In this document: positions 1 to 64,000 of the stretch, in pieces
How positions within the stretch are numbered: the stretch's first letter is position 1
Layout: every line of letters begins with the position of its first letter
The notes under the pieces: model-generated
What the model saw: only the letters and a program-made list of their open reading frames with translations
What the model was told of the DNA's origin: nothing
Database searches by the model: none
Assembly: GCF_900580865.1 (NCBI RefSeq)
Contig: NZ_UTBZ01000155.1
Coordinates: 62,001-126,000, forward strand
DNA length: 64,000 nucleotides
From: Pseudomonas viridiflava
GTDB lineage: Bacteria; Pseudomonadota; Gammaproteobacteria; Pseudomonadales; Pseudomonadaceae
Direction of reading: 5' to 3'
Position numbers and translations under genes: made by a program

Positions 1-594
1 CGGATTGCCGTGCCTGCTGCCGGCGTGGGCTTCCAGTCGCGTACGTTGCAGATCGAAACCGCCAAGGAGTTCGGCGACGCGCAATACAAGAAATTCGACG
101 ACATCTCAGTCAGCCTGCCGCACCCCGACGCAACGGCCGCGCTGATCGCCGGCGGCTCGGAAATCAACTCGCACTTCTCCAGCCCGCCGTTCCAGTACCA
201 GGCGTTGCAGAATCCCAACGTGCACAAAGTGCTGAGCTCTTATGATGTGCTCGGCGGTCAGGCGACATTCAACGTGCTGTACACCACGGAAAAATTCCAC
301 GACGAAAACCCGAAAACCTACAAGGCGTTCTACGACGCTTTGGCCGAGGCCGAGAAAATCATCAAGGCTGATAAGCCGGCGGCGGCTCAGGCGTACATTC
401 GTGTCGAACAGTCGAAGCTGCCGTTGGCTCTGGTCGAGCAAATCGTCAAGGATCCGGAAATCAATTTCACTGTGGTGCCGCAGCGTACGTTCATCTACGC
501 CGAGAAATTGCAGGAGCTGGGCGTGCTGAAGAACAAGGCCGACAGCTGGAAGGATTACTTCTTTGAAGAGGCGCATGGTGGCGCGGGGAGCTAA
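1..594 (+). CDS. ABC transporter substrate-binding protein, NitT/TauT (sulfonate/nitrate) type, 5' end outside window
   Basis: The C-terminal 197 residues of a periplasmic solute-binding protein are present; the reading frame is open from base 1, so the start and signal peptide lie upstream of the window. The stretch DATAALIAGGSEINSHFSSPP, followed by ETFNVLYTT-like and 'FHDENPKTYKAF' segments, is typical of SsuA/TauA/NrtA-like proteins, which bind sulfonates, taurine, nitrate or related small anions and hand them to an ABC permease. The C-terminus (ELGVLKNKADSWKDYFFEE) also fits, since these proteins often end in a helix with W-K-D. The ligand cannot be read from this fragment. No permease or ATPase gene follows, so any partners must lie upstream. 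Confidence 0.82.
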   Translation, partial: RIAVPAAGVGFQSRTLQIETAKEFGDAQYKKFDDISVSLPHPDATAALIAGGSEINSHFSSPPFQYQALQNPNVHKVLSSYDVLGGQATFNVLYTTEKFHDENPKTYKAFYDALAEAEKIIKADKPAAAQAYIRVEQSKLPLALVEQIVKDPEINFTVVPQRTFIYAEKLQELGVLKNKADSWKDYFFEEAHGGAGS

Positions 595-625
595 GTGGGC
601 GATTAATAATGAGGGGGGCGGGGCG

Positions 626-660
626 TTCTGGACAGGGAGATGGCCACTTAGTAGCATTCG
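626..660 (+). repeat. 35-bp upstream element, copy 1
   Basis: This 35-bp stretch matches 2747-2781 at 28 of 35 positions without gaps. It begins TTCTGGACAG and ends AGTAGCATTCG in both copies. It lies about 150 bp upstream of the small membrane-protein gene at 809, as copy 2 lies ahead of the related gene at 2839. Weaker similarity continues downstream (GGATT...CCGACG...TCAAG). Either a duplicated promoter/regulatory region or the remnant of a segmental duplication would explain it. The rest of the 595-808 gap shows nothing else recognisable. Confidence 0.6.
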
Positions 661-808
661 CGGTCTATGGATTTCTATCCCGAACGTTGACCGACGCATC
701 AAGAACCCCCAATGCGCTAGTTCACCTATGACGATATAACCGTTGATTTCACTGTGTTGAGCGGTGAAGTGGTGGGCAGCGAGAAAATGAGCGGAACCCA
801 CATCAGCC

Positions 809-1363
809 ATGCAAACATTCACCCGCGGCACCATCGTCGTCGAGTTCGCTGATTTCAGCGGTCTGATGGTTCGTCATGAGCACGGATTGAGCGCTGACGG
901 TATTCGTCAGGATCGTTATTGGGTACGGACACCGGACGGCGAAATGCCGCTGGATGTCTACGGTAAAAAATTGCAGGTCAATCGAGGGGACAAGATTTCG
1001 GTGCTCTATGCTTGTCTGCCGGGTGGCGCGCTCAAGCGTGCGGTCTGCGTGTTCAATCACAACGATTCACAATTCACCGAGCTTTCGGACGCGAAGGGGC
1101 TGTATAGGGAAATGCTCCACGGCAGTGCGAGCCCCGTTCCGTTTCTGCTTTGCATCGCAACTTCAACGATGGCGTCCGGAGTTTTTGGCTGGTGGGGTGC
1201 GCCGACGGGTTTTGTTGTCTATTTCCTGCTCAAAGCCAAGGAGGCCAAGGGCAAGGCATTGTTGATCAATGATCTGGGCCTGCACATGGAAAAGCTGGGC
1301 AAGCGTTACGTGCGGGAAGACTCGCTTCGCAATGTCAGTCGATTGCTGGCGCGCAGTGTTTGA
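809..1363 (+). CDS. Small membrane protein of unknown function (paralogue 1)
   Basis: This 184-residue protein was not recognised. Residues 1-100 look like a soluble, probably beta-rich domain containing RYWVRTPDGE, VNRGDKISVLYA and FNHND. A hydrophobic region follows (about 111-145, PFLLCIATSTMASGVFGWWG and FVVYFLL), long enough for two membrane helices, then a basic amphipathic tail. It aligns with the next gene: a shared MxxFxRG start, W(V/I)RT, VR(E)G-x-(I/L)SV(L/F)YA, HND/HNHD, the hydrophobic pair, and an HM/HI..LGK tail. The ATG at 809 is used because an earlier ATG at 787 is out of frame; the ribosome site is weak. The 35-bp element lies upstream. Function is unknown. Confidence 0.65.
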   Translation: MQTFTRGTIVVEFADFSGLMVRHEHGLSADGIRQDRYWVRTPDGEMPLDVYGKKLQVNRGDKISVLYACLPGGALKRAVCVFNHNDSQFTELSDAKGLYREMLHGSASPVPFLLCIATSTMASGVFGWWGAPTGFVVYFLLKAKEAKGKALLINDLGLHMEKLGKRYVREDSLRNVSRLLARSV

Positions 1364-1397
1364 AAGGCCTGCATAGCCATAGGTCAGGGAAGTATTG

Positions 1398-1964
1398 ATG
1401 AACGCGTTTATTCGTGGGCGGACCCGTGTCAATTTTGAAGTCAGGCATGGGCAGGTAGTCAGCCGCAAGTCATTAAAGCTGCCCAAGGATCAGCGGGAGG
1501 AAGGTGACTGCTGGATCAGAACGAAGGAAAAAGACCCCATTTGCCTGAGCTTCGGCGTGGCTGATTTCAAAGTCCGAGAGGGGCATCGGTTATCAGTGTT
1601 TTATGCCTCGAATCCCGTTATGCATAGCCGGGTTGTTGTGTTGATACACAATCATGATCTGGGAACGAATGACTTTCCGATGCGAGGTGAATTGCTCTTT
1701 GATCATGTGATTGGTACCTCCATTTGGACGGAGTGGATAATACTTTCATTGTTGCCAGCGCTGGGCTTCTCGTTTTACTACGGAATTCAGTGTGTCGTTC
1801 CATCCCTGTTGTGTTGGGGGCTTGCGACGCTGCTACGATCAAGACGACGGGCGCGGGTGATTCCTGCACTCCATGCGCATATAGATACGCTGGGAAAAGT
1901 GGATGCGGCCCGGCACATGGTTGCCAGATCCATCTCGCGCGACGTTGAAACAGCGACGGCTTAG
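1398..1964 (+). CDS. Small membrane protein of unknown function (paralogue 2)
   Basis: This 188-residue protein is a tandem paralogue of the preceding gene, 34 bp away and probably co-transcribed. An N-terminal soluble domain (CWIRTKEKD, VREGHRLSVFYA, VVLIHNHD) is followed by a long hydrophobic stretch at roughly residues 112-145 (WIILSLLPALGFSFYYG and VPSLLCWGLATLL), then an RSRRRAR basic patch consistent with a cytoplasmic tail. The ATG at 1398 is preferred over the TTG one codon earlier because AGGGAAG lies at the right distance. Base composition looks more AT-rich than the neighbours, which may indicate acquired DNA. No enzymatic motif is visible and function is unknown. Confidence 0.65.
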   Translation: MNAFIRGRTRVNFEVRHGQVVSRKSLKLPKDQREEGDCWIRTKEKDPICLSFGVADFKVREGHRLSVFYASNPVMHSRVVVLIHNHDLGTNDFPMRGELLFDHVIGTSIWTEWIILSLLPALGFSFYYGIQCVVPSLLCWGLATLLRSRRRARVIPALHAHIDTLGKVDAARHMVARSISRDVETATA

Positions 1965-2047
1965 CATTCCGCCGCTTTTGGCATGCGTTGCCCATTAATG
2001 GCCCGTCGCTGCGTTTGCATTGGAAATGTTTTCCGTGTGGGTGCAGG

Positions 2048-2245
2048 TCAGGTTTTACTGTCGTCGAAGATATCTTCCAATGGCATTTCGAATGCCCGGG
2101 CAATCTGAAAGGCCAACGGCAGGCTCGGGTCGTAGCGTTCGTTTTCGATGGCGTTGATGGTCTGGCGCGACACGTTCAAGCGTTCGGCCAGATCGACCTG
2201 CGACCATTTGCGCTCGGCGCGCAATTCCTTGAGGCGGTTTTTCAT
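2048..2245 (-). CDS. XRE/Cro-CI family regulator, minimal single-HTH protein
   Basis: The protein is 65 residues and almost entirely a Cro/CI helix-turn-helix: ELRAERKWSQVDLAERLNVS is helices 1-2 and SRQTINAIENERYDPSLPLAFQIARAF is the recognition helix and the rest of the fold. It belongs to the small YgzD-like class usually encoded beside a membrane protein. The start (ATG at 2245) overlaps the stop of the upstream membrane-protein gene in an ATGA arrangement, so the two are translationally coupled. A much longer open frame runs upstream in this phase, but it reads through the neighbour and is not used. The two ATGTAAA palindromes ahead of the pair are the obvious candidate operators for autoregulation. 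Confidence 0.88.
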   Translation of the reverse strand: MKNRLKELRAERKWSQVDLAERLNVSRQTINAIENERYDPSLPLAFQIARAFEMPLEDIFDDSKT

Positions 2246-2616
2246 TGGTAGCGGCGTCGCGCAATTTGCAGGCCGACAATCCACATCAGCCCCATCACCG
2301 GCCACACACACGTCCACGGAATGTGCGGAGCGCCGACGTTTTCCAGAAAACCGTAGCTGAAGGTCAACAGTGCCGAGGCGGCGAAGGCAAACCCCAAGGC
2401 TTCGAACTGGATGCGCAGATGCATTTCGTCCATGCGCCGCATATTGCGCACAATGGCCCAGCACATCAGTCCCGCCGGAATGACCGGCGTCAGTGCGACG
2501 GCCGAGCGCAGCACGATGGGGGCGTCCATCAGGTATTGCGAGGCAATCAATGAGGCTGTCAGGACCAGCATGTAGATGATTAACGCTGCACCCAATTCGA
2601 GGTAGTACCGGTTCAT
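2242..2616 (-). CDS. Four-helix inner-membrane protein, partner of XRE regulator
   Basis: The 124-residue hydrophobic protein has four likely membrane helices: about residues 7-27 (LGAALIIYMLVLTASLIAS), 36-58 (SAVALTPVIPAGLMCWAIV), 70-92 (EALGFAFAASALLTFSYGF) and 100-120 (TCVWPVMGLMWIVGLQ), ending in ARRRYQ. A short cytoplasmic loop carries RNMRRMDE. It lies directly upstream of and overlaps the XRE gene by 4 nt. Pairs of this kind (small XRE plus DUF-type membrane protein) are common in bacteria, but the role of the membrane partner is not established. It is the first gene of the pair, behind the tandem palindromes at 2629-2688. Confidence 0.8.
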   Translation of the reverse strand: MNRYYLELGAALIIYMLVLTASLIASQYLMDAPIVLRSAVALTPVIPAGLMCWAIVRNMRRMDEMHLRIQFEALGFAFAASALLTFSYGFLENVGAPHIPWTCVWPVMGLMWIVGLQIARRRYQ

Positions 2617-2628
2617 TCTTTACTTCCT

Positions 2629-2688
2629 ATGTAAAAGACCCTTTACATGGTCGCCGAAGATTTATCCGATGTAAAGCACGCTTTCCAT
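2629..2688 (-). promoter_or_regulatory. Tandem 20-bp palindromic operators upstream of the XRE pair
   Basis: Two inverted repeats lie 40 bp apart (start to start), about four helical turns and so on the same DNA face. At 2629-2648 the arms are ATGTAAA/TTTACAT. At 2669-2688 they are ATGTAAAGC/GCTTTCCAT, with one mismatch. The first lies 12 bp ahead of the membrane-protein start codon. Such dyads are what a dimeric Cro-like repressor binds, and the two genes downstream end in such a repressor. Autoregulation is inferred from position and symmetry. Confidence 0.6.
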
Positions 2689-2746
2689 CAAGGCTGGTAG
2701 CCTCGAGCAGACTCATGCCGGAAGGTCTGCAGCTAAGGGGCACGCT

Positions 2747-2781
2747 TTCTGGACAGCGTAATAACCACTCAGTAGCATTCG
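2747..2781 (+). repeat. 35-bp upstream element, copy 2
   Basis: This is the second copy of the element at 626-660 (28/35 identical). It lies 57 bp before the ATG of the small membrane protein at 2839. Both copies have the same orientation relative to the gene they precede, which favours a shared promoter or regulator site over chance. Confidence 0.6.
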
Positions 2782-2838
2782 AGCCCAACGGATTATCCCT
2801 TCGCACGTCGTCCGACGTGGAACGCTCAAGGAATCGAC

Positions 2839-3336
2839 ATGCGCGACACCCCCATTGACCAAAAACGAACGGTCGTGACCCAGGTCAACGGCGAGATTCA
2901 CTATGAAGCCCAGATCAGTTTCAGCTCCATGTCGCTCGTCGATGGCGAAATTCGGGTGCATCGTGCTGAAGGCAATCAGCTAGACGTTCCTGTGGCCGGG
3001 GCGGATTTCGCTTGGCGCATTGATCTGGATGGGGTGCATAGAGTACCGGTGACGCAGGCAGCGGTTGAACCGGAGGAACCGCTGCCTGCCGATGACAGTT
3101 TGAAGTTGTTCACCTCGAAAACCGTGTGGATCACACTGGCGCTGTGGTTCTTCGTCAGTTCGGTGTTCGGTTGGCTGGGGATTGTGGCGGCAGGCGGATA
3201 TCTCGGTTACCAGTGGCGTGAGGTGGAAAAGCGCAAGGAACAGTTGGCCAAGGCAACCGTCGTTGAAGCCGTGCCACGTTCCGGCTCGGGGATGTCACGG
3301 GAAAGCGTGCGCAGGGCTTTGGCTCGCAATCGTTAA
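2839..3336 (+). CDS. Small membrane protein of unknown function (distant relative of the 809/1398 genes)
   Basis: The 165-residue protein has an N-terminal hydrophilic region (VNGEIHYEAQISFSS, DVPVAGADFAWRIDLDG), a proline/glutamate linker near residue 80, one or two helices at about 96-127 (TVWITLALWFFVSSVFGWLG, IVAAGGYLGY), and a basic C-terminal tail (WREVEKRKEQ...SRESVRRALARNR). The layout (soluble domain, VFGW-containing hydrophobic hairpin, basic tail) and the shared upstream element suggest it belongs with the genes at 809 and 1398, though primary-sequence similarity is weak. The gene ends just before a strong terminator. Function is unknown. Confidence 0.6.
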   Translation: MRDTPIDQKRTVVTQVNGEIHYEAQISFSSMSLVDGEIRVHRAEGNQLDVPVAGADFAWRIDLDGVHRVPVTQAAVEPEEPLPADDSLKLFTSKTVWITLALWFFVSSVFGWLGIVAAGGYLGYQWREVEKRKEQLAKATVVEAVPRSGSGMSRESVRRALARNR

Positions 3337-3355
3337 TTCGGCACAGATCAAAAAC

Positions 3356-3399
3356 AAAAAAGGGGCGGCCTGATCATCGATCAGGCCGCCCCTTTTTTA
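3356..3399. terminator. Bidirectional rho-independent terminator
   Basis: A nearly perfect hairpin (AGGGGCGGCCTGATC / GATCAGGCCGCCCCT) has a minimal loop and is flanked by A-runs on the left and T-runs on the right. It can therefore terminate both the plus-strand gene ending at 3336 and the minus-strand copper genes whose last stop is at 3416. Confidence 0.9.
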
Positions 3400-3415
3400 T
3401 TGCCGCTCAGTCAGA

Positions 3416-3895
3416 TCAATGCATTTTGCTGTGATCGTGACCTTCCATGTTGGTCAGCGCGCGAACCGGCGCTTTGACTTCGATGGTTTCTTTCTCGCCT
3501 TTGGCGTTTTCCACGGTCAGGGTCAGCGGCACGCTTTCGCCTTCTTTCAGCTGACCGGTCAGGCCCATCAGCATTACGTGGTAGCCGTTCGGATCAAGCT
3601 TGACCGCTTTGCCGGCTGGCAGCTCGACAAACTTCACCGGGCCCATGCTCATGACGTCGTTCTTCATGGTCATTTCGTGGATCTGCACGTCTTTGGCCGC
3701 TGGCGTCGCGACGCTGAGCAACTTGCTGTCGGTGTCGGCGGTGAGGGTCATGAACGCGCCGCTGGCGGACTGGGTCGGCACGGTCGCGCGCACCCAGGCA
3801 TCGTCGACTTTGGTCTGCGCCGAGACCTGCGAGGCCAGGCCAAGCAGGGACAGAGCGAGTACGGCGCGTTTGATGTGGTTCAAAACAGGTTGCAT
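3416..3895 (-). CDS. PCuAC family periplasmic copper chaperone
   Basis: This periplasmic Cu(I)-binding protein hands copper to the CuA site of cytochrome c oxidase together with SCO1-type proteins. The 159-residue product has a Sec signal peptide (KRAVLALSLLGLASQVSA) and the family copper motif: H-x-M-x-M within QIHEMTMKNDVMSM, followed by H-V-M in GYHVMLMGL. An extra H-D-H-S-K-M-H tail may bind more metal. The start at 3895 (MQPVLNH) is chosen over an upstream in-frame ATG because GGAGG lies just upstream and the signal peptide then begins correctly. The start overlaps the stop of the SCO1 gene by one base (TGATG), so the two are coupled. Confidence 0.92.
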   Translation of the reverse strand: MQPVLNHIKRAVLALSLLGLASQVSAQTKVDDAWVRATVPTQSASGAFMTLTADTDSKLLSVATPAAKDVQIHEMTMKNDVMSMGPVKFVELPAGKAVKLDPNGYHVMLMGLTGQLKEGESVPLTLTVENAKGEKETIEVKAPVRALTNMEGHDHSKMH

Positions 3896-4500
3896 CAGCA
3901 AACCTCCATAACAGTAAGCAAATCTTCCGTGCATTGTTCTGCCGAAAGCGAGGTGGACAGACCCAGGCGCAAGCCGCCGTTGGAGTCGTAAACGTAACTG
4001 GTGGCGGTGTGCGAGATGGTGTACGTGTCGCCGGCCGGGACTTTCTCGTAGAACACGTCGAATTCCTTGGCCGTGGCTGCGGTTTCCTCAAGCGTGCCGT
4101 ACAGCGCAACGAAGGTCGGGTCGAAGGCTTTCATGTAAGCGTCGAGGATTTCTGGCGTATCGCGCTCGGGATCGAGGCTGATGAAGATCACCTGCAAACG
4201 GTCGCCATCGGCGCCCATCAGCTTCTTGATTTTTGCCGCGCGGGCCAGAGTGGTCGGGCAGACTGCCGGGCACTGGGTGAAGCCGAAGAAGACCATCGGC
4301 ATCATGCCGCGAAAGCTCGACAGCGTCATGGTTTCGCCGTCGGTGTTCTTCAGTTTGAAGGTGCGCCCCATGATCTTGTTACTCAGATCCTTGCCGTACT
4401 TGTACGACAGTTGGCCGCGGGTGTCGCAGCCGGCGAGCAGGCCTAGCCCGAGCACGCCCATTCCCGCAAGCACCTTGCGGCGAGTCAACAAAGCCGTCAT
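3895..4500 (-). CDS. SCO1/SenC-type copper metallochaperone, lipoprotein
   Basis: The protein is a thioredoxin-fold copper chaperone and thiol reductase for cytochrome oxidase assembly. It is 201 residues, with an RRK-containing signal and a lipobox (GLLAGC, Cys near residue 25), so it is probably membrane-anchored on the periplasmic side. The metal motif CPAVCP sits in FFGFTQCPAVCPTTLAR, and the conserved distal histidine is in YTISHTATSYVYD. The hallmark SLDPERDTPE follows the beta strand VIFIS. It is the first gene of a two-gene operon with PCuAC, the usual pairing for delivery of Cu to the oxidase. The 4501-4657 gap beyond shows no further gene. Confidence 0.93.
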   Translation of the reverse strand: MTALLTRRKVLAGMGVLGLGLLAGCDTRGQLSYKYGKDLSNKIMGRTFKLKNTDGETMTLSSFRGMMPMVFFGFTQCPAVCPTTLARAAKIKKLMGADGDRLQVIFISLDPERDTPEILDAYMKAFDPTFVALYGTLEETAATAKEFDVFYEKVPAGDTYTISHTATSYVYDSNGGLRLGLSTSLSAEQCTEDLLTVMEVC

Positions 4501-4657
4501 CTAATACCGCCTTTTGCAGCCCGTCAGTCAGCAGGACTGGCGGGGGGTTAACCGTAAAAGCGGCGCATGATACCAAACTGAGGGCAGAGGCCGGCCACGG
4601 ATCGCCGCACGGTGCAGGATCGAGCGACAAAAGGTGTAAGAAAAAGTGACGGCAGCC

Positions 4658-6052
4658 TCACTGCACGCGCGATTCTTCAACGCTCCAGCCACCGCCCAGC
4701 GCGGTGTACAGATTGACCTCGGCGACCAGTTGCGCAAGACGATCGGTGATCAGACCTTGCTGCGAACTGAACAGCGAGCGCTGCGCATCAAGGAACGTCA
4801 GGCTGCTGTCGACGCCATTCTGATAACGGTTCTGCGCCAGGTTGTAGTAGGTCTGCGTGGCCTCGACCAGATCACGCTGTGCCTGCAATTGCTGCTGATA
4901 CGTGCTGCGCGCGGCGAGGCCGTCGGCGACTTCCTGAAACGCGGTTTGAATGGATTTTTCGTATTCGGCCACCGCGACGTCTTTCTGCAACTTCGAATAA
5001 TCCAGACTCGCGCGCAGGCTGCCGGCATTGAAGATCGGCAGGCTGATCTGCGGCTGAAAGGTCCACGCCCCGGAACCGGCGCCGAACAAGTCGGAAAGGT
5101 CTCGACTGGAGGTGCCGGCATTCGCCGTCAGGCTGACGCTGGGGAAAAACGCCGCGCGTGCTGCGCCGATATTGGCGTTGGCCGCTTTCAGTTTGTACTC
5201 CGCTTGAAGAATGTCCGGACGCCGTTGCAGTAGATCCGATGGCAGCCCGGCCGGCAGTTGTTGCACCAGATCGCTGGCCAGTGGTCGGGCGGGCAGGGCT
5301 TCGGGCACGGGCGCGCCAACCAGCAAAGTCAGACTGTTCAAGTCCTGAGCGACCTGACGCTGATAGCGCGCCAGATTGGCCCGAGAACTGTCGACGCTGG
5401 TCTTCGCCTGCGCCTGTTCCAGCGCCGACGATTTGCCGGCCTCGCGGTTGCGCGTGGTCAGGTGCAGGCTTTGCTCATCGGCGGCGAGGGTGTCGCGGGT
5501 CAGTTCCAGCAGCTCTTGATCGGCGCGCCAGGTCAGGTAGGCGTTGGCGACGTTGGCCACCAGACTCAGCTCGGCACTGCGCCGCGCTTCTTCAGTCGCA
5601 AGCCAGGTTTGCAACGCCTGCTCGCTGAGGCTGCGCACCCGGCCGAAAAAATCCAGCTCATAGGCGCTGATGCCGAGGTTGACCGAGTACGTCGAGTTGA
5701 TCAGTGCCTTGCCTTGGGTCACGCTCGGCGGCATGCGTTGGCGCAGTTCATTGGCATTGGCCGACACCGCCGGCAGCAGGTCGGCGCGCTGAATGCGGTA
5801 TTGCGCCTGGAACGCTTCGACATTCAATGCCGCCACGCGCAGGTCACGGTTGTTGACCAGTGCGCTTTCGATCAGTTGCTGCAACGCCGGATCAGTGAAC
5901 AGCGTGCGCCAGTCATCGCTGCTCGTTGCAGCCTGTGTCGCTGTCGGATACTGCGCAGCGGTGGGTGAAGCGGGGCGCTGATACTCGGGAATCAATGAAC
6001 AGCCGCCCATCAGCACCGCGATGGACAGCAGGGAAAGTCGCAACGTCAACAT
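4658..6052 (-). CDS. NodT/OprM-family outer-membrane efflux lipoprotein
   Basis: This is the outer-membrane channel of a tripartite exporter. The 464-residue protein has a lipoprotein signal with lipobox LMGGC (Cys18) and two OEP repeats typical of OprM/Nod[32 protein letters not shown] in the first and [32 protein letters not shown] in the second. Length is normal for the family. GAGGCAG precedes the ATG. It lies 32 bp downstream of the luxR gene on the same strand, so luxR-nodT is probably one transcript. In Pseudomonas lipopeptide loci a nodT gene at this position is characteristic, and the pump and adaptor (macB, macA) sit at the far end of the NRPS genes. Inferred role: outer-membrane exit of the lipopeptide. 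Confidence 0.9.
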
Positions 6053-6084
6053 CGAACTGCCTCATGCAAAAAAGAGCGTTGTGC

Positions 6085-6879
6085 TCAGGCCCCGGCCATC
6101 CATTTAGCCAGACCATGGCGACCACTGACCCCGAGCTTGGCCGTGGCGCGTTTCAGGTACGTCTCGATCGAACTGTTCTTGACCCGCAGCTTTTCGGCCA
6201 TTTGCGGCACGGTGCCGCCGGTCAACAAGCCGAGGCAGACTTCTTTCTCGCGCACCGACAGGGCGATGTCGCTGATCGCCAGCCGCTCATCGAACACCTG
6301 CGCCAGCGGCGCCTGATCCAGCTCGGCCAAGGGTTGGCGCGGTTGCCGGGCGAGGATTTGCCGGCTGATCTGCGCATGGCGTTCGATCAGCGGCAGCAAG
6401 GTGTCGGACAGGCGCTTGAGAAACGACAGCTCAGGCAGGGAAAACACCCGCTGGGTGTGCGGTCGGTAAAACGAAATGACGCAACGCCGGTTAGAGGTGC
6501 GTGAGACCAGATTGCATTGATGGACGCTGTGTTGCGGGTGGCGAGGCTGGAGCGAAGCTTTCAGTTGAATCAGCAGCGAGTCGTTCATCTCGATCATTTT
6601 CTGCAACAGCGGATGATCGTCGGGGCTTTCCAACGGATCGGCCGGTGCACAGGTCTGCGTCAGACCAGCGCTGCCCAACGGTTTGATCTCGACCACGCTG
6701 GCCTGTCGCTCATCCAGCGTCCACTCGCTGAGATCCAGCCGGTTGACCGGCACCAGTGTGTCGACCAACTGGAACATGTTCGTGGCAAAGTGATCATTGC
6801 CCGTGCTTGCAATCAGCTCACCCAGTTGCCAGTAGAAATGCGGGTTTTCCATATTGCGAATACTGCCGGTCAGATTCAT
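6085..6879 (-). CDS. LuxR-family transcriptional regulator of the lipopeptide cluster (upstream)
   Basis: The 264-residue regulator has a C-terminal LuxR/GerE helix-turn-helix (about residues 200-260: LSVREKEVCLGLLTGG, VPQMAEKLRVKNSSIETYLKRATAKLGV). The N-terminal 190 residues show no autoinducer-binding or receiver signature. This is the usual form of the LuxR regulators that flank cyclic-lipopeptide NRPS genes and activate them (massetolide, viscosin, arthrofactin and orfamide loci). It is divergent from the first NRPS gene across 477 bp and leads the nodT gene. ATG at 6879 has AAGGAT just upstream. The leader carries Rsm-type GGA motifs. It is a paralogue of the regulator at 48357: both have (S/T)xRExEVCxGLL, ETYLKRA/ESYLKRA and GRHxLxxWM. 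Confidence 0.92.
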   Translation of the reverse strand: MNLTGSIRNMENPHFYWQLGELIASTGNDHFATNMFQLVDTLVPVNRLDLSEWTLDERQASVVEIKPLGSAGLTQTCAPADPLESPDDHPLLQKMIEMNDSLLIQLKASLQPRHPQHSVHQCNLVSRTSNRRCVISFYRPHTQRVFSLPELSFLKRLSDTLLPLIERHAQISRQILARQPRQPLAELDQAPLAQVFDERLAISDIALSVREKEVCLGLLTGGTVPQMAEKLRVKNSSIETYLKRATAKLGVSGRHGLAKWMAGA

Positions 6880-6962
6880 ATCCTTGTCATCCCTGGTTCA
6901 GAACCTTCACTGAATCGTCTGCCGTCTATGCAAAAGCCGCCCACGCCGTCATTTCTCCTTGA
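6880..6962 (-). promoter_or_regulatory. luxR leader with candidate RsmA/RsmE binding sites
   Basis: Read on the minus strand, CAGGGATG (6888-6895) matches the Rsm core CANGGANG and ends 8 nt before the luxR start codon, over the ribosome-binding region. A second GGA, CAAGGATA, lies between it and the ATG. A third, TCAAGGAGAA, lies near 6953-6962. The other luxR gene (start 49103) has the same CAGGGATGACA string at the same spacing. RsmA/RsmE are known to bind such sites, and the Gac/Rsm cascade is known to control lipopeptide luxR genes in Pseudomonas. The site assignment here is by motif only. Confidence 0.6.
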
Positions 6963-7356
6963 GCACGATCTGGAGCGGGATTTAAGCCTATGGATTTGTC
7001 CTACGTCTGTAGGGGAAAACAGGGACACAAAGTGCCACTATTTCTGATTGTTGGCGCCGGGGTTCTGACGGCATAAATATCAGAAGTCTCGTCATTAGTG
7101 ACTGTTCAGTCACGTCTCAGGCCCGGTAAACCGGCAGATGCTGATTTCTGATCGACAGCGCTCGGGCAAATGGCGGCGCTGGTATGTGGTTTTTTTCCTA
7201 CAAGCTTTTCAGTATTTCCTCTCCGAATTTTTAGACCTTGCCTGCGATGAGCACACTCATGGCGCGTATCAGGGTGGTGGTTGTCCGGGTTTCAGGTGTC
7301 ATGTCGGTGGCGGGGCCGATGCTTGAATACCGGCAAAATTTCATGAGAAGGATCTT
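6963..7356 (+). promoter_or_regulatory. Upstream region of the first NRPS gene with two palindromes
   Basis: This gap between luxR and the NRPS genes has no credible gene. It holds GTGACTG-TT-CAGTCAC at 7098-7113 (perfect 7-bp arms, 2-bp spacer) and CCGGT-AA-ACCGG at 7123-7134, about 225-260 bp before the NRPS start. The first has the size and symmetry of a LuxR-type operator and is the best candidate site for the flanking regulators. A ribosome site, AGAAGGAT, lies just before the ATG at 7357. No confident -35/-10 pair was assigned. Confidence 0.4.
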
Positions 7357-10300
7357 ATGCAGCCTACTTCTGCCAACGTGGCGGGCGATCTGTCCGTGCC
7401 TGTCGAGACATTCGCGCTGACCGCTGCCCAGCGGGATATCTGGCTGGACCAACTGAGCCGCGGTGATTCGCCGCTGTATAACATTGGCGGTTACGTCGAG
7501 CTGAGCGGGACGCTGGATCCGGCGTTGATGCAATCGGCGCTTGAATCTCTGGTGGCAGCGAACGACGCCTTGCGCATCGTGCTGCTGGCGGATGTCGGTC
7601 ACGACGGGCTGCCGTTGCAAGGATTCGCACAGACGCTGCCGGTGGCCATGCCGCTGTTTGATTTCAGCGGGCATCCCGATCCCCAGTCGGCAGCACGGGC
7701 GCTGGTCGAAGAGCAGATGGCGCAGGCCTTTGTGTTGAGCGGGCAAGCGTTGTTCCGCTTCTGTCTGATTCGCCTCGATCAGCACCGCCACTGGCTGGCG
7801 GCGCAGGCCCACCATTTGATTATCGATGGTTGGGGTTTCGCGCTGCTGTTCAAGTCGGTGGGCGAGATTTACAGCGCGTTGTGCCGTGGCGAGCATCCGC
7901 GCAGGGCGGCACCGTCCTATGTCGGCTTTATCGAAGATGATGCGCGCTACCATCAGTCACCGCGCTATGAACGTGATCAACGCTATTGGCTGGACAAGTA
8001 CCGCAGCCAGCCTGAACCCTTGTTGATTCCCAGTCATCGCGAACCCCTTGAGCTTGAAGCAGCGCCCAGTCGCATCCACGTCGAGGCTTTTCCTGCGTTG
8101 TTGCACGAGCGCATGAAAGACACCGCGCGGCACCTCGGCGGTTCGGCCTTTCATGTCTTGCTGGCGGCGCTGCATGTGTATTTCAGTCGTACCGCGCAGC
8201 GTGATGAGTGGGTGGTCGGCTTGCCGATTCTCAATCGCTCCGGTGCCCGCTTCAAAGGCACCTTGGGCTTGTTCACCCAGGTCAGTGCGATGCGCATGGG
8301 TTTTGGCCGGGCGCTGTCATTTGGCGAATTGATCAAGGCAATCGGCGATAGCCTGAAGCAGGATTTTCGCCATCAACGCTACCCGCTTAGCGAGATGAAC
8401 CGCGCGCTGGGCCTGTTGCGTGAAGACCGCGCGCAACTGTTCGAGCTTTCGGTGTCCTACGAACAGGACGACCATGACTACCGTTACGGTGAGGCGTCGG
8501 GACACTCGGTCAAGGTCTCCAACCAGCACGAGGCGACACCGCTGGCCCTTCATCTGCGCAGCAACCGTTACAACGACAAGGCCTGGCTGCATCTGGTGTA
8601 CTCGCCGGCCTATTTCTCGGCTGACGAGATCGCGTCGTTGACCGAGCGCTTGTTGCTGATACTGGAGCAGGGTCTGGAATGTCCGGAACTCGCGATCGCC
8701 GATTTCAACCTCAATAGCCCGTCAGAGCTGGCTCTGCTCAATGAGTGGAACGACACCCGCGTCAGTTATCCGCAGGGGCAGCTGATTCATCAGCGATTCG
8801 AGTCGCGGGTGACCGAACAGCCGAACGCCGTGGTCGCGACGTATCAGGGACGAACCCTGAGTTATGCCGAACTGAACCGGCAAGCCAATGCGTTGGCCCA
8901 TCATCTGCTGGGTCTCGGTGTGCGGCCCGATGACCGGGTGGCAATTGTCGCGCGCAGAAGCCTGGAGACATTGGTCGGGCTGCTGGCGATTCTCAAGGCC
9001 GGCGCCGCTTATGTGCCGATTGACCCGGCGCATCCACCCGAGCGCTTGAGTTATCTGCTCAGCGACAGTGCTCCGGTGGCGCTGTTGACGCAAAGTGATT
9101 TACGCGAGCGCTTGTCCGCCACAGCGCTGCCCGTGATCGAGTTGGATCGGCGCGAATGGGCGCTCGACAACGTGACCAATCCCGAGGTGCCGGGGTTGAA
9201 CACGGCCAACCTCGCCTATGTGATTTACACCTCCGGATCAACCGGGTTGCCCAAAGGCGTGATGGTCGAGCACCGCACGCTGGGCAATCTGGTTGATTGG
9301 CACTGCGCGGCATTCGGTCTCGGCCCCGGGCAGCACACCTCGAGTCTGGCCGGTTTCGGTTTCGACGCGATGGCGTGGGAGGTCTGGCCGGCGCTGTGTG
9401 CCGGGGCAACGCTGCATCTTGCACCCGCAAGTGAAGGCAGCGAAGACATTGATGCGCTGCTCGCCTGGTGGCGTGCGCAACCGCTGGATGTCAGTTTCCT
9501 GCCAACGCCGATTGCCGAATATGCCTTCAGCAAACAACTCGATCACCCGACCTTGCGCACCTTGCTGATCGGCGGTGATCGCCTGCGCCAGTTCAATCGT
9601 GCGCAGGGGTTTGCCGTGGTCAACAACTACGGGCCGACCGAAGCCACGGTGGTCGCCACCTCGGGGCTGATCACGCAGGGGCAGCCGTTGCACATCGGCA
9701 AACCGGTGAGCAATGCCACGGCTTACCTGCTCGATGATCAGCAGCGCCCGGTGCCGATCGGCATCATCGGTGAGTTGTATGTCGGCGGCGCCGGAGTTGC
9801 CCGGGGTTATCTGAATCGCCCGGAATTGACCGCCGAACGCTTCCTCGACGACCCGTTTAGTACGCAGCCGGATGCGCGCATGTATCGCACCGGTGATCTC
9901 GCACGGTGGCGCGCCGACGGCAACCTTGAGTACGTCGGTCGTAACGATGATCAGGTGAAAGTACGCGGTGTGCGTGTCGAACTGGGCGAAATCGAAGCGG
10001 CACTCGCCAGCCATGATGCGGTGCAGGAAGCCGTGGTGCTGGTGCGTGACGGCCAACTGTTGGCGTGGTTTACCGAGCGTGAAGCGCTGGACATCCTGCA
10101 ACTGCATGCGCACCTGACCTCGCGTTTGCCAGCCGCGATGCTGCCGGCCGCTTACATCCGCCTGGCGACGTTGCCGCTGACCGCCAACGGCAAGCTCGAT
10201 CGCCAGGCCTTGCCGGCACCGGGGCCGGAAGCGCTGATTCGTCGGCAGTACGAGGCGCCACAAGGTGACGTCGAAATCGCCCTGGCGCAGATCTGGGCAG

Positions 10301-13300
10301 AGGTCTTGCAGGTCGAACGGGTAGGGCGTCACGACCATTTCTTCGAGCTGGGCGGCCACTCCTTGTTGGCTGTGGGCCTGATCGAACGCATGCGCCAGAT
10401 TGGCATGAGCAGCGATGTTCGCGTGCTGTTCAGCCAACCGACCCTGGCCGCGCTGGCAGCGGCGGAGGGCAGCGGCCGCGAAGTCGAGGTGCCGGCCAAC
10501 CGCATTGCGCCCGATTGCACGCGCATCACGCCTGACCAGCTGCCACTGGTGCAACTGGATCAGGCGATGATCGAGCGTATCGTCGCGACAGTGCCGGGCG
10601 GTGCCGCCAATGTGCAGGACATCTACCCGTTGGCGCCGTTGCAGGAAGGCATTCTCTATCACCACATCACCGCTGCGCAGGGCGATCCGTACCTGCTGCA
10701 ATCGCTGCTGGCATTCGATAGCCTCGAGCGGGTCGAGGCCTTCGCCGCTGCGCTGCGCGATGTCATTGCACGGCACGACATCCTGCGTACGGCGGTGGTC
10801 TGGGAAGGGCTGACGTCACCGGTGCAAGTGGTGTGGCGCGAGGCGATTCTGCCGGTGCAGGAGGTCGAATTTGATCCTGCTCACGGCGCGATCCTCGATC
10901 AATTGCACGAGCGTTTCGACGCACGGCGCTATCGCCTGGATGTCAGTCAGGCACCGCTGCTGCACCTGATGTATGCCCGTGACCCGGCGCATAACCGGGT
11001 GGTCGGCATCTTGCTGTTCCATCACCTGGCGATGGATCACATTGCGCTGGAGGCGATGCGCGAAGAAATTCACGCCAGCCTGTCCGGGAGCGCTGAACCG
11101 CTGGCGGCGCCGGTGCCATACCGCAACTATGTGGCGCAGACGCGACTGGGCGTCAGCGAGCAGGAGCATGAAGCGTTCTTCCGGCAGATGCTCGGCGACA
11201 TCGACGAGCCGACCTTGCCGTTCGCTTTGCAGAACGTACAGGGCGACGGCAGCAATATCGAAGAGGCCGAGCAGACGCTGGCCAGCGATCTCTATCAGCG
11301 CTTGCAGCAGCAGGCGCGTCTGGCCGGCGTCAGCGTCGCCAGCCTGATCCACCTCGCCTGGGCGCAAGTGTTGTCGGCGACATCCGGCCAGCCAAGCGTG
11401 GTGTTCGGCACGGTGTTGATGGGGCGCATGCAGGGCGGCGCGGGTGCCGACCGGGCGCTGGGGGTGTTCATCAACACCTTGCCGCTGCGGGTCGATGTCG
11501 GCGAGGGCGCGCGCGCAGCGGTGAAATCCACCCATGCCCGCCTGACTGCGTTGCTCGCCCATGAACACGCCTCCCTGGCGCTGGCCCAGCGGTGCAGTGG
11601 CGTTGCTGCGCCAGCGCCGCTGTTCAGCGCCTTGCTCAACTATCGGCACAGCGATGATGTCGAGCAAAAAACCTCCCGGCAAACCTGGCAAGGCATCGAA
11701 ACCCTGGCCAACGAGGAACGTACCAATTACCCGTTTACGCTGAGTGTCGATGACCTCGGCACGGGCTTGCGTCTGACCACACGAACTTTGTCGAGCATTG
11801 GCGCGCAACGGATTTGCAGTTATGTGCAGTCGGCGCTGAGCGGTTTGGTCGAAGCGCTGGAGACCACGCCGCAGCGGCCGCTGAATAGCCTGCCGTTGTT
11901 ACCATCGGAAGAACTGCAACGGCTGCTGATCGAGTTCAACGCCACGGCGGTCGACTGCCCGATGGACCAGCCACTTCAGGCGTTGTTTGAACAACAGGTG
12001 CAGCGCAAACCGAATGCCATCGCCGTGCAATTCGCCGAACAGCGCCTGACCTATCGCGAGTTGAACGAGCAGGCCAATCGCTTGGCTCATCATCTGCGCG
12101 GGCTCGGCGTACAGCCGGATTCGCGGGTCGCGATCTGCGTCGAGCGCGGGCCTGAATTGGTGATCGGTCTGCTGGGCATTCTCAAGGCCGGCGGTGCTTA
12201 TGTGCCGCTCGATCCGGATTATCCGCTGCAACGCCTGAACTACATGTTGCAGGACAGCGCACCGATCGCGCTGCTGGTGCAGGCCGCAACGCGTGATCTG
12301 CTAGGCGACCCCGGCCTGCCGATCATCGATCTCGATCTCGGTGCATGGCAGGAGCAGCCGCACGACAATCCGCAGGTGCCCGGTCTCGGCGCGGCGAACC
12401 TGGCCTACATGATCTACACCTCCGGCTCCACCGGCACACCCAAAGGCGTGATGATCGAACACCGTAGCGCCTGCAACATGGTGCACTGGGGCTCGCAACT
12501 GGCGCCACCGAGCGAACACGGGGCGTTGCTGCAAAAGGCGCCGTACAGTTTCGACAGTTCGGTGTGGGAGATCTTTTGGCCGCTGTGCTCGGGCATGCGC
12601 CTGGTGCTGGCGCGGGCCGACGGCAATCGCGATTCTGCCTATGTCACACGAGTGATCCGCGAACAGAACATCACTGTGGTGAAGTTCGTGCCGGCGTTGT
12701 TGCAGCAGTTCATCGAGCAGGACGATGTCAGCCAGTGCACCAGTCTCACCGACGTGCTCAACGGCGGCGGCGAATTGACCGTCGCGCTGGCCCGGCAAGT
12801 GCGCGAGCGGCTGCCGTGGGTGCGTCTGCACAACGTCTATGGGCCGACCGAAACCACGGTCGACAGCAGTGGCTGGACGCTGCAACCCGGCGAGCCGGTG
12901 CCGCAGACGCAGGTGCCGATTGGCAAGGCCCTGAGCAACACGCGTCTGTATGTCCTCGATGGCTGCGATCAACCGGTGCCGCTTGGCGTCAGTGGGCATT
13001 TGCACATTGGTGGAGTGGGCGTGGCGCGCGGCTATCTGGGACTGCCGCAATTACAGGCCGAACGCTTTATCGACAGTCCTTTCGTGGCTGGTGATCGCTT
13101 GTATCGCACCGGCGATCTGGTGCGTTACGACGCTGACGGCAATCTGGTGTTCCTCGGTCGCAACGACTTCCAGGTCAAGCTGCGCGGGGTTCGCCTTGAG
13201 TTGGGCGAGATTGAAGCGCGGCTGCTTGAACACCCGGCGATCCGTGAAGCGGTGGTGCTGGTGCGCAATGAGCGACTGGTGGCGTATTACAGCGTGCGTG

Positions 13301-13767
13301 CCGAGCAGGCTGCGCCGACGCTTGAAGCGTTGCGCGCGCATGTGTTGGCGCGATTGCCGGAGTTCATGGTGCCCGGTGCCTACGTGATGCTGGCGGCATT
13401 GCCGTTGACGCCCAACGACAAAATTGACCGCAAGGCGTTGCCGGAGCCGGGGGCGGAGGCGTTGCTCAGTCGGCCTTATGCAGCGCCCGAAGGCGACGTG
13501 GAAACGGCCCTGGCGCAGATATGGGCACAGGTGCTCAACGTCGAGCAGGTGGGGCGTGACGACAACTTCTTCGAGCTGGGCGGGCATTCGTTGCTGGCGG
13601 TGAGTCTGGTTGCGCGCATGCGTCTGGCCGGGCTGCATGTTGATGCGCGCACGCTGTTCAGCCAGCCGACGCTGGCCGCGCTGGCGGCACAGACCTCGCG
13701 GCAGGCCAAGCAGATCGAAATCGCCCCGACCACCATCCCCAACCTCAACCGCAAACGCCGGCTCTAG
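7357..13767 (+). CDS. Lipopeptide NRPS, initiation enzyme (modules 1-2: Leu, Asp/Glu)
   Basis: The 2136-residue synthetase has the order C-A-T-C-A-T. The first C domain (HHLIIDG, His152-Gly158) sits at the very N-terminus with no acyl-ligase ahead of it. This is the lipoinitiation layout that joins a 3-hydroxy fatty acyl-CoA to residue 1. Module 1 A domain (FDAMAWEVW near 669) reads D-A-W-F-L-G-N-V-V, the Leu code. T1 is FFELGGHS with Ser1002. The second C domain starts YPLAPLQEGILYHHITAAQGD and has HHLAMDH (His1222); the HHx5GD signature marks a dual condensation/epimerization domain. Module 2 A (FDSSVWEIF near 1732) reads D-S-W-K-L-G-V-V-D, an acidic-residue pocket because of Lys at position 278. 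T2 carries Ser2078. Predicted output is acyl-Leu-Asp(or Glu), with Leu1 epimerized to D. In related loci this is the A gene (arfA/massA/ofaA type). Confidence 0.95.
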   Translation: MQPTSANVAGDLSVPVETFALTAAQRDIWLDQLSRGDSPLYNIGGYVELSGTLDPALMQSALESLVAANDALRIVLLADVGHDGLPLQGFAQTLPVAMPLFDFSGHPDPQSAARALVEEQMAQAFVLSGQALFRFCLIRLDQHRHWLAAQAHHLIIDGWGFALLFKSVGEIYSALCRGEHPRRAAPSYVGFIEDDARYHQSPRYERDQRYWLDKYRSQPEPLLIPSHREPLELEAAPSRIHVEAFPALLHERMKDTARHLGGSAFHVLLAALHVYFSRTAQRDEWVVGLPILNRSGARFKGTLGLFTQVSAMRMGFGRALSFGELIKAIGDSLKQDFRHQRYPLSEMNRALGLLREDRAQLFELSVSYEQDDHDYRYGEASGHSVKVSNQHEATPLALHLRSNRYNDKAWLHLVYSPAYFSADEIASLTERLLLILEQGLECPELAIADFNLNSPSELALLNEWNDTRVSYPQGQLIHQRFESRVTEQPNAVVATYQGRTLSYAELNRQANALAHHLLGLGVRPDDRVAIVARRSLETLVGLLAILKAGAAYVPIDPAHPPERLSYLLSDSAPVALLTQSDLRERLSATALPVIELDRREWALDNVTNPEVPGLNTANLAYVIYTSGSTGLPKGVMVEHRTLGNLVDWHCAAFGLGPGQHTSSLAGFGFDAMAWEVWPALCAGATLHLAPASEGSEDIDALLAWWRAQPLDVSFLPTPIAEYAFSKQLDHPTLRTLLIGGDRLRQFNRAQGFAVVNNYGPTEATVVATSGLITQGQPLHIGKPVSNATAYLLDDQQRPVPIGIIGELYVGGAGVARGYLNRPELTAERFLDDPFSTQPDARMYRTGDLARWRADGNLEYVGRNDDQVKVRGVRVELGEIEAALASHDAVQEAVVLVRDGQLLAWFTEREALDILQLHAHLTSRLPAAMLPAAYIRLATLPLTANGKLDRQALPAPGPEALIRRQYEAPQGDVEIALAQIWAEVLQVERVGRHDHFFELGGHSLLAVGLIERMRQIGMSSDVRVLFSQPTLAALAAAEGSGREVEVPANRIAPDCTRITPDQLPLVQLDQAMIERIVATVPGGAANVQDIYPLAPLQEGILYHHITAAQGDPYLLQSLLAFDSLERVEAFAAALRDVIARHDILRTAVVWEGLTSPVQVVWREAILPVQEVEFDPAHGAILDQLHERFDARRYRLDVSQAPLLHLMYARDPAHNRVVGILLFHHLAMDHIALEAMREEIHASLSGSAEPLAAPVPYRNYVAQTRLGVSEQEHEAFFRQMLGDIDEPTLPFALQNVQGDGSNIEEAEQTLASDLYQRLQQQARLAGVSVASLIHLAWAQVLSATSGQPSVVFGTVLMGRMQGGAGADRALGVFINTLPLRVDVGEGARAAVKSTHARLTALLAHEHASLALAQRCSGVAAPAPLFSALLNYRHSDDVEQKTSRQTWQGIETLANEERTNYPFTLSVDDLGTGLRLTTRTLSSIGAQRICSYVQSALSGLVEALETTPQRPLNSLPLLPSEELQRLLIEFNATAVDCPMDQPLQALFEQQVQRKPNAIAVQFAEQRLTYRELNEQANRLAHHLRGLGVQPDSRVAICVERGPELVIGLLGILKAGGAYVPLDPDYPLQRLNYMLQDSAPIALLVQAATRDLLGDPGLPIIDLDLGAWQEQPHDNPQVPGLGAANLAYMIYTSGSTGTPKGVMIEHRSACNMVHWGSQLAPPSEHGALLQKAPYSFDSSVWEIFWPLCSGMRLVLARADGNRDSAYVTRVIREQNITVVKFVPALLQQFIEQDDVSQCTSLTDVLNGGGELTVALARQVRERLPWVRLHNVYGPTETTVDSSGWTLQPGEPVPQTQVPIGKALSNTRLYVLDGCDQPVPLGVSGHLHIGGVGVARGYLGLPQLQAERFIDSPFVAGDRLYRTGDLVRYDADGNLVFLGRNDFQVKLRGVRLELGEIEARLLEHPAIREAVVLVRNERLVAYYSVRAEQAAPTLEALRAHVLARLPEFMVPGAYVMLAALPLTPNDKIDRKALPEPGAEALLSRPYAAPEGDVETALAQIWAQVLNVEQVGRDDNFFELGGHSLLAVSLVARMRLAGLHVDARTLFSQPTLAALAAQTSRQAKQIEIAPTTIPNLNRKRRL

Positions 13768-13781
13768 CGGCGCACACAAAT

Positions 13782-13874
13782 CCTGTGGGAGCGAGCCTGC
13801 TCGCGAAAGCGGTGTATCAGTCGCCATCAGCATGGACTGACCAGCGCATTCGCGAGCAGGCTCGCTCCCACAGG
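13782..13874. repeat. Pseudomonas REP pair between NRPS genes 1 and 2
   Basis: CCTGTGGGAGCGAGCCTGCT with the following CGCGAA, and its inverted copy ending GCTCCCACAGG, face each other across about 40 bp. This is the classic P. fluorescens-group REP doublet (REPIN form); a close relative lies at 63096-63190. It begins 15 bp after the stop of the first NRPS gene and is inside the presumed operon. It could stabilise the upstream mRNA segment or reduce read-through. The remaining 13875-14024 spacer shows only a modest ribosome site before the next gene. Confidence 0.92.
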
Positions 13875-14024
13875 AGGGGGCTGCGGTGCTCAAGCCGGCG
13901 GCTTGTCCCCGCTTCCCATGTCAGACACCCACGCCCCGATGTTTTAGTTTTTCCAGGCTGCGCGCCGCGTGCACGGACTCGCTGCTGCGCGCTCCTTTTT
14001 TCCGTATTTACAGCAGGTTACCTC

Positions 14025-27037
<13,013 letters not shown>

Positions 27038-27041
<4 letters not shown>

Positions 27042-30000
27042 ATGTGCTCGAACTGTTGGCAACCCTGAAGACAAAAGACATTCAGTTGGCGGTGACCGAT
27101 GAGCAATTGCGCGTCAACGGCAACAAACAGGCGTTGAGCGACCCGGCGCTGCTGGCCGCGCTGCGCGAGCACAAACCGGCGCTGATCGAACTGATCAAGG
27201 CCGGGCAATACTCGGCCACCAAGGCCGGTCAGGTCGAGGTGCCGGCCAACGGCATCGCTGTCGACACCACGCAGATCACCCCGTCGATGCTGACCCTGGT
27301 CGAGCTGGATCAGGCCAGCATCGACCATCTCGTAGCGCAAGTGCCCGGCGGCGCGGCGAATGTGCAGGACATCTACCCGCTGGCGCCGTTACAGGAAGGC
27401 ATTCTTTATCACCACGTCAGTGGCGGTGAAGGCGATCCGTATGTCATGCAGTCGCAATTCGCCTTCGCCAGCCGCGAACGTTTTCAGGCGTTCGCGCAAG
27501 CCTTGCAAACGGTGATCGATCGCCATGACATTCTGCGCACTTCGGTGCACTGGCAAGGCCTGGATGCACCGGTGCAGGTGGTCTGGCGCCGCGCCGAACT
27601 GCCCGTGGAAGAACTCGTGGTGCCTGACGCTGACAGCGATGTGCTGGCGTACCTGCACGAGCGGTTCGACGCCCGACACTTTCGCCTCGACGTCAGCCGC
27701 GCGCCACTTATGCGCCTGGCCCATGCCTGGGACGAAGCCGGGCAGCGGGTGATTGCGACCCTGCTGTTCCACCACATGGCTCTCGACCACTCTGCCCTCG
27801 ACGTGGTGCGGCATGAAATGCGCGCCTGCCTCAGCGGGCAGAGCGAGTTGCTCGGGCGGCCGGTGCCGTTTCGCAATTACGTGGCGCAGGCGCGTCTGGG
27901 TGTCAGCGAAGCTGAGCATGAGGCGTTTTTCCGCGACATGCTCAGCGACATCGACGAGCCGACGTTGCCGTACGGTTTGCAAGACGTGCAGGGTGACGGC
28001 AGCGAGATCACCGAATTGAGCCAGCCGATCGAGCCCCTGCTGGGCCAGCGCTTGCGCGCCCAGGCACGCCAGCTCGGGGTGAGTGCCGCGAGCCTGTTTC
28101 ACCTCGGTTGGGCGCAGGTGCTGGCAGCGTTGACCGGCAAGCAGCAGGTGGTGTTCGGCACGGTGCTGATGGGGCGCATGCAGGGCGCCGAAGCCATTGA
28201 CCGTGCGCTGGGGATCTTCATCAACACCTTGCCGTTGCGGGTGAATGTCGACAGCGCCGACGTGCGTGCCGCCGTCAACGCGACCCATGCGCGGCTGACC
28301 TCGCTGATGCGCCATGAATACGCGCCGCTGGCCTTGGCCCAGCGCTGCAGCAACGTGGTCGCACCGACGCCGCTGTTCAGCACGCTGCTCAATTACCGCC
28401 ACAGCCACAACGTCACCACGGTCAGCGCTGAAACACTCGCAGCGTGGGAGGGCATTGCCACCCTGCACTCGGAGGAGCGCACCAACTATCCGCTGACCCT
28501 GAGCGTCGATGACTTCGGCGACGCGTTCAGTCTGACCTTGCTGGCGAGCACGCAAATCGACCCGCAGCGGATTTGCGCCTACATGCACTGCGCGCTGGGA
28601 AATCTGCTGCTGGCACTGGAGCAGGCGCCGCAAACACCGGTCAATCAACTGCCGGTTCTGCCGACAGCGGAGCTTGAGCAAGTGCTGGTCGGCTTCAACG
28701 CTACGCAAATGAATTTCCCGCCGGCCCAGACTCTTCAGCAACGCTTCGAAGCCCAGGTTGCCGAGCGGCCGGAAGCGCTGGCAGCAGTGTTTGCCGACGC
28801 ACAATTGACCTACGCCGAGTTGAACCGCCACGCCAATGCCCTGGCGCATCACCTGATCGAGCGCGGGGTAAAACCCGACGACCGCGTGGCCATCGTCGCC
28901 CGCCGGGGGCTCGATACGCTGATCGGGCTGGTCGCGATTCTCAAGGCCGGCGCTGGTTACGTGCCGATCGATCCGGCACACCCGGCCGAGCGCCTGAACT
29001 ATCTGCTCGGCGACAGCGCGCCGGTAGTCGTCCTCACCCAAACCGATCTGCGTGAGCGCTTGCCGGCGCTGGACGTGCCGGTGATCGACCTCGACCGCTG
29101 CACCTGGCCACTGACCCGCACGCTCGACCCGCATGTGCCGGGCCTGACCGCCTCACACCTCGCGTACGTGATCTACACCTCCGGCTCCACTGGCCTGCCC
29201 AAAGGTGTGATGGTCGAGCATCACACCTTGAACAACCTGGTCGATTGGCACTGCACGGCCTTCGACCTGTGCGCCGGTCGCCACACTTCAAGCCTCGCCG
29301 GGTTCGGTTTCGACGCGATGGCCTGGGAAGTCTGGCCGGCGCTGTGCGCAGGTGCGACGTTGCATCTGGCGCCAACCCATGACGGCAACGAAGACATCGA
29401 CGCGCTGCTGGCGTGGTGGTGCGCGCAACCGCTGGACGTGAGCTTTCTGCCGACGCCAGTGGCCGAATACGCCTTCAGCCAGAACCTCGAACACCCGACC
29501 CTGCGCACGCTGCTGATCGGCGGCGACCGCTTGCGCCAGTTCAATCGCAACCAGCATTTCGACGTGATCAACAATTACGGCCCGACCGAGGCCACTGTGG
29601 TTGCGACCTCGGGACGGGTCGACAGCGGCGATGCGTTGCACATCGGTCAACCGGTGAGCAACGCCACGGTGTACCTGCTTGATGAGCAGCAACGCCCGGT
29701 GCCGATGGGCGTGGCGGGCGAACTGTACGTCGGCGGGGCGGGTGTCGCTCGTGGTTACCTCAATCGAGCGGAAATGACCGCCGAGCGTTTTCTGCGTGAC
29801 CCGTTCAGCCGCTTGCCGAACGCGCGTATGTACCGCACCGGTGACCTTGCGCGCTGGCGCGAGGACGGCACGCTCGAATACCTGGGGCGCAATGACGATC
29901 AGGTGAAAATCCGTGGCGTGCGCATCGAACTGGGGGAAATCGAAACCTGCCTCAATCAGTTGCCGGGGATTCAGGAAGCCGTGCTGCTGGCCCGCGAAGA

Positions 30001-33000
30001 TCAGCCCGGTCAGCCGCGACTGGTGGCGTATTTCACCGAACAAGCACAGGTTGAAGCGCTGCCGGTCGGCGAGTTGCGCGCGCAACTGCTGAGCCGCTTG
30101 CCGGAGTACATGGTGCCGGTGGCCTTCGTCAAACTCGCCGCACTGCCGTTGACCGCCAATGGCAAGGTCGACCGCAAAGCCTTGCCGGCGCCGGAACTGT
30201 CGGCACTGTTCACTCGCGAATACGCGGCGCCCGAAGGCGAGGTGGAAACCGCGCTGGCGCAGATCTGGGCCGATGTGCTGCAGGTTGAGCGGGTCGGGCG
30301 TCAGGATCACTTTTTCGAACTCGGCGGCCATTCGCTGCTGGCGATGCGCATGGTCTCGCAAGTGCGCCAACGGCTCGGCGTCGAACTGGCCTTGGCTGAG
30401 CTGTTCGCCAACGCCGAACTGGCGGCGGTCGCTGCGGTACTGAGCGAGGCGGGGCGCTGCACGCAACCAGAGATTGTGCCGGTGCCGCGTGGCGGCGCCT
30501 TGCCGTTGTCATTCGCCCAGCAACGCCTGTGGTTTCTGGCGCAAATGGAAGGCGCCAATACCGCGTACAACATTCCCGTGGCCCTGCGTTTGCGTGGCCG
30601 TCTCGACGACGCTGCGCTACAGCGTGCACTGGCACGGATCGTTGCCCGCCATGAAACCCTGCGCAGCCGTTTCGCCCAGTTCAATGATCAGGCGCAAGTG
30701 CTGATCGCTCCGGTCGACAGCGGCCTGTTGCTGCGTGTCGAAGACCTGCGCCAACACCCGCAACCGGATCAGGCCTTGCAGGCGCTGATTCAGGGCGAAG
30801 CGTCCGGGCCGTTCGACTTGCAGGACGATGCGCTGATTCGCGGTCGCTTGGTGCGCCTCGCCGACGATCATCATGTGCTGTTGCTGACGATGCACCACAT
30901 CATTTCTGATGGTTGGTCGATGGGCGTTTTGACCCGCGAACTGATGGCGCTGTATCAGGCGTTCAGTCAGGGGCAGGCGGATCCACTGCCGCCGCTGGCG
31001 CTGCAATACACCGATTACGCGGTGTGGCAGCGGCGCTGGCTGAGCGGCGAGGTGCTGCAGCGCCAGAGCGAATACTGGCAGCAGACGCTGGCGGGCGCGC
31101 CGGCGCTGTTGCTGTTACCGACCGATCGTGCACGACCGGCGCAGCAGGATTACGCCGGCAGCAGCGTCGAAGTCGTGTTCGATGAACGTTTGAGCGCCGG
31201 CCTCAAGGCGCTGGGTCAGCGTCATGGCGTGACGCTGTACATGACGCTGATGAGCGCCTGGGCGATGCTGCTCAGTCGTTTGTCCGGTCAGTCGGAGGTG
31301 GTGATCGGCTCGCCCGTGGCCAACCGCAGCCGTGCCGAGATCGAAGGTTTGATCGGCATGTTCGTCAACACCCTGGCCTTGCGCATCGACACCTCGGGCG
31401 AACTCAGCGTCGAAGCGCTGCTGACCCGAGTCAAGGCGCTGACGCTGGCGGCGCAGGCGCATCAGGATCTGCCGTTCGAGCAGGTGGTGGAAATTACGCG
31501 GCCACTGCGCAGTCTGGCGCACAGCCCGGTGTTCCAGACGTTGCTCAGTTGGGACGGTCTGCAAGGCCCGGCGCTGGCCCTTGGCGATTTGACTCTGGAA
31601 GGCGTGGCGGAGCCGAGTCACTTCGCCAAGTTTGATCTGTCGCTGAACCTGAGCGAGTCGAACGGTGTGATTCGTGGTTCGCTGGAGTACGCCACGGCGC
31701 TGTTTGACGAATCGACGGTGCAGCGTTTTGCCGGCTATTTCCAGCGTCTGTTGCAGGCGATGGTCGCCAATGATCAAACGGTGCTGGAACACGCACCGCT
31801 ATTGGCAGAGGACGAACAACAGCGGCTGCTGAATGAGTTCAATGCCACGGCAGTGGATTACAACCTTGAGCAGACCCTGCACGGTCTGTTCGAGGCGCAA
31901 GTGGGGCGCACGCCGCAGGCTCCGGCGGTAGTCGCCGGTGAGCAGCGCTTGACCTATGCCGAGCTGGACGCCAAGGCCAGCCAACTGGCGCGGCACCTGC
32001 GTAGCTTGGGTGTGCAGGCGGATTCGCGGGTGGCGATTTGCGTCGAGCGCGGTCTGGACATGGTTGTCGGCCTGCTGGCGATCCTCAAGGCTGGCGGTGG
32101 TTATGTGCCGCTGGACCCGGCGTATCCGCTGGAACGTCTGGCCTACATGCTGGACGACAGCGCGCCGCTCGCGGTGTTGGTGCAGGGTTCCACTCGCGGG
32201 CTGCTCGGTGACGTCGCTGTGCCTGTGATCGATCTCGATCAAGCGCACTGGCAGTCGCTGCCGAGCGACACGCTGCCCATCGCCGAGTTGACCCCGCAAC
32301 ACATGGCGTACGTGATCTACACCTCCGGTTCGACCGGCCAGCCAAAAGGCGTGATCAACGAACACACCGCGGTGGTCAACCGCTTGCTGTGGATGCAGGA
32401 CGCCTATCCACTGACAGCGGCGGACACGGTGTTGCAGAAGACTCCGTTCAGTTTCGACGTGTCGGTGTGGGAGTTTTTCTGGCCGCTGATGACCGGCGCA
32501 CGTCTGGTCATGGCGCAGCCCGGTGGCCACAAGGACCCGCTGTATCTCAGCGAAATCATCGAGCAAGAACGAATTACCACGCTGCACTTCGTGCCGTCGA
32601 TGCTCGAAGTGTTCCTTGCCCATGGCGACACCCAGCGCTGCTCGGAACTGCGTCAGGTGATGTGCAGCGGCGAAGCATTGCCGGGCAGTCTGGTGCGGCG
32701 GTTCAAACGGCAATTGCCGGGCAGTGCGTTGCACAACCTCTATGGCCCGACCGAAGCCGCCGTCGACGTGACTGCATGGAACTGCGCCGGGCCGCTGGAG
32801 CAAACCCCGGACAACACGCCGATCGGCACACCGATTGCCAACACCCGCATGTATATCCTCGATGGCCAACAACAACCGGTGCCGCAAGGCGTTGTCGGTG
32901 AGCTGTACATCGGTGGCGTGCAGGTGGCCCGTGGTTACCTCAACCGACCAGAACTGAGCGCGGAACGCTTCCTCAATGATCCGTTCCAGACCAATGGGCG

Positions 33001-36000
33001 TATGTACCGCACCGGCGACGTCGCCCGCTATCTGGCCGACGGCAACATCGAATACCTGGGCCGCAACGACGACCAGGTGAAAATCCGTGGCTTGCGCATC
33101 GAACTGGGTGAAATCCAGGCACGCCTGACCCAGATCGAGGGGGTGCAGGAAACGGTGGTGCTGGCCCGCGAAGACGTGCCGGGTGACAAGCGTCTGGTCG
33201 CGTACTACACCGGGCAGCAGCTGGACATCGAGACGCTGCGCAGCCATCTGCTGGAGCATCTGCCGGACTACATGGTGCCTGCGGTGTTCGTGCACCTCGA
33301 TACGCTGCCACTGAGCCCGAACGGCAAACTCGATCGCAAGGCATTGCCGGCCCCGGATCTGGCGGCATTGGCTGCACGTGAATACGAGGCACCGGTCGGC
33401 GAAGTGGAAACCCTCCTTGCTGCGCTCTGGGCCGATTTGCTCAACGTGGAGCGGGTAGGGCGTCACGACCACTTTTTTGAGCTGGGCGGGCACTCGCTGA
33501 TGGCGGTGAATCTGCTGGCGAAGATGCGTCGTGCCGGCCTCAGCGCCGACATTCGCGTGCTGTTCAACCAGCCGACACTCGCCGCACTGGCGGCGGCCGT
33601 TGGTGGTGAGCCGCAAGCCGAGGTCCCGGCCAACCGCATTACGCCGGACTGCACGCGTATCACGCCGGAACTGCTGCCACTGCTGACGCTCGATCAAGCG
33701 AGCCTTGACCGCATCGTTGCCAGCATCCCCGGCGGCGCGGCCAATGTGCAGGACATTTACCCGCTGGCGCCGTTGCAGACGGGCATTCTGTTCCATCACC
33801 TGGCGGCCGCGCAGGGCGACCCCTACGTGTTGCAGGCACAGTTTGCGTTCGCTGATAAACAGCGCCTGAACACCTTCACCGAGGCCTTGCAGAAAGTCAT
33901 CCAACGCCACGACATTCTGCGCACCTCGCTGTTCTGGGAAGGCCTTGAAGACCCGGTGCAAGTGGTTTGGCGTCAGGCGTCACTGGCCTGCGAAGGTATT
34001 GCGCTGGAGGACGTGAACGGCGATGCACTGGCGCAGTTGCGCGCTCGTTTCGATGCCGGCCATTACCGCATGGCCGTCAATCAGGCGCCGCTGATGCGCG
34101 TGGTCCACGCGTGGGACGCGGTCAATCAGCGGGTTGTCGCGTTGTTGCTGTTCCATCATCTGGTGATGGACCACGTCGCGCTGGAAGTGCTGCAACAGGA
34201 AATGCAGGCCTTCCTCAGCGGCCAGCCGCAACGTCTCGCCGAGCCGGTGCCATACCGCAATTACGTGGCGCAGACCTTGGCCGGAATGAGCGATCAGCAG
34301 CATGAAAGCTTCTTCCGCGACATGCTCGGTGATGTCGACGAGCCAACCTTGCCGTACGGCCAGGCCCCGGCACAGGACGGGCTGGCTGAGCAGGCGCGGT
34401 TAACCCTCGACCTCGGTCTGAGCCGCGACATCCGCCAGCAAGCGCGGCGCCTGGGTGTCAGCGCCGCGAGCCTGATGCACCTGGCCTGGGCACAGGTGCT
34501 CGGGCAGTTGTCGGGCCACGACGACGTGGTGTTCGGCACGGTATTGCTTGGGCGCTTGCACGGTGGCGAGGGCGCCGAGCGTGCCCTCGGGGTGTTTATC
34601 AATACCTTGCCGCTGCGCATCGATTTGAGCGCGCACAGCGTCAAAGGCGCGGCATTGGCTACCCATCAACGGCTGAGCCAATTGCTCCAGCACGAACACG
34701 CGCAGCTGGCGCGCATCCAGCATTGCAGCGCGATGGCGCCGACCACGCCGCTGTTCAGCACCTTGTTCAACTATCGCCACGGGGCTGCGGCGTCGTCGAG
34801 TTCGGCCGAGGCTGCGGCGGCCTGGCACGGCATGCAATTGCTGGAAGCCGAGGAACACAGCAACTATCGCCTGACCCTTAGCGTCGACGACCTCGGCGAA
34901 GGCTTCAGCCTCAGCGCATTGGCCGGCGCCGGCATCGACGCACGGCGCACCTGCGACTATCTGCAATGTGCCCTGCACGGCCTTGTGCAAGCGCTGGAAC
35001 AGGCACCGCATCAAGGCTTCGAACGCTTGTCGATCCTGCCGGCCGCAGAGCGCGAACAGCTGTTGATCGGCTTTAATGCTAGCCACGCCGATTACCCTCA
35101 GGGGCTGACGATCGGCCAGCGTTTCGAGCAGCAAGTGGCTGAGCGACCGCACGCGCTGGCGGCGATTTTTGCTGGCGCGAGCCTGAGTTACGCCGAACTC
35201 GACCAGCAGGCCAACGCCTTGGCGCATCATCTGATCGAAGCGGGTGTGCGGCCTGATGATCGTGTGGCCATCGTTGCCCGTCGCGGCCTCGATACGCTGG
35301 TCGGGCTGGTGGCGATTCTCAAGGCGGGCGCCGGTTATGTGCCGGTGGACCCGGCGCATCCAGCGGAGCGCCTGAACTATCTACTGGAGGACAGCGCGCC
35401 GGTTGCGGTGTTGACCCAGAGCGAACTGCGCGCACGCCTGCCGGCGCTGCAAGTGCCGGTGATCGACCTTGATCTGCACCAGTGGCCAAACAGCAGAATC
35501 GACACGCCGTCAGTGCCGGCGCTGACGCCGCAACACCTGGCGTATGTGATCTACACCTCCGGCTCCACCGGACAGCCCAAAGGCGTGATGGTCGAGCACC
35601 GCACCCTGAGCAATCTGCTCGACTGGCATTGTGCGGCGTTCGATCTGCGCGCCGGCAGCCACACTTCAAGCCTCGCCGGCTTCGGTTTCGACGCCATGGC
35701 CTGGGAAGTCTGGCCGGCGTTGTGCGTCGGCGCGACCCTGCATCTGGCGCCGGCCCACGATGGTAACGAAGACATCGATGCACTGCTCGACTGGTGGCGC
35801 GCGCAGCCGCTGGATGTGAGCTTCCTGCCGACGCCGGTGGCCGAGTACGCCTTCAGCCAGGAGCAGGCGCATCCAACCCTGAAAACCTTGCTGATCGGTG
35901 GAGATCGTCTGCGCCAGTTCAACCGCAACCAGTCCTTCAAGGTGATCAACAACTACGGCCCGACCGAGGCCACGGTGGTTGCCACGTCCGGGTTGATCGA

Positions 36001-39000
36001 GGCCGGGCAGGTGCTGCACATCGGCAAACCGCTGAGCAATGCCAGTGTTTACCTGCTCGATGAGCAGCAGCGTCCGGTGCCACTGGGGGTGATGGGCGAG
36101 TTATACGTTGGCGGTGCCGGCGTCGCCCGTGGCTATTTGAACCGCCCGCAAATGACCGCCGAGCGCTTTCTGCATGACCCGTTCAGCCGCTTGCCGAACG
36201 CGCGGATGTACCGCACCGGTGACCTTGCGCGCTGGCGCGAGGACGGCACGCTGGAATACCTGGGGCGCAATGACGATCAGGTGAAAATCCGTGGCGTGCG
36301 CATCGAACTTGGCGAAATCGAGACCTGCCTCAATCAGTTGCCGGGGATTCAGGACGCCGTGCTGCTGGCCCGTGAAGATCAGCCCGGCCAGCCGCGACTG
36401 GTGGCGTATTTCACCGAAGCCGCGCAAGGCGACGCGCTGAACGTCGGCGACTTGCGTGCGCATCTGCTGGGGCAACTGCCGGAGTACATGGTGCCGGCCG
36501 CTTTTGTCCGGCTTGACGCTTTACCGCTGACGGCCAACGGCAAAGTCGACCGCAAGGCGTTGCCGAAACCGAATCTGGCCGCGTTGTTCACCCGCGACTA
36601 CGCCGCGCCGCAGGGCGAGACCGAAACCATCCTGGCGCAGATCTGGGCCGAGGTGCTGCAGGTCGAACGGGTAGGGCGCCATGATCATTTCTTCGAACTC
36701 GGCGGGCATTCGTTGCTGGCCATGCGCATGGTCGCGCAGGTCCGGCAACGGTTGGGTCTGGAGTTGGCGTTGGCTGATCTGTTTGCCAATGCCGAACTGG
36801 CGGCGGTCGCTGAGTGCCTGGCGGGTGCCGAGCGCAGCACCCAGCCGTCGATTGTGCCGGTAACGCGTGACGGCACCTTGTCCTTCGCCCAGCAACGCCT
36901 GTGGTTCCTCGCGCAAATGGCGGGCGGCAATTCGGCGTACAACATCCCCATCGCCCTGCGCTTGCGCGGTCGACTCGACATCGATGCGCTGCAAGCGGCG
37001 CTGGCGCGCATCGTGACCCGCCACGAAACCCTGCGCAGCCGCTTTATCAGTCGCGATGACACTGCGCAGGTGACGATTGCGCCGGTCGACAGCGGTCTAC
37101 TGCTGCGTGTGGAAGATTTGCGCCAGCAGCCTCAGGCCGAGGACACCTTGCACAGGTTGATGGCGAAGGAGGCCTCGACGGCGTTTGATCTGCAGCACGA
37201 TTCGCTGATTCGTGGACAGTTGCTGCGTCTGGCCGACGAGCACCATGTGCTGTTGCTGACCGTGCACCACATCGTCGCTGACGGTTGGTCGATGGGCGTG
37301 CTGACCCGCGAGTTGATGGCGTTGTATCAGGCATTCACCCGGGGTCAGCCCGATCCGCTGCCAGCGCTGACGCTGCAATACGGCGACTATGCGGTGTGGC
37401 AACGACGCTGGCTCAGCGGTGACGTGCTGCAACGGCAAAGTGATTACTGGCAACAAACCCTCGACGGTGCTCCGGCGCTGTTGACGCTGCCCACCGATCG
37501 TCCGCGTCCGGCGCATCAGGATTATGCCGGCAGCAATCTCGAAGTGGCGCTGGACCAAAATCTGAGCGCCGCACTCAAAGCCCTGAGCCAGCGGCATGGC
37601 GTGACCCTGTTCATGACCCTGACGAGTGCCTGGGCACTGCTGATGAGTCGTCTGTCCGGGCAGGCCGATGTGGTGATCGGTTCGCCGGTGGCCAACCGCA
37701 GCCGCACTGAAATCGAAGGCTTGATCGGCATGTTCGTCAACACCCTGGCGCTGCGTATCGATACCTCGGGCGAGCCGAGTGTCGAAGCGCTGCTGGCACG
37801 GGTCAAGGCGCGGACACTGGAGGCTCAGGCGCATCAGGACTTGCCGTTCGAGCAGGTGGTGGAAATCACCCGACCGTCGCGCAGCCTGGCGCACAGTCCG
37901 CTGTTCCAGACCACGCTGAGCTGGGACAGTCACATTGGGCCGCAACTGGCGCTGGGCGAGCTGACACTGGAAGCTGTAGCCGGCGCCGACGAGATCGCCA
38001 AGTTCGACCTGACGCTGACTCTGGGCGAGGTCAATGGCGTGATTCGCGGCTCGCTGAACTACGCCACGGCGCTGTTCGACGAATCGACGATCCGCCGCTT
38101 TGTCGGTTATTTCCAGCGGCTGCTGCAAGCGATGGTCGGCAATGATCACGCGGTACTCGAACACGTGCCGTTACTGGCGGCGGATGAGCGTGAGCGCTTG
38201 CTCGTCGAGTTCAACGCCACCGCGCGCGATTACCCGCAGACCCTGACGGTGCACGGGATTTTCCAGCAACAAGCGGCGGCGCATCCAAAGGCTGTGGCGG
38301 CGGTGCATGGCGCGCAATCGCTGAGTTATTTCGAACTGAACGCGCAGGCCAATCGCCTGGCTCATCACCTGATCGGCCAAGGCGTGCAACCGGGTGATCA
38401 CGTGGCGATCCTGCTGCCACGCTCGCTGGAACTGCTGGTGGCGCAACTGGCGATTGCCAAGTGCGCGGCGGCCTATGTGCCGCTGGATATCCATGCACCG
38501 AGCGAACGTCAGGCGTTCATGGTCGAGGACTGTCGGGCGGCCGCGCTGCTGACCCTGAGCGGCGAAGTCATCGATTACGCCGCGCCGCGTATCGATCTGG
38601 ACAGGCTGAAACTCAGTGATCAACCCACGCATAACCCTAACCTGGTGCAGTCTTCCGAGTCGCTGGCGTACATCATGTACACCTCCGGCTCCACCGGCAC
38701 GCCGAAGGGGGTGATGGTGCCGCATCGTGGCATCGGCCGTTTGGTGCTCAATAGCGGTTACGCCGATTTCAATGCGCAGGATCGCGTGGTGTTCGCCTCG
38801 AACCCGGCGTTCGATGCCAGCACCATGGACATCTGGGGGCCGCTGCTCAACGGTGGTCGCGTGGTGATCATCGACCATCAGACCCTGCTGGATCCACAGG
38901 CCTTCGGTCGTGAGTTGAGCGCCAGTGGCGCGACGATCCTGTTCGTCACCACGGCGTTGTTCAACCAGTACGTGCAATTGATCCCGCAAGCCCTCAAAGG

Positions 39001-42000
39001 CCTGCGCATTCTGCTCTGTGGTGGCGAGCGCGGTGATCCGGCGGCGTTCCGCACGCTGCTGGCCGAAGCGCCGCAACTGCGCATCGTGCATTGCTACGGA
39101 CCGACCGAAACCACCACCTACGCCACGACGTTCGAAGTGCGGGAAGTGGCGGAAAATGCCGAGAGCGTGCCGATCGGTGGACCGATTTCCAACACTCAGG
39201 TCTATGTGCTCGATGCTCGGCAGCAACTGGTGCCGATGGGCGTGACCGGTGAGCTGTATATCGGCGGGCAGGGCGTGGCGCTGGGTTATCTGAACCGAGC
39301 CGATCTGACCGCCGAGAAATTCCTCCGCGATCCGTTCAGCGATAAACCCGGCACGTTGCTGTATCGCACCGGCGACCTCGCGCGCTGGCTGGCGCCGGGG
39401 CAACTCGATTGCGTCGGGCGCAACGACGATCAGGTAAAAATCCGTGGTTTCCGCATCGAACTGGGTGAGATCGAAAACCGCTTGCTGAACTGCGCGGGGA
39501 TCAAGGAAACCGTGGTGCTGGCGCGCCGCGACGCTCAGGACGCCACGCGTCTGGTCGCCTATTTCACCGCGCACGAGGGACAACTCGACAGCGTTGAGCT
39601 GCACGCCGAACTGTCGGCGCGCTTGCCGGAGTACATGCTGCCGACGGCCTGGGTGCAACTGGAGGCGTTGCCGCTGAACAACAACGGCAAGATCGACCGC
39701 AAGGCACTGCCGGCACCGACCCCGGCCGCCATGCTCAGCCGGGCCTATGTGGCGCCGGTCACGGCGCTGGAGGAAAACCTGGCGCGCATCTGGGCCGGGT
39801 TGTTGCAGGTCGAGCAGGTGGGACGACACGACAATTTCTTTGAGCTAGGCGGGCATTCGTTGCTGGCGATGCGCATGCTGTCGCAGGTTCGCCAACAGCT
39901 GGATGTGGAGCTGACCTTGGCCGAGCTGTTCGCCAACCCGGAACTGGCGGCCGTGGCACAGGTGTTGAGCCGCGCCGCACGCAGCACTTTGCCGGAGATT
40001 GTGCCGGCAGCGCGTGAGCAAGCGTTGCCGCTGTCGTTTGCGCAACAGCGCCTGTGGTTCCTCGCGCAAATGGACGGTGGCAACACGGCGTACAACATTC
40101 CGCTGGGCCTGCGTCTGCGCGGGCGGCTGGATGAAGACGCGCTGCAACGGGCAATGGCGCGTATTGTCGAACGCCACGAAACCCTGCGCAGCCGCTTCAC
40201 CCAGGTCGACGATCAAGCGCAGGTGCTGATCGTGCCGTCGGAGGCCGCTCTGTTGCTGCAGGTTGAAGATTTGCGCCAGCACCCGCAGGCCGATAATGCC
40301 TTGCGTGGGCTGATCGAGGAGCAAGCCAGCGCACCGTTCAATCTTGCCCGCGATTCGCTGATTCGCGGGCGACTGGTGCGTCTGGCCGACGATCACCATG
40401 TGCTGTTGCTGACGCTGCACCACATCATCTCCGATGGCTGGTCGATGGGCGTGCTGACCCGTGAGCTGGCGGCGCTGTATCAAGCTTTCAGCCATGACCA
40501 GCAAGACCCGTTGCCAGCGCTGGCGCTGCAGTACAGCGATTACGCGGTGTGGCAACGCCGTTGGCTCAGTGGCGAGGTGCTGCAACGGCAGAGCGATTAC
40601 TGGCAGCAGACACTGGCCGGTGCACCGGCGTTGCTGACGCTGCCGACCGATCGTCCGCGTCCGGCGCAACAGGACTTTGCCGGCAGCCATATCGACGTAG
40701 TGCTGGGCGCGCCGCTGAGTCGCGGACTGAAAGCGCTGTGCCAACGTCGCGCAGTGACGCCGTACATGGTGATCCTCAGTGCCTGGGCGATGTTGCTCAG
40801 TCGCTTGTCCGGGCAGACCGACGTGGTCATCGGCTCGCCGGTGGCCAACCGCACTCGCGCCGAGGTCGAAGGCTTGATCGGCATGTTCGTCAACACCCTG
40901 GCCCTGCGCATCGACACGTCTGGCGGGCTGAGCGGCGAAGCGTTGCTGGCACGGGTCAAGGCGCAAACCATGGCGGCGCAGGCGCATCAGGATCTTCCGT
41001 TCGAACACGTGGTGGACATCAGCAAACCGCTGCGCAGTCTGGCCCACAGTGCGCTGTTCCAGACTCTGCTGAGCTGGGACAACAATGACGGCCCGAGCCT
41101 GCAACTCGGCGACCTGACGCTGGAAGGCGTGCCGGGGGAAAGCCACTTTGTGAAGTTCGACCTGTCGTTGAGTCTGGGCGATAGCGCCGATAGCGCCGAT
41201 GGCGTTCGCGGCTCGCTGCGTTATGCCACGGCGTTGTTCGATGAATCGACGGTGCGGCGTTTTGTCGGTTACTTCCAGCGCTTGCTCGCTGCGCTGGTGA
41301 GCGATGAACAAACGCTGCTGGAGCAGGTGCCGTTGCTGGCGCAGGACGAACGTCAGCGCCTGTTGCACGACTTCAACGCGAGCGAAGTCGATTGCCCGCT
41401 GGAACAGCCGTTGCACTGCTTGTTTGAAGCACAGGTACGGGCTAAACCCGAGGCCATCGCCGTGCAGTCCGAATCCGGGTGCCTCACCTATCGCGAACTC
41501 AATGCACGGGCCAATCAACTGGCTCATCACTTGCGCGAACAGGGCGTGCAGCCGGATTCACGCGTGGCGATCTGCGTCGAGCGCGGGCTGGATCTGGTGG
41601 TTGGTCTGCTCGGCATTCTGAAGGCCGGCGGGGCCTATGTGCCGCTGGATCCGGGATATCCGGCGGAACGTCTGGCCTACATGCTCAAGGACAGCGCGCC
41701 GGTCGCGGTGCTGGTGCAAGCGGCGACGTGTTCGCTGTTCGATGCGCCTGCATCAACGTTGATCGACCTCGATCAAGGTCACTGGCAACAGCTGCCCGAT
41801 CATGATCCGCAGGTGCCCGGCCTGAGCGCCGCGAACCTGGCCTACATGATCTACACCTCCGGCTCCACCGGCCTGCCGAAAGGCGTGATGATCGAGCATC
41901 GCAGCGCCTGCAACATGGTGCATTGGGGCTCGCAGATCAGTGCGCCAACCGAGCATGGTGCGTTGCTGCAAAAGGCCCCGTTCAGCTTCGACAGTTCGGT

Positions 42001-44875
42001 GTGGGAGATTTTCTGGCCGCTGTGTTCCGGCCTGCGTCTGGTGCTGGCACGGCCCGATGGCAACCGCGATTCGGCTTATGTGGTGCAGGCGATTCGCGAG
42101 CAGCAAGTGACTGTCGTCAAGTTCGTGCCGGCGCTGCTCCAGGATTTCATTGAGCAGGCCGACGTCAGCCAGTGCACCAGCCTCACTGATGTGCTCAACG
42201 GTGGTGGCGAACTCAGCGCGGCGCTGGCGCGGCAGGTGCGCGATCGCTTGCCGTGGGTGCGGTTGCACAACGTTTACGGCCCGACCGAAACCACGGTCGA
42301 CAGCACCGGCTGGACCCTTGAACCGGATCAGACGGCGCCGCACAGCGTGGTGCCGATCGGCAAGGCGCTGAGCAACACGCGTTTGTACGTGCTCGATGCC
42401 TACGATCAACCGGTGCCGCAGGGTGTCAGCGGCCAGTTGCACATTGGCGGTGTGGGTGTGGCGCGCGGTTATCACCGATTGCCGCAGATGCAGGCTGAGC
42501 GTTTCATCGACAGCCCGTTCGTGGCCGGTGATCGGCTGTACCGCACCGGCGACCTGGCGCGCTACAACAACGAGGGTGATCTGGAGTTCCTCGGACGTAA
42601 CGACTTCCAGATCAAGCTGCGTGGCTTGCGTCTGGAACCGGGCGAAATCGAAGCGCGGCTGATCGAACATCCGGCGATCCGCGAAGCAGTGGTAATGGTG
42701 CGCGACGAGCGTCTGGTCGCCTGGTACACCCTGCGCGCCGGGGTGCAGGCGCCAGGCCTGGACGTCTTGCGCGCTCATGTGCTGGAGCGTTTGCCGGAAT
42801 ACATGGTGCCCGGCGCCTATGTGCTACTCGACGCTTTGCCGCTGACCCCCAACGACAAGGTCGATCGCAAGGCATTGCCGGAGCCGGGCGCAGACGCAGT
42901 GATCAACCGTCCTTATGCTGCGCCGCAAGGCGCGGTGGAAACCGCGATGGCGCGGATCTGGGCGGACGTGCTCGGCGTCGAGCAGGTCGGTCGTCACGAC
43001 AACTTCTTCGAATTGGGTGGGCATTCGTTGCTCGCGGTGCGGCTGGTCAATCTGCTGCAACGCGGCGGATTGCAAGTGTCGCTGGCCGAATTGTTCCAGC
43101 ACCCGAGCATCGAGTCGGCGGCAGCGTTGCTCGCACAGGACGAAATGGCCGGGCAACCGGAGGGGCTGGTCGTAGTACGTGCCGGGGATATCGGTACGCC
43201 GCTGTTCCTGGTGCATGAATTCAGTGGCCGCGACGTGTATTTCCCGACGCTGGCGCAGCACATTGGCGGCGAGTTTGCGATTTATGGCCTGCCCGGCGTG
43301 CCGTTTGGTCAGCCACAGCTACGCACAATCGAATGCATGGCCACGCGGATGGCCGGGATCATCCGATCGGTGCAGCCACACGGGCCGTATCGTCTGGCGG
43401 GGTGGTCGTTCGGCGGCGTGCTGGCCCATGAAGTTGCCCAGCAATTGCTGGGTCAGGACCAGCCGGTTGACTTCATCGGCATGCTCGACAGCTACGCGCC
43501 CAACTCGCTGGCCCAGGACAAGGCGATGTGGAGCGGCAAGGATCTCGACAAGCGCCAGCTGCTCGGGCATTGCCGGGGGCGTGCGCTGATGCTCGGTGCC
43601 GATGGCGCCGCCGCGTTGGCGTCGGTCGAGGCTCTGGAAGCCGAGATGGAGCAGTTGGATTTCCACGCGTTGTTCCAGCGTTGCCAGTTGCAGCAACTGA
43701 CCGATCCGGAACTGGCCACGGTCAGCGCGGCCGATGCCTGGCATTACTTCGATCGCGAGGCGGCGCATCGCCTGGCCTTGGCGCATTACCGGGTCAGCCC
43801 GGCGAGCCAGACGATTCATCTGTTCCGCGCGCAGGCGCTGATGGACGGGCAGTCTGTGCCAAGTCCGACACGCGGTTGGGAGGAGCGCTTCGACAGTCGT
43901 CTGTTGCAGTGCATCGATATCCCCGGGGATCACCGCAGCATGATGAAAAATCCGCATATCAAGGCGTTGGGGCGGGCGATCACTCAGGCACTTGAGGCGG
44001 TAGTCGCGCCTGCCACTGTGGTGTATCAGCCGCTGCTGACGATCCAGAGCGGACACGTCGGACATGCGCCGATTTTCTGCGTGCCCGGGGCGGGTGACAG
44101 TGTCACCGGGTTCATTCATCTGACCGAAGCGATTGGCCCCGAGTGGCCGATCATCGGCCTGCAACCGCGCGGGCTGGACGGCAACAGTGTGCCGCACAGT
44201 CAGGTTGAAGCCGCTGCTGCGTTCTACCTGCAAGCCATCGCGCAGGTTTACCCGCAAGACCCGGTGCACCTGATCGGACATTCCTTTGGCGGTTGGGTGG
44301 CGCATGCCATGGCGGCGCAGTTGCAAGCGGCCGGGCGCGAGGTGGCTTCGCTGACGTTGATCGACAGCGAAGCGCCGGGCGGCAACGGCACAGCAGGCAA
44401 ACCGTACACCGGCACGGCGGCACTGGAACGCTTGATCGACACCCTGCAACTGTCCAGTGGCAAGTCGCTGGAAATCGATCCGCAGGTTTTTGCCGACGCT
44501 GATGACGCTACGCAAATGCGCTTGCTGCATGCCGGGATGGTGCGCGCCGGCGTGCTGTCGGAGCGCGCCGCGGCGGATGCGATGCATGGCCCGGTCCGCA
44601 CCTTCGCCACAGCCTTGCGCACGGTCTATCAACCGCAACTGGCCTACACCGGGCCGGTGCGGCTGGCGCTGGTCGATGACCCGACGCTGGATGCCTGGGG
44701 CAATCAGCGCGAGCAAGCGGCGATGGTCGAAGGCTGGCAGCGCCAAGTTGCGGATCTGGCGGTGTGGTACGGGCCGGGCAACCACTTCACGATTCTCAAG
44801 GCGCCCAACGTCTTCAGTCTCGCGGCGTGGTGGCATGACGGCCTGAAAGTGCCGGCCGGGCAAGTGGTTTCCTGA
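27038..44875 (+). CDS. Lipopeptide NRPS, terminal enzyme (modules 7-11: Leu, Ser, Leu, Ile/Val, Asp/Glu) with tandem thioesterases
   Basis: The 5945-residue enzyme has docking-(C-A-T)x5-TE-TE. GTG start 27038 overlaps the previous stop (GTGA) with GGAG upstream. It opens with a TubC-like docking domain (MNVLELLATLKTKDIQLAV). C domains: module 7 dual (ILYHHVSGGEGD), 8 LCL (HHIISDGWS near 1287), 9 dual (ILFHHLAAAQGD), 10 LCL (HHIVADGWS near 3411), 11 LCL (HHIISDGWS near 4462). A codes: 7 and 9 D-A-W-F-L-G-N-V-V (Leu); 8 D-V-W-H-M-S-L-V-D (Ser); 10 D-A-M-F-L-G-C-T-Y (Ile/Val-like); 11 D-S-W-K-L-G-V-V-D (acidic, as module 2). The first TE has GWSFGG (Ser5457) and the second GHSFGG (Ser5749). Tandem TEs are typical of Pseudomonas cyclic lipopeptides; they release and cyclize the peptide. 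Module 11 has LEPGEIE instead of LELGEIE in motif A8. Confidence 0.95.
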
Positions 44876-44895
44876 TTGTTGTTTATCTACCAGAG

Positions 44896-44912
44896 CCCGG
44901 CCGCTGGCCGGG
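44896..44912 (+). other. GC-rich hairpin between NRPS and macA
   Basis: CCCGGCC-GCT-GGCCGGG forms a perfect 7-bp stem in the 66-bp gap between the last NRPS gene and macA. No T-run follows, so it is not a convincing intrinsic terminator. It may attenuate or mark an mRNA processing point between the biosynthetic and export genes. Confidence 0.4.
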
Positions 44913-44941
44913 TTCACCCCTGAACGGACTTGTGGTCATTT

Positions 44942-46090
44942 ATGGAAAAGTCGAAGTTGCGCAAAGTCGGTATGGGTCTGGCGTTGGTGGCAGTGGCGGG
45001 ATTGGCGTTCTACGCGGTGCAGGCACCGGCCGAGGCGCCGCAATACCTGACCGCGCCGGTGGAACGCAGTGACATTGAAAACGCGGTGCTGGCCACCGGG
45101 TTGCTTGAAGGCATCAAACAAGTGGACGTCGGCGCGCAAGTGTCAGGACAATTGAAGTCGCTCAAGGTCAAGGTCGGCGACAAGGTGAAGAAGGGCCAGT
45201 GGCTGGCGGAAATCGATCCGCTGGTATTGCAGAACACCCTGCGCCAGGCTCAGGTCGATGAGGAGAACCTGCAAGCGCAGAAGCGCGCCACGCAAGCCCA
45301 GCTCAGGCAGACCAAGGCAATTTATGAGCGCTACAAGAATTTGCAGGACGACGCCTCGATCTCGCGTCAGGATTTCGAAAGCGCAGAGTCGAACTATCAG
45401 GTGCAGCAGGCCAACCTGATGTCGCTGGATGCGCAGATCAAAAGTGCGCATATCCAGATCGACACGGCCAAGGTCAATCTGGCGTATACGCGCATCGTTG
45501 CGCCGATCGATGGCGACGTGGTCGGCGTGGTCACTCAAGAAGGGCAAACGGTGATCGCCAGCCAACTGGCGCCGGTCCTGCTGAAACTGGCGGACCTGGA
45601 CACCATGACGGTCAAGGCGCAGGTCTCTGAAGCGGATGTGATTCATATCGCGCCGGGGCAGGAGGTGTATTTCACTATTCTTGGCGAGGACAAACGCTAC
45701 TACGCGAAACTGCGCGGCACGGACCCGGCGCCACAGAACTTTCTTGAAACACCGCCCGCCGGTACACCGAAGCAAAGCAGCGCGGTGTTCTACAACGCCT
45801 TGTTCGAAGTGCCCAATCCCGATCATCGCTTGCGCATCTCGATGACCGCACAAGTACGCATCGTCCTCGACACTGCCAAATCGGTGCTCACCGTGCCGGT
45901 GGCGGCGCTTGGCCCACGCAATGCCGACGGCAGTTTTCCGGTACGCGTGCTCGACGCCAAGGGCCACGCGCAGTCGCGCAACGTGCAGACCGGGATCAAC
46001 AACAACGTCAAAGTGCAGATCAATGATGGCTTGGCGGAAGGCGATCGCGTGGTGATCGGTGATCCGCTGACGAATGTGGCGGGGGCCTGA
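44942..46090 (+). CDS. macA: MacA-like periplasmic adaptor (membrane fusion protein)
   Basis: The protein links the inner-membrane ABC transporter MacB to an outer-membrane channel. The 382-residue product has an N-terminal membrane anchor (KVGMGLALVAVAGLAFYAVQ), a lipoyl half-motif (VDVGAQVSGQLKSLKVKVGDKVKKGQWLAEIDP), a long alpha-hairpin (LQNTLRQAQVDEENLQAQ..., DFESAESNYQVQQANLMS), the second lipoyl half (ARTRIVAPIDGDVVGVVTQEGQTV-like at about 185-210) and a C-terminal beta-barrel/MP domain. ATG 44942 is preferred to the TTG four codons earlier. It is the third-to-last gene of the cluster on the plus strand, 66 bp after the NRPS and 2 bp before macB. Homologues beside lipopeptide NRPS genes (arfD type) take part in lipopeptide secretion. 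Confidence 0.93.
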   Translation: MEKSKLRKVGMGLALVAVAGLAFYAVQAPAEAPQYLTAPVERSDIENAVLATGLLEGIKQVDVGAQVSGQLKSLKVKVGDKVKKGQWLAEIDPLVLQNTLRQAQVDEENLQAQKRATQAQLRQTKAIYERYKNLQDDASISRQDFESAESNYQVQQANLMSLDAQIKSAHIQIDTAKVNLAYTRIVAPIDGDVVGVVTQEGQTVIASQLAPVLLKLADLDTMTVKAQVSEADVIHIAPGQEVYFTILGEDKRYYAKLRGTDPAPQNFLETPPAGTPKQSSAVFYNALFEVPNPDHRLRISMTAQVRIVLDTAKSVLTVPVAALGPRNADGSFPVRVLDAKGHAQSRNVQTGINNNVKVQINDGLAEGDRVVIGDPLTNVAGA

Positions 46091-46092
46091 GC

Positions 46093-48051
46093 ATGACCGA
46101 GCCACTGCTACAACTGACCGGAATCACCCGCAGTTTCACCGCTGGCGACCGCGAGTTTCTCGCGCTGAAGAACATCAACCTGACGATCAATGCCGGGGAA
46201 ATGGTCGCGATCATCGGCGCCTCGGGCTCGGGCAAATCGACGCTGATGAACATCCTCGGTTGCCTCGATTACGCCACTGCCGGCAGCTACAGGATCAACG
46301 GCCAGGAAACCCGCGATCTGGACAATCAGGCCCTGGCCGAACTGCGCCGTGACTACTTTGGCTTCATCTTCCAGCGTTACCACTTGCTGCCGCATTTGAG
46401 CGCGATGCACAACGTCGAGATGCCGGCGATTTACGCCGGTACGCCGCAGCTTCAGCGTCATGCCCGTGCCCGTGAGTTGTTGGCGCGGCTGGGCCTGGAA
46501 GGGCATTTGACGCATCGGCCGAGCCAGCTCTCCGGCGGCCAGCAACAGCGGGTGAGTATCGCCCGCGCCTTGATGAATGGCGGCGAAGTGATCCTCGCCG
46601 ACGAGCCGACCGGCGCCCTCGACACGGCCAGCGGCAAAGAGGTGATGCGTATCCTTCTGGAGCTGCACGCGGCGGGGCACACGGTGATTCTGGTGACCCA
46701 CGACCCGAAAGTTGCGGCCAACGCCGAGCGCATCATCGAAGTCAGCGACGGCGAAATCCTCAGCGACCGCGCCAACGAACGCGACACCACGCACCTGCTC
46801 AGCGACGAACCGGTGGCACCGAAAGCTGCTGCGTCGCGGCGTTTGGTCGCCAGTCTCGGGTTGTTCAAAGAAGCGTTCGCCATGGCCTGGGTGGCGTTGA
46901 TCTCGCACCGTATGCGTACCTTGTTGACCATGCTTGGCATTGTCATTGGCATTACTTCCGTGGTGTCGATTTCGGCGGTCGGCGAGGGCGCTAAGAACTA
47001 CGTGCTCAAGGACATCGCCGCGATTGGCAGCAACACCATCGATGTCTATCCCGGCAGCAGTTATGGCGACAAACGTGCAGCGGCCATCGAAACCCTGACG
47101 CCGGCCGATGTCACCGCGCTGAATCAGTTGTATTACGTCGACAGCGCCACGCCGATGATCGGCCGCAGCCTGTTGCTGCGCTATCGCAATATCGATCTGG
47201 ATGCGCAGGTCAACGGCGTCAGCGATCAGTACTTCAAAGTGCGCGGGATCAAAATGGCGGCGGGTATTCCGTTCAGCGAAAACGATGCGCGGCGCCAGGC
47301 GCAGGTGGTGGTCATCGATCACAACACCCGGCAGCGTCTGTTCGGGCAGGATGTCGACCCGTTGGGTCAGGTGATTTTGATCGGCAACCTGCCGTGCACG
47401 GTGATCGGCGTGGCCGCCGAAGATAAAGGCCTGTTTGCCTCGGGTAAAACCCTCAATGTCTGGGTGCCTTACGAAACGGCGGCCGGGCGGGTGTTGGGTC
47501 AGCGTTATCTGGACAGCATCAGCGTGCGCATGAAGGACGGCCAGCCGAGCAAAGTGGTGGAAGAGCACGTCACTCAACTGCTGCTGCAACGCCACGGCAC
47601 CAAGGATTTCTTCACCAACAACCTCGACAGCGTCTTGCAGACCGTGCAGAAAACCAGCCGCTCACTGGCGTTGCTGCTGTCGCTGATTGCGGTGATTTCC
47701 CTGGTGGTCGGCGGCATTGGGGTGATGAACATCATGCTGGTGTCGGTGACCGAACGTACCCGCGAGATTGGTATTCGCATGGCGGTGGGCGCGCGGCAGT
47801 CGGACATCCGTCAGCAGTTTCTGGTGGAGGCGGTGATGGTGTGTCTGTTGGGCGGGGCGATCGGCATTTCCTTGTCGTATGCGATCGGGCATTTGTTTTC
47901 GGTGTTTATCAAGGAATGGGAGATGGTGTTTTCGCTGGCGTCAGTGCTGACGGCGGTGGTGTGCTCGACGTTGATCGGGATTGTGTTTGGTTTTGTGCCG
48001 GCGCGGAATGCTTCGAGGCTTGATCCGATTGAGGCGTTGGCGCGGGATTAA
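46093..48051 (+). CDS. macB: MacB-like ABC exporter (ATPase fused to FtsX permease)
   Basis: The 652-residue protein has an N-terminal ATPase with Walker A (GASGSGKST near 40), Q-loop region (FGFIFQRYHLLPHL), signature LSGGQQQRVSIARALM, and Walker B VILADEPTGALD. A linker and the MacB permease follow: one helix near 275-300 (TLLTMLGIVIGITSVVSIS), a large periplasmic domain, then three helices at the C-terminus (LALLLSLIAVISLVVGGIGVMN, ...). It ends in RLDPIEALARD, a typical MacB tail. Length matches E. coli MacB (648). The gene is coupled to macA (2 bp gap). With MacA and the NodT channel encoded 38 kb away it can form a complete tripartite exporter; the lipopeptide is the inferred cargo. Confidence 0.95.
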   Translation: MTEPLLQLTGITRSFTAGDREFLALKNINLTINAGEMVAIIGASGSGKSTLMNILGCLDYATAGSYRINGQETRDLDNQALAELRRDYFGFIFQRYHLLPHLSAMHNVEMPAIYAGTPQLQRHARARELLARLGLEGHLTHRPSQLSGGQQQRVSIARALMNGGEVILADEPTGALDTASGKEVMRILLELHAAGHTVILVTHDPKVAANAERIIEVSDGEILSDRANERDTTHLLSDEPVAPKAAASRRLVASLGLFKEAFAMAWVALISHRMRTLLTMLGIVIGITSVVSISAVGEGAKNYVLKDIAAIGSNTIDVYPGSSYGDKRAAAIETLTPADVTALNQLYYVDSATPMIGRSLLLRYRNIDLDAQVNGVSDQYFKVRGIKMAAGIPFSENDARRQAQVVVIDHNTRQRLFGQDVDPLGQVILIGNLPCTVIGVAAEDKGLFASGKTLNVWVPYETAAGRVLGQRYLDSISVRMKDGQPSKVVEEHVTQLLLQRHGTKDFFTNNLDSVLQTVQKTSRSLALLLSLIAVISLVVGGIGVMNIMLVSVTERTREIGIRMAVGARQSDIRQQFLVEAVMVCLLGGAIGISLSYAIGHLFSVFIKEWEMVFSLASVLTAVVCSTLIGIVFGFVPARNASRLDPIEALARD

Positions 48052-48143
48052 AAGCGGCCCCATCAAACCTGCTGGGTATTGCACAGGTCGTGATGTTGGG
48101 GGAATTGGCGGTGAATCAGGCGTTGGAGCACGTCGCGGGAGTG

Positions 48144-48305
48144 CCCTCACCCTAACCCTCTCCCAGAGGGAGAGGGGACTGAACGCAGTGGTCTTTCGAG
48201 TTGCACCGACGTGGGATACCGAGTCGAACTCGGGTTTTGAAAAGCACAAAAATCGGCTCCCTTTCCCCCTCGCCCCCCTTGGGGGGAGAGGGCTGGGGTG
48301 AGGGG
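48144..48305. repeat. Inverted pair of Pseudomonas GC-rich repeats (CCCTCACCCTAACCCTCTCCC type)
   Basis: The left copy begins CCCTCACCCTAACCCTCTCC and runs to about 48182. The right copy, inverted, runs from about 48260 and ends GAGGGCTGGGGTGAGGGG. Each contains a self-complementary CTCTCCC/GGGAGAG core. This is a dispersed intergenic repeat family of Pseudomonas. It fills most of the 305-bp gap between the convergent macB and luxR genes and may act as a transcription barrier there. No gene is seen in the gap. Confidence 0.75.
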
Positions 48306-48356
48306 GGAATCCCACTGACACACCGCAAAAACCAAAGCCGTCGCAATCCCTGCGTA

Positions 48357-49103
48357 TCACGCCGCACTCGACCCCAACGCCTCCAACGGCGAATACATCC
48401 AGCGCATCAACGAATGCCGCCCGCTGATGCCCAACTTGATCGCCGCCCGCTTGAGATAACTCTCCACGGTGTTGACCTTCAACGCCAATTGCTCCGCCAG
48501 TTCCGGCGCCGTACGGCCGGCGAGCAGGCCGACGCACACTTCGGTTTCGCGGTTCGACAGACTCAGCCCCAGTTGCTCCAGGCGCTCGTCAAAGCGCAGG
48601 CGCAAGGTTTCCAGGCCGCTGCCTTCGGCTGCTTCGGACGGGGTTTGTGGTTCAAGGGTGGCCGGTTGCAGGGCGTTGATGTGTTTTTCTACCATCGGCA
48701 GCAGCACCGGGGAGATGTCCTGCAACAGGCTGCGTTCCTGCGCGGAAAAACGCTGCGACTCGCCGTTGCGGTACACCGAAATCACGTAGCGGTAGCCGTC
48801 CTTGCGCCGGGTCAGGTGCAGTTGCGAGGCGTCTGCGCTGGTGGCGGCCGGCGGGTTTTGCAAATGATGGGCCGCCGTACTGTGTTCGGAAAACACTGTT
48901 TCGGCGAGCAGGGCCGGGTCTTTCAGCGGCTCCGGCTCGCTGCGGCTCGACGCGCGGCCCACTGGCTCGACGCGCATCTGCCGGATGTGCGTGGCGTCCA
49001 CCGCCAGTTGCGTCAGGATCAGGTCATGCAGCATGCGCGGAAAGTGCCGGCTGCCTGTGCTGGCAATGACCTTGCCGATGTGGGGGAACAAGTGTGAGTT
49101 CAT
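48357..49103 (-). CDS. LuxR-family transcriptional regulator of the lipopeptide cluster (downstream)
   Basis: The 248-residue protein has a LuxR/GerE DNA-binding domain at about residues 178-240 (LSNRETEVCVGLLAGRTAPE, LAEQLALKVNTVESYLKRAAIKLGISGRHSLMRWM) and an N-terminal part without acyl-homoserine-lactone or receiver features. It is clearly homologous to the regulator at 6085. Both N-termini contain G..IASTG..HF, and both share LPLIE/LLPMVEKH just before the linker. A luxR convergent with macB is standard in these loci (massBCR-type), where it is required for NRPS expression together with the upstream one. The leader holds an Rsm-type site and a GGA-loop hairpin. Confidence 0.92.
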   Translation of the reverse strand: MNSHLFPHIGKVIASTGSRHFPRMLHDLILTQLAVDATHIRQMRVEPVGRASSRSEPEPLKDPALLAETVFSEHSTAAHHLQNPPAATSADASQLHLTRRKDGYRYVISVYRNGESQRFSAQERSLLQDISPVLLPMVEKHINALQPATLEPQTPSEAAEGSGLETLRLRFDERLEQLGLSLSNRETEVCVGLLAGRTAPELAEQLALKVNTVESYLKRAAIKLGISGRHSLMRWMYSPLEALGSSAA

Positions 49104-49175
49104 ATGCGTGTCATCCCTGAGAGGCGTTAATTCAAAAACGTCTGCAGCACTGTCGACGATCTCCTTGGTCGACGA
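49104..49175 (-). promoter_or_regulatory. luxR leader: Rsm site at the ribosome-binding region plus GGA-loop hairpin
   Basis: Minus-strand reading: TCAGGGATGA (core CAGGGATG, 49112-49119) fits the full Rsm consensus (A/U)CANGGANG(U/A) and ends 8 nt before the ATG. Farther up, GTCGAC-CAAGGAGATC-GTCGAC (49152-49173) is a perfect 6-bp stem presenting GGA in a 10-nt loop. RsmA/CsrA proteins favour GGA in hairpin loops and repress by occluding the ribosome site. Two such sites in one leader is the textbook arrangement. That the transcript includes the hairpin is assumed. Confidence 0.6.
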
Positions 49176-49238
49176 AATACCGCAGACTTGGATCCTATCC
49201 TAGTACAACGTTTGAGCGACGGTTTAATGAAGGTGTTA

Positions 49239-50825
49239 TTAGCTCATAACCGCGACGTCGGGTTGCTTGCCCTGTGAGCACCAGCGATTACGGCCCTGTT
49301 GCTTGGCTTGATACAGGCAGGTATCCGCTGCTTTCAACAGAGTCGCCGGGGTTACCGTGTCATCGACCGGATGCTGTGTGGTAATGCCGGCGCTGGCGGT
49401 GACATAACCCAAAGGATGCCCGGCGTGTTCCAGCTGCAGCATACGGATGGCTTGCAGAATGTCTTCGCCGACCTGAATGGCGCCGGCATTGTCGGTGTTG
49501 GGCAGCAGCACGGTGAACTCTTCGCCGCCGTAGCGCACCGCGAGGTCGCTCGGTCGTTTGACGGCTTGCTGGATCGCCTGCCCGACGGCGCTCAGGCAAT
49601 CATCGCCCGCCGCATGGCCATACTGGTCGTTGTAGCGTTTGAAGTGGTCGACATCGAGCATGATCAATGACAGCGCCGAACCTTGTCGCCGCGCCAGACG
49701 AATTTCGTCCATCAGCGCATTGTCCAGACGTCGACGATTGCCCAGCCCGGTCAGGCTGTCGGTCAGCGCCATGTCGCGCATGGTCTGGTGCGCGTAGCGA
49801 ATCTCCCGCTCCATGGCCATGCGCTGGCGTAACTGGTGCAGCACGACCAGGCCGAAACCGCTGAGCACGAGGATCAGAAACACCAATACGAAGCCGTTTT
49901 TCAGCAAATCCTGCTGCCACGGTTCGATGATCGAGTCCCGTGAAAGCCCGGCCTCGACCACCAGCGGATAGGTGGTGAGCGCGCGATAGCCGTATAACCG
50001 CTCAGTGTCGTCGACCACCGCGCGGACTTGCGCAATGCCGGCGTTGGCGTTGGGCAGGTAGACCTTGAAGATCTCGCTGTTGGCCAGGCTTTTGCCGATC
50101 ACCGAGGCGATGAACGGCCGGCGCACGAGGATGGTGCCGTCGCGTCTGGCCAGCACCAGGGCGCCTTTGTCATCGATTCTGAAGTCGCCGTAATAGTCGA
50201 CAAAGTAGCTGACCTTGACCGTGCCCAGCAGCACCCCGGCGAACGAGCCATCGGGATTGTTCAGGCGGCGGGAGACGGGAATGATCAGATCATGGGTCGA
50301 TCGGCTTTCAACCACCTCACCGATACGCACCTGTCGATCATCATGGCTGCGGTGATATTGAAAGTAATCGCGATCGGCGTTGTTGGCGGTTTCGGGCGTG
50401 ACCTCCTTGTCGGTGACGATCCACTGCCCATCCGCGCCGTAAATGAACAAGCCATGCAGTTGCGGCATGATTTTCGATTGCTGCACCAGCAGCTTGTGAA
50501 TACGCGGCACATCGAGGTTCTGCAGGCCGTCGCCTTCGATCCGCTCGCTCAGGGCGGCGGTGAGCACATCCATTTGCCGGATGGTGTCCTCGGCATGCTG
50601 TGCGGTGGCGCGGGCCAGGTTGGTCACCGAATCGCGCGCGGAGGCGAATGCAGCGCGATAGTCGCGCCAGGTGCGCCAGCTCTCGACCGTTAAAAAAGCC
50701 AATACGACCACTAGCATAAAGCTGACCGTAAGGCGGAATGTCGAGCCGGCGCGCAGGGCGTTACGGGCAGAGGCGCTTCTGCTCGGGTCTTCGGTGTTCG
50801 GCTCTGGCGGACGGCGTCCGAGCAT
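49239..50825 (-). CDS. Membrane diguanylate cyclase with periplasmic dCACHE sensor
   Basis: The 528-residue protein makes cyclic di-GMP from two GTP. An N-terminal helix (FRLTVSFMLVVVLAFLTVE) is followed by a periplasmic double-CACHE region (about 50-290; DRDYFQYHRSHDD, IIPVSRRLNNPDGSFAGVLLG), a second helix (GFVLVFLILVLSGFGLVVL) and a GGDEF domain. The active site is RYGGEEF and the product-inhibition I-site RPSD lies five residues before it, so it should be an active, feedback-inhibited cyclase. The ATG at 50825 is chosen because AAGGAG lies 7-8 nt upstream; the in-frame ATG two codons earlier abuts the ribosome site. It is a paralogue of the gene at 57339. The sensed ligand is not readable. 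Confidence 0.9.
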   Translation of the reverse strand: MLGRRPPEPNTEDPSRSASARNALRAGSTFRLTVSFMLVVVLAFLTVESWRTWRDYRAAFASARDSVTNLARATAQHAEDTIRQMDVLTAALSERIEGDGLQNLDVPRIHKLLVQQSKIMPQLHGLFIYGADGQWIVTDKEVTPETANNADRDYFQYHRSHDDRQVRIGEVVESRSTHDLIIPVSRRLNNPDGSFAGVLLGTVKVSYFVDYYGDFRIDDKGALVLARRDGTILVRRPFIASVIGKSLANSEIFKVYLPNANAGIAQVRAVVDDTERLYGYRALTTYPLVVEAGLSRDSIIEPWQQDLLKNGFVLVFLILVLSGFGLVVLHQLRQRMAMEREIRYAHQTMRDMALTDSLTGLGNRRRLDNALMDEIRLARRQGSALSLIMLDVDHFKRYNDQYGHAAGDDCLSAVGQAIQQAVKRPSDLAVRYGGEEFTVLLPNTDNAGAIQVGEDILQAIRMLQLEHAGHPLGYVTASAGITTQHPVDDTVTPATLLKAADTCLYQAKQQGRNRWCSQGKQPDVAVMS

Positions 50826-51036
50826 GAACATCTCCTTTTTTCATACGTAATGCATCACAACAGTATGACAAGGATCGCCAGAAAGTTCGGAACAGAGCGC
50901 GCGCTGTTGTTGAATTGTCCTTTTTGAGTTGACGGTGAAACACTTTTCAGCCGATTTATCCCGTCCCTGTGCGTCAGTAATCTGTACCCAACTTGAACGC
51001 AACAACAAATTCAAAAACTCAAAAGGGAAGCAGACC

Positions 51037-51669
51037 ATGACCACTCCAACCTACAACCGCCTGAACAAAGACGACGCCATCGTGCTGCTGGTCGACCACC
51101 AGACCGGCCTGATTTCGCTGGTGCAGGACTTCTCGCCAAACGAATTCAAGAACAACGTGCTGGCCCTGGCCGATCTGGCCAAGTTCTTCGAACTGCCGAC
51201 CATCCTCACCACCAGTTTCGAACAAGGCCCGAACGGCCCGCTGGTACCAGAGTTGAAAGAGATGTTCCCGGACGCGCCGTACATCGCTCGTCCAGGTCAG
51301 ATCAACGCTTGGGACAACGAAGACTTCGTCAAAGCGATCAAAGCCACTGGGCGCAAGCAGATCATCATTGCCGGCGTGGTGACCGATGTCTGCGTAGCGT
51401 TCCCGACCTTGTCAGCGCTGGCGGAAGGGTTTGATGTGTTTGTGGTGACCGATGCTTCCGGCACTTTCAACACCACCGTGCAACAGGCTGCATGGAGCCG
51501 CATGACGCAGGCCGGCGCACAGATGATGAACTGGTTCTCGGTGGCGTGTGAGTTGCACCGCGACTGGCGCAACGACATTGAAGGGCTGGGTAACTTGCTG
51601 TCGCAGCGTATCCCCAACTACCGCAACCTGATGAACAGCTACTCGGCGCTGACCGCTCAGCAGAAGTAA
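51037..51669 (+). CDS. ycaC: YcaC-type isochorismatase-family hydrolase
   Basis: The 210-residue protein is very close to E. coli YcaC, a cysteine hydrolase of the isochorismatase superfamily whose natural substrate is not settled. Diagnostic stretches are VLLVDHQTGLISLVQD (catalytic Asp20), TSFEQGPNGPLVPEL, PYIARPGQINAWDNEDF and IAGVVTDVCVAFPTLSAL (nucleophile Cys119), with VACELHRDWRNDIEG near the end. The start at 51037 has GGGAAG at the right distance and gives the family length; an upstream in-frame ATG at 50929 would add an unrelated 36 residues. It is a single gene, ended by the hairpin at 51685, and is not obviously linked to its neighbours. Confidence 0.93.
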   Translation: MTTPTYNRLNKDDAIVLLVDHQTGLISLVQDFSPNEFKNNVLALADLAKFFELPTILTTSFEQGPNGPLVPELKEMFPDAPYIARPGQINAWDNEDFVKAIKATGRKQIIIAGVVTDVCVAFPTLSALAEGFDVFVVTDASGTFNTTVQQAAWSRMTQAGAQMMNWFSVACELHRDWRNDIEGLGNLLSQRIPNYRNLMNSYSALTAQQK

Positions 51670-51680
51670 GCCTGCGACCC

Positions 51681-51723
51681 AAAACAGAAAGCCTGCTTTG
51701 AAAAGCAGGCTTTCTGTTTTTGC
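51681..51723. terminator. Bidirectional rho-independent terminator
   Basis: CAGAAAGCCTGCTTT and AAAGCAGGCTTTCTG pair perfectly across a 2-nt GA loop, followed by TTTTTG on the plus strand and preceded by AAAA. It serves both ycaC (stop 51669) and the convergent TonB receptor gene (stop 51738). Confidence 0.9.
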
Positions 51724-51737
51724 AGTTAACGCTGCCC

Positions 51738-54176
51738 TCAAAATTCGGGCGTGTACTTCACACTGAACATCACATTGCGCGGGTCACCAAAGTTGTTGTT
51801 GCCGTTGAGCTGGTTGTACGCGGCGGTGTAGTAGCGCTTGTCGAACAGGTTGTTGGCGTTCACCGCCAGGCCGATTTCCTTGCTCAACTGGTAACCGAGG
51901 CGGGCGCTCCACACGGTGTAACCGCCAACATCGTAAGTGTGTTCATAACCCAGCGTATGGCTCTGAGTGGTGAAGCCCAGACCTGTGCTGACGCGTTCCC
52001 AGTCGCCGCTGAACTGGTAATCGCCCCAGACCCGCAGCATGTGTTTCGGCGTCCAGGTGCTGAAGACTTTGCCTTGGTTGTCCGGGTCATCGAGGTACTT
52101 GGTGGTGTTGTAGGTGTAGCCAGCGAACAGTTGCAGGTTGTTCAGGACTTCGCCGCTGATCTCGGCTTCGATCCCCTGGCTACGGACTTTGCCGGCGGCG
52201 TTGGAGCAATACCAACCGTCGCAGACCATGCCCGACGCGAGGTCGTTGATGGCGCGGTTCTCCTGGTCGTAGCGGAACAGCGCCAGCGAGGTGTTGACCC
52301 GGCCATCCATCAATTCGCCCTTGAGGCCGATCTCGTAGTTGCTGCCAATCACTGGCTTAAGTGTGGTGCCGCTTGCGGTGCGGTTGGTCTGCGGTTCGAA
52401 CACATCGGTGTAACTGGCGTATACCGCCCACTCACGGCTCAGGTCGTAGACGATGCCGGCGTACGGTGTGACCTCGCCGGTTTCGTTGGTGGTGCTGTCC
52501 GGTTGCGGAATCGCTACGTCACTGAAAGCGAACTGGGTCGAGTATTTATAGCTGTAGTCGTACCAACTGACGCGCGAGCCGAGCACCAGCGTCAGCGAAT
52601 CGATCGGTTTGACCCGCCAACTGCCATACAAGCCTTTTTGCCGGATGTCATATTTGCTCGGTGTGCCGCGGCCGCCGGGCGAGTTGATCAGGCCGTCGTA
52701 GCTGATGTCCGGTCGGTCGTGGTCGATGCCAAATATCGTATCGGTGGTGTTGTCGTTGAAGGTGCGAGCGATGCTGTCGTCGGAGGTGTATTTCGAGTAG
52801 TTGCCGCCGAGCATCACTTCATGGGCCATGGACAAGGCGTCGAAGTGGCCGGTGACGTTCATGTCGAGACCGAGCTTGGTCGCGTCGAAATCGGTGACGA
52901 AATCGGCGTACTGAATGCCGCTGCCATCGGCGTTGATACCGTCGCCGCTGGTTTGCAGGCGCTGGCTTTTGCCCTTGTTGGTTTCGTCCATGCGTACCGC
53001 GCCGACCTTGAACGCCCAGTCGTCGTTGAAACGGTGTTCCAGATCGGCGTAAAGCGTGGTGACGTCGATGTCCAGATGGTTCCAGCGTGCGCCGCCGTAG
53101 GTCGAGCGCGGCACATTCAGCGGCTTGCCGTCGGCGTAGCGGGGCAGGCCACGGATCATCGGGCGTGACTCGCCATCGGAGTTGCTGATGGCCAGACCGA
53201 GAGTGGTGTCGTCGCGCAGATCGAAGTCCAGTGCGCCGTAGAGCGAGTGGGTTTTGCTCCATTCGTAATCGACGAACGATTGGCTCTGGTCTTCGTCGGC
53301 CACAAAGCGACCACGTACCGTGCCGCTGTTGTTCAGCGGGCCACCGGCATCCAGTTGCAGGCCGTAGTGATCCCACGAACCGGCCTTGCCGGTGATGGTT
53401 ACGGTGGGCTTGTTCTGGCCGCGCTTGCGCACTAGATTGATCGCGCCGCCGGGGCTGCCGGTGCCTTGCAGCAGGCCGGAGGCGCCGCGCAAGATTTCCA
53501 GGCGATCGAAGAAAATCAGGTCCTGTGTGGCCCAGTTGCCCAGCGCGTAGGTGTTGCGCGGGATCGGTACGCCGTCGTACTGCCAGTCATCGATCTGAAA
53601 ACCACGCGAGGTAATGATCATGCCTTTGCCCACGCCCTGCAGACCGACCAGGCCGGTGGTCTTGTTGACCGCGTCTTTCAGATCGACGAGGTCTTGGTCA
53701 TCCATCTGCTTGCGGGTCATGACCGTGACCGATTGCGGGATTTCCTTCAGCGTGTGCGTGCCTTTGCCGATGGTCACGGCGCGCGCGGCGTAAGAGCCCG
53801 AGCCTTCGGTGGTGGCGTCGAAGCTGCGTTCAACGATGTTGGTGGCCTCCAGTTGCAGCGCCGCACTGTTGTCGATGGCGGGCTCGACACTGAAGTTGCC
53901 TTGCCCCGTGACCCGTAGCTGCAAACCACTGCCCGCCAGCGCCTTTTGCAACGCCTGCTCGGCCGGCATTTGCCCGATGACCGCCGGCGCACGTTTACCC
54001 TGCACCAGCGCCGGCTCCAGCGAAATGATCTGCCCGCTCTGGCCGGCAATGGCGTTGAGCGTGCTGGCGAGCGGGCCGGCCGGCAGGTTGAACGTGAGGT
54101 CTTGCGCCAGCGCTGAAGTCGTCAGCGTTGCCAGCGCAACAGCGACGGAAAGGGTACGGGGCCACGAGTTGAACAC
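51738..54176 (-). CDS. TonB-dependent siderophore receptor with N-terminal signalling (STN) domain
   Basis: This is an outer-membrane receptor that imports a ferric siderophore and signals through FecR. GTG at 54176 gives 812 residues with AACAGGAGAA upstream; an earlier in-frame ATG would put 22 non-signal residues ahead of the signal peptide (SVAVALATLTTSALA). The order is signal peptide, STN secretin-like domain (about 25-100, FNLPAGPLASTLNAIAGQSG), plug (about 130-245; IPQSVTVMTRKQMDD, LRGASGLLQGTGSPGGAINLVRKR) and beta-barrel ending in the terminal Phe (VMFSVKYTPEF). The family resembles FpvA/FoxA-type receptors; the ligand cannot be read from the sequence. It is transcribed after fecI-fecR on the same strand, the standard cell-surface signalling layout. 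Confidence 0.93.
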   Translation of the reverse strand: MFNSWPRTLSVAVALATLTTSALAQDLTFNLPAGPLASTLNAIAGQSGQIISLEPALVQGKRAPAVIGQMPAEQALQKALAGSGLQLRVTGQGNFSVEPAIDNSAALQLEATNIVERSFDATTEGSGSYAARAVTIGKGTHTLKEIPQSVTVMTRKQMDDQDLVDLKDAVNKTTGLVGLQGVGKGMIITSRGFQIDDWQYDGVPIPRNTYALGNWATQDLIFFDRLEILRGASGLLQGTGSPGGAINLVRKRGQNKPTVTITGKAGSWDHYGLQLDAGGPLNNSGTVRGRFVADEDQSQSFVDYEWSKTHSLYGALDFDLRDDTTLGLAISNSDGESRPMIRGLPRYADGKPLNVPRSTYGGARWNHLDIDVTTLYADLEHRFNDDWAFKVGAVRMDETNKGKSQRLQTSGDGINADGSGIQYADFVTDFDATKLGLDMNVTGHFDALSMAHEVMLGGNYSKYTSDDSIARTFNDNTTDTIFGIDHDRPDISYDGLINSPGGRGTPSKYDIRQKGLYGSWRVKPIDSLTLVLGSRVSWYDYSYKYSTQFAFSDVAIPQPDSTTNETGEVTPYAGIVYDLSREWAVYASYTDVFEPQTNRTASGTTLKPVIGSNYEIGLKGELMDGRVNTSLALFRYDQENRAINDLASGMVCDGWYCSNAAGKVRSQGIEAEISGEVLNNLQLFAGYTYNTTKYLDDPDNQGKVFSTWTPKHMLRVWGDYQFSGDWERVSTGLGFTTQSHTLGYEHTYDVGGYTVWSARLGYQLSKEIGLAVNANNLFDKRYYTAAYNQLNGNNNFGDPRNVMFSVKYTPEF

Positions 54177-54276
54177 AACGTTCTCCTGTTTTTGTGAAAG
54201 TGTCAGGAGATAGGTCGGATGAGAAATGAAAACCGGACACAAACAAGAATGGTTTTCATAAAATAATTTCTCGGCA

Positions 54277-55245
54277 TCACTTTTTACTGATCAACGTCAG
54301 CCATGGGCTGTAGTGATCCACGCGAATCGGCAGGGTTTCGGCCAATGCCGCGAGGGTTTTTCGCGGGTCGTCGAGCGGGAACACACCTTGTACGCGCAGG
54401 CTCCGCACTTCGGGGGCGACGCGCACGAAACCGCGACCATAAGGGCGCAAGGCATCGACCACTTTTTCCAGGGATTCATCGAGCACGTTCAATCGGCCGT
54501 TCAACCAGTCGGCGCGGCGCTGCTCATCGCCTCTGGCGAACGTGATGCTGCGTGAAGAGAGCACAACGGACTGACCTTCCCGCACCACTTGCGCGGTGCC
54601 GTCGAACAGTCGAGCTTCGACCGAATGCTGCAACACTACAAGACGACTGGCGTCTTGTTCCTGAGCAACGAGGAAGCGCGTGCCCAACGCGCGCATTTCA
54701 CCCTCGGCGGTGCGCACGATCAGCGGCCGGCGCGGGTCGGGGGCGACATCAATGACCAGTTCACCATGGCGCAGAATGACCACGCGTTGCTGGCCATCGA
54801 AGCGCAGATCCACGGCGCTGTCAGCGTTCAGGCTCAGGCGACTGCCATCAGCCAGATTGAAACTTTGCCGCTGGCCGCGTCCGGTGTGCAGATCGGCCAG
54901 CAGCGACTCGCCGAACTGGCTTTTGCTACCAAGCCACAGACTGCCACCGAGCAAACTGATGCCGGCGAGCACGCGCAGTGCGTCGCGGCGCGAAGCCTGT
55001 GGCTGCAAAAGCACTTGGCGAGCCTCGCCAGCCTGACCGGGCAAGCGACGATCCAGCGCGCGAACGGTGTTGAACGAGCCAGCGAGACGTTCCTGCAATT
55101 TCTCGAAAGCCTGACTGTGCGCCCGGTCCATCGCCAGCCACGCATTGAAGCGTTCTTGCAACGCCGCATCAGGCGTACCGGCGCGAAGTCTGACCATCCA
55201 GTCGATGGCTTGCTCGCTGACCGCATCCAGGCGCGGCTTGCTCAT
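54277..55245 (-). CDS. FecR-family anti-sigma/transmembrane sensor
   Basis: The 322-residue protein relays the receptor's signal to the ECF sigma factor. The cytoplasmic N-terminus (AIDWMVRLRAGTPDAALQERFNAWLAMDRAHSQAFE) is the FecR anti-sigma motif. One membrane helix follows (VLAGISLLGGSLWLG, about 90-105), then the periplasmic FecR domain (RQSFNLADGSRLSLNADSAVDLRF) and a C-terminal STN-interacting region. The start at 55245 (MSKPRLD) overlaps the FecI stop as ATGA. The frame has an earlier ATG eight codons upstream, inside fecI, which is less likely. About 100 bp separate it from the receptor gene. Confidence 0.93.
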   Translation of the reverse strand: MSKPRLDAVSEQAIDWMVRLRAGTPDAALQERFNAWLAMDRAHSQAFEKLQERLAGSFNTVRALDRRLPGQAGEARQVLLQPQASRRDALRVLAGISLLGGSLWLGSKSQFGESLLADLHTGRGQRQSFNLADGSRLSLNADSAVDLRFDGQQRVVILRHGELVIDVAPDPRRPLIVRTAEGEMRALGTRFLVAQEQDASRLVVLQHSVEARLFDGTAQVVREGQSVVLSSRSITFARGDEQRRADWLNGRLNVLDESLEKVVDALRPYGRGFVRVAPEVRSLRVQGVFPLDDPRKTLAALAETLPIRVDHYSPWLTLISKK

Positions 55246-55748
55246 GGCGCCATCTCGCACAGATAACACTGACGCAACGCCTGTTTCATGTAGCGGCTGA
55301 CCGTACGCTCCGAAAGCCCCAGTTTCTGTGCGATTGCCACGTAGCTCAGACCATCCAGTTGGCTGTAGAGAAAGGTGGTTTTGACGATCAAAGGCAAACC
55401 GTCGATGGCGCGGTCGATGGCGACCAGCGCTTCAATCAGTTGCAGCTGTTCCTCGGGCGAGGGCGCCAGTGCTTCGGGCAGTGCCGACAAGCGCTCAAGG
55501 TATGCCAGCTCAAGCTTGCGTCGGCGGTGACGGTCGAACATCAGCCGTCGGGCAATGGTCGACAGATAGGCGCGCGGTTGCTCGATGCTGTCCGGATCGA
55601 CACGCGCCGCCAGCAACTGGCAAAACGTATCGGCAGCCGTGTCCTCGGCGTCCGCGTGGTTGCGCAGATGTCGATTGATGTGCTGCAACAGCCAACGATG
55701 ATGATCGCTGAAAAAGAATCCCAGCTTGCTGGACGGAGGAGAGTGCAC
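55242..55748 (-). CDS. FecI-like ECF sigma factor
   Basis: This 168-residue extracytoplasmic-function sigma factor should transcribe the receptor gene when released by FecR. Region 2 is DHHRWLLQHINRHLRNHADAEDTAADTFCQLLAA..YLSTIARRLMFDRHRRRK. Region 4 is ALVAIDRAIDGLPLIVKTTFLYSQLDGLSYVAIAQKLGLSERTVSRYMKQAL. The start codon is GTG at 55748 with no strong ribosome site. A Fur-box-like dyad is 22 bp upstream. It forms a coupled pair with fecR. Confidence 0.93.
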   Translation of the reverse strand: MHSPPSSKLGFFFSDHHRWLLQHINRHLRNHADAEDTAADTFCQLLAARVDPDSIEQPRAYLSTIARRLMFDRHRRRKLELAYLERLSALPEALAPSPEEQLQLIEALVAIDRAIDGLPLIVKTTFLYSQLDGLSYVAIAQKLGLSERTVSRYMKQALRQCYLCEMAP

Positions 55749-55770
55749 GGGTGGGCTTTCCGGATGTTAG

Positions 55771-55785
55771 TGAGAATACATCTCA
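55771..55785 (-). promoter_or_regulatory. Candidate Fur box upstream of the fecI-like gene
   Basis: TGAGA-ATACA-TCTCA is a perfect 5-5-5 dyad within an AT-rich stretch 22-37 bp ahead of the sigma gene. It resembles Pseudomonas Fur boxes (TGAGAAT...ATTCTCA type). Iron-starvation control of fecI genes is well established, so the position is as expected. The call rests on symmetry and context only. Confidence 0.55.
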
Positions 55786-55822
55786 ATAGTACCCGTGCGC
55801 AGAGAGTCAGTGCAATCGGGCC

Positions 55823-57073
55823 TCAGGATTCAGCATTGACCACGACTGCACCGCCTTCAGACTGCCGACCATTGCGCTGCGTCTCGGGAACCCCGATCCC
55901 GAGCAGCACAACAGCCACTGCCGCAATCGCGGCCAAGGTCAGAAACGCCGCGCTGTAACCGGCCTCTTGCACAACGAACCCGGCGAGGCCGTTGCTCAAT
56001 GCCGCGCCCAGCCCGAAGACTGTCGTCAGTGCGCCGAGGCTGATGTTGAAGTGGCCGGTGCCCTGGGTGAGGTCTTTGACCATGATCGGAAACAAGGCGC
56101 CGAACAGGCCAGCGCCGACACCGTCGAGCAGCTGCACCGCGACCAGCCAATAAGTATCGTCCGACAGCGTATAGAGCACACCGCGCAAGGGCAGGATCAG
56201 AAAACCGGCCAGCAGCAGCGGTTTGCGTCCCCACACATCGGCTTTCGCCCCGACCAGTAATGCTGCCGGCACCATCACCATTTGCGCGGCGACGATGCAG
56301 GCCGAGGTCATCGGAGTCGCCATCTGCAAATTGGTTTGCGCAAGTTTTTGGCTCACCAGCGGCAACATCGCTGCATTGGCGAGGTGGAACAGCGCACAGC
56401 AAATGGCGAACAGCAACAGCGAGCGGTTGCCCAGCAGCACCGACAAGCCGGAAGGCTGGCGATGCCCTGCGTCGGCCGGGTCCAGTCCACGGGCCTGATC
56501 ATGGTCGATGGCGGCTGGCGACACGCAGGCGATGGCGATGACACTGGCCAAGGCCATGGCCGCCATCAGATAGAACACCGCCACTGGGCCGAACAGATAA
56601 GCGAACACACCGGCCAGCAGGGCGGCGCAGGCATTGCCGGCATGATTGAAGGTTTCGTTGCGCCCGGTTCGGCGCGTAAACGCTCGTGGCCCGGTCATGC
56701 CCAGAGTAATCGCACAAATGGCCGGGGCGAATATCGACGCGGCCATCGCACTCAGGGTTTGCGTCAACGCCACCCAAGTGAACGACGTCACGAACGGCAG
56801 CAGCAGGCAACTGCCGGTCACCAGCAGCGCGGCGATCGCAATCAACGCTCGTTTGCGCCGGCTGTTGTCGACCCAGGCGCCGGCGGGTGTCTGGGTGATC
56901 AGCGCGGCGACCCCGGCGATGGTCATCACCAGGCCAATGCTGGCCGGCTCCCAGTGATGCACCGCCAACAGGTAAATGGCCAGATAGGGGCCGAGACCGT
57001 CGCGCACGTCGGCGAGGAAAAAGTTCAGGCTGTCCAGTGACAGGTTGTTGCGGCGATCGAGATCAGCGGCCAC
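55823..57073 (-). CDS. MFS transporter, 12 helices
   Basis: The 416-residue major-facilitator protein has a loop 2-3 motif near residue 66 (AGAWVDNSRRKRALI, the G-x-x-x-D-x-x-x-R-K pattern) and the second-half equivalent VGAKADVWGRKPLLL. About twelve hydrophobic helices are separated by a central cytoplasmic loop (DHDQARGLDPADAGHRQPSG). Substrate is unknown; the family includes drug and metabolite exporters. The start is GTG at 57073. It stands alone, 37 bp beyond the Fur-box region on the same strand as the sigma gene but upstream of it, so it may read toward it. No specific link to siderophore export can be shown. Confidence 0.85.
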   Translation of the reverse strand: MAADLDRRNNLSLDSLNFFLADVRDGLGPYLAIYLLAVHHWEPASIGLVMTIAGVAALITQTPAGAWVDNSRRKRALIAIAALLVTGSCLLLPFVTSFTWVALTQTLSAMAASIFAPAICAITLGMTGPRAFTRRTGRNETFNHAGNACAALLAGVFAYLFGPVAVFYLMAAMALASVIAIACVSPAAIDHDQARGLDPADAGHRQPSGLSVLLGNRSLLLFAICCALFHLANAAMLPLVSQKLAQTNLQMATPMTSACIVAAQMVMVPAALLVGAKADVWGRKPLLLAGFLILPLRGVLYTLSDDTYWLVAVQLLDGVGAGLFGALFPIMVKDLTQGTGHFNISLGALTTVFGLGAALSNGLAGFVVQEAGYSAAFLTLAAIAAVAVVLLGIGVPETQRNGRQSEGGAVVVNAES

Positions 57074-57338
57074 GGCAGTGTCTTCAATATTTGAGGTTTG
57101 CGGATGGATTCAACCTCAGCAAGCCTAATGACCAGCGGCCACGAATATAAGTTGCAGGCCGCCGCCGTGTCGTTGCGAAACAACGCCAAGGGGCGGAAAA
57201 CGACGTTCCGTCACGCGGTTGCTGCGCGTTTAACGCGCTACTTGTATCCTTGCGCCGGTCGAGGACATACGACCGCTGTTATTGCCTTGAATCAGTAACG
57301 GCCGGAACCGGAAACCGGACTTTCCATTAGGTACTTTC

Positions 57339-58886
57339 GTGAAGCGTGATACCCACCTCGTCATCCTCTTGCTGCTGGTCATCGGCTGCTCTCTGGCGTC
57401 GCTGACCATCTGGAAAGTGCTGTCCTCGCGCGATCGCGCGCTGGAGGAAGTCAACGTGCACGGGTTGAACCTGACCCAGGCACTCGAGACCTATTCCGAA
57501 GGCATTGTCCGGCAAAGTTCGCTGCTGCTACTCGGGCTCGTCGAACGCCTGGAAACCGAAGGCAGTGGCCCCGCGCAGATCCAGCGGTTGGGTGCGCTGA
57601 TCAACCGCCAGCAGCCGTTGATGCCACAAATGAGCGGGATCACCATCTATGATCGTCAGGGCCATTGGCTGATGTCGTCCAATCGACCGATTCCGGCGGG
57701 GGCCAACAGCAGTGACCGGGTCTACTTCATTCATCATCGTGACGACCCGAGCCGCGAACCTTTTATCGGGCCACCCATCCGTAGCCGTTCCAATCAGGAA
57801 TGGGTGATCACCGTCAGCCGCCGCTTCAATGATGATCGCGGCGAGTTTGCCGGGGTCGTCGCCGTGACCCTGGGCGTGGAAAACTTTCTGCGCCTGTTCG
57901 GCAAACTCGACATCGGTCAGGAGGGCGCCATCGGTTTGTCGTACACCGACGGCACGTTGCTGGTGCGCTACCCCTTCCGTGAGCAGGACATGGGCCGCAA
58001 TTTTTCCAAGTCGCCGATCTACGCCAAGTACCTGGTCGATCAATCGGTCGGCACCGCGTCGTATACCTCCAGCCTGGATGGTGTCGAGCGTCTCTACGCC
58101 TTCCGCAAAAGTGAGAAACTGCCGCTGATCACCACGGTCGCCATCGGCAAGCGTGAAGCGCTCGCGGCCTGGCGAACCGAGGCGCTGCTATCGGCGGTGG
58201 TGGTGGCGGGGCTGTTGGGGCTGACCGGACTGATCGGCTGGTGCTTGATCCTCGATATCCGGCGCCGGACCCAGGTGGAAGGCGAACTTCGCGTCGCTCA
58301 ACAGCAGTTGCTCGGTTCCAATCGACAGCTGGAGTTGTTGGCCATGAAGGATGCGCTGACCGGCCTGGCGAATCGGCGCTGCTTTGATCAGACCCTGGCT
58401 TCAGAGGCGCGGCGGGCACAGCGCGACGGCTCGTCGCTGGCCTTGCTGATGATCGATATCGACTATTTCAAACGGTTCAATGATGCGCTCGGGCACGTGG
58501 CCGGCGACGCCTGTCTGCAGACAGTCGCTAACGTGCTGGATGCGTGTGTGCGGCGGCCGTCGGATCTGGTGGCGCGGTATGGCGGCGAAGAGTTCGCGGT
58601 GATCATGCCCGACACCGACATTGGCGGCGCTGCGGTGGTGGCGCAGTTGATTATCGAGCGCTTGCAGCAGGAAAACATTGCCCACCCCGCCAGCCCCGTC
58701 ACGCGCGTGAGCTTGAGTATCGGTATCGCCGCCGCGCGCGGTGCGCCCCTCGGTTCGGTGCAAGGTCTTATCGAGTCCGCCGATCAGGCGCTGTATCAAG
58801 CGAAAACGGCAGGGCGCAACCGGTTCATGACGTCCGCTGCGCAACCCTCATTCGACGTTAATGGACAACAGACCATTGACCCGTGA
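57339..58886 (+). CDS. Membrane diguanylate cyclase with periplasmic dCACHE sensor (second copy)
   Basis: The 515-residue protein has the same design as the cyclase at 49239: helix 1 (LVILLLLVIGCSLASLTIW), a double-CACHE sensor (SDRVYFIHHRDDPSREPFIG, WVITVSRRFNDDRGEFAGVV), helix 2 (LLSAVVVAGLLGLTGLIGWCLIL) and GGDEF. The catalytic loop is RYGGEEF and the I-site RPSD is five residues before it. The start is GTG at 57339 with only a weak AGG upstream. Its last 39 bp overlap the end of the hybrid kinase gene on the other strand. The 265-bp upstream gap shows no gene. Confidence 0.9.
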   Translation: MKRDTHLVILLLLVIGCSLASLTIWKVLSSRDRALEEVNVHGLNLTQALETYSEGIVRQSSLLLLGLVERLETEGSGPAQIQRLGALINRQQPLMPQMSGITIYDRQGHWLMSSNRPIPAGANSSDRVYFIHHRDDPSREPFIGPPIRSRSNQEWVITVSRRFNDDRGEFAGVVAVTLGVENFLRLFGKLDIGQEGAIGLSYTDGTLLVRYPFREQDMGRNFSKSPIYAKYLVDQSVGTASYTSSLDGVERLYAFRKSEKLPLITTVAIGKREALAAWRTEALLSAVVVAGLLGLTGLIGWCLILDIRRRTQVEGELRVAQQQLLGSNRQLELLAMKDALTGLANRRCFDQTLASEARRAQRDGSSLALLMIDIDYFKRFNDALGHVAGDACLQTVANVLDACVRRPSDLVARYGGEEFAVIMPDTDIGGAAVVAQLIIERLQQENIAHPASPVTRVSLSIGIAAARGAPLGSVQGLIESADQALYQAKTAGRNRFMTSAAQPSFDVNGQQTIDP

Positions 58887-61310
58887 AACCAACGTGTCGA
58901 CGGCAAAGGGTTTGGTCAGCACCTGCATGCCCGGGCCGAGTTGACCGTTACCGATCACCGAGTTTTCCGCGTACCCGGTAATGAACAAGGTCTTCAGTTT
59001 CGGCCGGATTTGCCTGCCCGCATCGGCCATCTGCCGACCGTTCATGCCGCCCGGCAAACCGACATCGGTGATGAGCAAATCGATGTGCGCGCTGGAGCGC
59101 AGTGCTTCCAGACCTTCAACGCTGTCGGCCGCTTCGAGCAGGTTGTAGCCGAGGTCGTTCAGTACGTCTTTGAGCAGCGTGCGAACGGTGGGTTCGTCGT
59201 CGACAATCAGGATGGTTTCGCCGGCCTTGGCATGAGGCGTTGCCGAGCTTTGCGTATCATCGTGATTGCGCTGCGGTTCGCCGAGATAGCGCGGCAGGTA
59301 AACGCACATGGTGGTGCCTTGACCCACGGTCGATTGCACCCGCACCTGCCCGCCGGATTGCTTGGTAAAACCGTAAATCATCGACAGCCCAAGGCCCGTG
59401 CCCTGGCCCAGCGGTTTGGTGGTGAAAAACGGGTCGAAGGCCTTGGCGATCACTTCAGCGCTCATACCGGTACCGGTGTCGGCGACCGACAGGCACAGGT
59501 ACTGCCCTTCGGGCATTTCCCGTACGCGCGCTGATTCAGCGTCCAGGGTTCGATTGGCGGTTTCGACGGTGATGCTGCCGCCATCGGGCATCGCATCGCG
59601 GGCGTTGATGCACAGGTTGAGCAGGGCGTTTTCCAGTTGGCTGGCATCGACCAGCGCCGGCCACAAATCGGCGGCGACGACCGTCTTCAGGCGAATGCTC
59701 GGGCCGACGGTGCGCTGGATCAGCTCGGTCATGCCGGCAATCAGTGCGTTGACTTCGGTCGGCCGTGGATCGAGGGTCTGTCGTCGGGAGAAGGCCAGCA
59801 GGCGATGGGTCAGGGCGGTGGCGCGTTTGGCGGCGTCCTGGGCAATCTGCATGTATTTGTCGATGTCGTTCAGGCGACCTTGGGCGATGCGTTTTTCCAT
59901 CAGTTCAAGGGAGGCGCAAATACCTGCCAACAGGTTGTTGAAATCATGGGCCAGGCCGCCGGTGAGTTGCCCGACCGCTTCCATTTTCTGCGATTGCCGC
60001 AGCTTCTCTTCGGCCTGCATCAGTTCTGCGGTGCGCGCCGAGACCCGTTGTTCCAGTGTGTCGTTGAGCGTCTTTAACGCGGCGGTGACCCGGTCGCGCT
60101 CGGCTTCGACATTGCGCCGGTCTTCGACATCGATGAGCACGCCGGGAAAGCGCAAAGGCGTGCCGTCTTCGGCGCATTCGACACGCCCGTTGGCTTCGAT
60201 CCAGGTGTATTGGCCATCCGCACCGCGCACTCGGTATTGGTGCGAATAGGCTCCCCCTCGGGCAATGACTTCGTTGATCGCGGTTGTAAGTCCTTCCCTG
60301 TCGTCGGGGTGCACGGTCATCACTACTTGTTCCAGGCTCAGACCGTCGAGGCCCCAGGCCGGATCGAGGTTGAGAACCCGGGCAAAGGCCTCATCGACGC
60401 TGAAGCGATCGCTGGGCAGGTGCCAGTGCCAGGTGCCGATAATGGCGCCGGCGGCCAGAGCGAGCTGGACACGTTCGATGTTTTCCCGAGCGACGGCTTC
60501 GCTGATGCGCAAACGCTCTTGTGCGTCGCGACGCTCGGTGACATCGCTGAAGAAGATCGCAATCTGCCGATCGGCAGGGTCGCCGACGCGCACGGCGCGC
60601 ACGTCGAACCAGCGTTCGAAAGTATTGGCGTAGTTCTCGAAGTTGGCCGGCTCGCCGGTCTTGGCCACATGGCCGTATGTCTCGAACCAGAATTTCTCGA
60701 GGTTGGGCGCAAACTCGGTGACCCACTTGCCACGCAGATTGACCCCAGCCTGTCGTTCGAAGGCCGGGTTAGCCTCGACAAAGTAGTAATCGATGGGGTG
60801 GTCGTCGGCGTCGAATTTGACTTTGACGATGGCGAACGCGGCTTCGATGGTTTCCAGAATGGTGCTGAAGCGCTCTTCGCTGCGGCGCAGTGCGGTTTCG
60901 GCGCTGCGCGAGCGAGTCAGGTCGAGCATCGCACCGATCATGCGTTCGGCTTTGCCATCGGCATTGCGGATCAGATGTCCGCGATCAAGCACTTCGGCGT
61001 AGGAACCATCGTGGCAGAGAAAGCGGTACTCAGCGCTCCAGGTCGTGCCTGAACCGTCAATCGCCGAGCGAATCGAGGTTGTCACGCGCGAGCGATCCTG
61101 TGTGTGAATCTGCGCAAACCGCCAGTCACACGTCGGCTCGATGGCTGCTGATGCGTAGCCATACGCCTGTTGCAGCGAGTCGTTCCAGATGACCTGGTCG
61201 GTCTTCAGATCCCAGTCCCAGACGGCGTCGCAGGTTGCCTTGACGGCCAAGCGCAGGCGCGTGACCTCAGACTCAAGCTCCTCGCGAGTAAGCTGTTTCA
61301 GGATGTTCAC
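58848..61310 (-). CDS. Hybrid sensor histidine kinase: three PAS, HisKA, HATPase, receiver
   Basis: This 820-residue soluble kinase has no membrane helix. PAS 1 is about 20-135, PAS 2 about 145-265 (FVEANPAF, FFSDVTERR), and PAS 3 about 290-405 (WHWHLPSDRFSVDEAFARV, RFPGVLIDVEDRR). A coiled coil precedes the HisKA phosphorylation site GGLAHDFNNLLAG. The ATPase domain has NLCINARDAMPDGG (N-box) and DTGTGMS, DPFFTTKPLGQGTGLGLSM. The C-terminal receiver has LIVDDEP, phospho-acceptor LLITDVGLPGG, and KPF. The pattern is that of the bacteriophytochrome-like/CckA-like HWE-adjacent family with its own receiver. GTG 61310 is used because a TGA lies two codons upstream. No response-regulator output gene is adjacent. 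Confidence 0.92.
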   Translation of the reverse strand: MNILKQLTREELESEVTRLRLAVKATCDAVWDWDLKTDQVIWNDSLQQAYGYASAAIEPTCDWRFAQIHTQDRSRVTTSIRSAIDGSGTTWSAEYRFLCHDGSYAEVLDRGHLIRNADGKAERMIGAMLDLTRSRSAETALRRSEERFSTILETIEAAFAIVKVKFDADDHPIDYYFVEANPAFERQAGVNLRGKWVTEFAPNLEKFWFETYGHVAKTGEPANFENYANTFERWFDVRAVRVGDPADRQIAIFFSDVTERRDAQERLRISEAVARENIERVQLALAAGAIIGTWHWHLPSDRFSVDEAFARVLNLDPAWGLDGLSLEQVVMTVHPDDREGLTTAINEVIARGGAYSHQYRVRGADGQYTWIEANGRVECAEDGTPLRFPGVLIDVEDRRNVEAERDRVTAALKTLNDTLEQRVSARTAELMQAEEKLRQSQKMEAVGQLTGGLAHDFNNLLAGICASLELMEKRIAQGRLNDIDKYMQIAQDAAKRATALTHRLLAFSRRQTLDPRPTEVNALIAGMTELIQRTVGPSIRLKTVVAADLWPALVDASQLENALLNLCINARDAMPDGGSITVETANRTLDAESARVREMPEGQYLCLSVADTGTGMSAEVIAKAFDPFFTTKPLGQGTGLGLSMIYGFTKQSGGQVRVQSTVGQGTTMCVYLPRYLGEPQRNHDDTQSSATPHAKAGETILIVDDEPTVRTLLKDVLNDLGYNLLEAADSVEGLEALRSSAHIDLLITDVGLPGGMNGRQMADAGRQIRPKLKTLFITGYAENSVIGNGQLGPGMQVLTKPFAVDTLVSRVNGLLSINVE

Positions 61311-61438
61311 CCTTCATGCGTTGATGGTTGGCTTGCGTTCAATTGGCGTGTCTCAAGCCATCGGGTTCGCAAGCTTTGTGAGCCATTGACCCGGCGCTTC
61401 ATGGTTAAGTTGCACGCGAACCCAGGGCTCAGGCGTTT

Positions 61439-62977
61439 TCATAGCGATTCGCCGTGATCCAGCCTGTCGAGCAAACTCTGCCCGCGTTGCCACAAAGCCT
61501 GCTGCTTTTCCGGCGGTATGCGATCGAGGTTTTTGTAAATCATGCCCATGCGCTGATTGCCACGCAGAAGGTCGCCGTGGCGCATCAGGAAATGCCAGTA
61601 CAACGCATTGAACGGGCAAGCGTTGTCAGTCGTGGTTTCGCGCACCGAGTAAGCACAGTCGCGACAGTAGTCGGACATCCGGTTGATGTACTGGCCGCTG
61701 GCGCAATAAGGCTTGGAACCGAGGTAACCGCCGTCGGCGTGCATGACCATGCCGAGGGTGTTGGGCAGTTCGACCCAGTCGAACGCGTCCATGTAAATGG
61801 CCAGATACCATTCACAGATCTGACTCGGTGCGATGCCGGCGAGCAAGGCGAAATTGCCGGTCACCATCAGGCGCTGGATGTGATGGGCGTAGGCGTGTTT
61901 GAGGCTTTGGCCGATGGCCTGGCGCATGCAGTTCATCTGCGTGTCACCGGTCCAGTAAAACTCAGGCAGGCGCCGCGTGTTACCGAAGGCATTGCCCTCG
62001 GCGTATTCCGGCATGTGCAGCCAATAAACGCCACGCACATATTCGCGCCAGCCGATCAGTTGGCGGATGAAGCCTTCGGCGGCATTCAGGGCAATGTTGC
62101 CAGACCAATAGGCCGACTCCACGTCACTGCAGAGTTGACGCAGATCGAGCAAGCCAATGTTCAGCGCCGCGCTGATGCGCGCATGGAACAGAAACGGTTC
62201 GTTGCTGGCCATGGCGTCCTGATAGTCACCGAATCCGGCCAGGGCGTAATCGAGAAACCAGGCCCAGAGCGCCTGGGCATCGGCATGGGTCACCGGATAG
62301 TTGAAATCATCCAGGCTGCCGTAATGACTGGCGAAGCGATCCTTGGCCAGAGCGAGAACTTCGAGGGTGATTGCATCGTTGGTAAAACCCGTCGGGTAGG
62401 GCGCCTTGACGTTTTTCGGCAGGGCTTTGCGATTGTCGGCATCAAAGTTCCACGCACCGCCGACCGGCGTGCCGTCACCATTGAGCAACAGGCGACTTTT
62501 GCGACGCATCTCGCGATAGAAAAACTCCATGCGCAGCTGCTTTTTGCCAGCGGCCCACGCACGGAATTCGTCGCGGCTGCAGAGGAAACGGTTGTCGGCG
62601 TGCCAGTGGATCGGCAAGCCACAATCCTTCAGTGATTGCTCCAGACGCCAGTCGCCGCATTCGGTCAGATGCAATTCGTTGGCCTGCAGCAGCGCCTGCC
62701 AACGCTTTAATTCTCCGGGCACCGAGCCGCTGTTGTGCGGATCGTCGAGGGTCACGTAATGCACAGGGATGCCCTGGTCTTTCAGTGCCTGAGCGAAGTG
62801 ACGCATGGCGCTGAAGATCAAGGCGATCTTTTGCGGATGATGAGCAACGTGAGTGGCTTCCTCCATGACCTCGACCATCAGCACATGGTCGTGTTCGCTA
62901 TCCAGACCGGCCAATGACGCCAGATCAAAAGAGAGCTGGTCACCCAGTACCAGGCACAGCCGATGGGTTTTGTTCAT
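61439..62977 (-). CDS. Fe-S bacterial cryptochrome/photolyase (prokaryotic 6-4 photolyase type)
   Basis: This 512-residue flavoprotein is a member of the FeS-BCP (deoxyribodipyrimidine photolyase-related) family, which repairs (6-4) UV photoproducts with light. The N-terminus LCLVLGDQLSFDLASL is the alpha/beta antenna domain; the FAD domain includes GWREYVRGVYW and HIQRLMVTGNFALLAGI. Four cysteines that would bind the 4Fe-4S cluster are present at 350 (MNCMRQ), 438, 441 (DYCRDC) and 454 (NACPF), the same numbering as I recall for Agrobacterium PhrB. Length is normal. The gene stands alone; its 128-bp downstream gap and the 280-bp upstream gap hold no gene, apart from the REP pair. Confidence 0.93.
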   Translation of the reverse strand: MNKTHRLCLVLGDQLSFDLASLAGLDSEHDHVLMVEVMEEATHVAHHPQKIALIFSAMRHFAQALKDQGIPVHYVTLDDPHNSGSVPGELKRWQALLQANELHLTECGDWRLEQSLKDCGLPIHWHADNRFLCSRDEFRAWAAGKKQLRMEFFYREMRRKSRLLLNGDGTPVGGAWNFDADNRKALPKNVKAPYPTGFTNDAITLEVLALAKDRFASHYGSLDDFNYPVTHADAQALWAWFLDYALAGFGDYQDAMASNEPFLFHARISAALNIGLLDLRQLCSDVESAYWSGNIALNAAEGFIRQLIGWREYVRGVYWLHMPEYAEGNAFGNTRRLPEFYWTGDTQMNCMRQAIGQSLKHAYAHHIQRLMVTGNFALLAGIAPSQICEWYLAIYMDAFDWVELPNTLGMVMHADGGYLGSKPYCASGQYINRMSDYCRDCAYSVRETTTDNACPFNALYWHFLMRHGDLLRGNQRMGMIYKNLDRIPPEKQQALWQRGQSLLDRLDHGESL

Positions 62978-63095
62978 TTCATGAATTCAGCGTAGTGAGC
63001 AGCAGGCTGCCGAGTGGACGTTTAAGCGTTAAGTCCAGATAGTTGTACAGATTGTAGTCTGTGTATAGGTTTTTGTGCGGTGAATGTTCACATCC

Positions 63096-63190
63096 CCCTG
63101 TGGGAGCGAGCCTGCTCGCGAAGGCGTCGTCACATTCAACATTGTGAGTGACTGACCCGCCGCTTTCGCAAGCAGGCTCGCTCCCACAAG
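63096..63190. repeat. Pseudomonas REP pair, second copy
   Basis: CCTGTGGGAGCGAGCCTGCT plus CGCGAAGGCG, and the inverted AGCAGGCTCGCTCCCACAAG, face each other over about 40 bp. It is the same REP family as 13782-13874. It is intergenic between the photolyase and the reductase genes, its usual location. It may serve as a transcript end for the reductase. Confidence 0.92.
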
Positions 63191-63257
63191 GGCTTGTACT
63201 CCGACTCGGATGAACGTTCCCGCTGTTGCGGGAGCGCTTGACGCCGCGTGGAAAGGC

Positions 63258-64000
63258 TTAGCCGGGATAAACGGGGTAGTCGGTGTAGCCCTCAGCGGTG
63301 CCGCCATACACCGTCGCCGGGTTCAACGCATTCAAGGGCCAGTCATTGGCAATCCGCGCCGGCAGATCGGGGTTGGCCATGAACGGGCGACCGAAAGCGA
63401 CGAAGTCTGCCAGGCCGGAATCGAGCAGTTGCGCTCCGGATTCTGCGGTGTAACGCCCGGCATAAATGATCGCGCCGCTGAAGGTGTCGCGCACCGCCTG
63501 GCGGAACGTTTGTGGCATAGCCGGCGCGTTGTCCCAATCAGCTTCGGCGATCGACAGGTAGGCGATGCCCACGTCCTGCAGCACTTTGATCGCTTCGATG
63601 TAGGTGGTGTGCGGATCTTCCTCGACCATGCCCAGGTAAGTGCGCGCTTCATCGGTGGTGGTAAACAGCGGGGCGAAACGCACGCCGACTTTTTCCTTGC
63701 CGATGCACTCGGCGACGCCGGCGACCACTTCCTTGAGAAAGCGCAGGCGATTGTGCAACGAACCACCGTACTGATCGTTGCGCAAATTGCTGTGGGCGGA
63801 GATGAACTGGTTCACCAGATAACCGTTGGCGCAGTGCAATTCGATGCCGTCGAAACCAGCGTCCATGGCGTTGCGTGCGGCCTGGATGTACAGCTGAACC
63901 AGTTCCTGCACTTCATCGGTGCTCAGCGCACGAGGTGCCGACGGTGGCACCAGTTCACCGGCGCCGGGCGCGGTTTCGATAAACACGCTGACCCGATCGG
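63258..64000 (-). CDS. Old yellow enzyme (NemA/XenB-type alkene reductase), 5' end outside window
   Basis: This is an FMN/NADPH-dependent enoate, nitroester or xenobiotic reductase. The C-terminal 247 residues are present and the frame stays open to the window edge, so the N-terminus lies beyond 64000. Diagnostic stretches are FIQAARNAMDAGFDGIELHCANGYLVNQF (the HxANGYL motif), NLRNDQYGGSLHNRLRFLKEV, KVGVRFAPLF and the FMN phosphate-binding segment AIIYAGRYT followed by LADFVAFGRPFMANPDLPARI. HCANGYL has Cys where HAANGYL is usual. The product ends TDYPVYPG. Physiological substrate is unknown. Confidence 0.9.
   Translation of the reverse strand, partial: DRVSVFIETAPGAGELVPPSAPRALSTDEVQELVQLYIQAARNAMDAGFDGIELHCANGYLVNQFISAHSNLRNDQYGGSLHNRLRFLKEVVAGVAECIGKEKVGVRFAPLFTTTDEARTYLGMVEEDPHTTYIEAIKVLQDVGIAYLSIAEADWDNAPAMPQTFRQAVRDTFSGAIIYAGRYTAESGAQLLDSGLADFVAFGRPFMANPDLPARIANDWPLNALNPATVYGGTAEGYTDYPVYPG

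What the first reader, a model, noticed from the sequence alone, without database searches (positions are those of the whole stretch)
7357..44875. Eleven-module lipopeptide assembly line predicted to make a lokisin-type (amphisin family) lipoundecapeptide
Reading Stachelhaus positions by hand gives DAWFLGNVV (modules 1,4,5,7,9), DSWKLGVVD (2,11), DFWNIGMVH (3), DVWHMSLVD (6,8) and DAMFLGCTY (10). The order is Leu-acidic-Thr-Leu-Leu-Ser-Leu-Ser-Leu-Ile/Val-acidic. With Asp at 2 and 11 this is exactly lokisin as I recall it; amphisin and tensin differ at residue 8 (Gln), arthrofactin at residue 9 (Ile). The organism is therefore probably a lokisin-group producer.
Basis: partly seen in the sequence, partly recalled or inferred. 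Interest (0 to 1): 0.72.

Follow-up and report, generated by a model that had tools for sequence, protein, structure and literature searches.

The report
Lokisin/anikasin lipopeptide synthetase with swapped lokC
This is a Pseudomonas assembly line for a known soap-like antifungal peptide (lokisin/anikasin), ordinary in itself, but its last gene appears to have been exchanged as a block between related species, which switches the product between two known peptides.

Summary
In detail: three intact NRPS genes (2+4+5 modules, tandem thioesterases) with OprM/LuxR upstream and MacA/MacB/LuxR downstream. The hand-read codes are right except that position 278 of the Leu modules depends on alignment.

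The lokisin reading is supported. All 11 codes equal those of P. fluorescens HKI0770, producer of anikasin (published as LDTLLSLSLID, the lokisin sequence). The milkisin producer UCMA 17988 (LDTLLSLQLIE) has the same code at A2 (Asp) but others at A8 and A11. C-domain types predict D1-6, L7, D8, L9-11, as predicted for COR10 lokisin. DNA cannot separate lokisin from anikasin.

The unexpected part is evolutionary. The window's lokC is 95% identical to HKI0770 but 77-79% to 10 of 11 named tensin-type strains (AKS31 81%), whereas lokA, lokB, macAB and four core genes do not separate the product types. Between 5 lokisin-type and 15 tensin-type strains there are 773 fixed differences in lokC and none in lokA or lokB. 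The block begins just after LokC's docking domain and ends inside the last thioesterase. Recombination of the terminal synthetase gene best explains this. My searches listed no report of it for amphisins; pyoverdine has a precedent.

The parts
4658..6052 (-). outer-membrane efflux protein (OprM/NodT-like, lokT/pleC position)
   Evidence: Pfam PF02321, E 1.4e-50
6085..6879 (-). LuxR-type regulator (lokR position)
   Evidence: Pfam GerE PF00196
7357..13767 (+). lokA: modules 1-2 (Leu, Asp), first C domain in the starter position, 2136 aa
14025..27041 (+). lokB: modules 3-6 (Thr, Leu, Leu, Ser), 4338 aa; start moved from 13785
27038..44875 (+). lokC: modules 7-11 (Leu, Ser, Leu, Ile, Asp) and tandem thioesterases, 5945 aa
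27050..27193 (+). TubC_N-type docking domain at the N-terminus of LokC
   Evidence: Pfam PF18563, aa 5-52, E 5.7e-7
27256..44532 (+). exchanged block: first to last site fixed between 5 lokisin-type and 14 tensin-type strains (AKS31 left out; with it 27631-44532)
   Evidence: 60-nt profile
30419..33580 (+). module 8 (Ser), approximate span; densest in fixed differences; Gln in tensin-type relatives
   Evidence: borders worked out by hand from T-motif positions
39944..43111 (+). module 11 (Asp), approximate span; Glu in tensin-type relatives
   Evidence: borders worked out by hand from T-motif positions
43112..44875 (+). tandem thioesterases TE1-TE2
44930..46090 (+). MacA-type membrane-fusion protein
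   Evidence: Pfam HlyD_3
46093..48051 (+). MacB-type ABC exporter (pleB position)
   Evidence: Pfam MacB_PCD, ABC_tran, FtsX
48357..49103 (-). second LuxR-type regulator (luxR2 position)
   Evidence: Pfam GerE; homologue in 22 of 24 named loci; none seen in PS655 and GM80, whose loci end 4.5 and 3.3 kb past lokC

Best explanation
An intact amphisin-family NRPS cluster. LokA's first C domain acylates Leu1 with a 3-hydroxy fatty acid. Modules 1-11 then add Leu-Asp-Thr-Leu-Leu-Ser-Leu-Ser-Leu-Ile-Asp; dual C/E domains at modules 2-7 and 9 invert residues 1-6 and 8; the tandem thioesterases release the product, in this family as a Thr3-residue 11 lactone; and OprM/MacA/MacB export it under LuxR control. 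The product is lokisin/anikasin or a stereoisomer. Compared with tensin-type sister species, the difference in product lies in lokC, an old, strongly diverged allele that has moved between closely related species by homologous recombination. It replaced almost the whole gene, from just after the docking domain to inside TE2, and so changed Gln8/Glu11 to Ser8/Asp11 (or the reverse) while lokA, lokB and the exporter stayed. Shown: domains, codes, C-domain motifs, fixed-difference pattern, tree conflict. Inferred: substrate loading, acylation, cyclisation, export, direction of exchange.
For: Product: all 11 codes identical to HKI0770, whose product is published as LDTLLSLSLID. UCMA 17988 ties DSWKLGVVD to Asp2, DAWQFGVVD to Gln8 and DGWKFGVVD to Glu11 through its published milkisin sequence. 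C-domain motifs give D1-6/L7/D8/L9-11, the pattern predicted for COR10 lokisin; for amphisins such predictions are reported to match chemistry. Exchange: fixed differences between 5 lokisin-type and 15 tensin-type strains are 773 of 17820 sites in lokC, 0 of 6408 in lokA, 0 of 13128 in lokB; 0 of 3114 in macA+macB (4 vs 11 strains) and 0 of 11790 in rpoD, gyrB, rpoB, carB (5 vs 11, 10 for rpoB). Random 5/15 splits give at most 2 in lokC (0 of 1000 reach 773). Mean third-position identity lokisin-lokisin / tensin-tensin / lokisin-tensin, with 8 tensin-type strains: lokA 78.9/79.9/79.1, lokB 79.5/79.2/78.8, lokC 87.3/79.3/62.2, macA 76.6/82.8/79.8, macB 81.5/81.9/81.6, core 93.0/92.3/92.7. Lokisin-type monophyly is rejected by lokA+B (AU p 5.9e-113 with 25 strains, 1.6e-34 with 29), macAB (1.8e-4) and four core genes (2.5e-7), while lokC groups them with support 100.
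Against: No chemistry for this strain. [quoted passage not shown] Ile-type domains may also take Val or Leu. rpoD+gyrB alone does not reject monophyly (p 0.099). Core genes may recombine too, and the four-gene tree leaves the window's own place open. The lokisin-type set was chosen partly by lokC likeness, so the lokC clade itself is no independent test; the rejections on the other genes are. TH43 and G060 have the same predicted product from a mosaic lokC, so whole-gene replacement is not the only route.
Confidence: 0.88

Rival explanations
1. The cluster makes a tensin- or amphisin-type peptide (Gln8 and/or Glu11).
For: By lokA, lokB and macAB the window is as close to tensin-type strains as to lokisin-type ones.
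Against: A8 and A11 codes are the Ser and Asp ones of HKI0770, not the Gln and Glu ones of UCMA 17988; lokC is 94.8% identical to HKI0770 and 78.6% to UCMA 17988.
Confidence: 0.04
2. Main product lokisin/anikasin with sizeable Glu2 or Glu11 (or Val10) congeners from relaxed A domains.
For: Mixed Asp/Glu loading is reported for stechlisin A2 and arthrofactin A11, and Val or Leu in Ile-type domains.
Against: A2 and A11 codes are identical to those of HKI0770, published with Asp at both; minor congeners were not assessed.
Confidence: 0.3
3. The lokC pattern is vertical: two old lineages, one lokisin-type and one tensin-type, and no exchange.
For: rpoD+gyrB alone does not reject one clade (p 0.099).
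Against: lokA+B, macAB and four core genes reject it, and none of the eight other genes examined has a fixed difference.
Confidence: 0.04
4. The lokC likeness is convergence or purifying selection on function.
For: Fixed differences are densest around A8.
Against: Third codon positions show it (87.3% against 62.2%); fixed sites fall on all three codon positions (287/230/256) and also in the Leu and Ile modules, whose substrate is the same in most of both types.
Confidence: 0.02
5. Piecewise exchange: either whole lokC moved first and TH43/G060-like mosaics then regained tensin-type modules 7 and 9, or module 8 and the module 10/11-TE end moved separately and the whole-gene type came later.
For: At diagnostic sites TH43 is lokisin-like over about 30.0-34.2 kb and from about 39.7 kb on, G060 over about 30.7-34.5 and 37.5-44.5 kb, both tensin-like elsewhere in lokC; AKS31 is lokisin-like to about 30.7 kb and tensin-like after.
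Against: Order and direction cannot be read from these data; the window itself shows no mosaic within the block.
Confidence: 0.4

Closest known systems
Anikasin cluster, P. fluorescens HKI0770
   Same: All 11 A-domain codes; gene order; downstream luxR; lokC 94.8% nucleotide identity.
   Different: lokA 89.1%, macA 87.3% identity; HKI0770 lies in another branch of the lokA+B tree and, weakly supported, of the core tree.
Lokisin cluster, Pseudomonas sp. COR10 and P. koreensis S150 (lokABC)
   Same: 2-4-5 modules, tandem TE, lokT/lokR upstream, macAB downstream, predicted peptide and D/L pattern.
   Different: COR10 is described as lacking a downstream luxR, which the window has. Sequences not compared: neither strain was among the loci returned and MK534107 was not looked up.
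Milkisin/tensin clusters, e.g. P. crudilactis UCMA 17988
   Same: lokA 89.9%, lokB 90.0%, macB 93.8% identity; same codes except at 8 and 11.
   Different: Gln8 and Glu11; lokC 78.6%.
Arthrofactin (MIS38) and Ile9 relatives
   Same: Ser8 and Asp11 codes in HMWF021, G278 and the P. koreensis type strain.
   Different: Ile code at module 9 there; Leu in the window. MIS38 itself was not compared.
Pyoverdine NRPS partial substitution in the P. fluorescens complex (PMC11366639)
   Same: Abstract reports partial substitution of NRPS genes by horizontal transfer.
   Different: Siderophore, not lipopeptide; only abstract and outline seen.

Membership tests
Amphisin family (11:9 lipoundecapeptides) | three NRPS genes with 2, 4 and 5 modules | tested here: met
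Amphisin family (11:9 lipoundecapeptides) | lipid-accepting starter C domain and tandem thioesterases | tested here: met
   Module 1 C domain in first position with HHLIIDG and without the C/E motif ('starter' rests on position and recalled motif knowledge, no starter-specific model was run); two TE stretches
Amphisin family (11:9 lipoundecapeptides) | OprM-like upstream, MacA-MacB downstream, LuxR upstream and optional LuxR downstream | tested here: met
   published layout
Amphisin family (11:9 lipoundecapeptides) | producer in the P. koreensis subgroup | tested here: met
   rpoD 98.3% to HKI0770, which PMC6636606 places with the P. koreensis group; core tree among P. crudilactis, P. neuropathica, EA105, with the P. 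koreensis type strain in the set. Caveat: no strain of another subgroup was included
Amphisin family (11:9 lipoundecapeptides) | nine-residue lactone ring, Thr3 to residue 11 | not testable with these tools
   needs NMR or MS
lokisin/anikasin sequence type | Ser8, Leu9, Asp11 (against Gln8, Ile9, Glu11) | tested here: met
   codes identical to HKI0770 at all 11 modules; different from UCMA 17988 at 8 and 11
lokisin/anikasin sequence type | D/L pattern D1-6, L7, D8, L9-11 | tested here: met
   C/E motif at modules 2-7 and 9, LCL motif at 8, 10, 11; a prediction only
lokisin as distinct from anikasin | stereochemistry of the compound | not testable with these tools
   lokisin stereochemistry is itself reported as incomplete
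tensin/milkisin type | Gln8 and Glu11 codes | tested here: not met

The most novel reading that the evidence does not exclude
In this clade the lipopeptide product is set by which of two anciently diverged alleles of one 17.8-kb synthetase gene a strain carries. The alleles are shared across species and exchanged nearly whole, with one crossover just past the docking domain and one inside TE2, or in pieces (module 8 plus the module 10/11-TE end). The pattern is consistent with selection that maintains both products, and the joint state of residues 8 and 11, across species.
Probability: 0.7. Interest if true: 0.55.

Novelty: new member of a known kind. Interest (0 to 1): 0.42.

Why it matters
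As a cluster it adds one more lokisin/anikasin producer. The lokC pattern matters more. A survey of this family concluded from concatenated NRPS trees that the systems tightly coevolved with their hosts, and another proposed the MacB exporter gene as a proxy for lipopeptide structure. In this clade neither holds for the Ser8/Asp11 against Gln8/Glu11 difference: macB carries no fixed difference (4 against 11 strains), and residue 8 needs at least 6 changes on the lokA+B tree within 22 strains. It also points to places where nature cuts and rejoins NRPS genes, just after a docking domain and near module borders, which is of use to NRPS engineers.

Tried and rejected
A plasmid search with a 4-kb NRPS stretch gave 14 records, the five listed covering at most 6% of the query. 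A viral-contig scan found no relative. A papers search for code strings found three papers, none on Pseudomonas lipopeptides by title and none with DSWKLGVVD; I used named producer strains instead. Aligning a 64-residue GrsA fragment by MAFFT misplaced position 278; anchoring on the window's own KFVP motif mended it. A two-gene core tree was too weak. The first four-gene core tree is invalid: in four strains the longest ORF at rpoB was not rpoB; redone. I considered that LokC was shortened in the window (5963 against 5987-5997 residues stop to stop in most relatives); most of that is the stretch before the start codon (29 columns). Misassembly of the window was considered: the pattern recurs in four other genomes, one of them (G135) a single contig, so I reject it.

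Rows dropped: TH15 (broken frames, 10 of 11 A domains read), N40 (8 read), the P. koreensis type strain (only lokC fetched) and P. botevensis (a bananamide producer by the papers) were left out of trees or counts where incomplete; AKS31 has no rpoB match and HMWF021 no gyrB match at the thresholds used. TH43 and G060 have the same predicted peptide but were left out of the five 'lokisin-type' strains because their lokC is mosaic. P. parakoreensis, with the same 11 codes, belongs to a more distant lineage (57.6/63.3/68.4% third-position identity for lokA/B/C) and was left out too.

Full report
OBSERVATION. The window holds three NRPS ORFs at 7357-13767, 13785-27041 and 27038-44875 with 2, 4 and 5 T-domain motifs and two GxSxGG thioesterase motifs at the end of the third. 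Pfam confirms the domains and adds a TubC_N docking domain at residues 5-52 of the third protein. Upstream on the other strand are an outer-membrane efflux protein and a LuxR regulator; downstream are MacA, MacB and a second LuxR. lokB should start at ATG 14025, which leaves 4338 aa: the first part of the in-frame stretch from GTG 13785 is poorly conserved and contains a REP-like inverted pair.

CODES. Numbering was anchored on GrsA/1AMU. Over the A domains of the window and 26 relative clusters the window reads DAWxLGNVV at 1, 4, 5, 7, 9; DSWKLGVVD at 2, 11; DFWNIGMVH at 3; DVWHMSLVD at 6, 8; DAMFLGCTY at 10.

PRODUCT. I used named strains with published products rather than code tables. HKI0770 (anikasin; published as Leu-Asp-Thr-Leu-Leu-Ser-Leu-Ser-Leu-Ile-Asp, passages of PMC8788793) is identical at all 11 codes, and so are PS655, CROZ-RG-20F, TH43 and P. 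parakoreensis; G135 and G060 differ by one letter in the Thr code. UCMA 17988 (milkisin, Asp2, Gln8, Glu11 by MS and NMR; passages of PMC5985324) has DSWKLGVVD at 2, DAWQFGVVD at 8, DGWKFGVVD at 11. So the code shared by modules 2 and 11 of the window is the one that loads Asp2 in a characterised relative, and Gln8 and Glu11 are disfavoured by code. Among 28 relatives with all 11 domains read (31 relatives; three incomplete), 9 are Ser8-Asp11 with Ser6, 1 (H1h) is Gln6-Ser8-Asp11, 16 are Gln8-Glu11, 1 (G438) is Gln8-Asp11 and 1 (RIT288) is Gln8 with an unassigned code at 11. Residue names there are my assignment of codes.

STEREOCHEMISTRY. Modules 2-7 and 9 have the extended HHxxxxxGD motif of dual C/E domains; 1, 8, 10 and 11 have HHxxxDG (the meaning of the motifs is recalled). 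This predicts D at residues 1-6 and 8, L at 7, 9, 10, 11, the pattern tabulated as predicted for COR10 lokisin (PMC6636606 passages). Such predictions are reported to match chemistry in the amphisin group (PMC9431178 passages). Lokisin's own stereochemistry is incomplete, so lokisin and anikasin cannot be told apart from DNA.

A SWAPPED GENE. In 500-nt steps the window is about 90% identical to HKI0770 and to three tensin-type strains alike across most of lokA and lokB; over 27501-44500 it is 91-98% to HKI0770, PS655 and G135 and 71-88% to the three tensin-type strains shown. Whole-gene identities to the window (lokA, lokB, lokC, macA): HKI0770 89.1, 90.4, 94.8, 87.3; EA105 91.7, 91.8, 76.8, 93.9; UCMA 17988 89.9, 90.0, 78.6, 92.8. 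Five strains (window, HKI0770, PS655, G135, CROZ-RG) against 15 strains of the same clade with Gln8 and Glu11 codes have 773 fixed differences among 17820 comparable sites of lokC, 0 of 6408 in lokA, 0 of 13128 in lokB; with the strains available (4 against 11) 0 of 1158 in macA and 0 of 1956 in macB; and 0 of 1848, 2610, 4089, 3243 in rpoD, gyrB, rpoB, carB (5 against 11, 10 for rpoB). In 1000 random 5/15 splits the largest count in lokC is 2. Third-position identities with 8 tensin-type strains tell the same (core).

TREES. Holding the five together is rejected by lokA+B (25 strains p 5.9e-113; 29 strains p 1.6e-34), macA+B (four of the five; p 1.8e-4) and rpoD+gyrB+rpoB+carB (p 2.5e-7, 0% of 200 bootstrap trees). 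rpoD+gyrB alone does not reject it (p 0.099). On lokC they form a clade with support 100, and lokC rejects the window's lokA+B group (p 1.7e-4). Ser8 against other at residue 8 needs 8 changes on the lokA+B tree of 29 and 1 on the lokC tree; within the clade of 22, 6 and 1. The set was partly chosen by lokC likeness, so only the rejections are independent.

BREAKPOINTS AND MOSAICS. Without AKS31 there are 988 fixed sites from 27256 to 44532, i.e. from just after the docking domain (27050-27193) to inside the second thioesterase. AKS31 is mostly lokisin-like at the diagnostic sites up to about 30.7 kb and tensin-like after, near the module 7/8 border; its product codes remain tensin-type. TH43 is lokisin-like over about 30.0-34.2 kb and from about 39.7 kb on (mixed over 38.2-39.7), G060 over about 30.7-34.5 and 37.5-44.5 kb; elsewhere in lokC both are tensin-like, and both have lokisin-type codes. 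So in these 22 strains Ser8 goes with Asp11 in 7 of 7 and Gln8 with Glu11 in 15 of 15, by whole-gene and by piecewise exchange. Outside the clade the link is not strict (G438: Gln8 with the Asp code at 11). Direction, donor and selection are not shown.

NOVELTY. The cluster is a new member of a known kind. For the exchange: PMC9948697 (sections 5, 7, 15, 16, 18 and passages) reports module dynamics, a Gln-Ser switch at residues 6 and 8 of this family with possible recombinational exchange, and possible NRPS gene exchange among putisolvin producers, but states congruence of NRPS concatenates with rpoD for amphisins. PMC8788793 (passages) has no occurrence of 'recombin' or 'horizontal' in its main text. 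Searches (listings; two showed 15 of 23 and 15 of 91) named no report of lokC exchange in amphisins by title or abstract start; supplementary files were not readable here, so it may be visible there. Partial NRPS substitution is reported for pyoverdines (PMC11366639, abstract) and recombination in NRPS generally (PMC8097286, abstract).

Noticed in passing
window 13785-13871 and 63100-63187: Two REP-like inverted pairs (GTGGGAGCGAGCCTGCTCGCGAA, 0-1 mismatch; none in 100 shuffles); the first lies between lokA and lokB.
   Followed up: partly
L081-L082 (AKS31), lokC: Chimeric lokC: mostly lokisin-like to about the module 7/8 border, tensin-like after.
   Followed up: partly
L087-L088 (TH43) and L107-L108 (G060): Mosaic lokC: lokisin-type module 8 and C-terminal end (module 11-TE in TH43, modules 10-11-TE in G060); G060's lokA is also diverged (66.5% at third positions to the window).
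   Followed up: partly
window about 22001-22500 (module 5, lokB): P155 and 28B5 fall to 76-77% identity here against about 90% on either side: possibly a small local replacement in the Leu5 module.
   Followed up: no
L228-L229 (G438): Codes suggest Val-like at 4, Gln8, Ile9 and Asp11: a rare combination; PMC9948697 names Val4 for oakridgin and nepenthesin.
   Followed up: no
L099-L100 (RIT288) module 11; L095-L096 (P. atagonensis) module 2: Unassigned acidic-type codes DNWKLGMVD and DGWQFGVVD.
   Followed up: no
L085-L086 (TH15): lokA and lokC frames are broken in this assembly: sequencing error or decayed cluster.
   Followed up: no
window 49239-50831 and 57339-58886: Two dCache-GGDEF diguanylate cyclases beyond the second LuxR; a close homologue of the first lies beside the cluster in 3 of 24 named loci (UCMA 17988, p13D5, N40; 90-98%).
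   Followed up: partly
window 51738-55269: TonB-dependent receptor with STN domain and FecR-like regulator: probably an iron/siderophore uptake unit next to the cluster.
   Followed up: no
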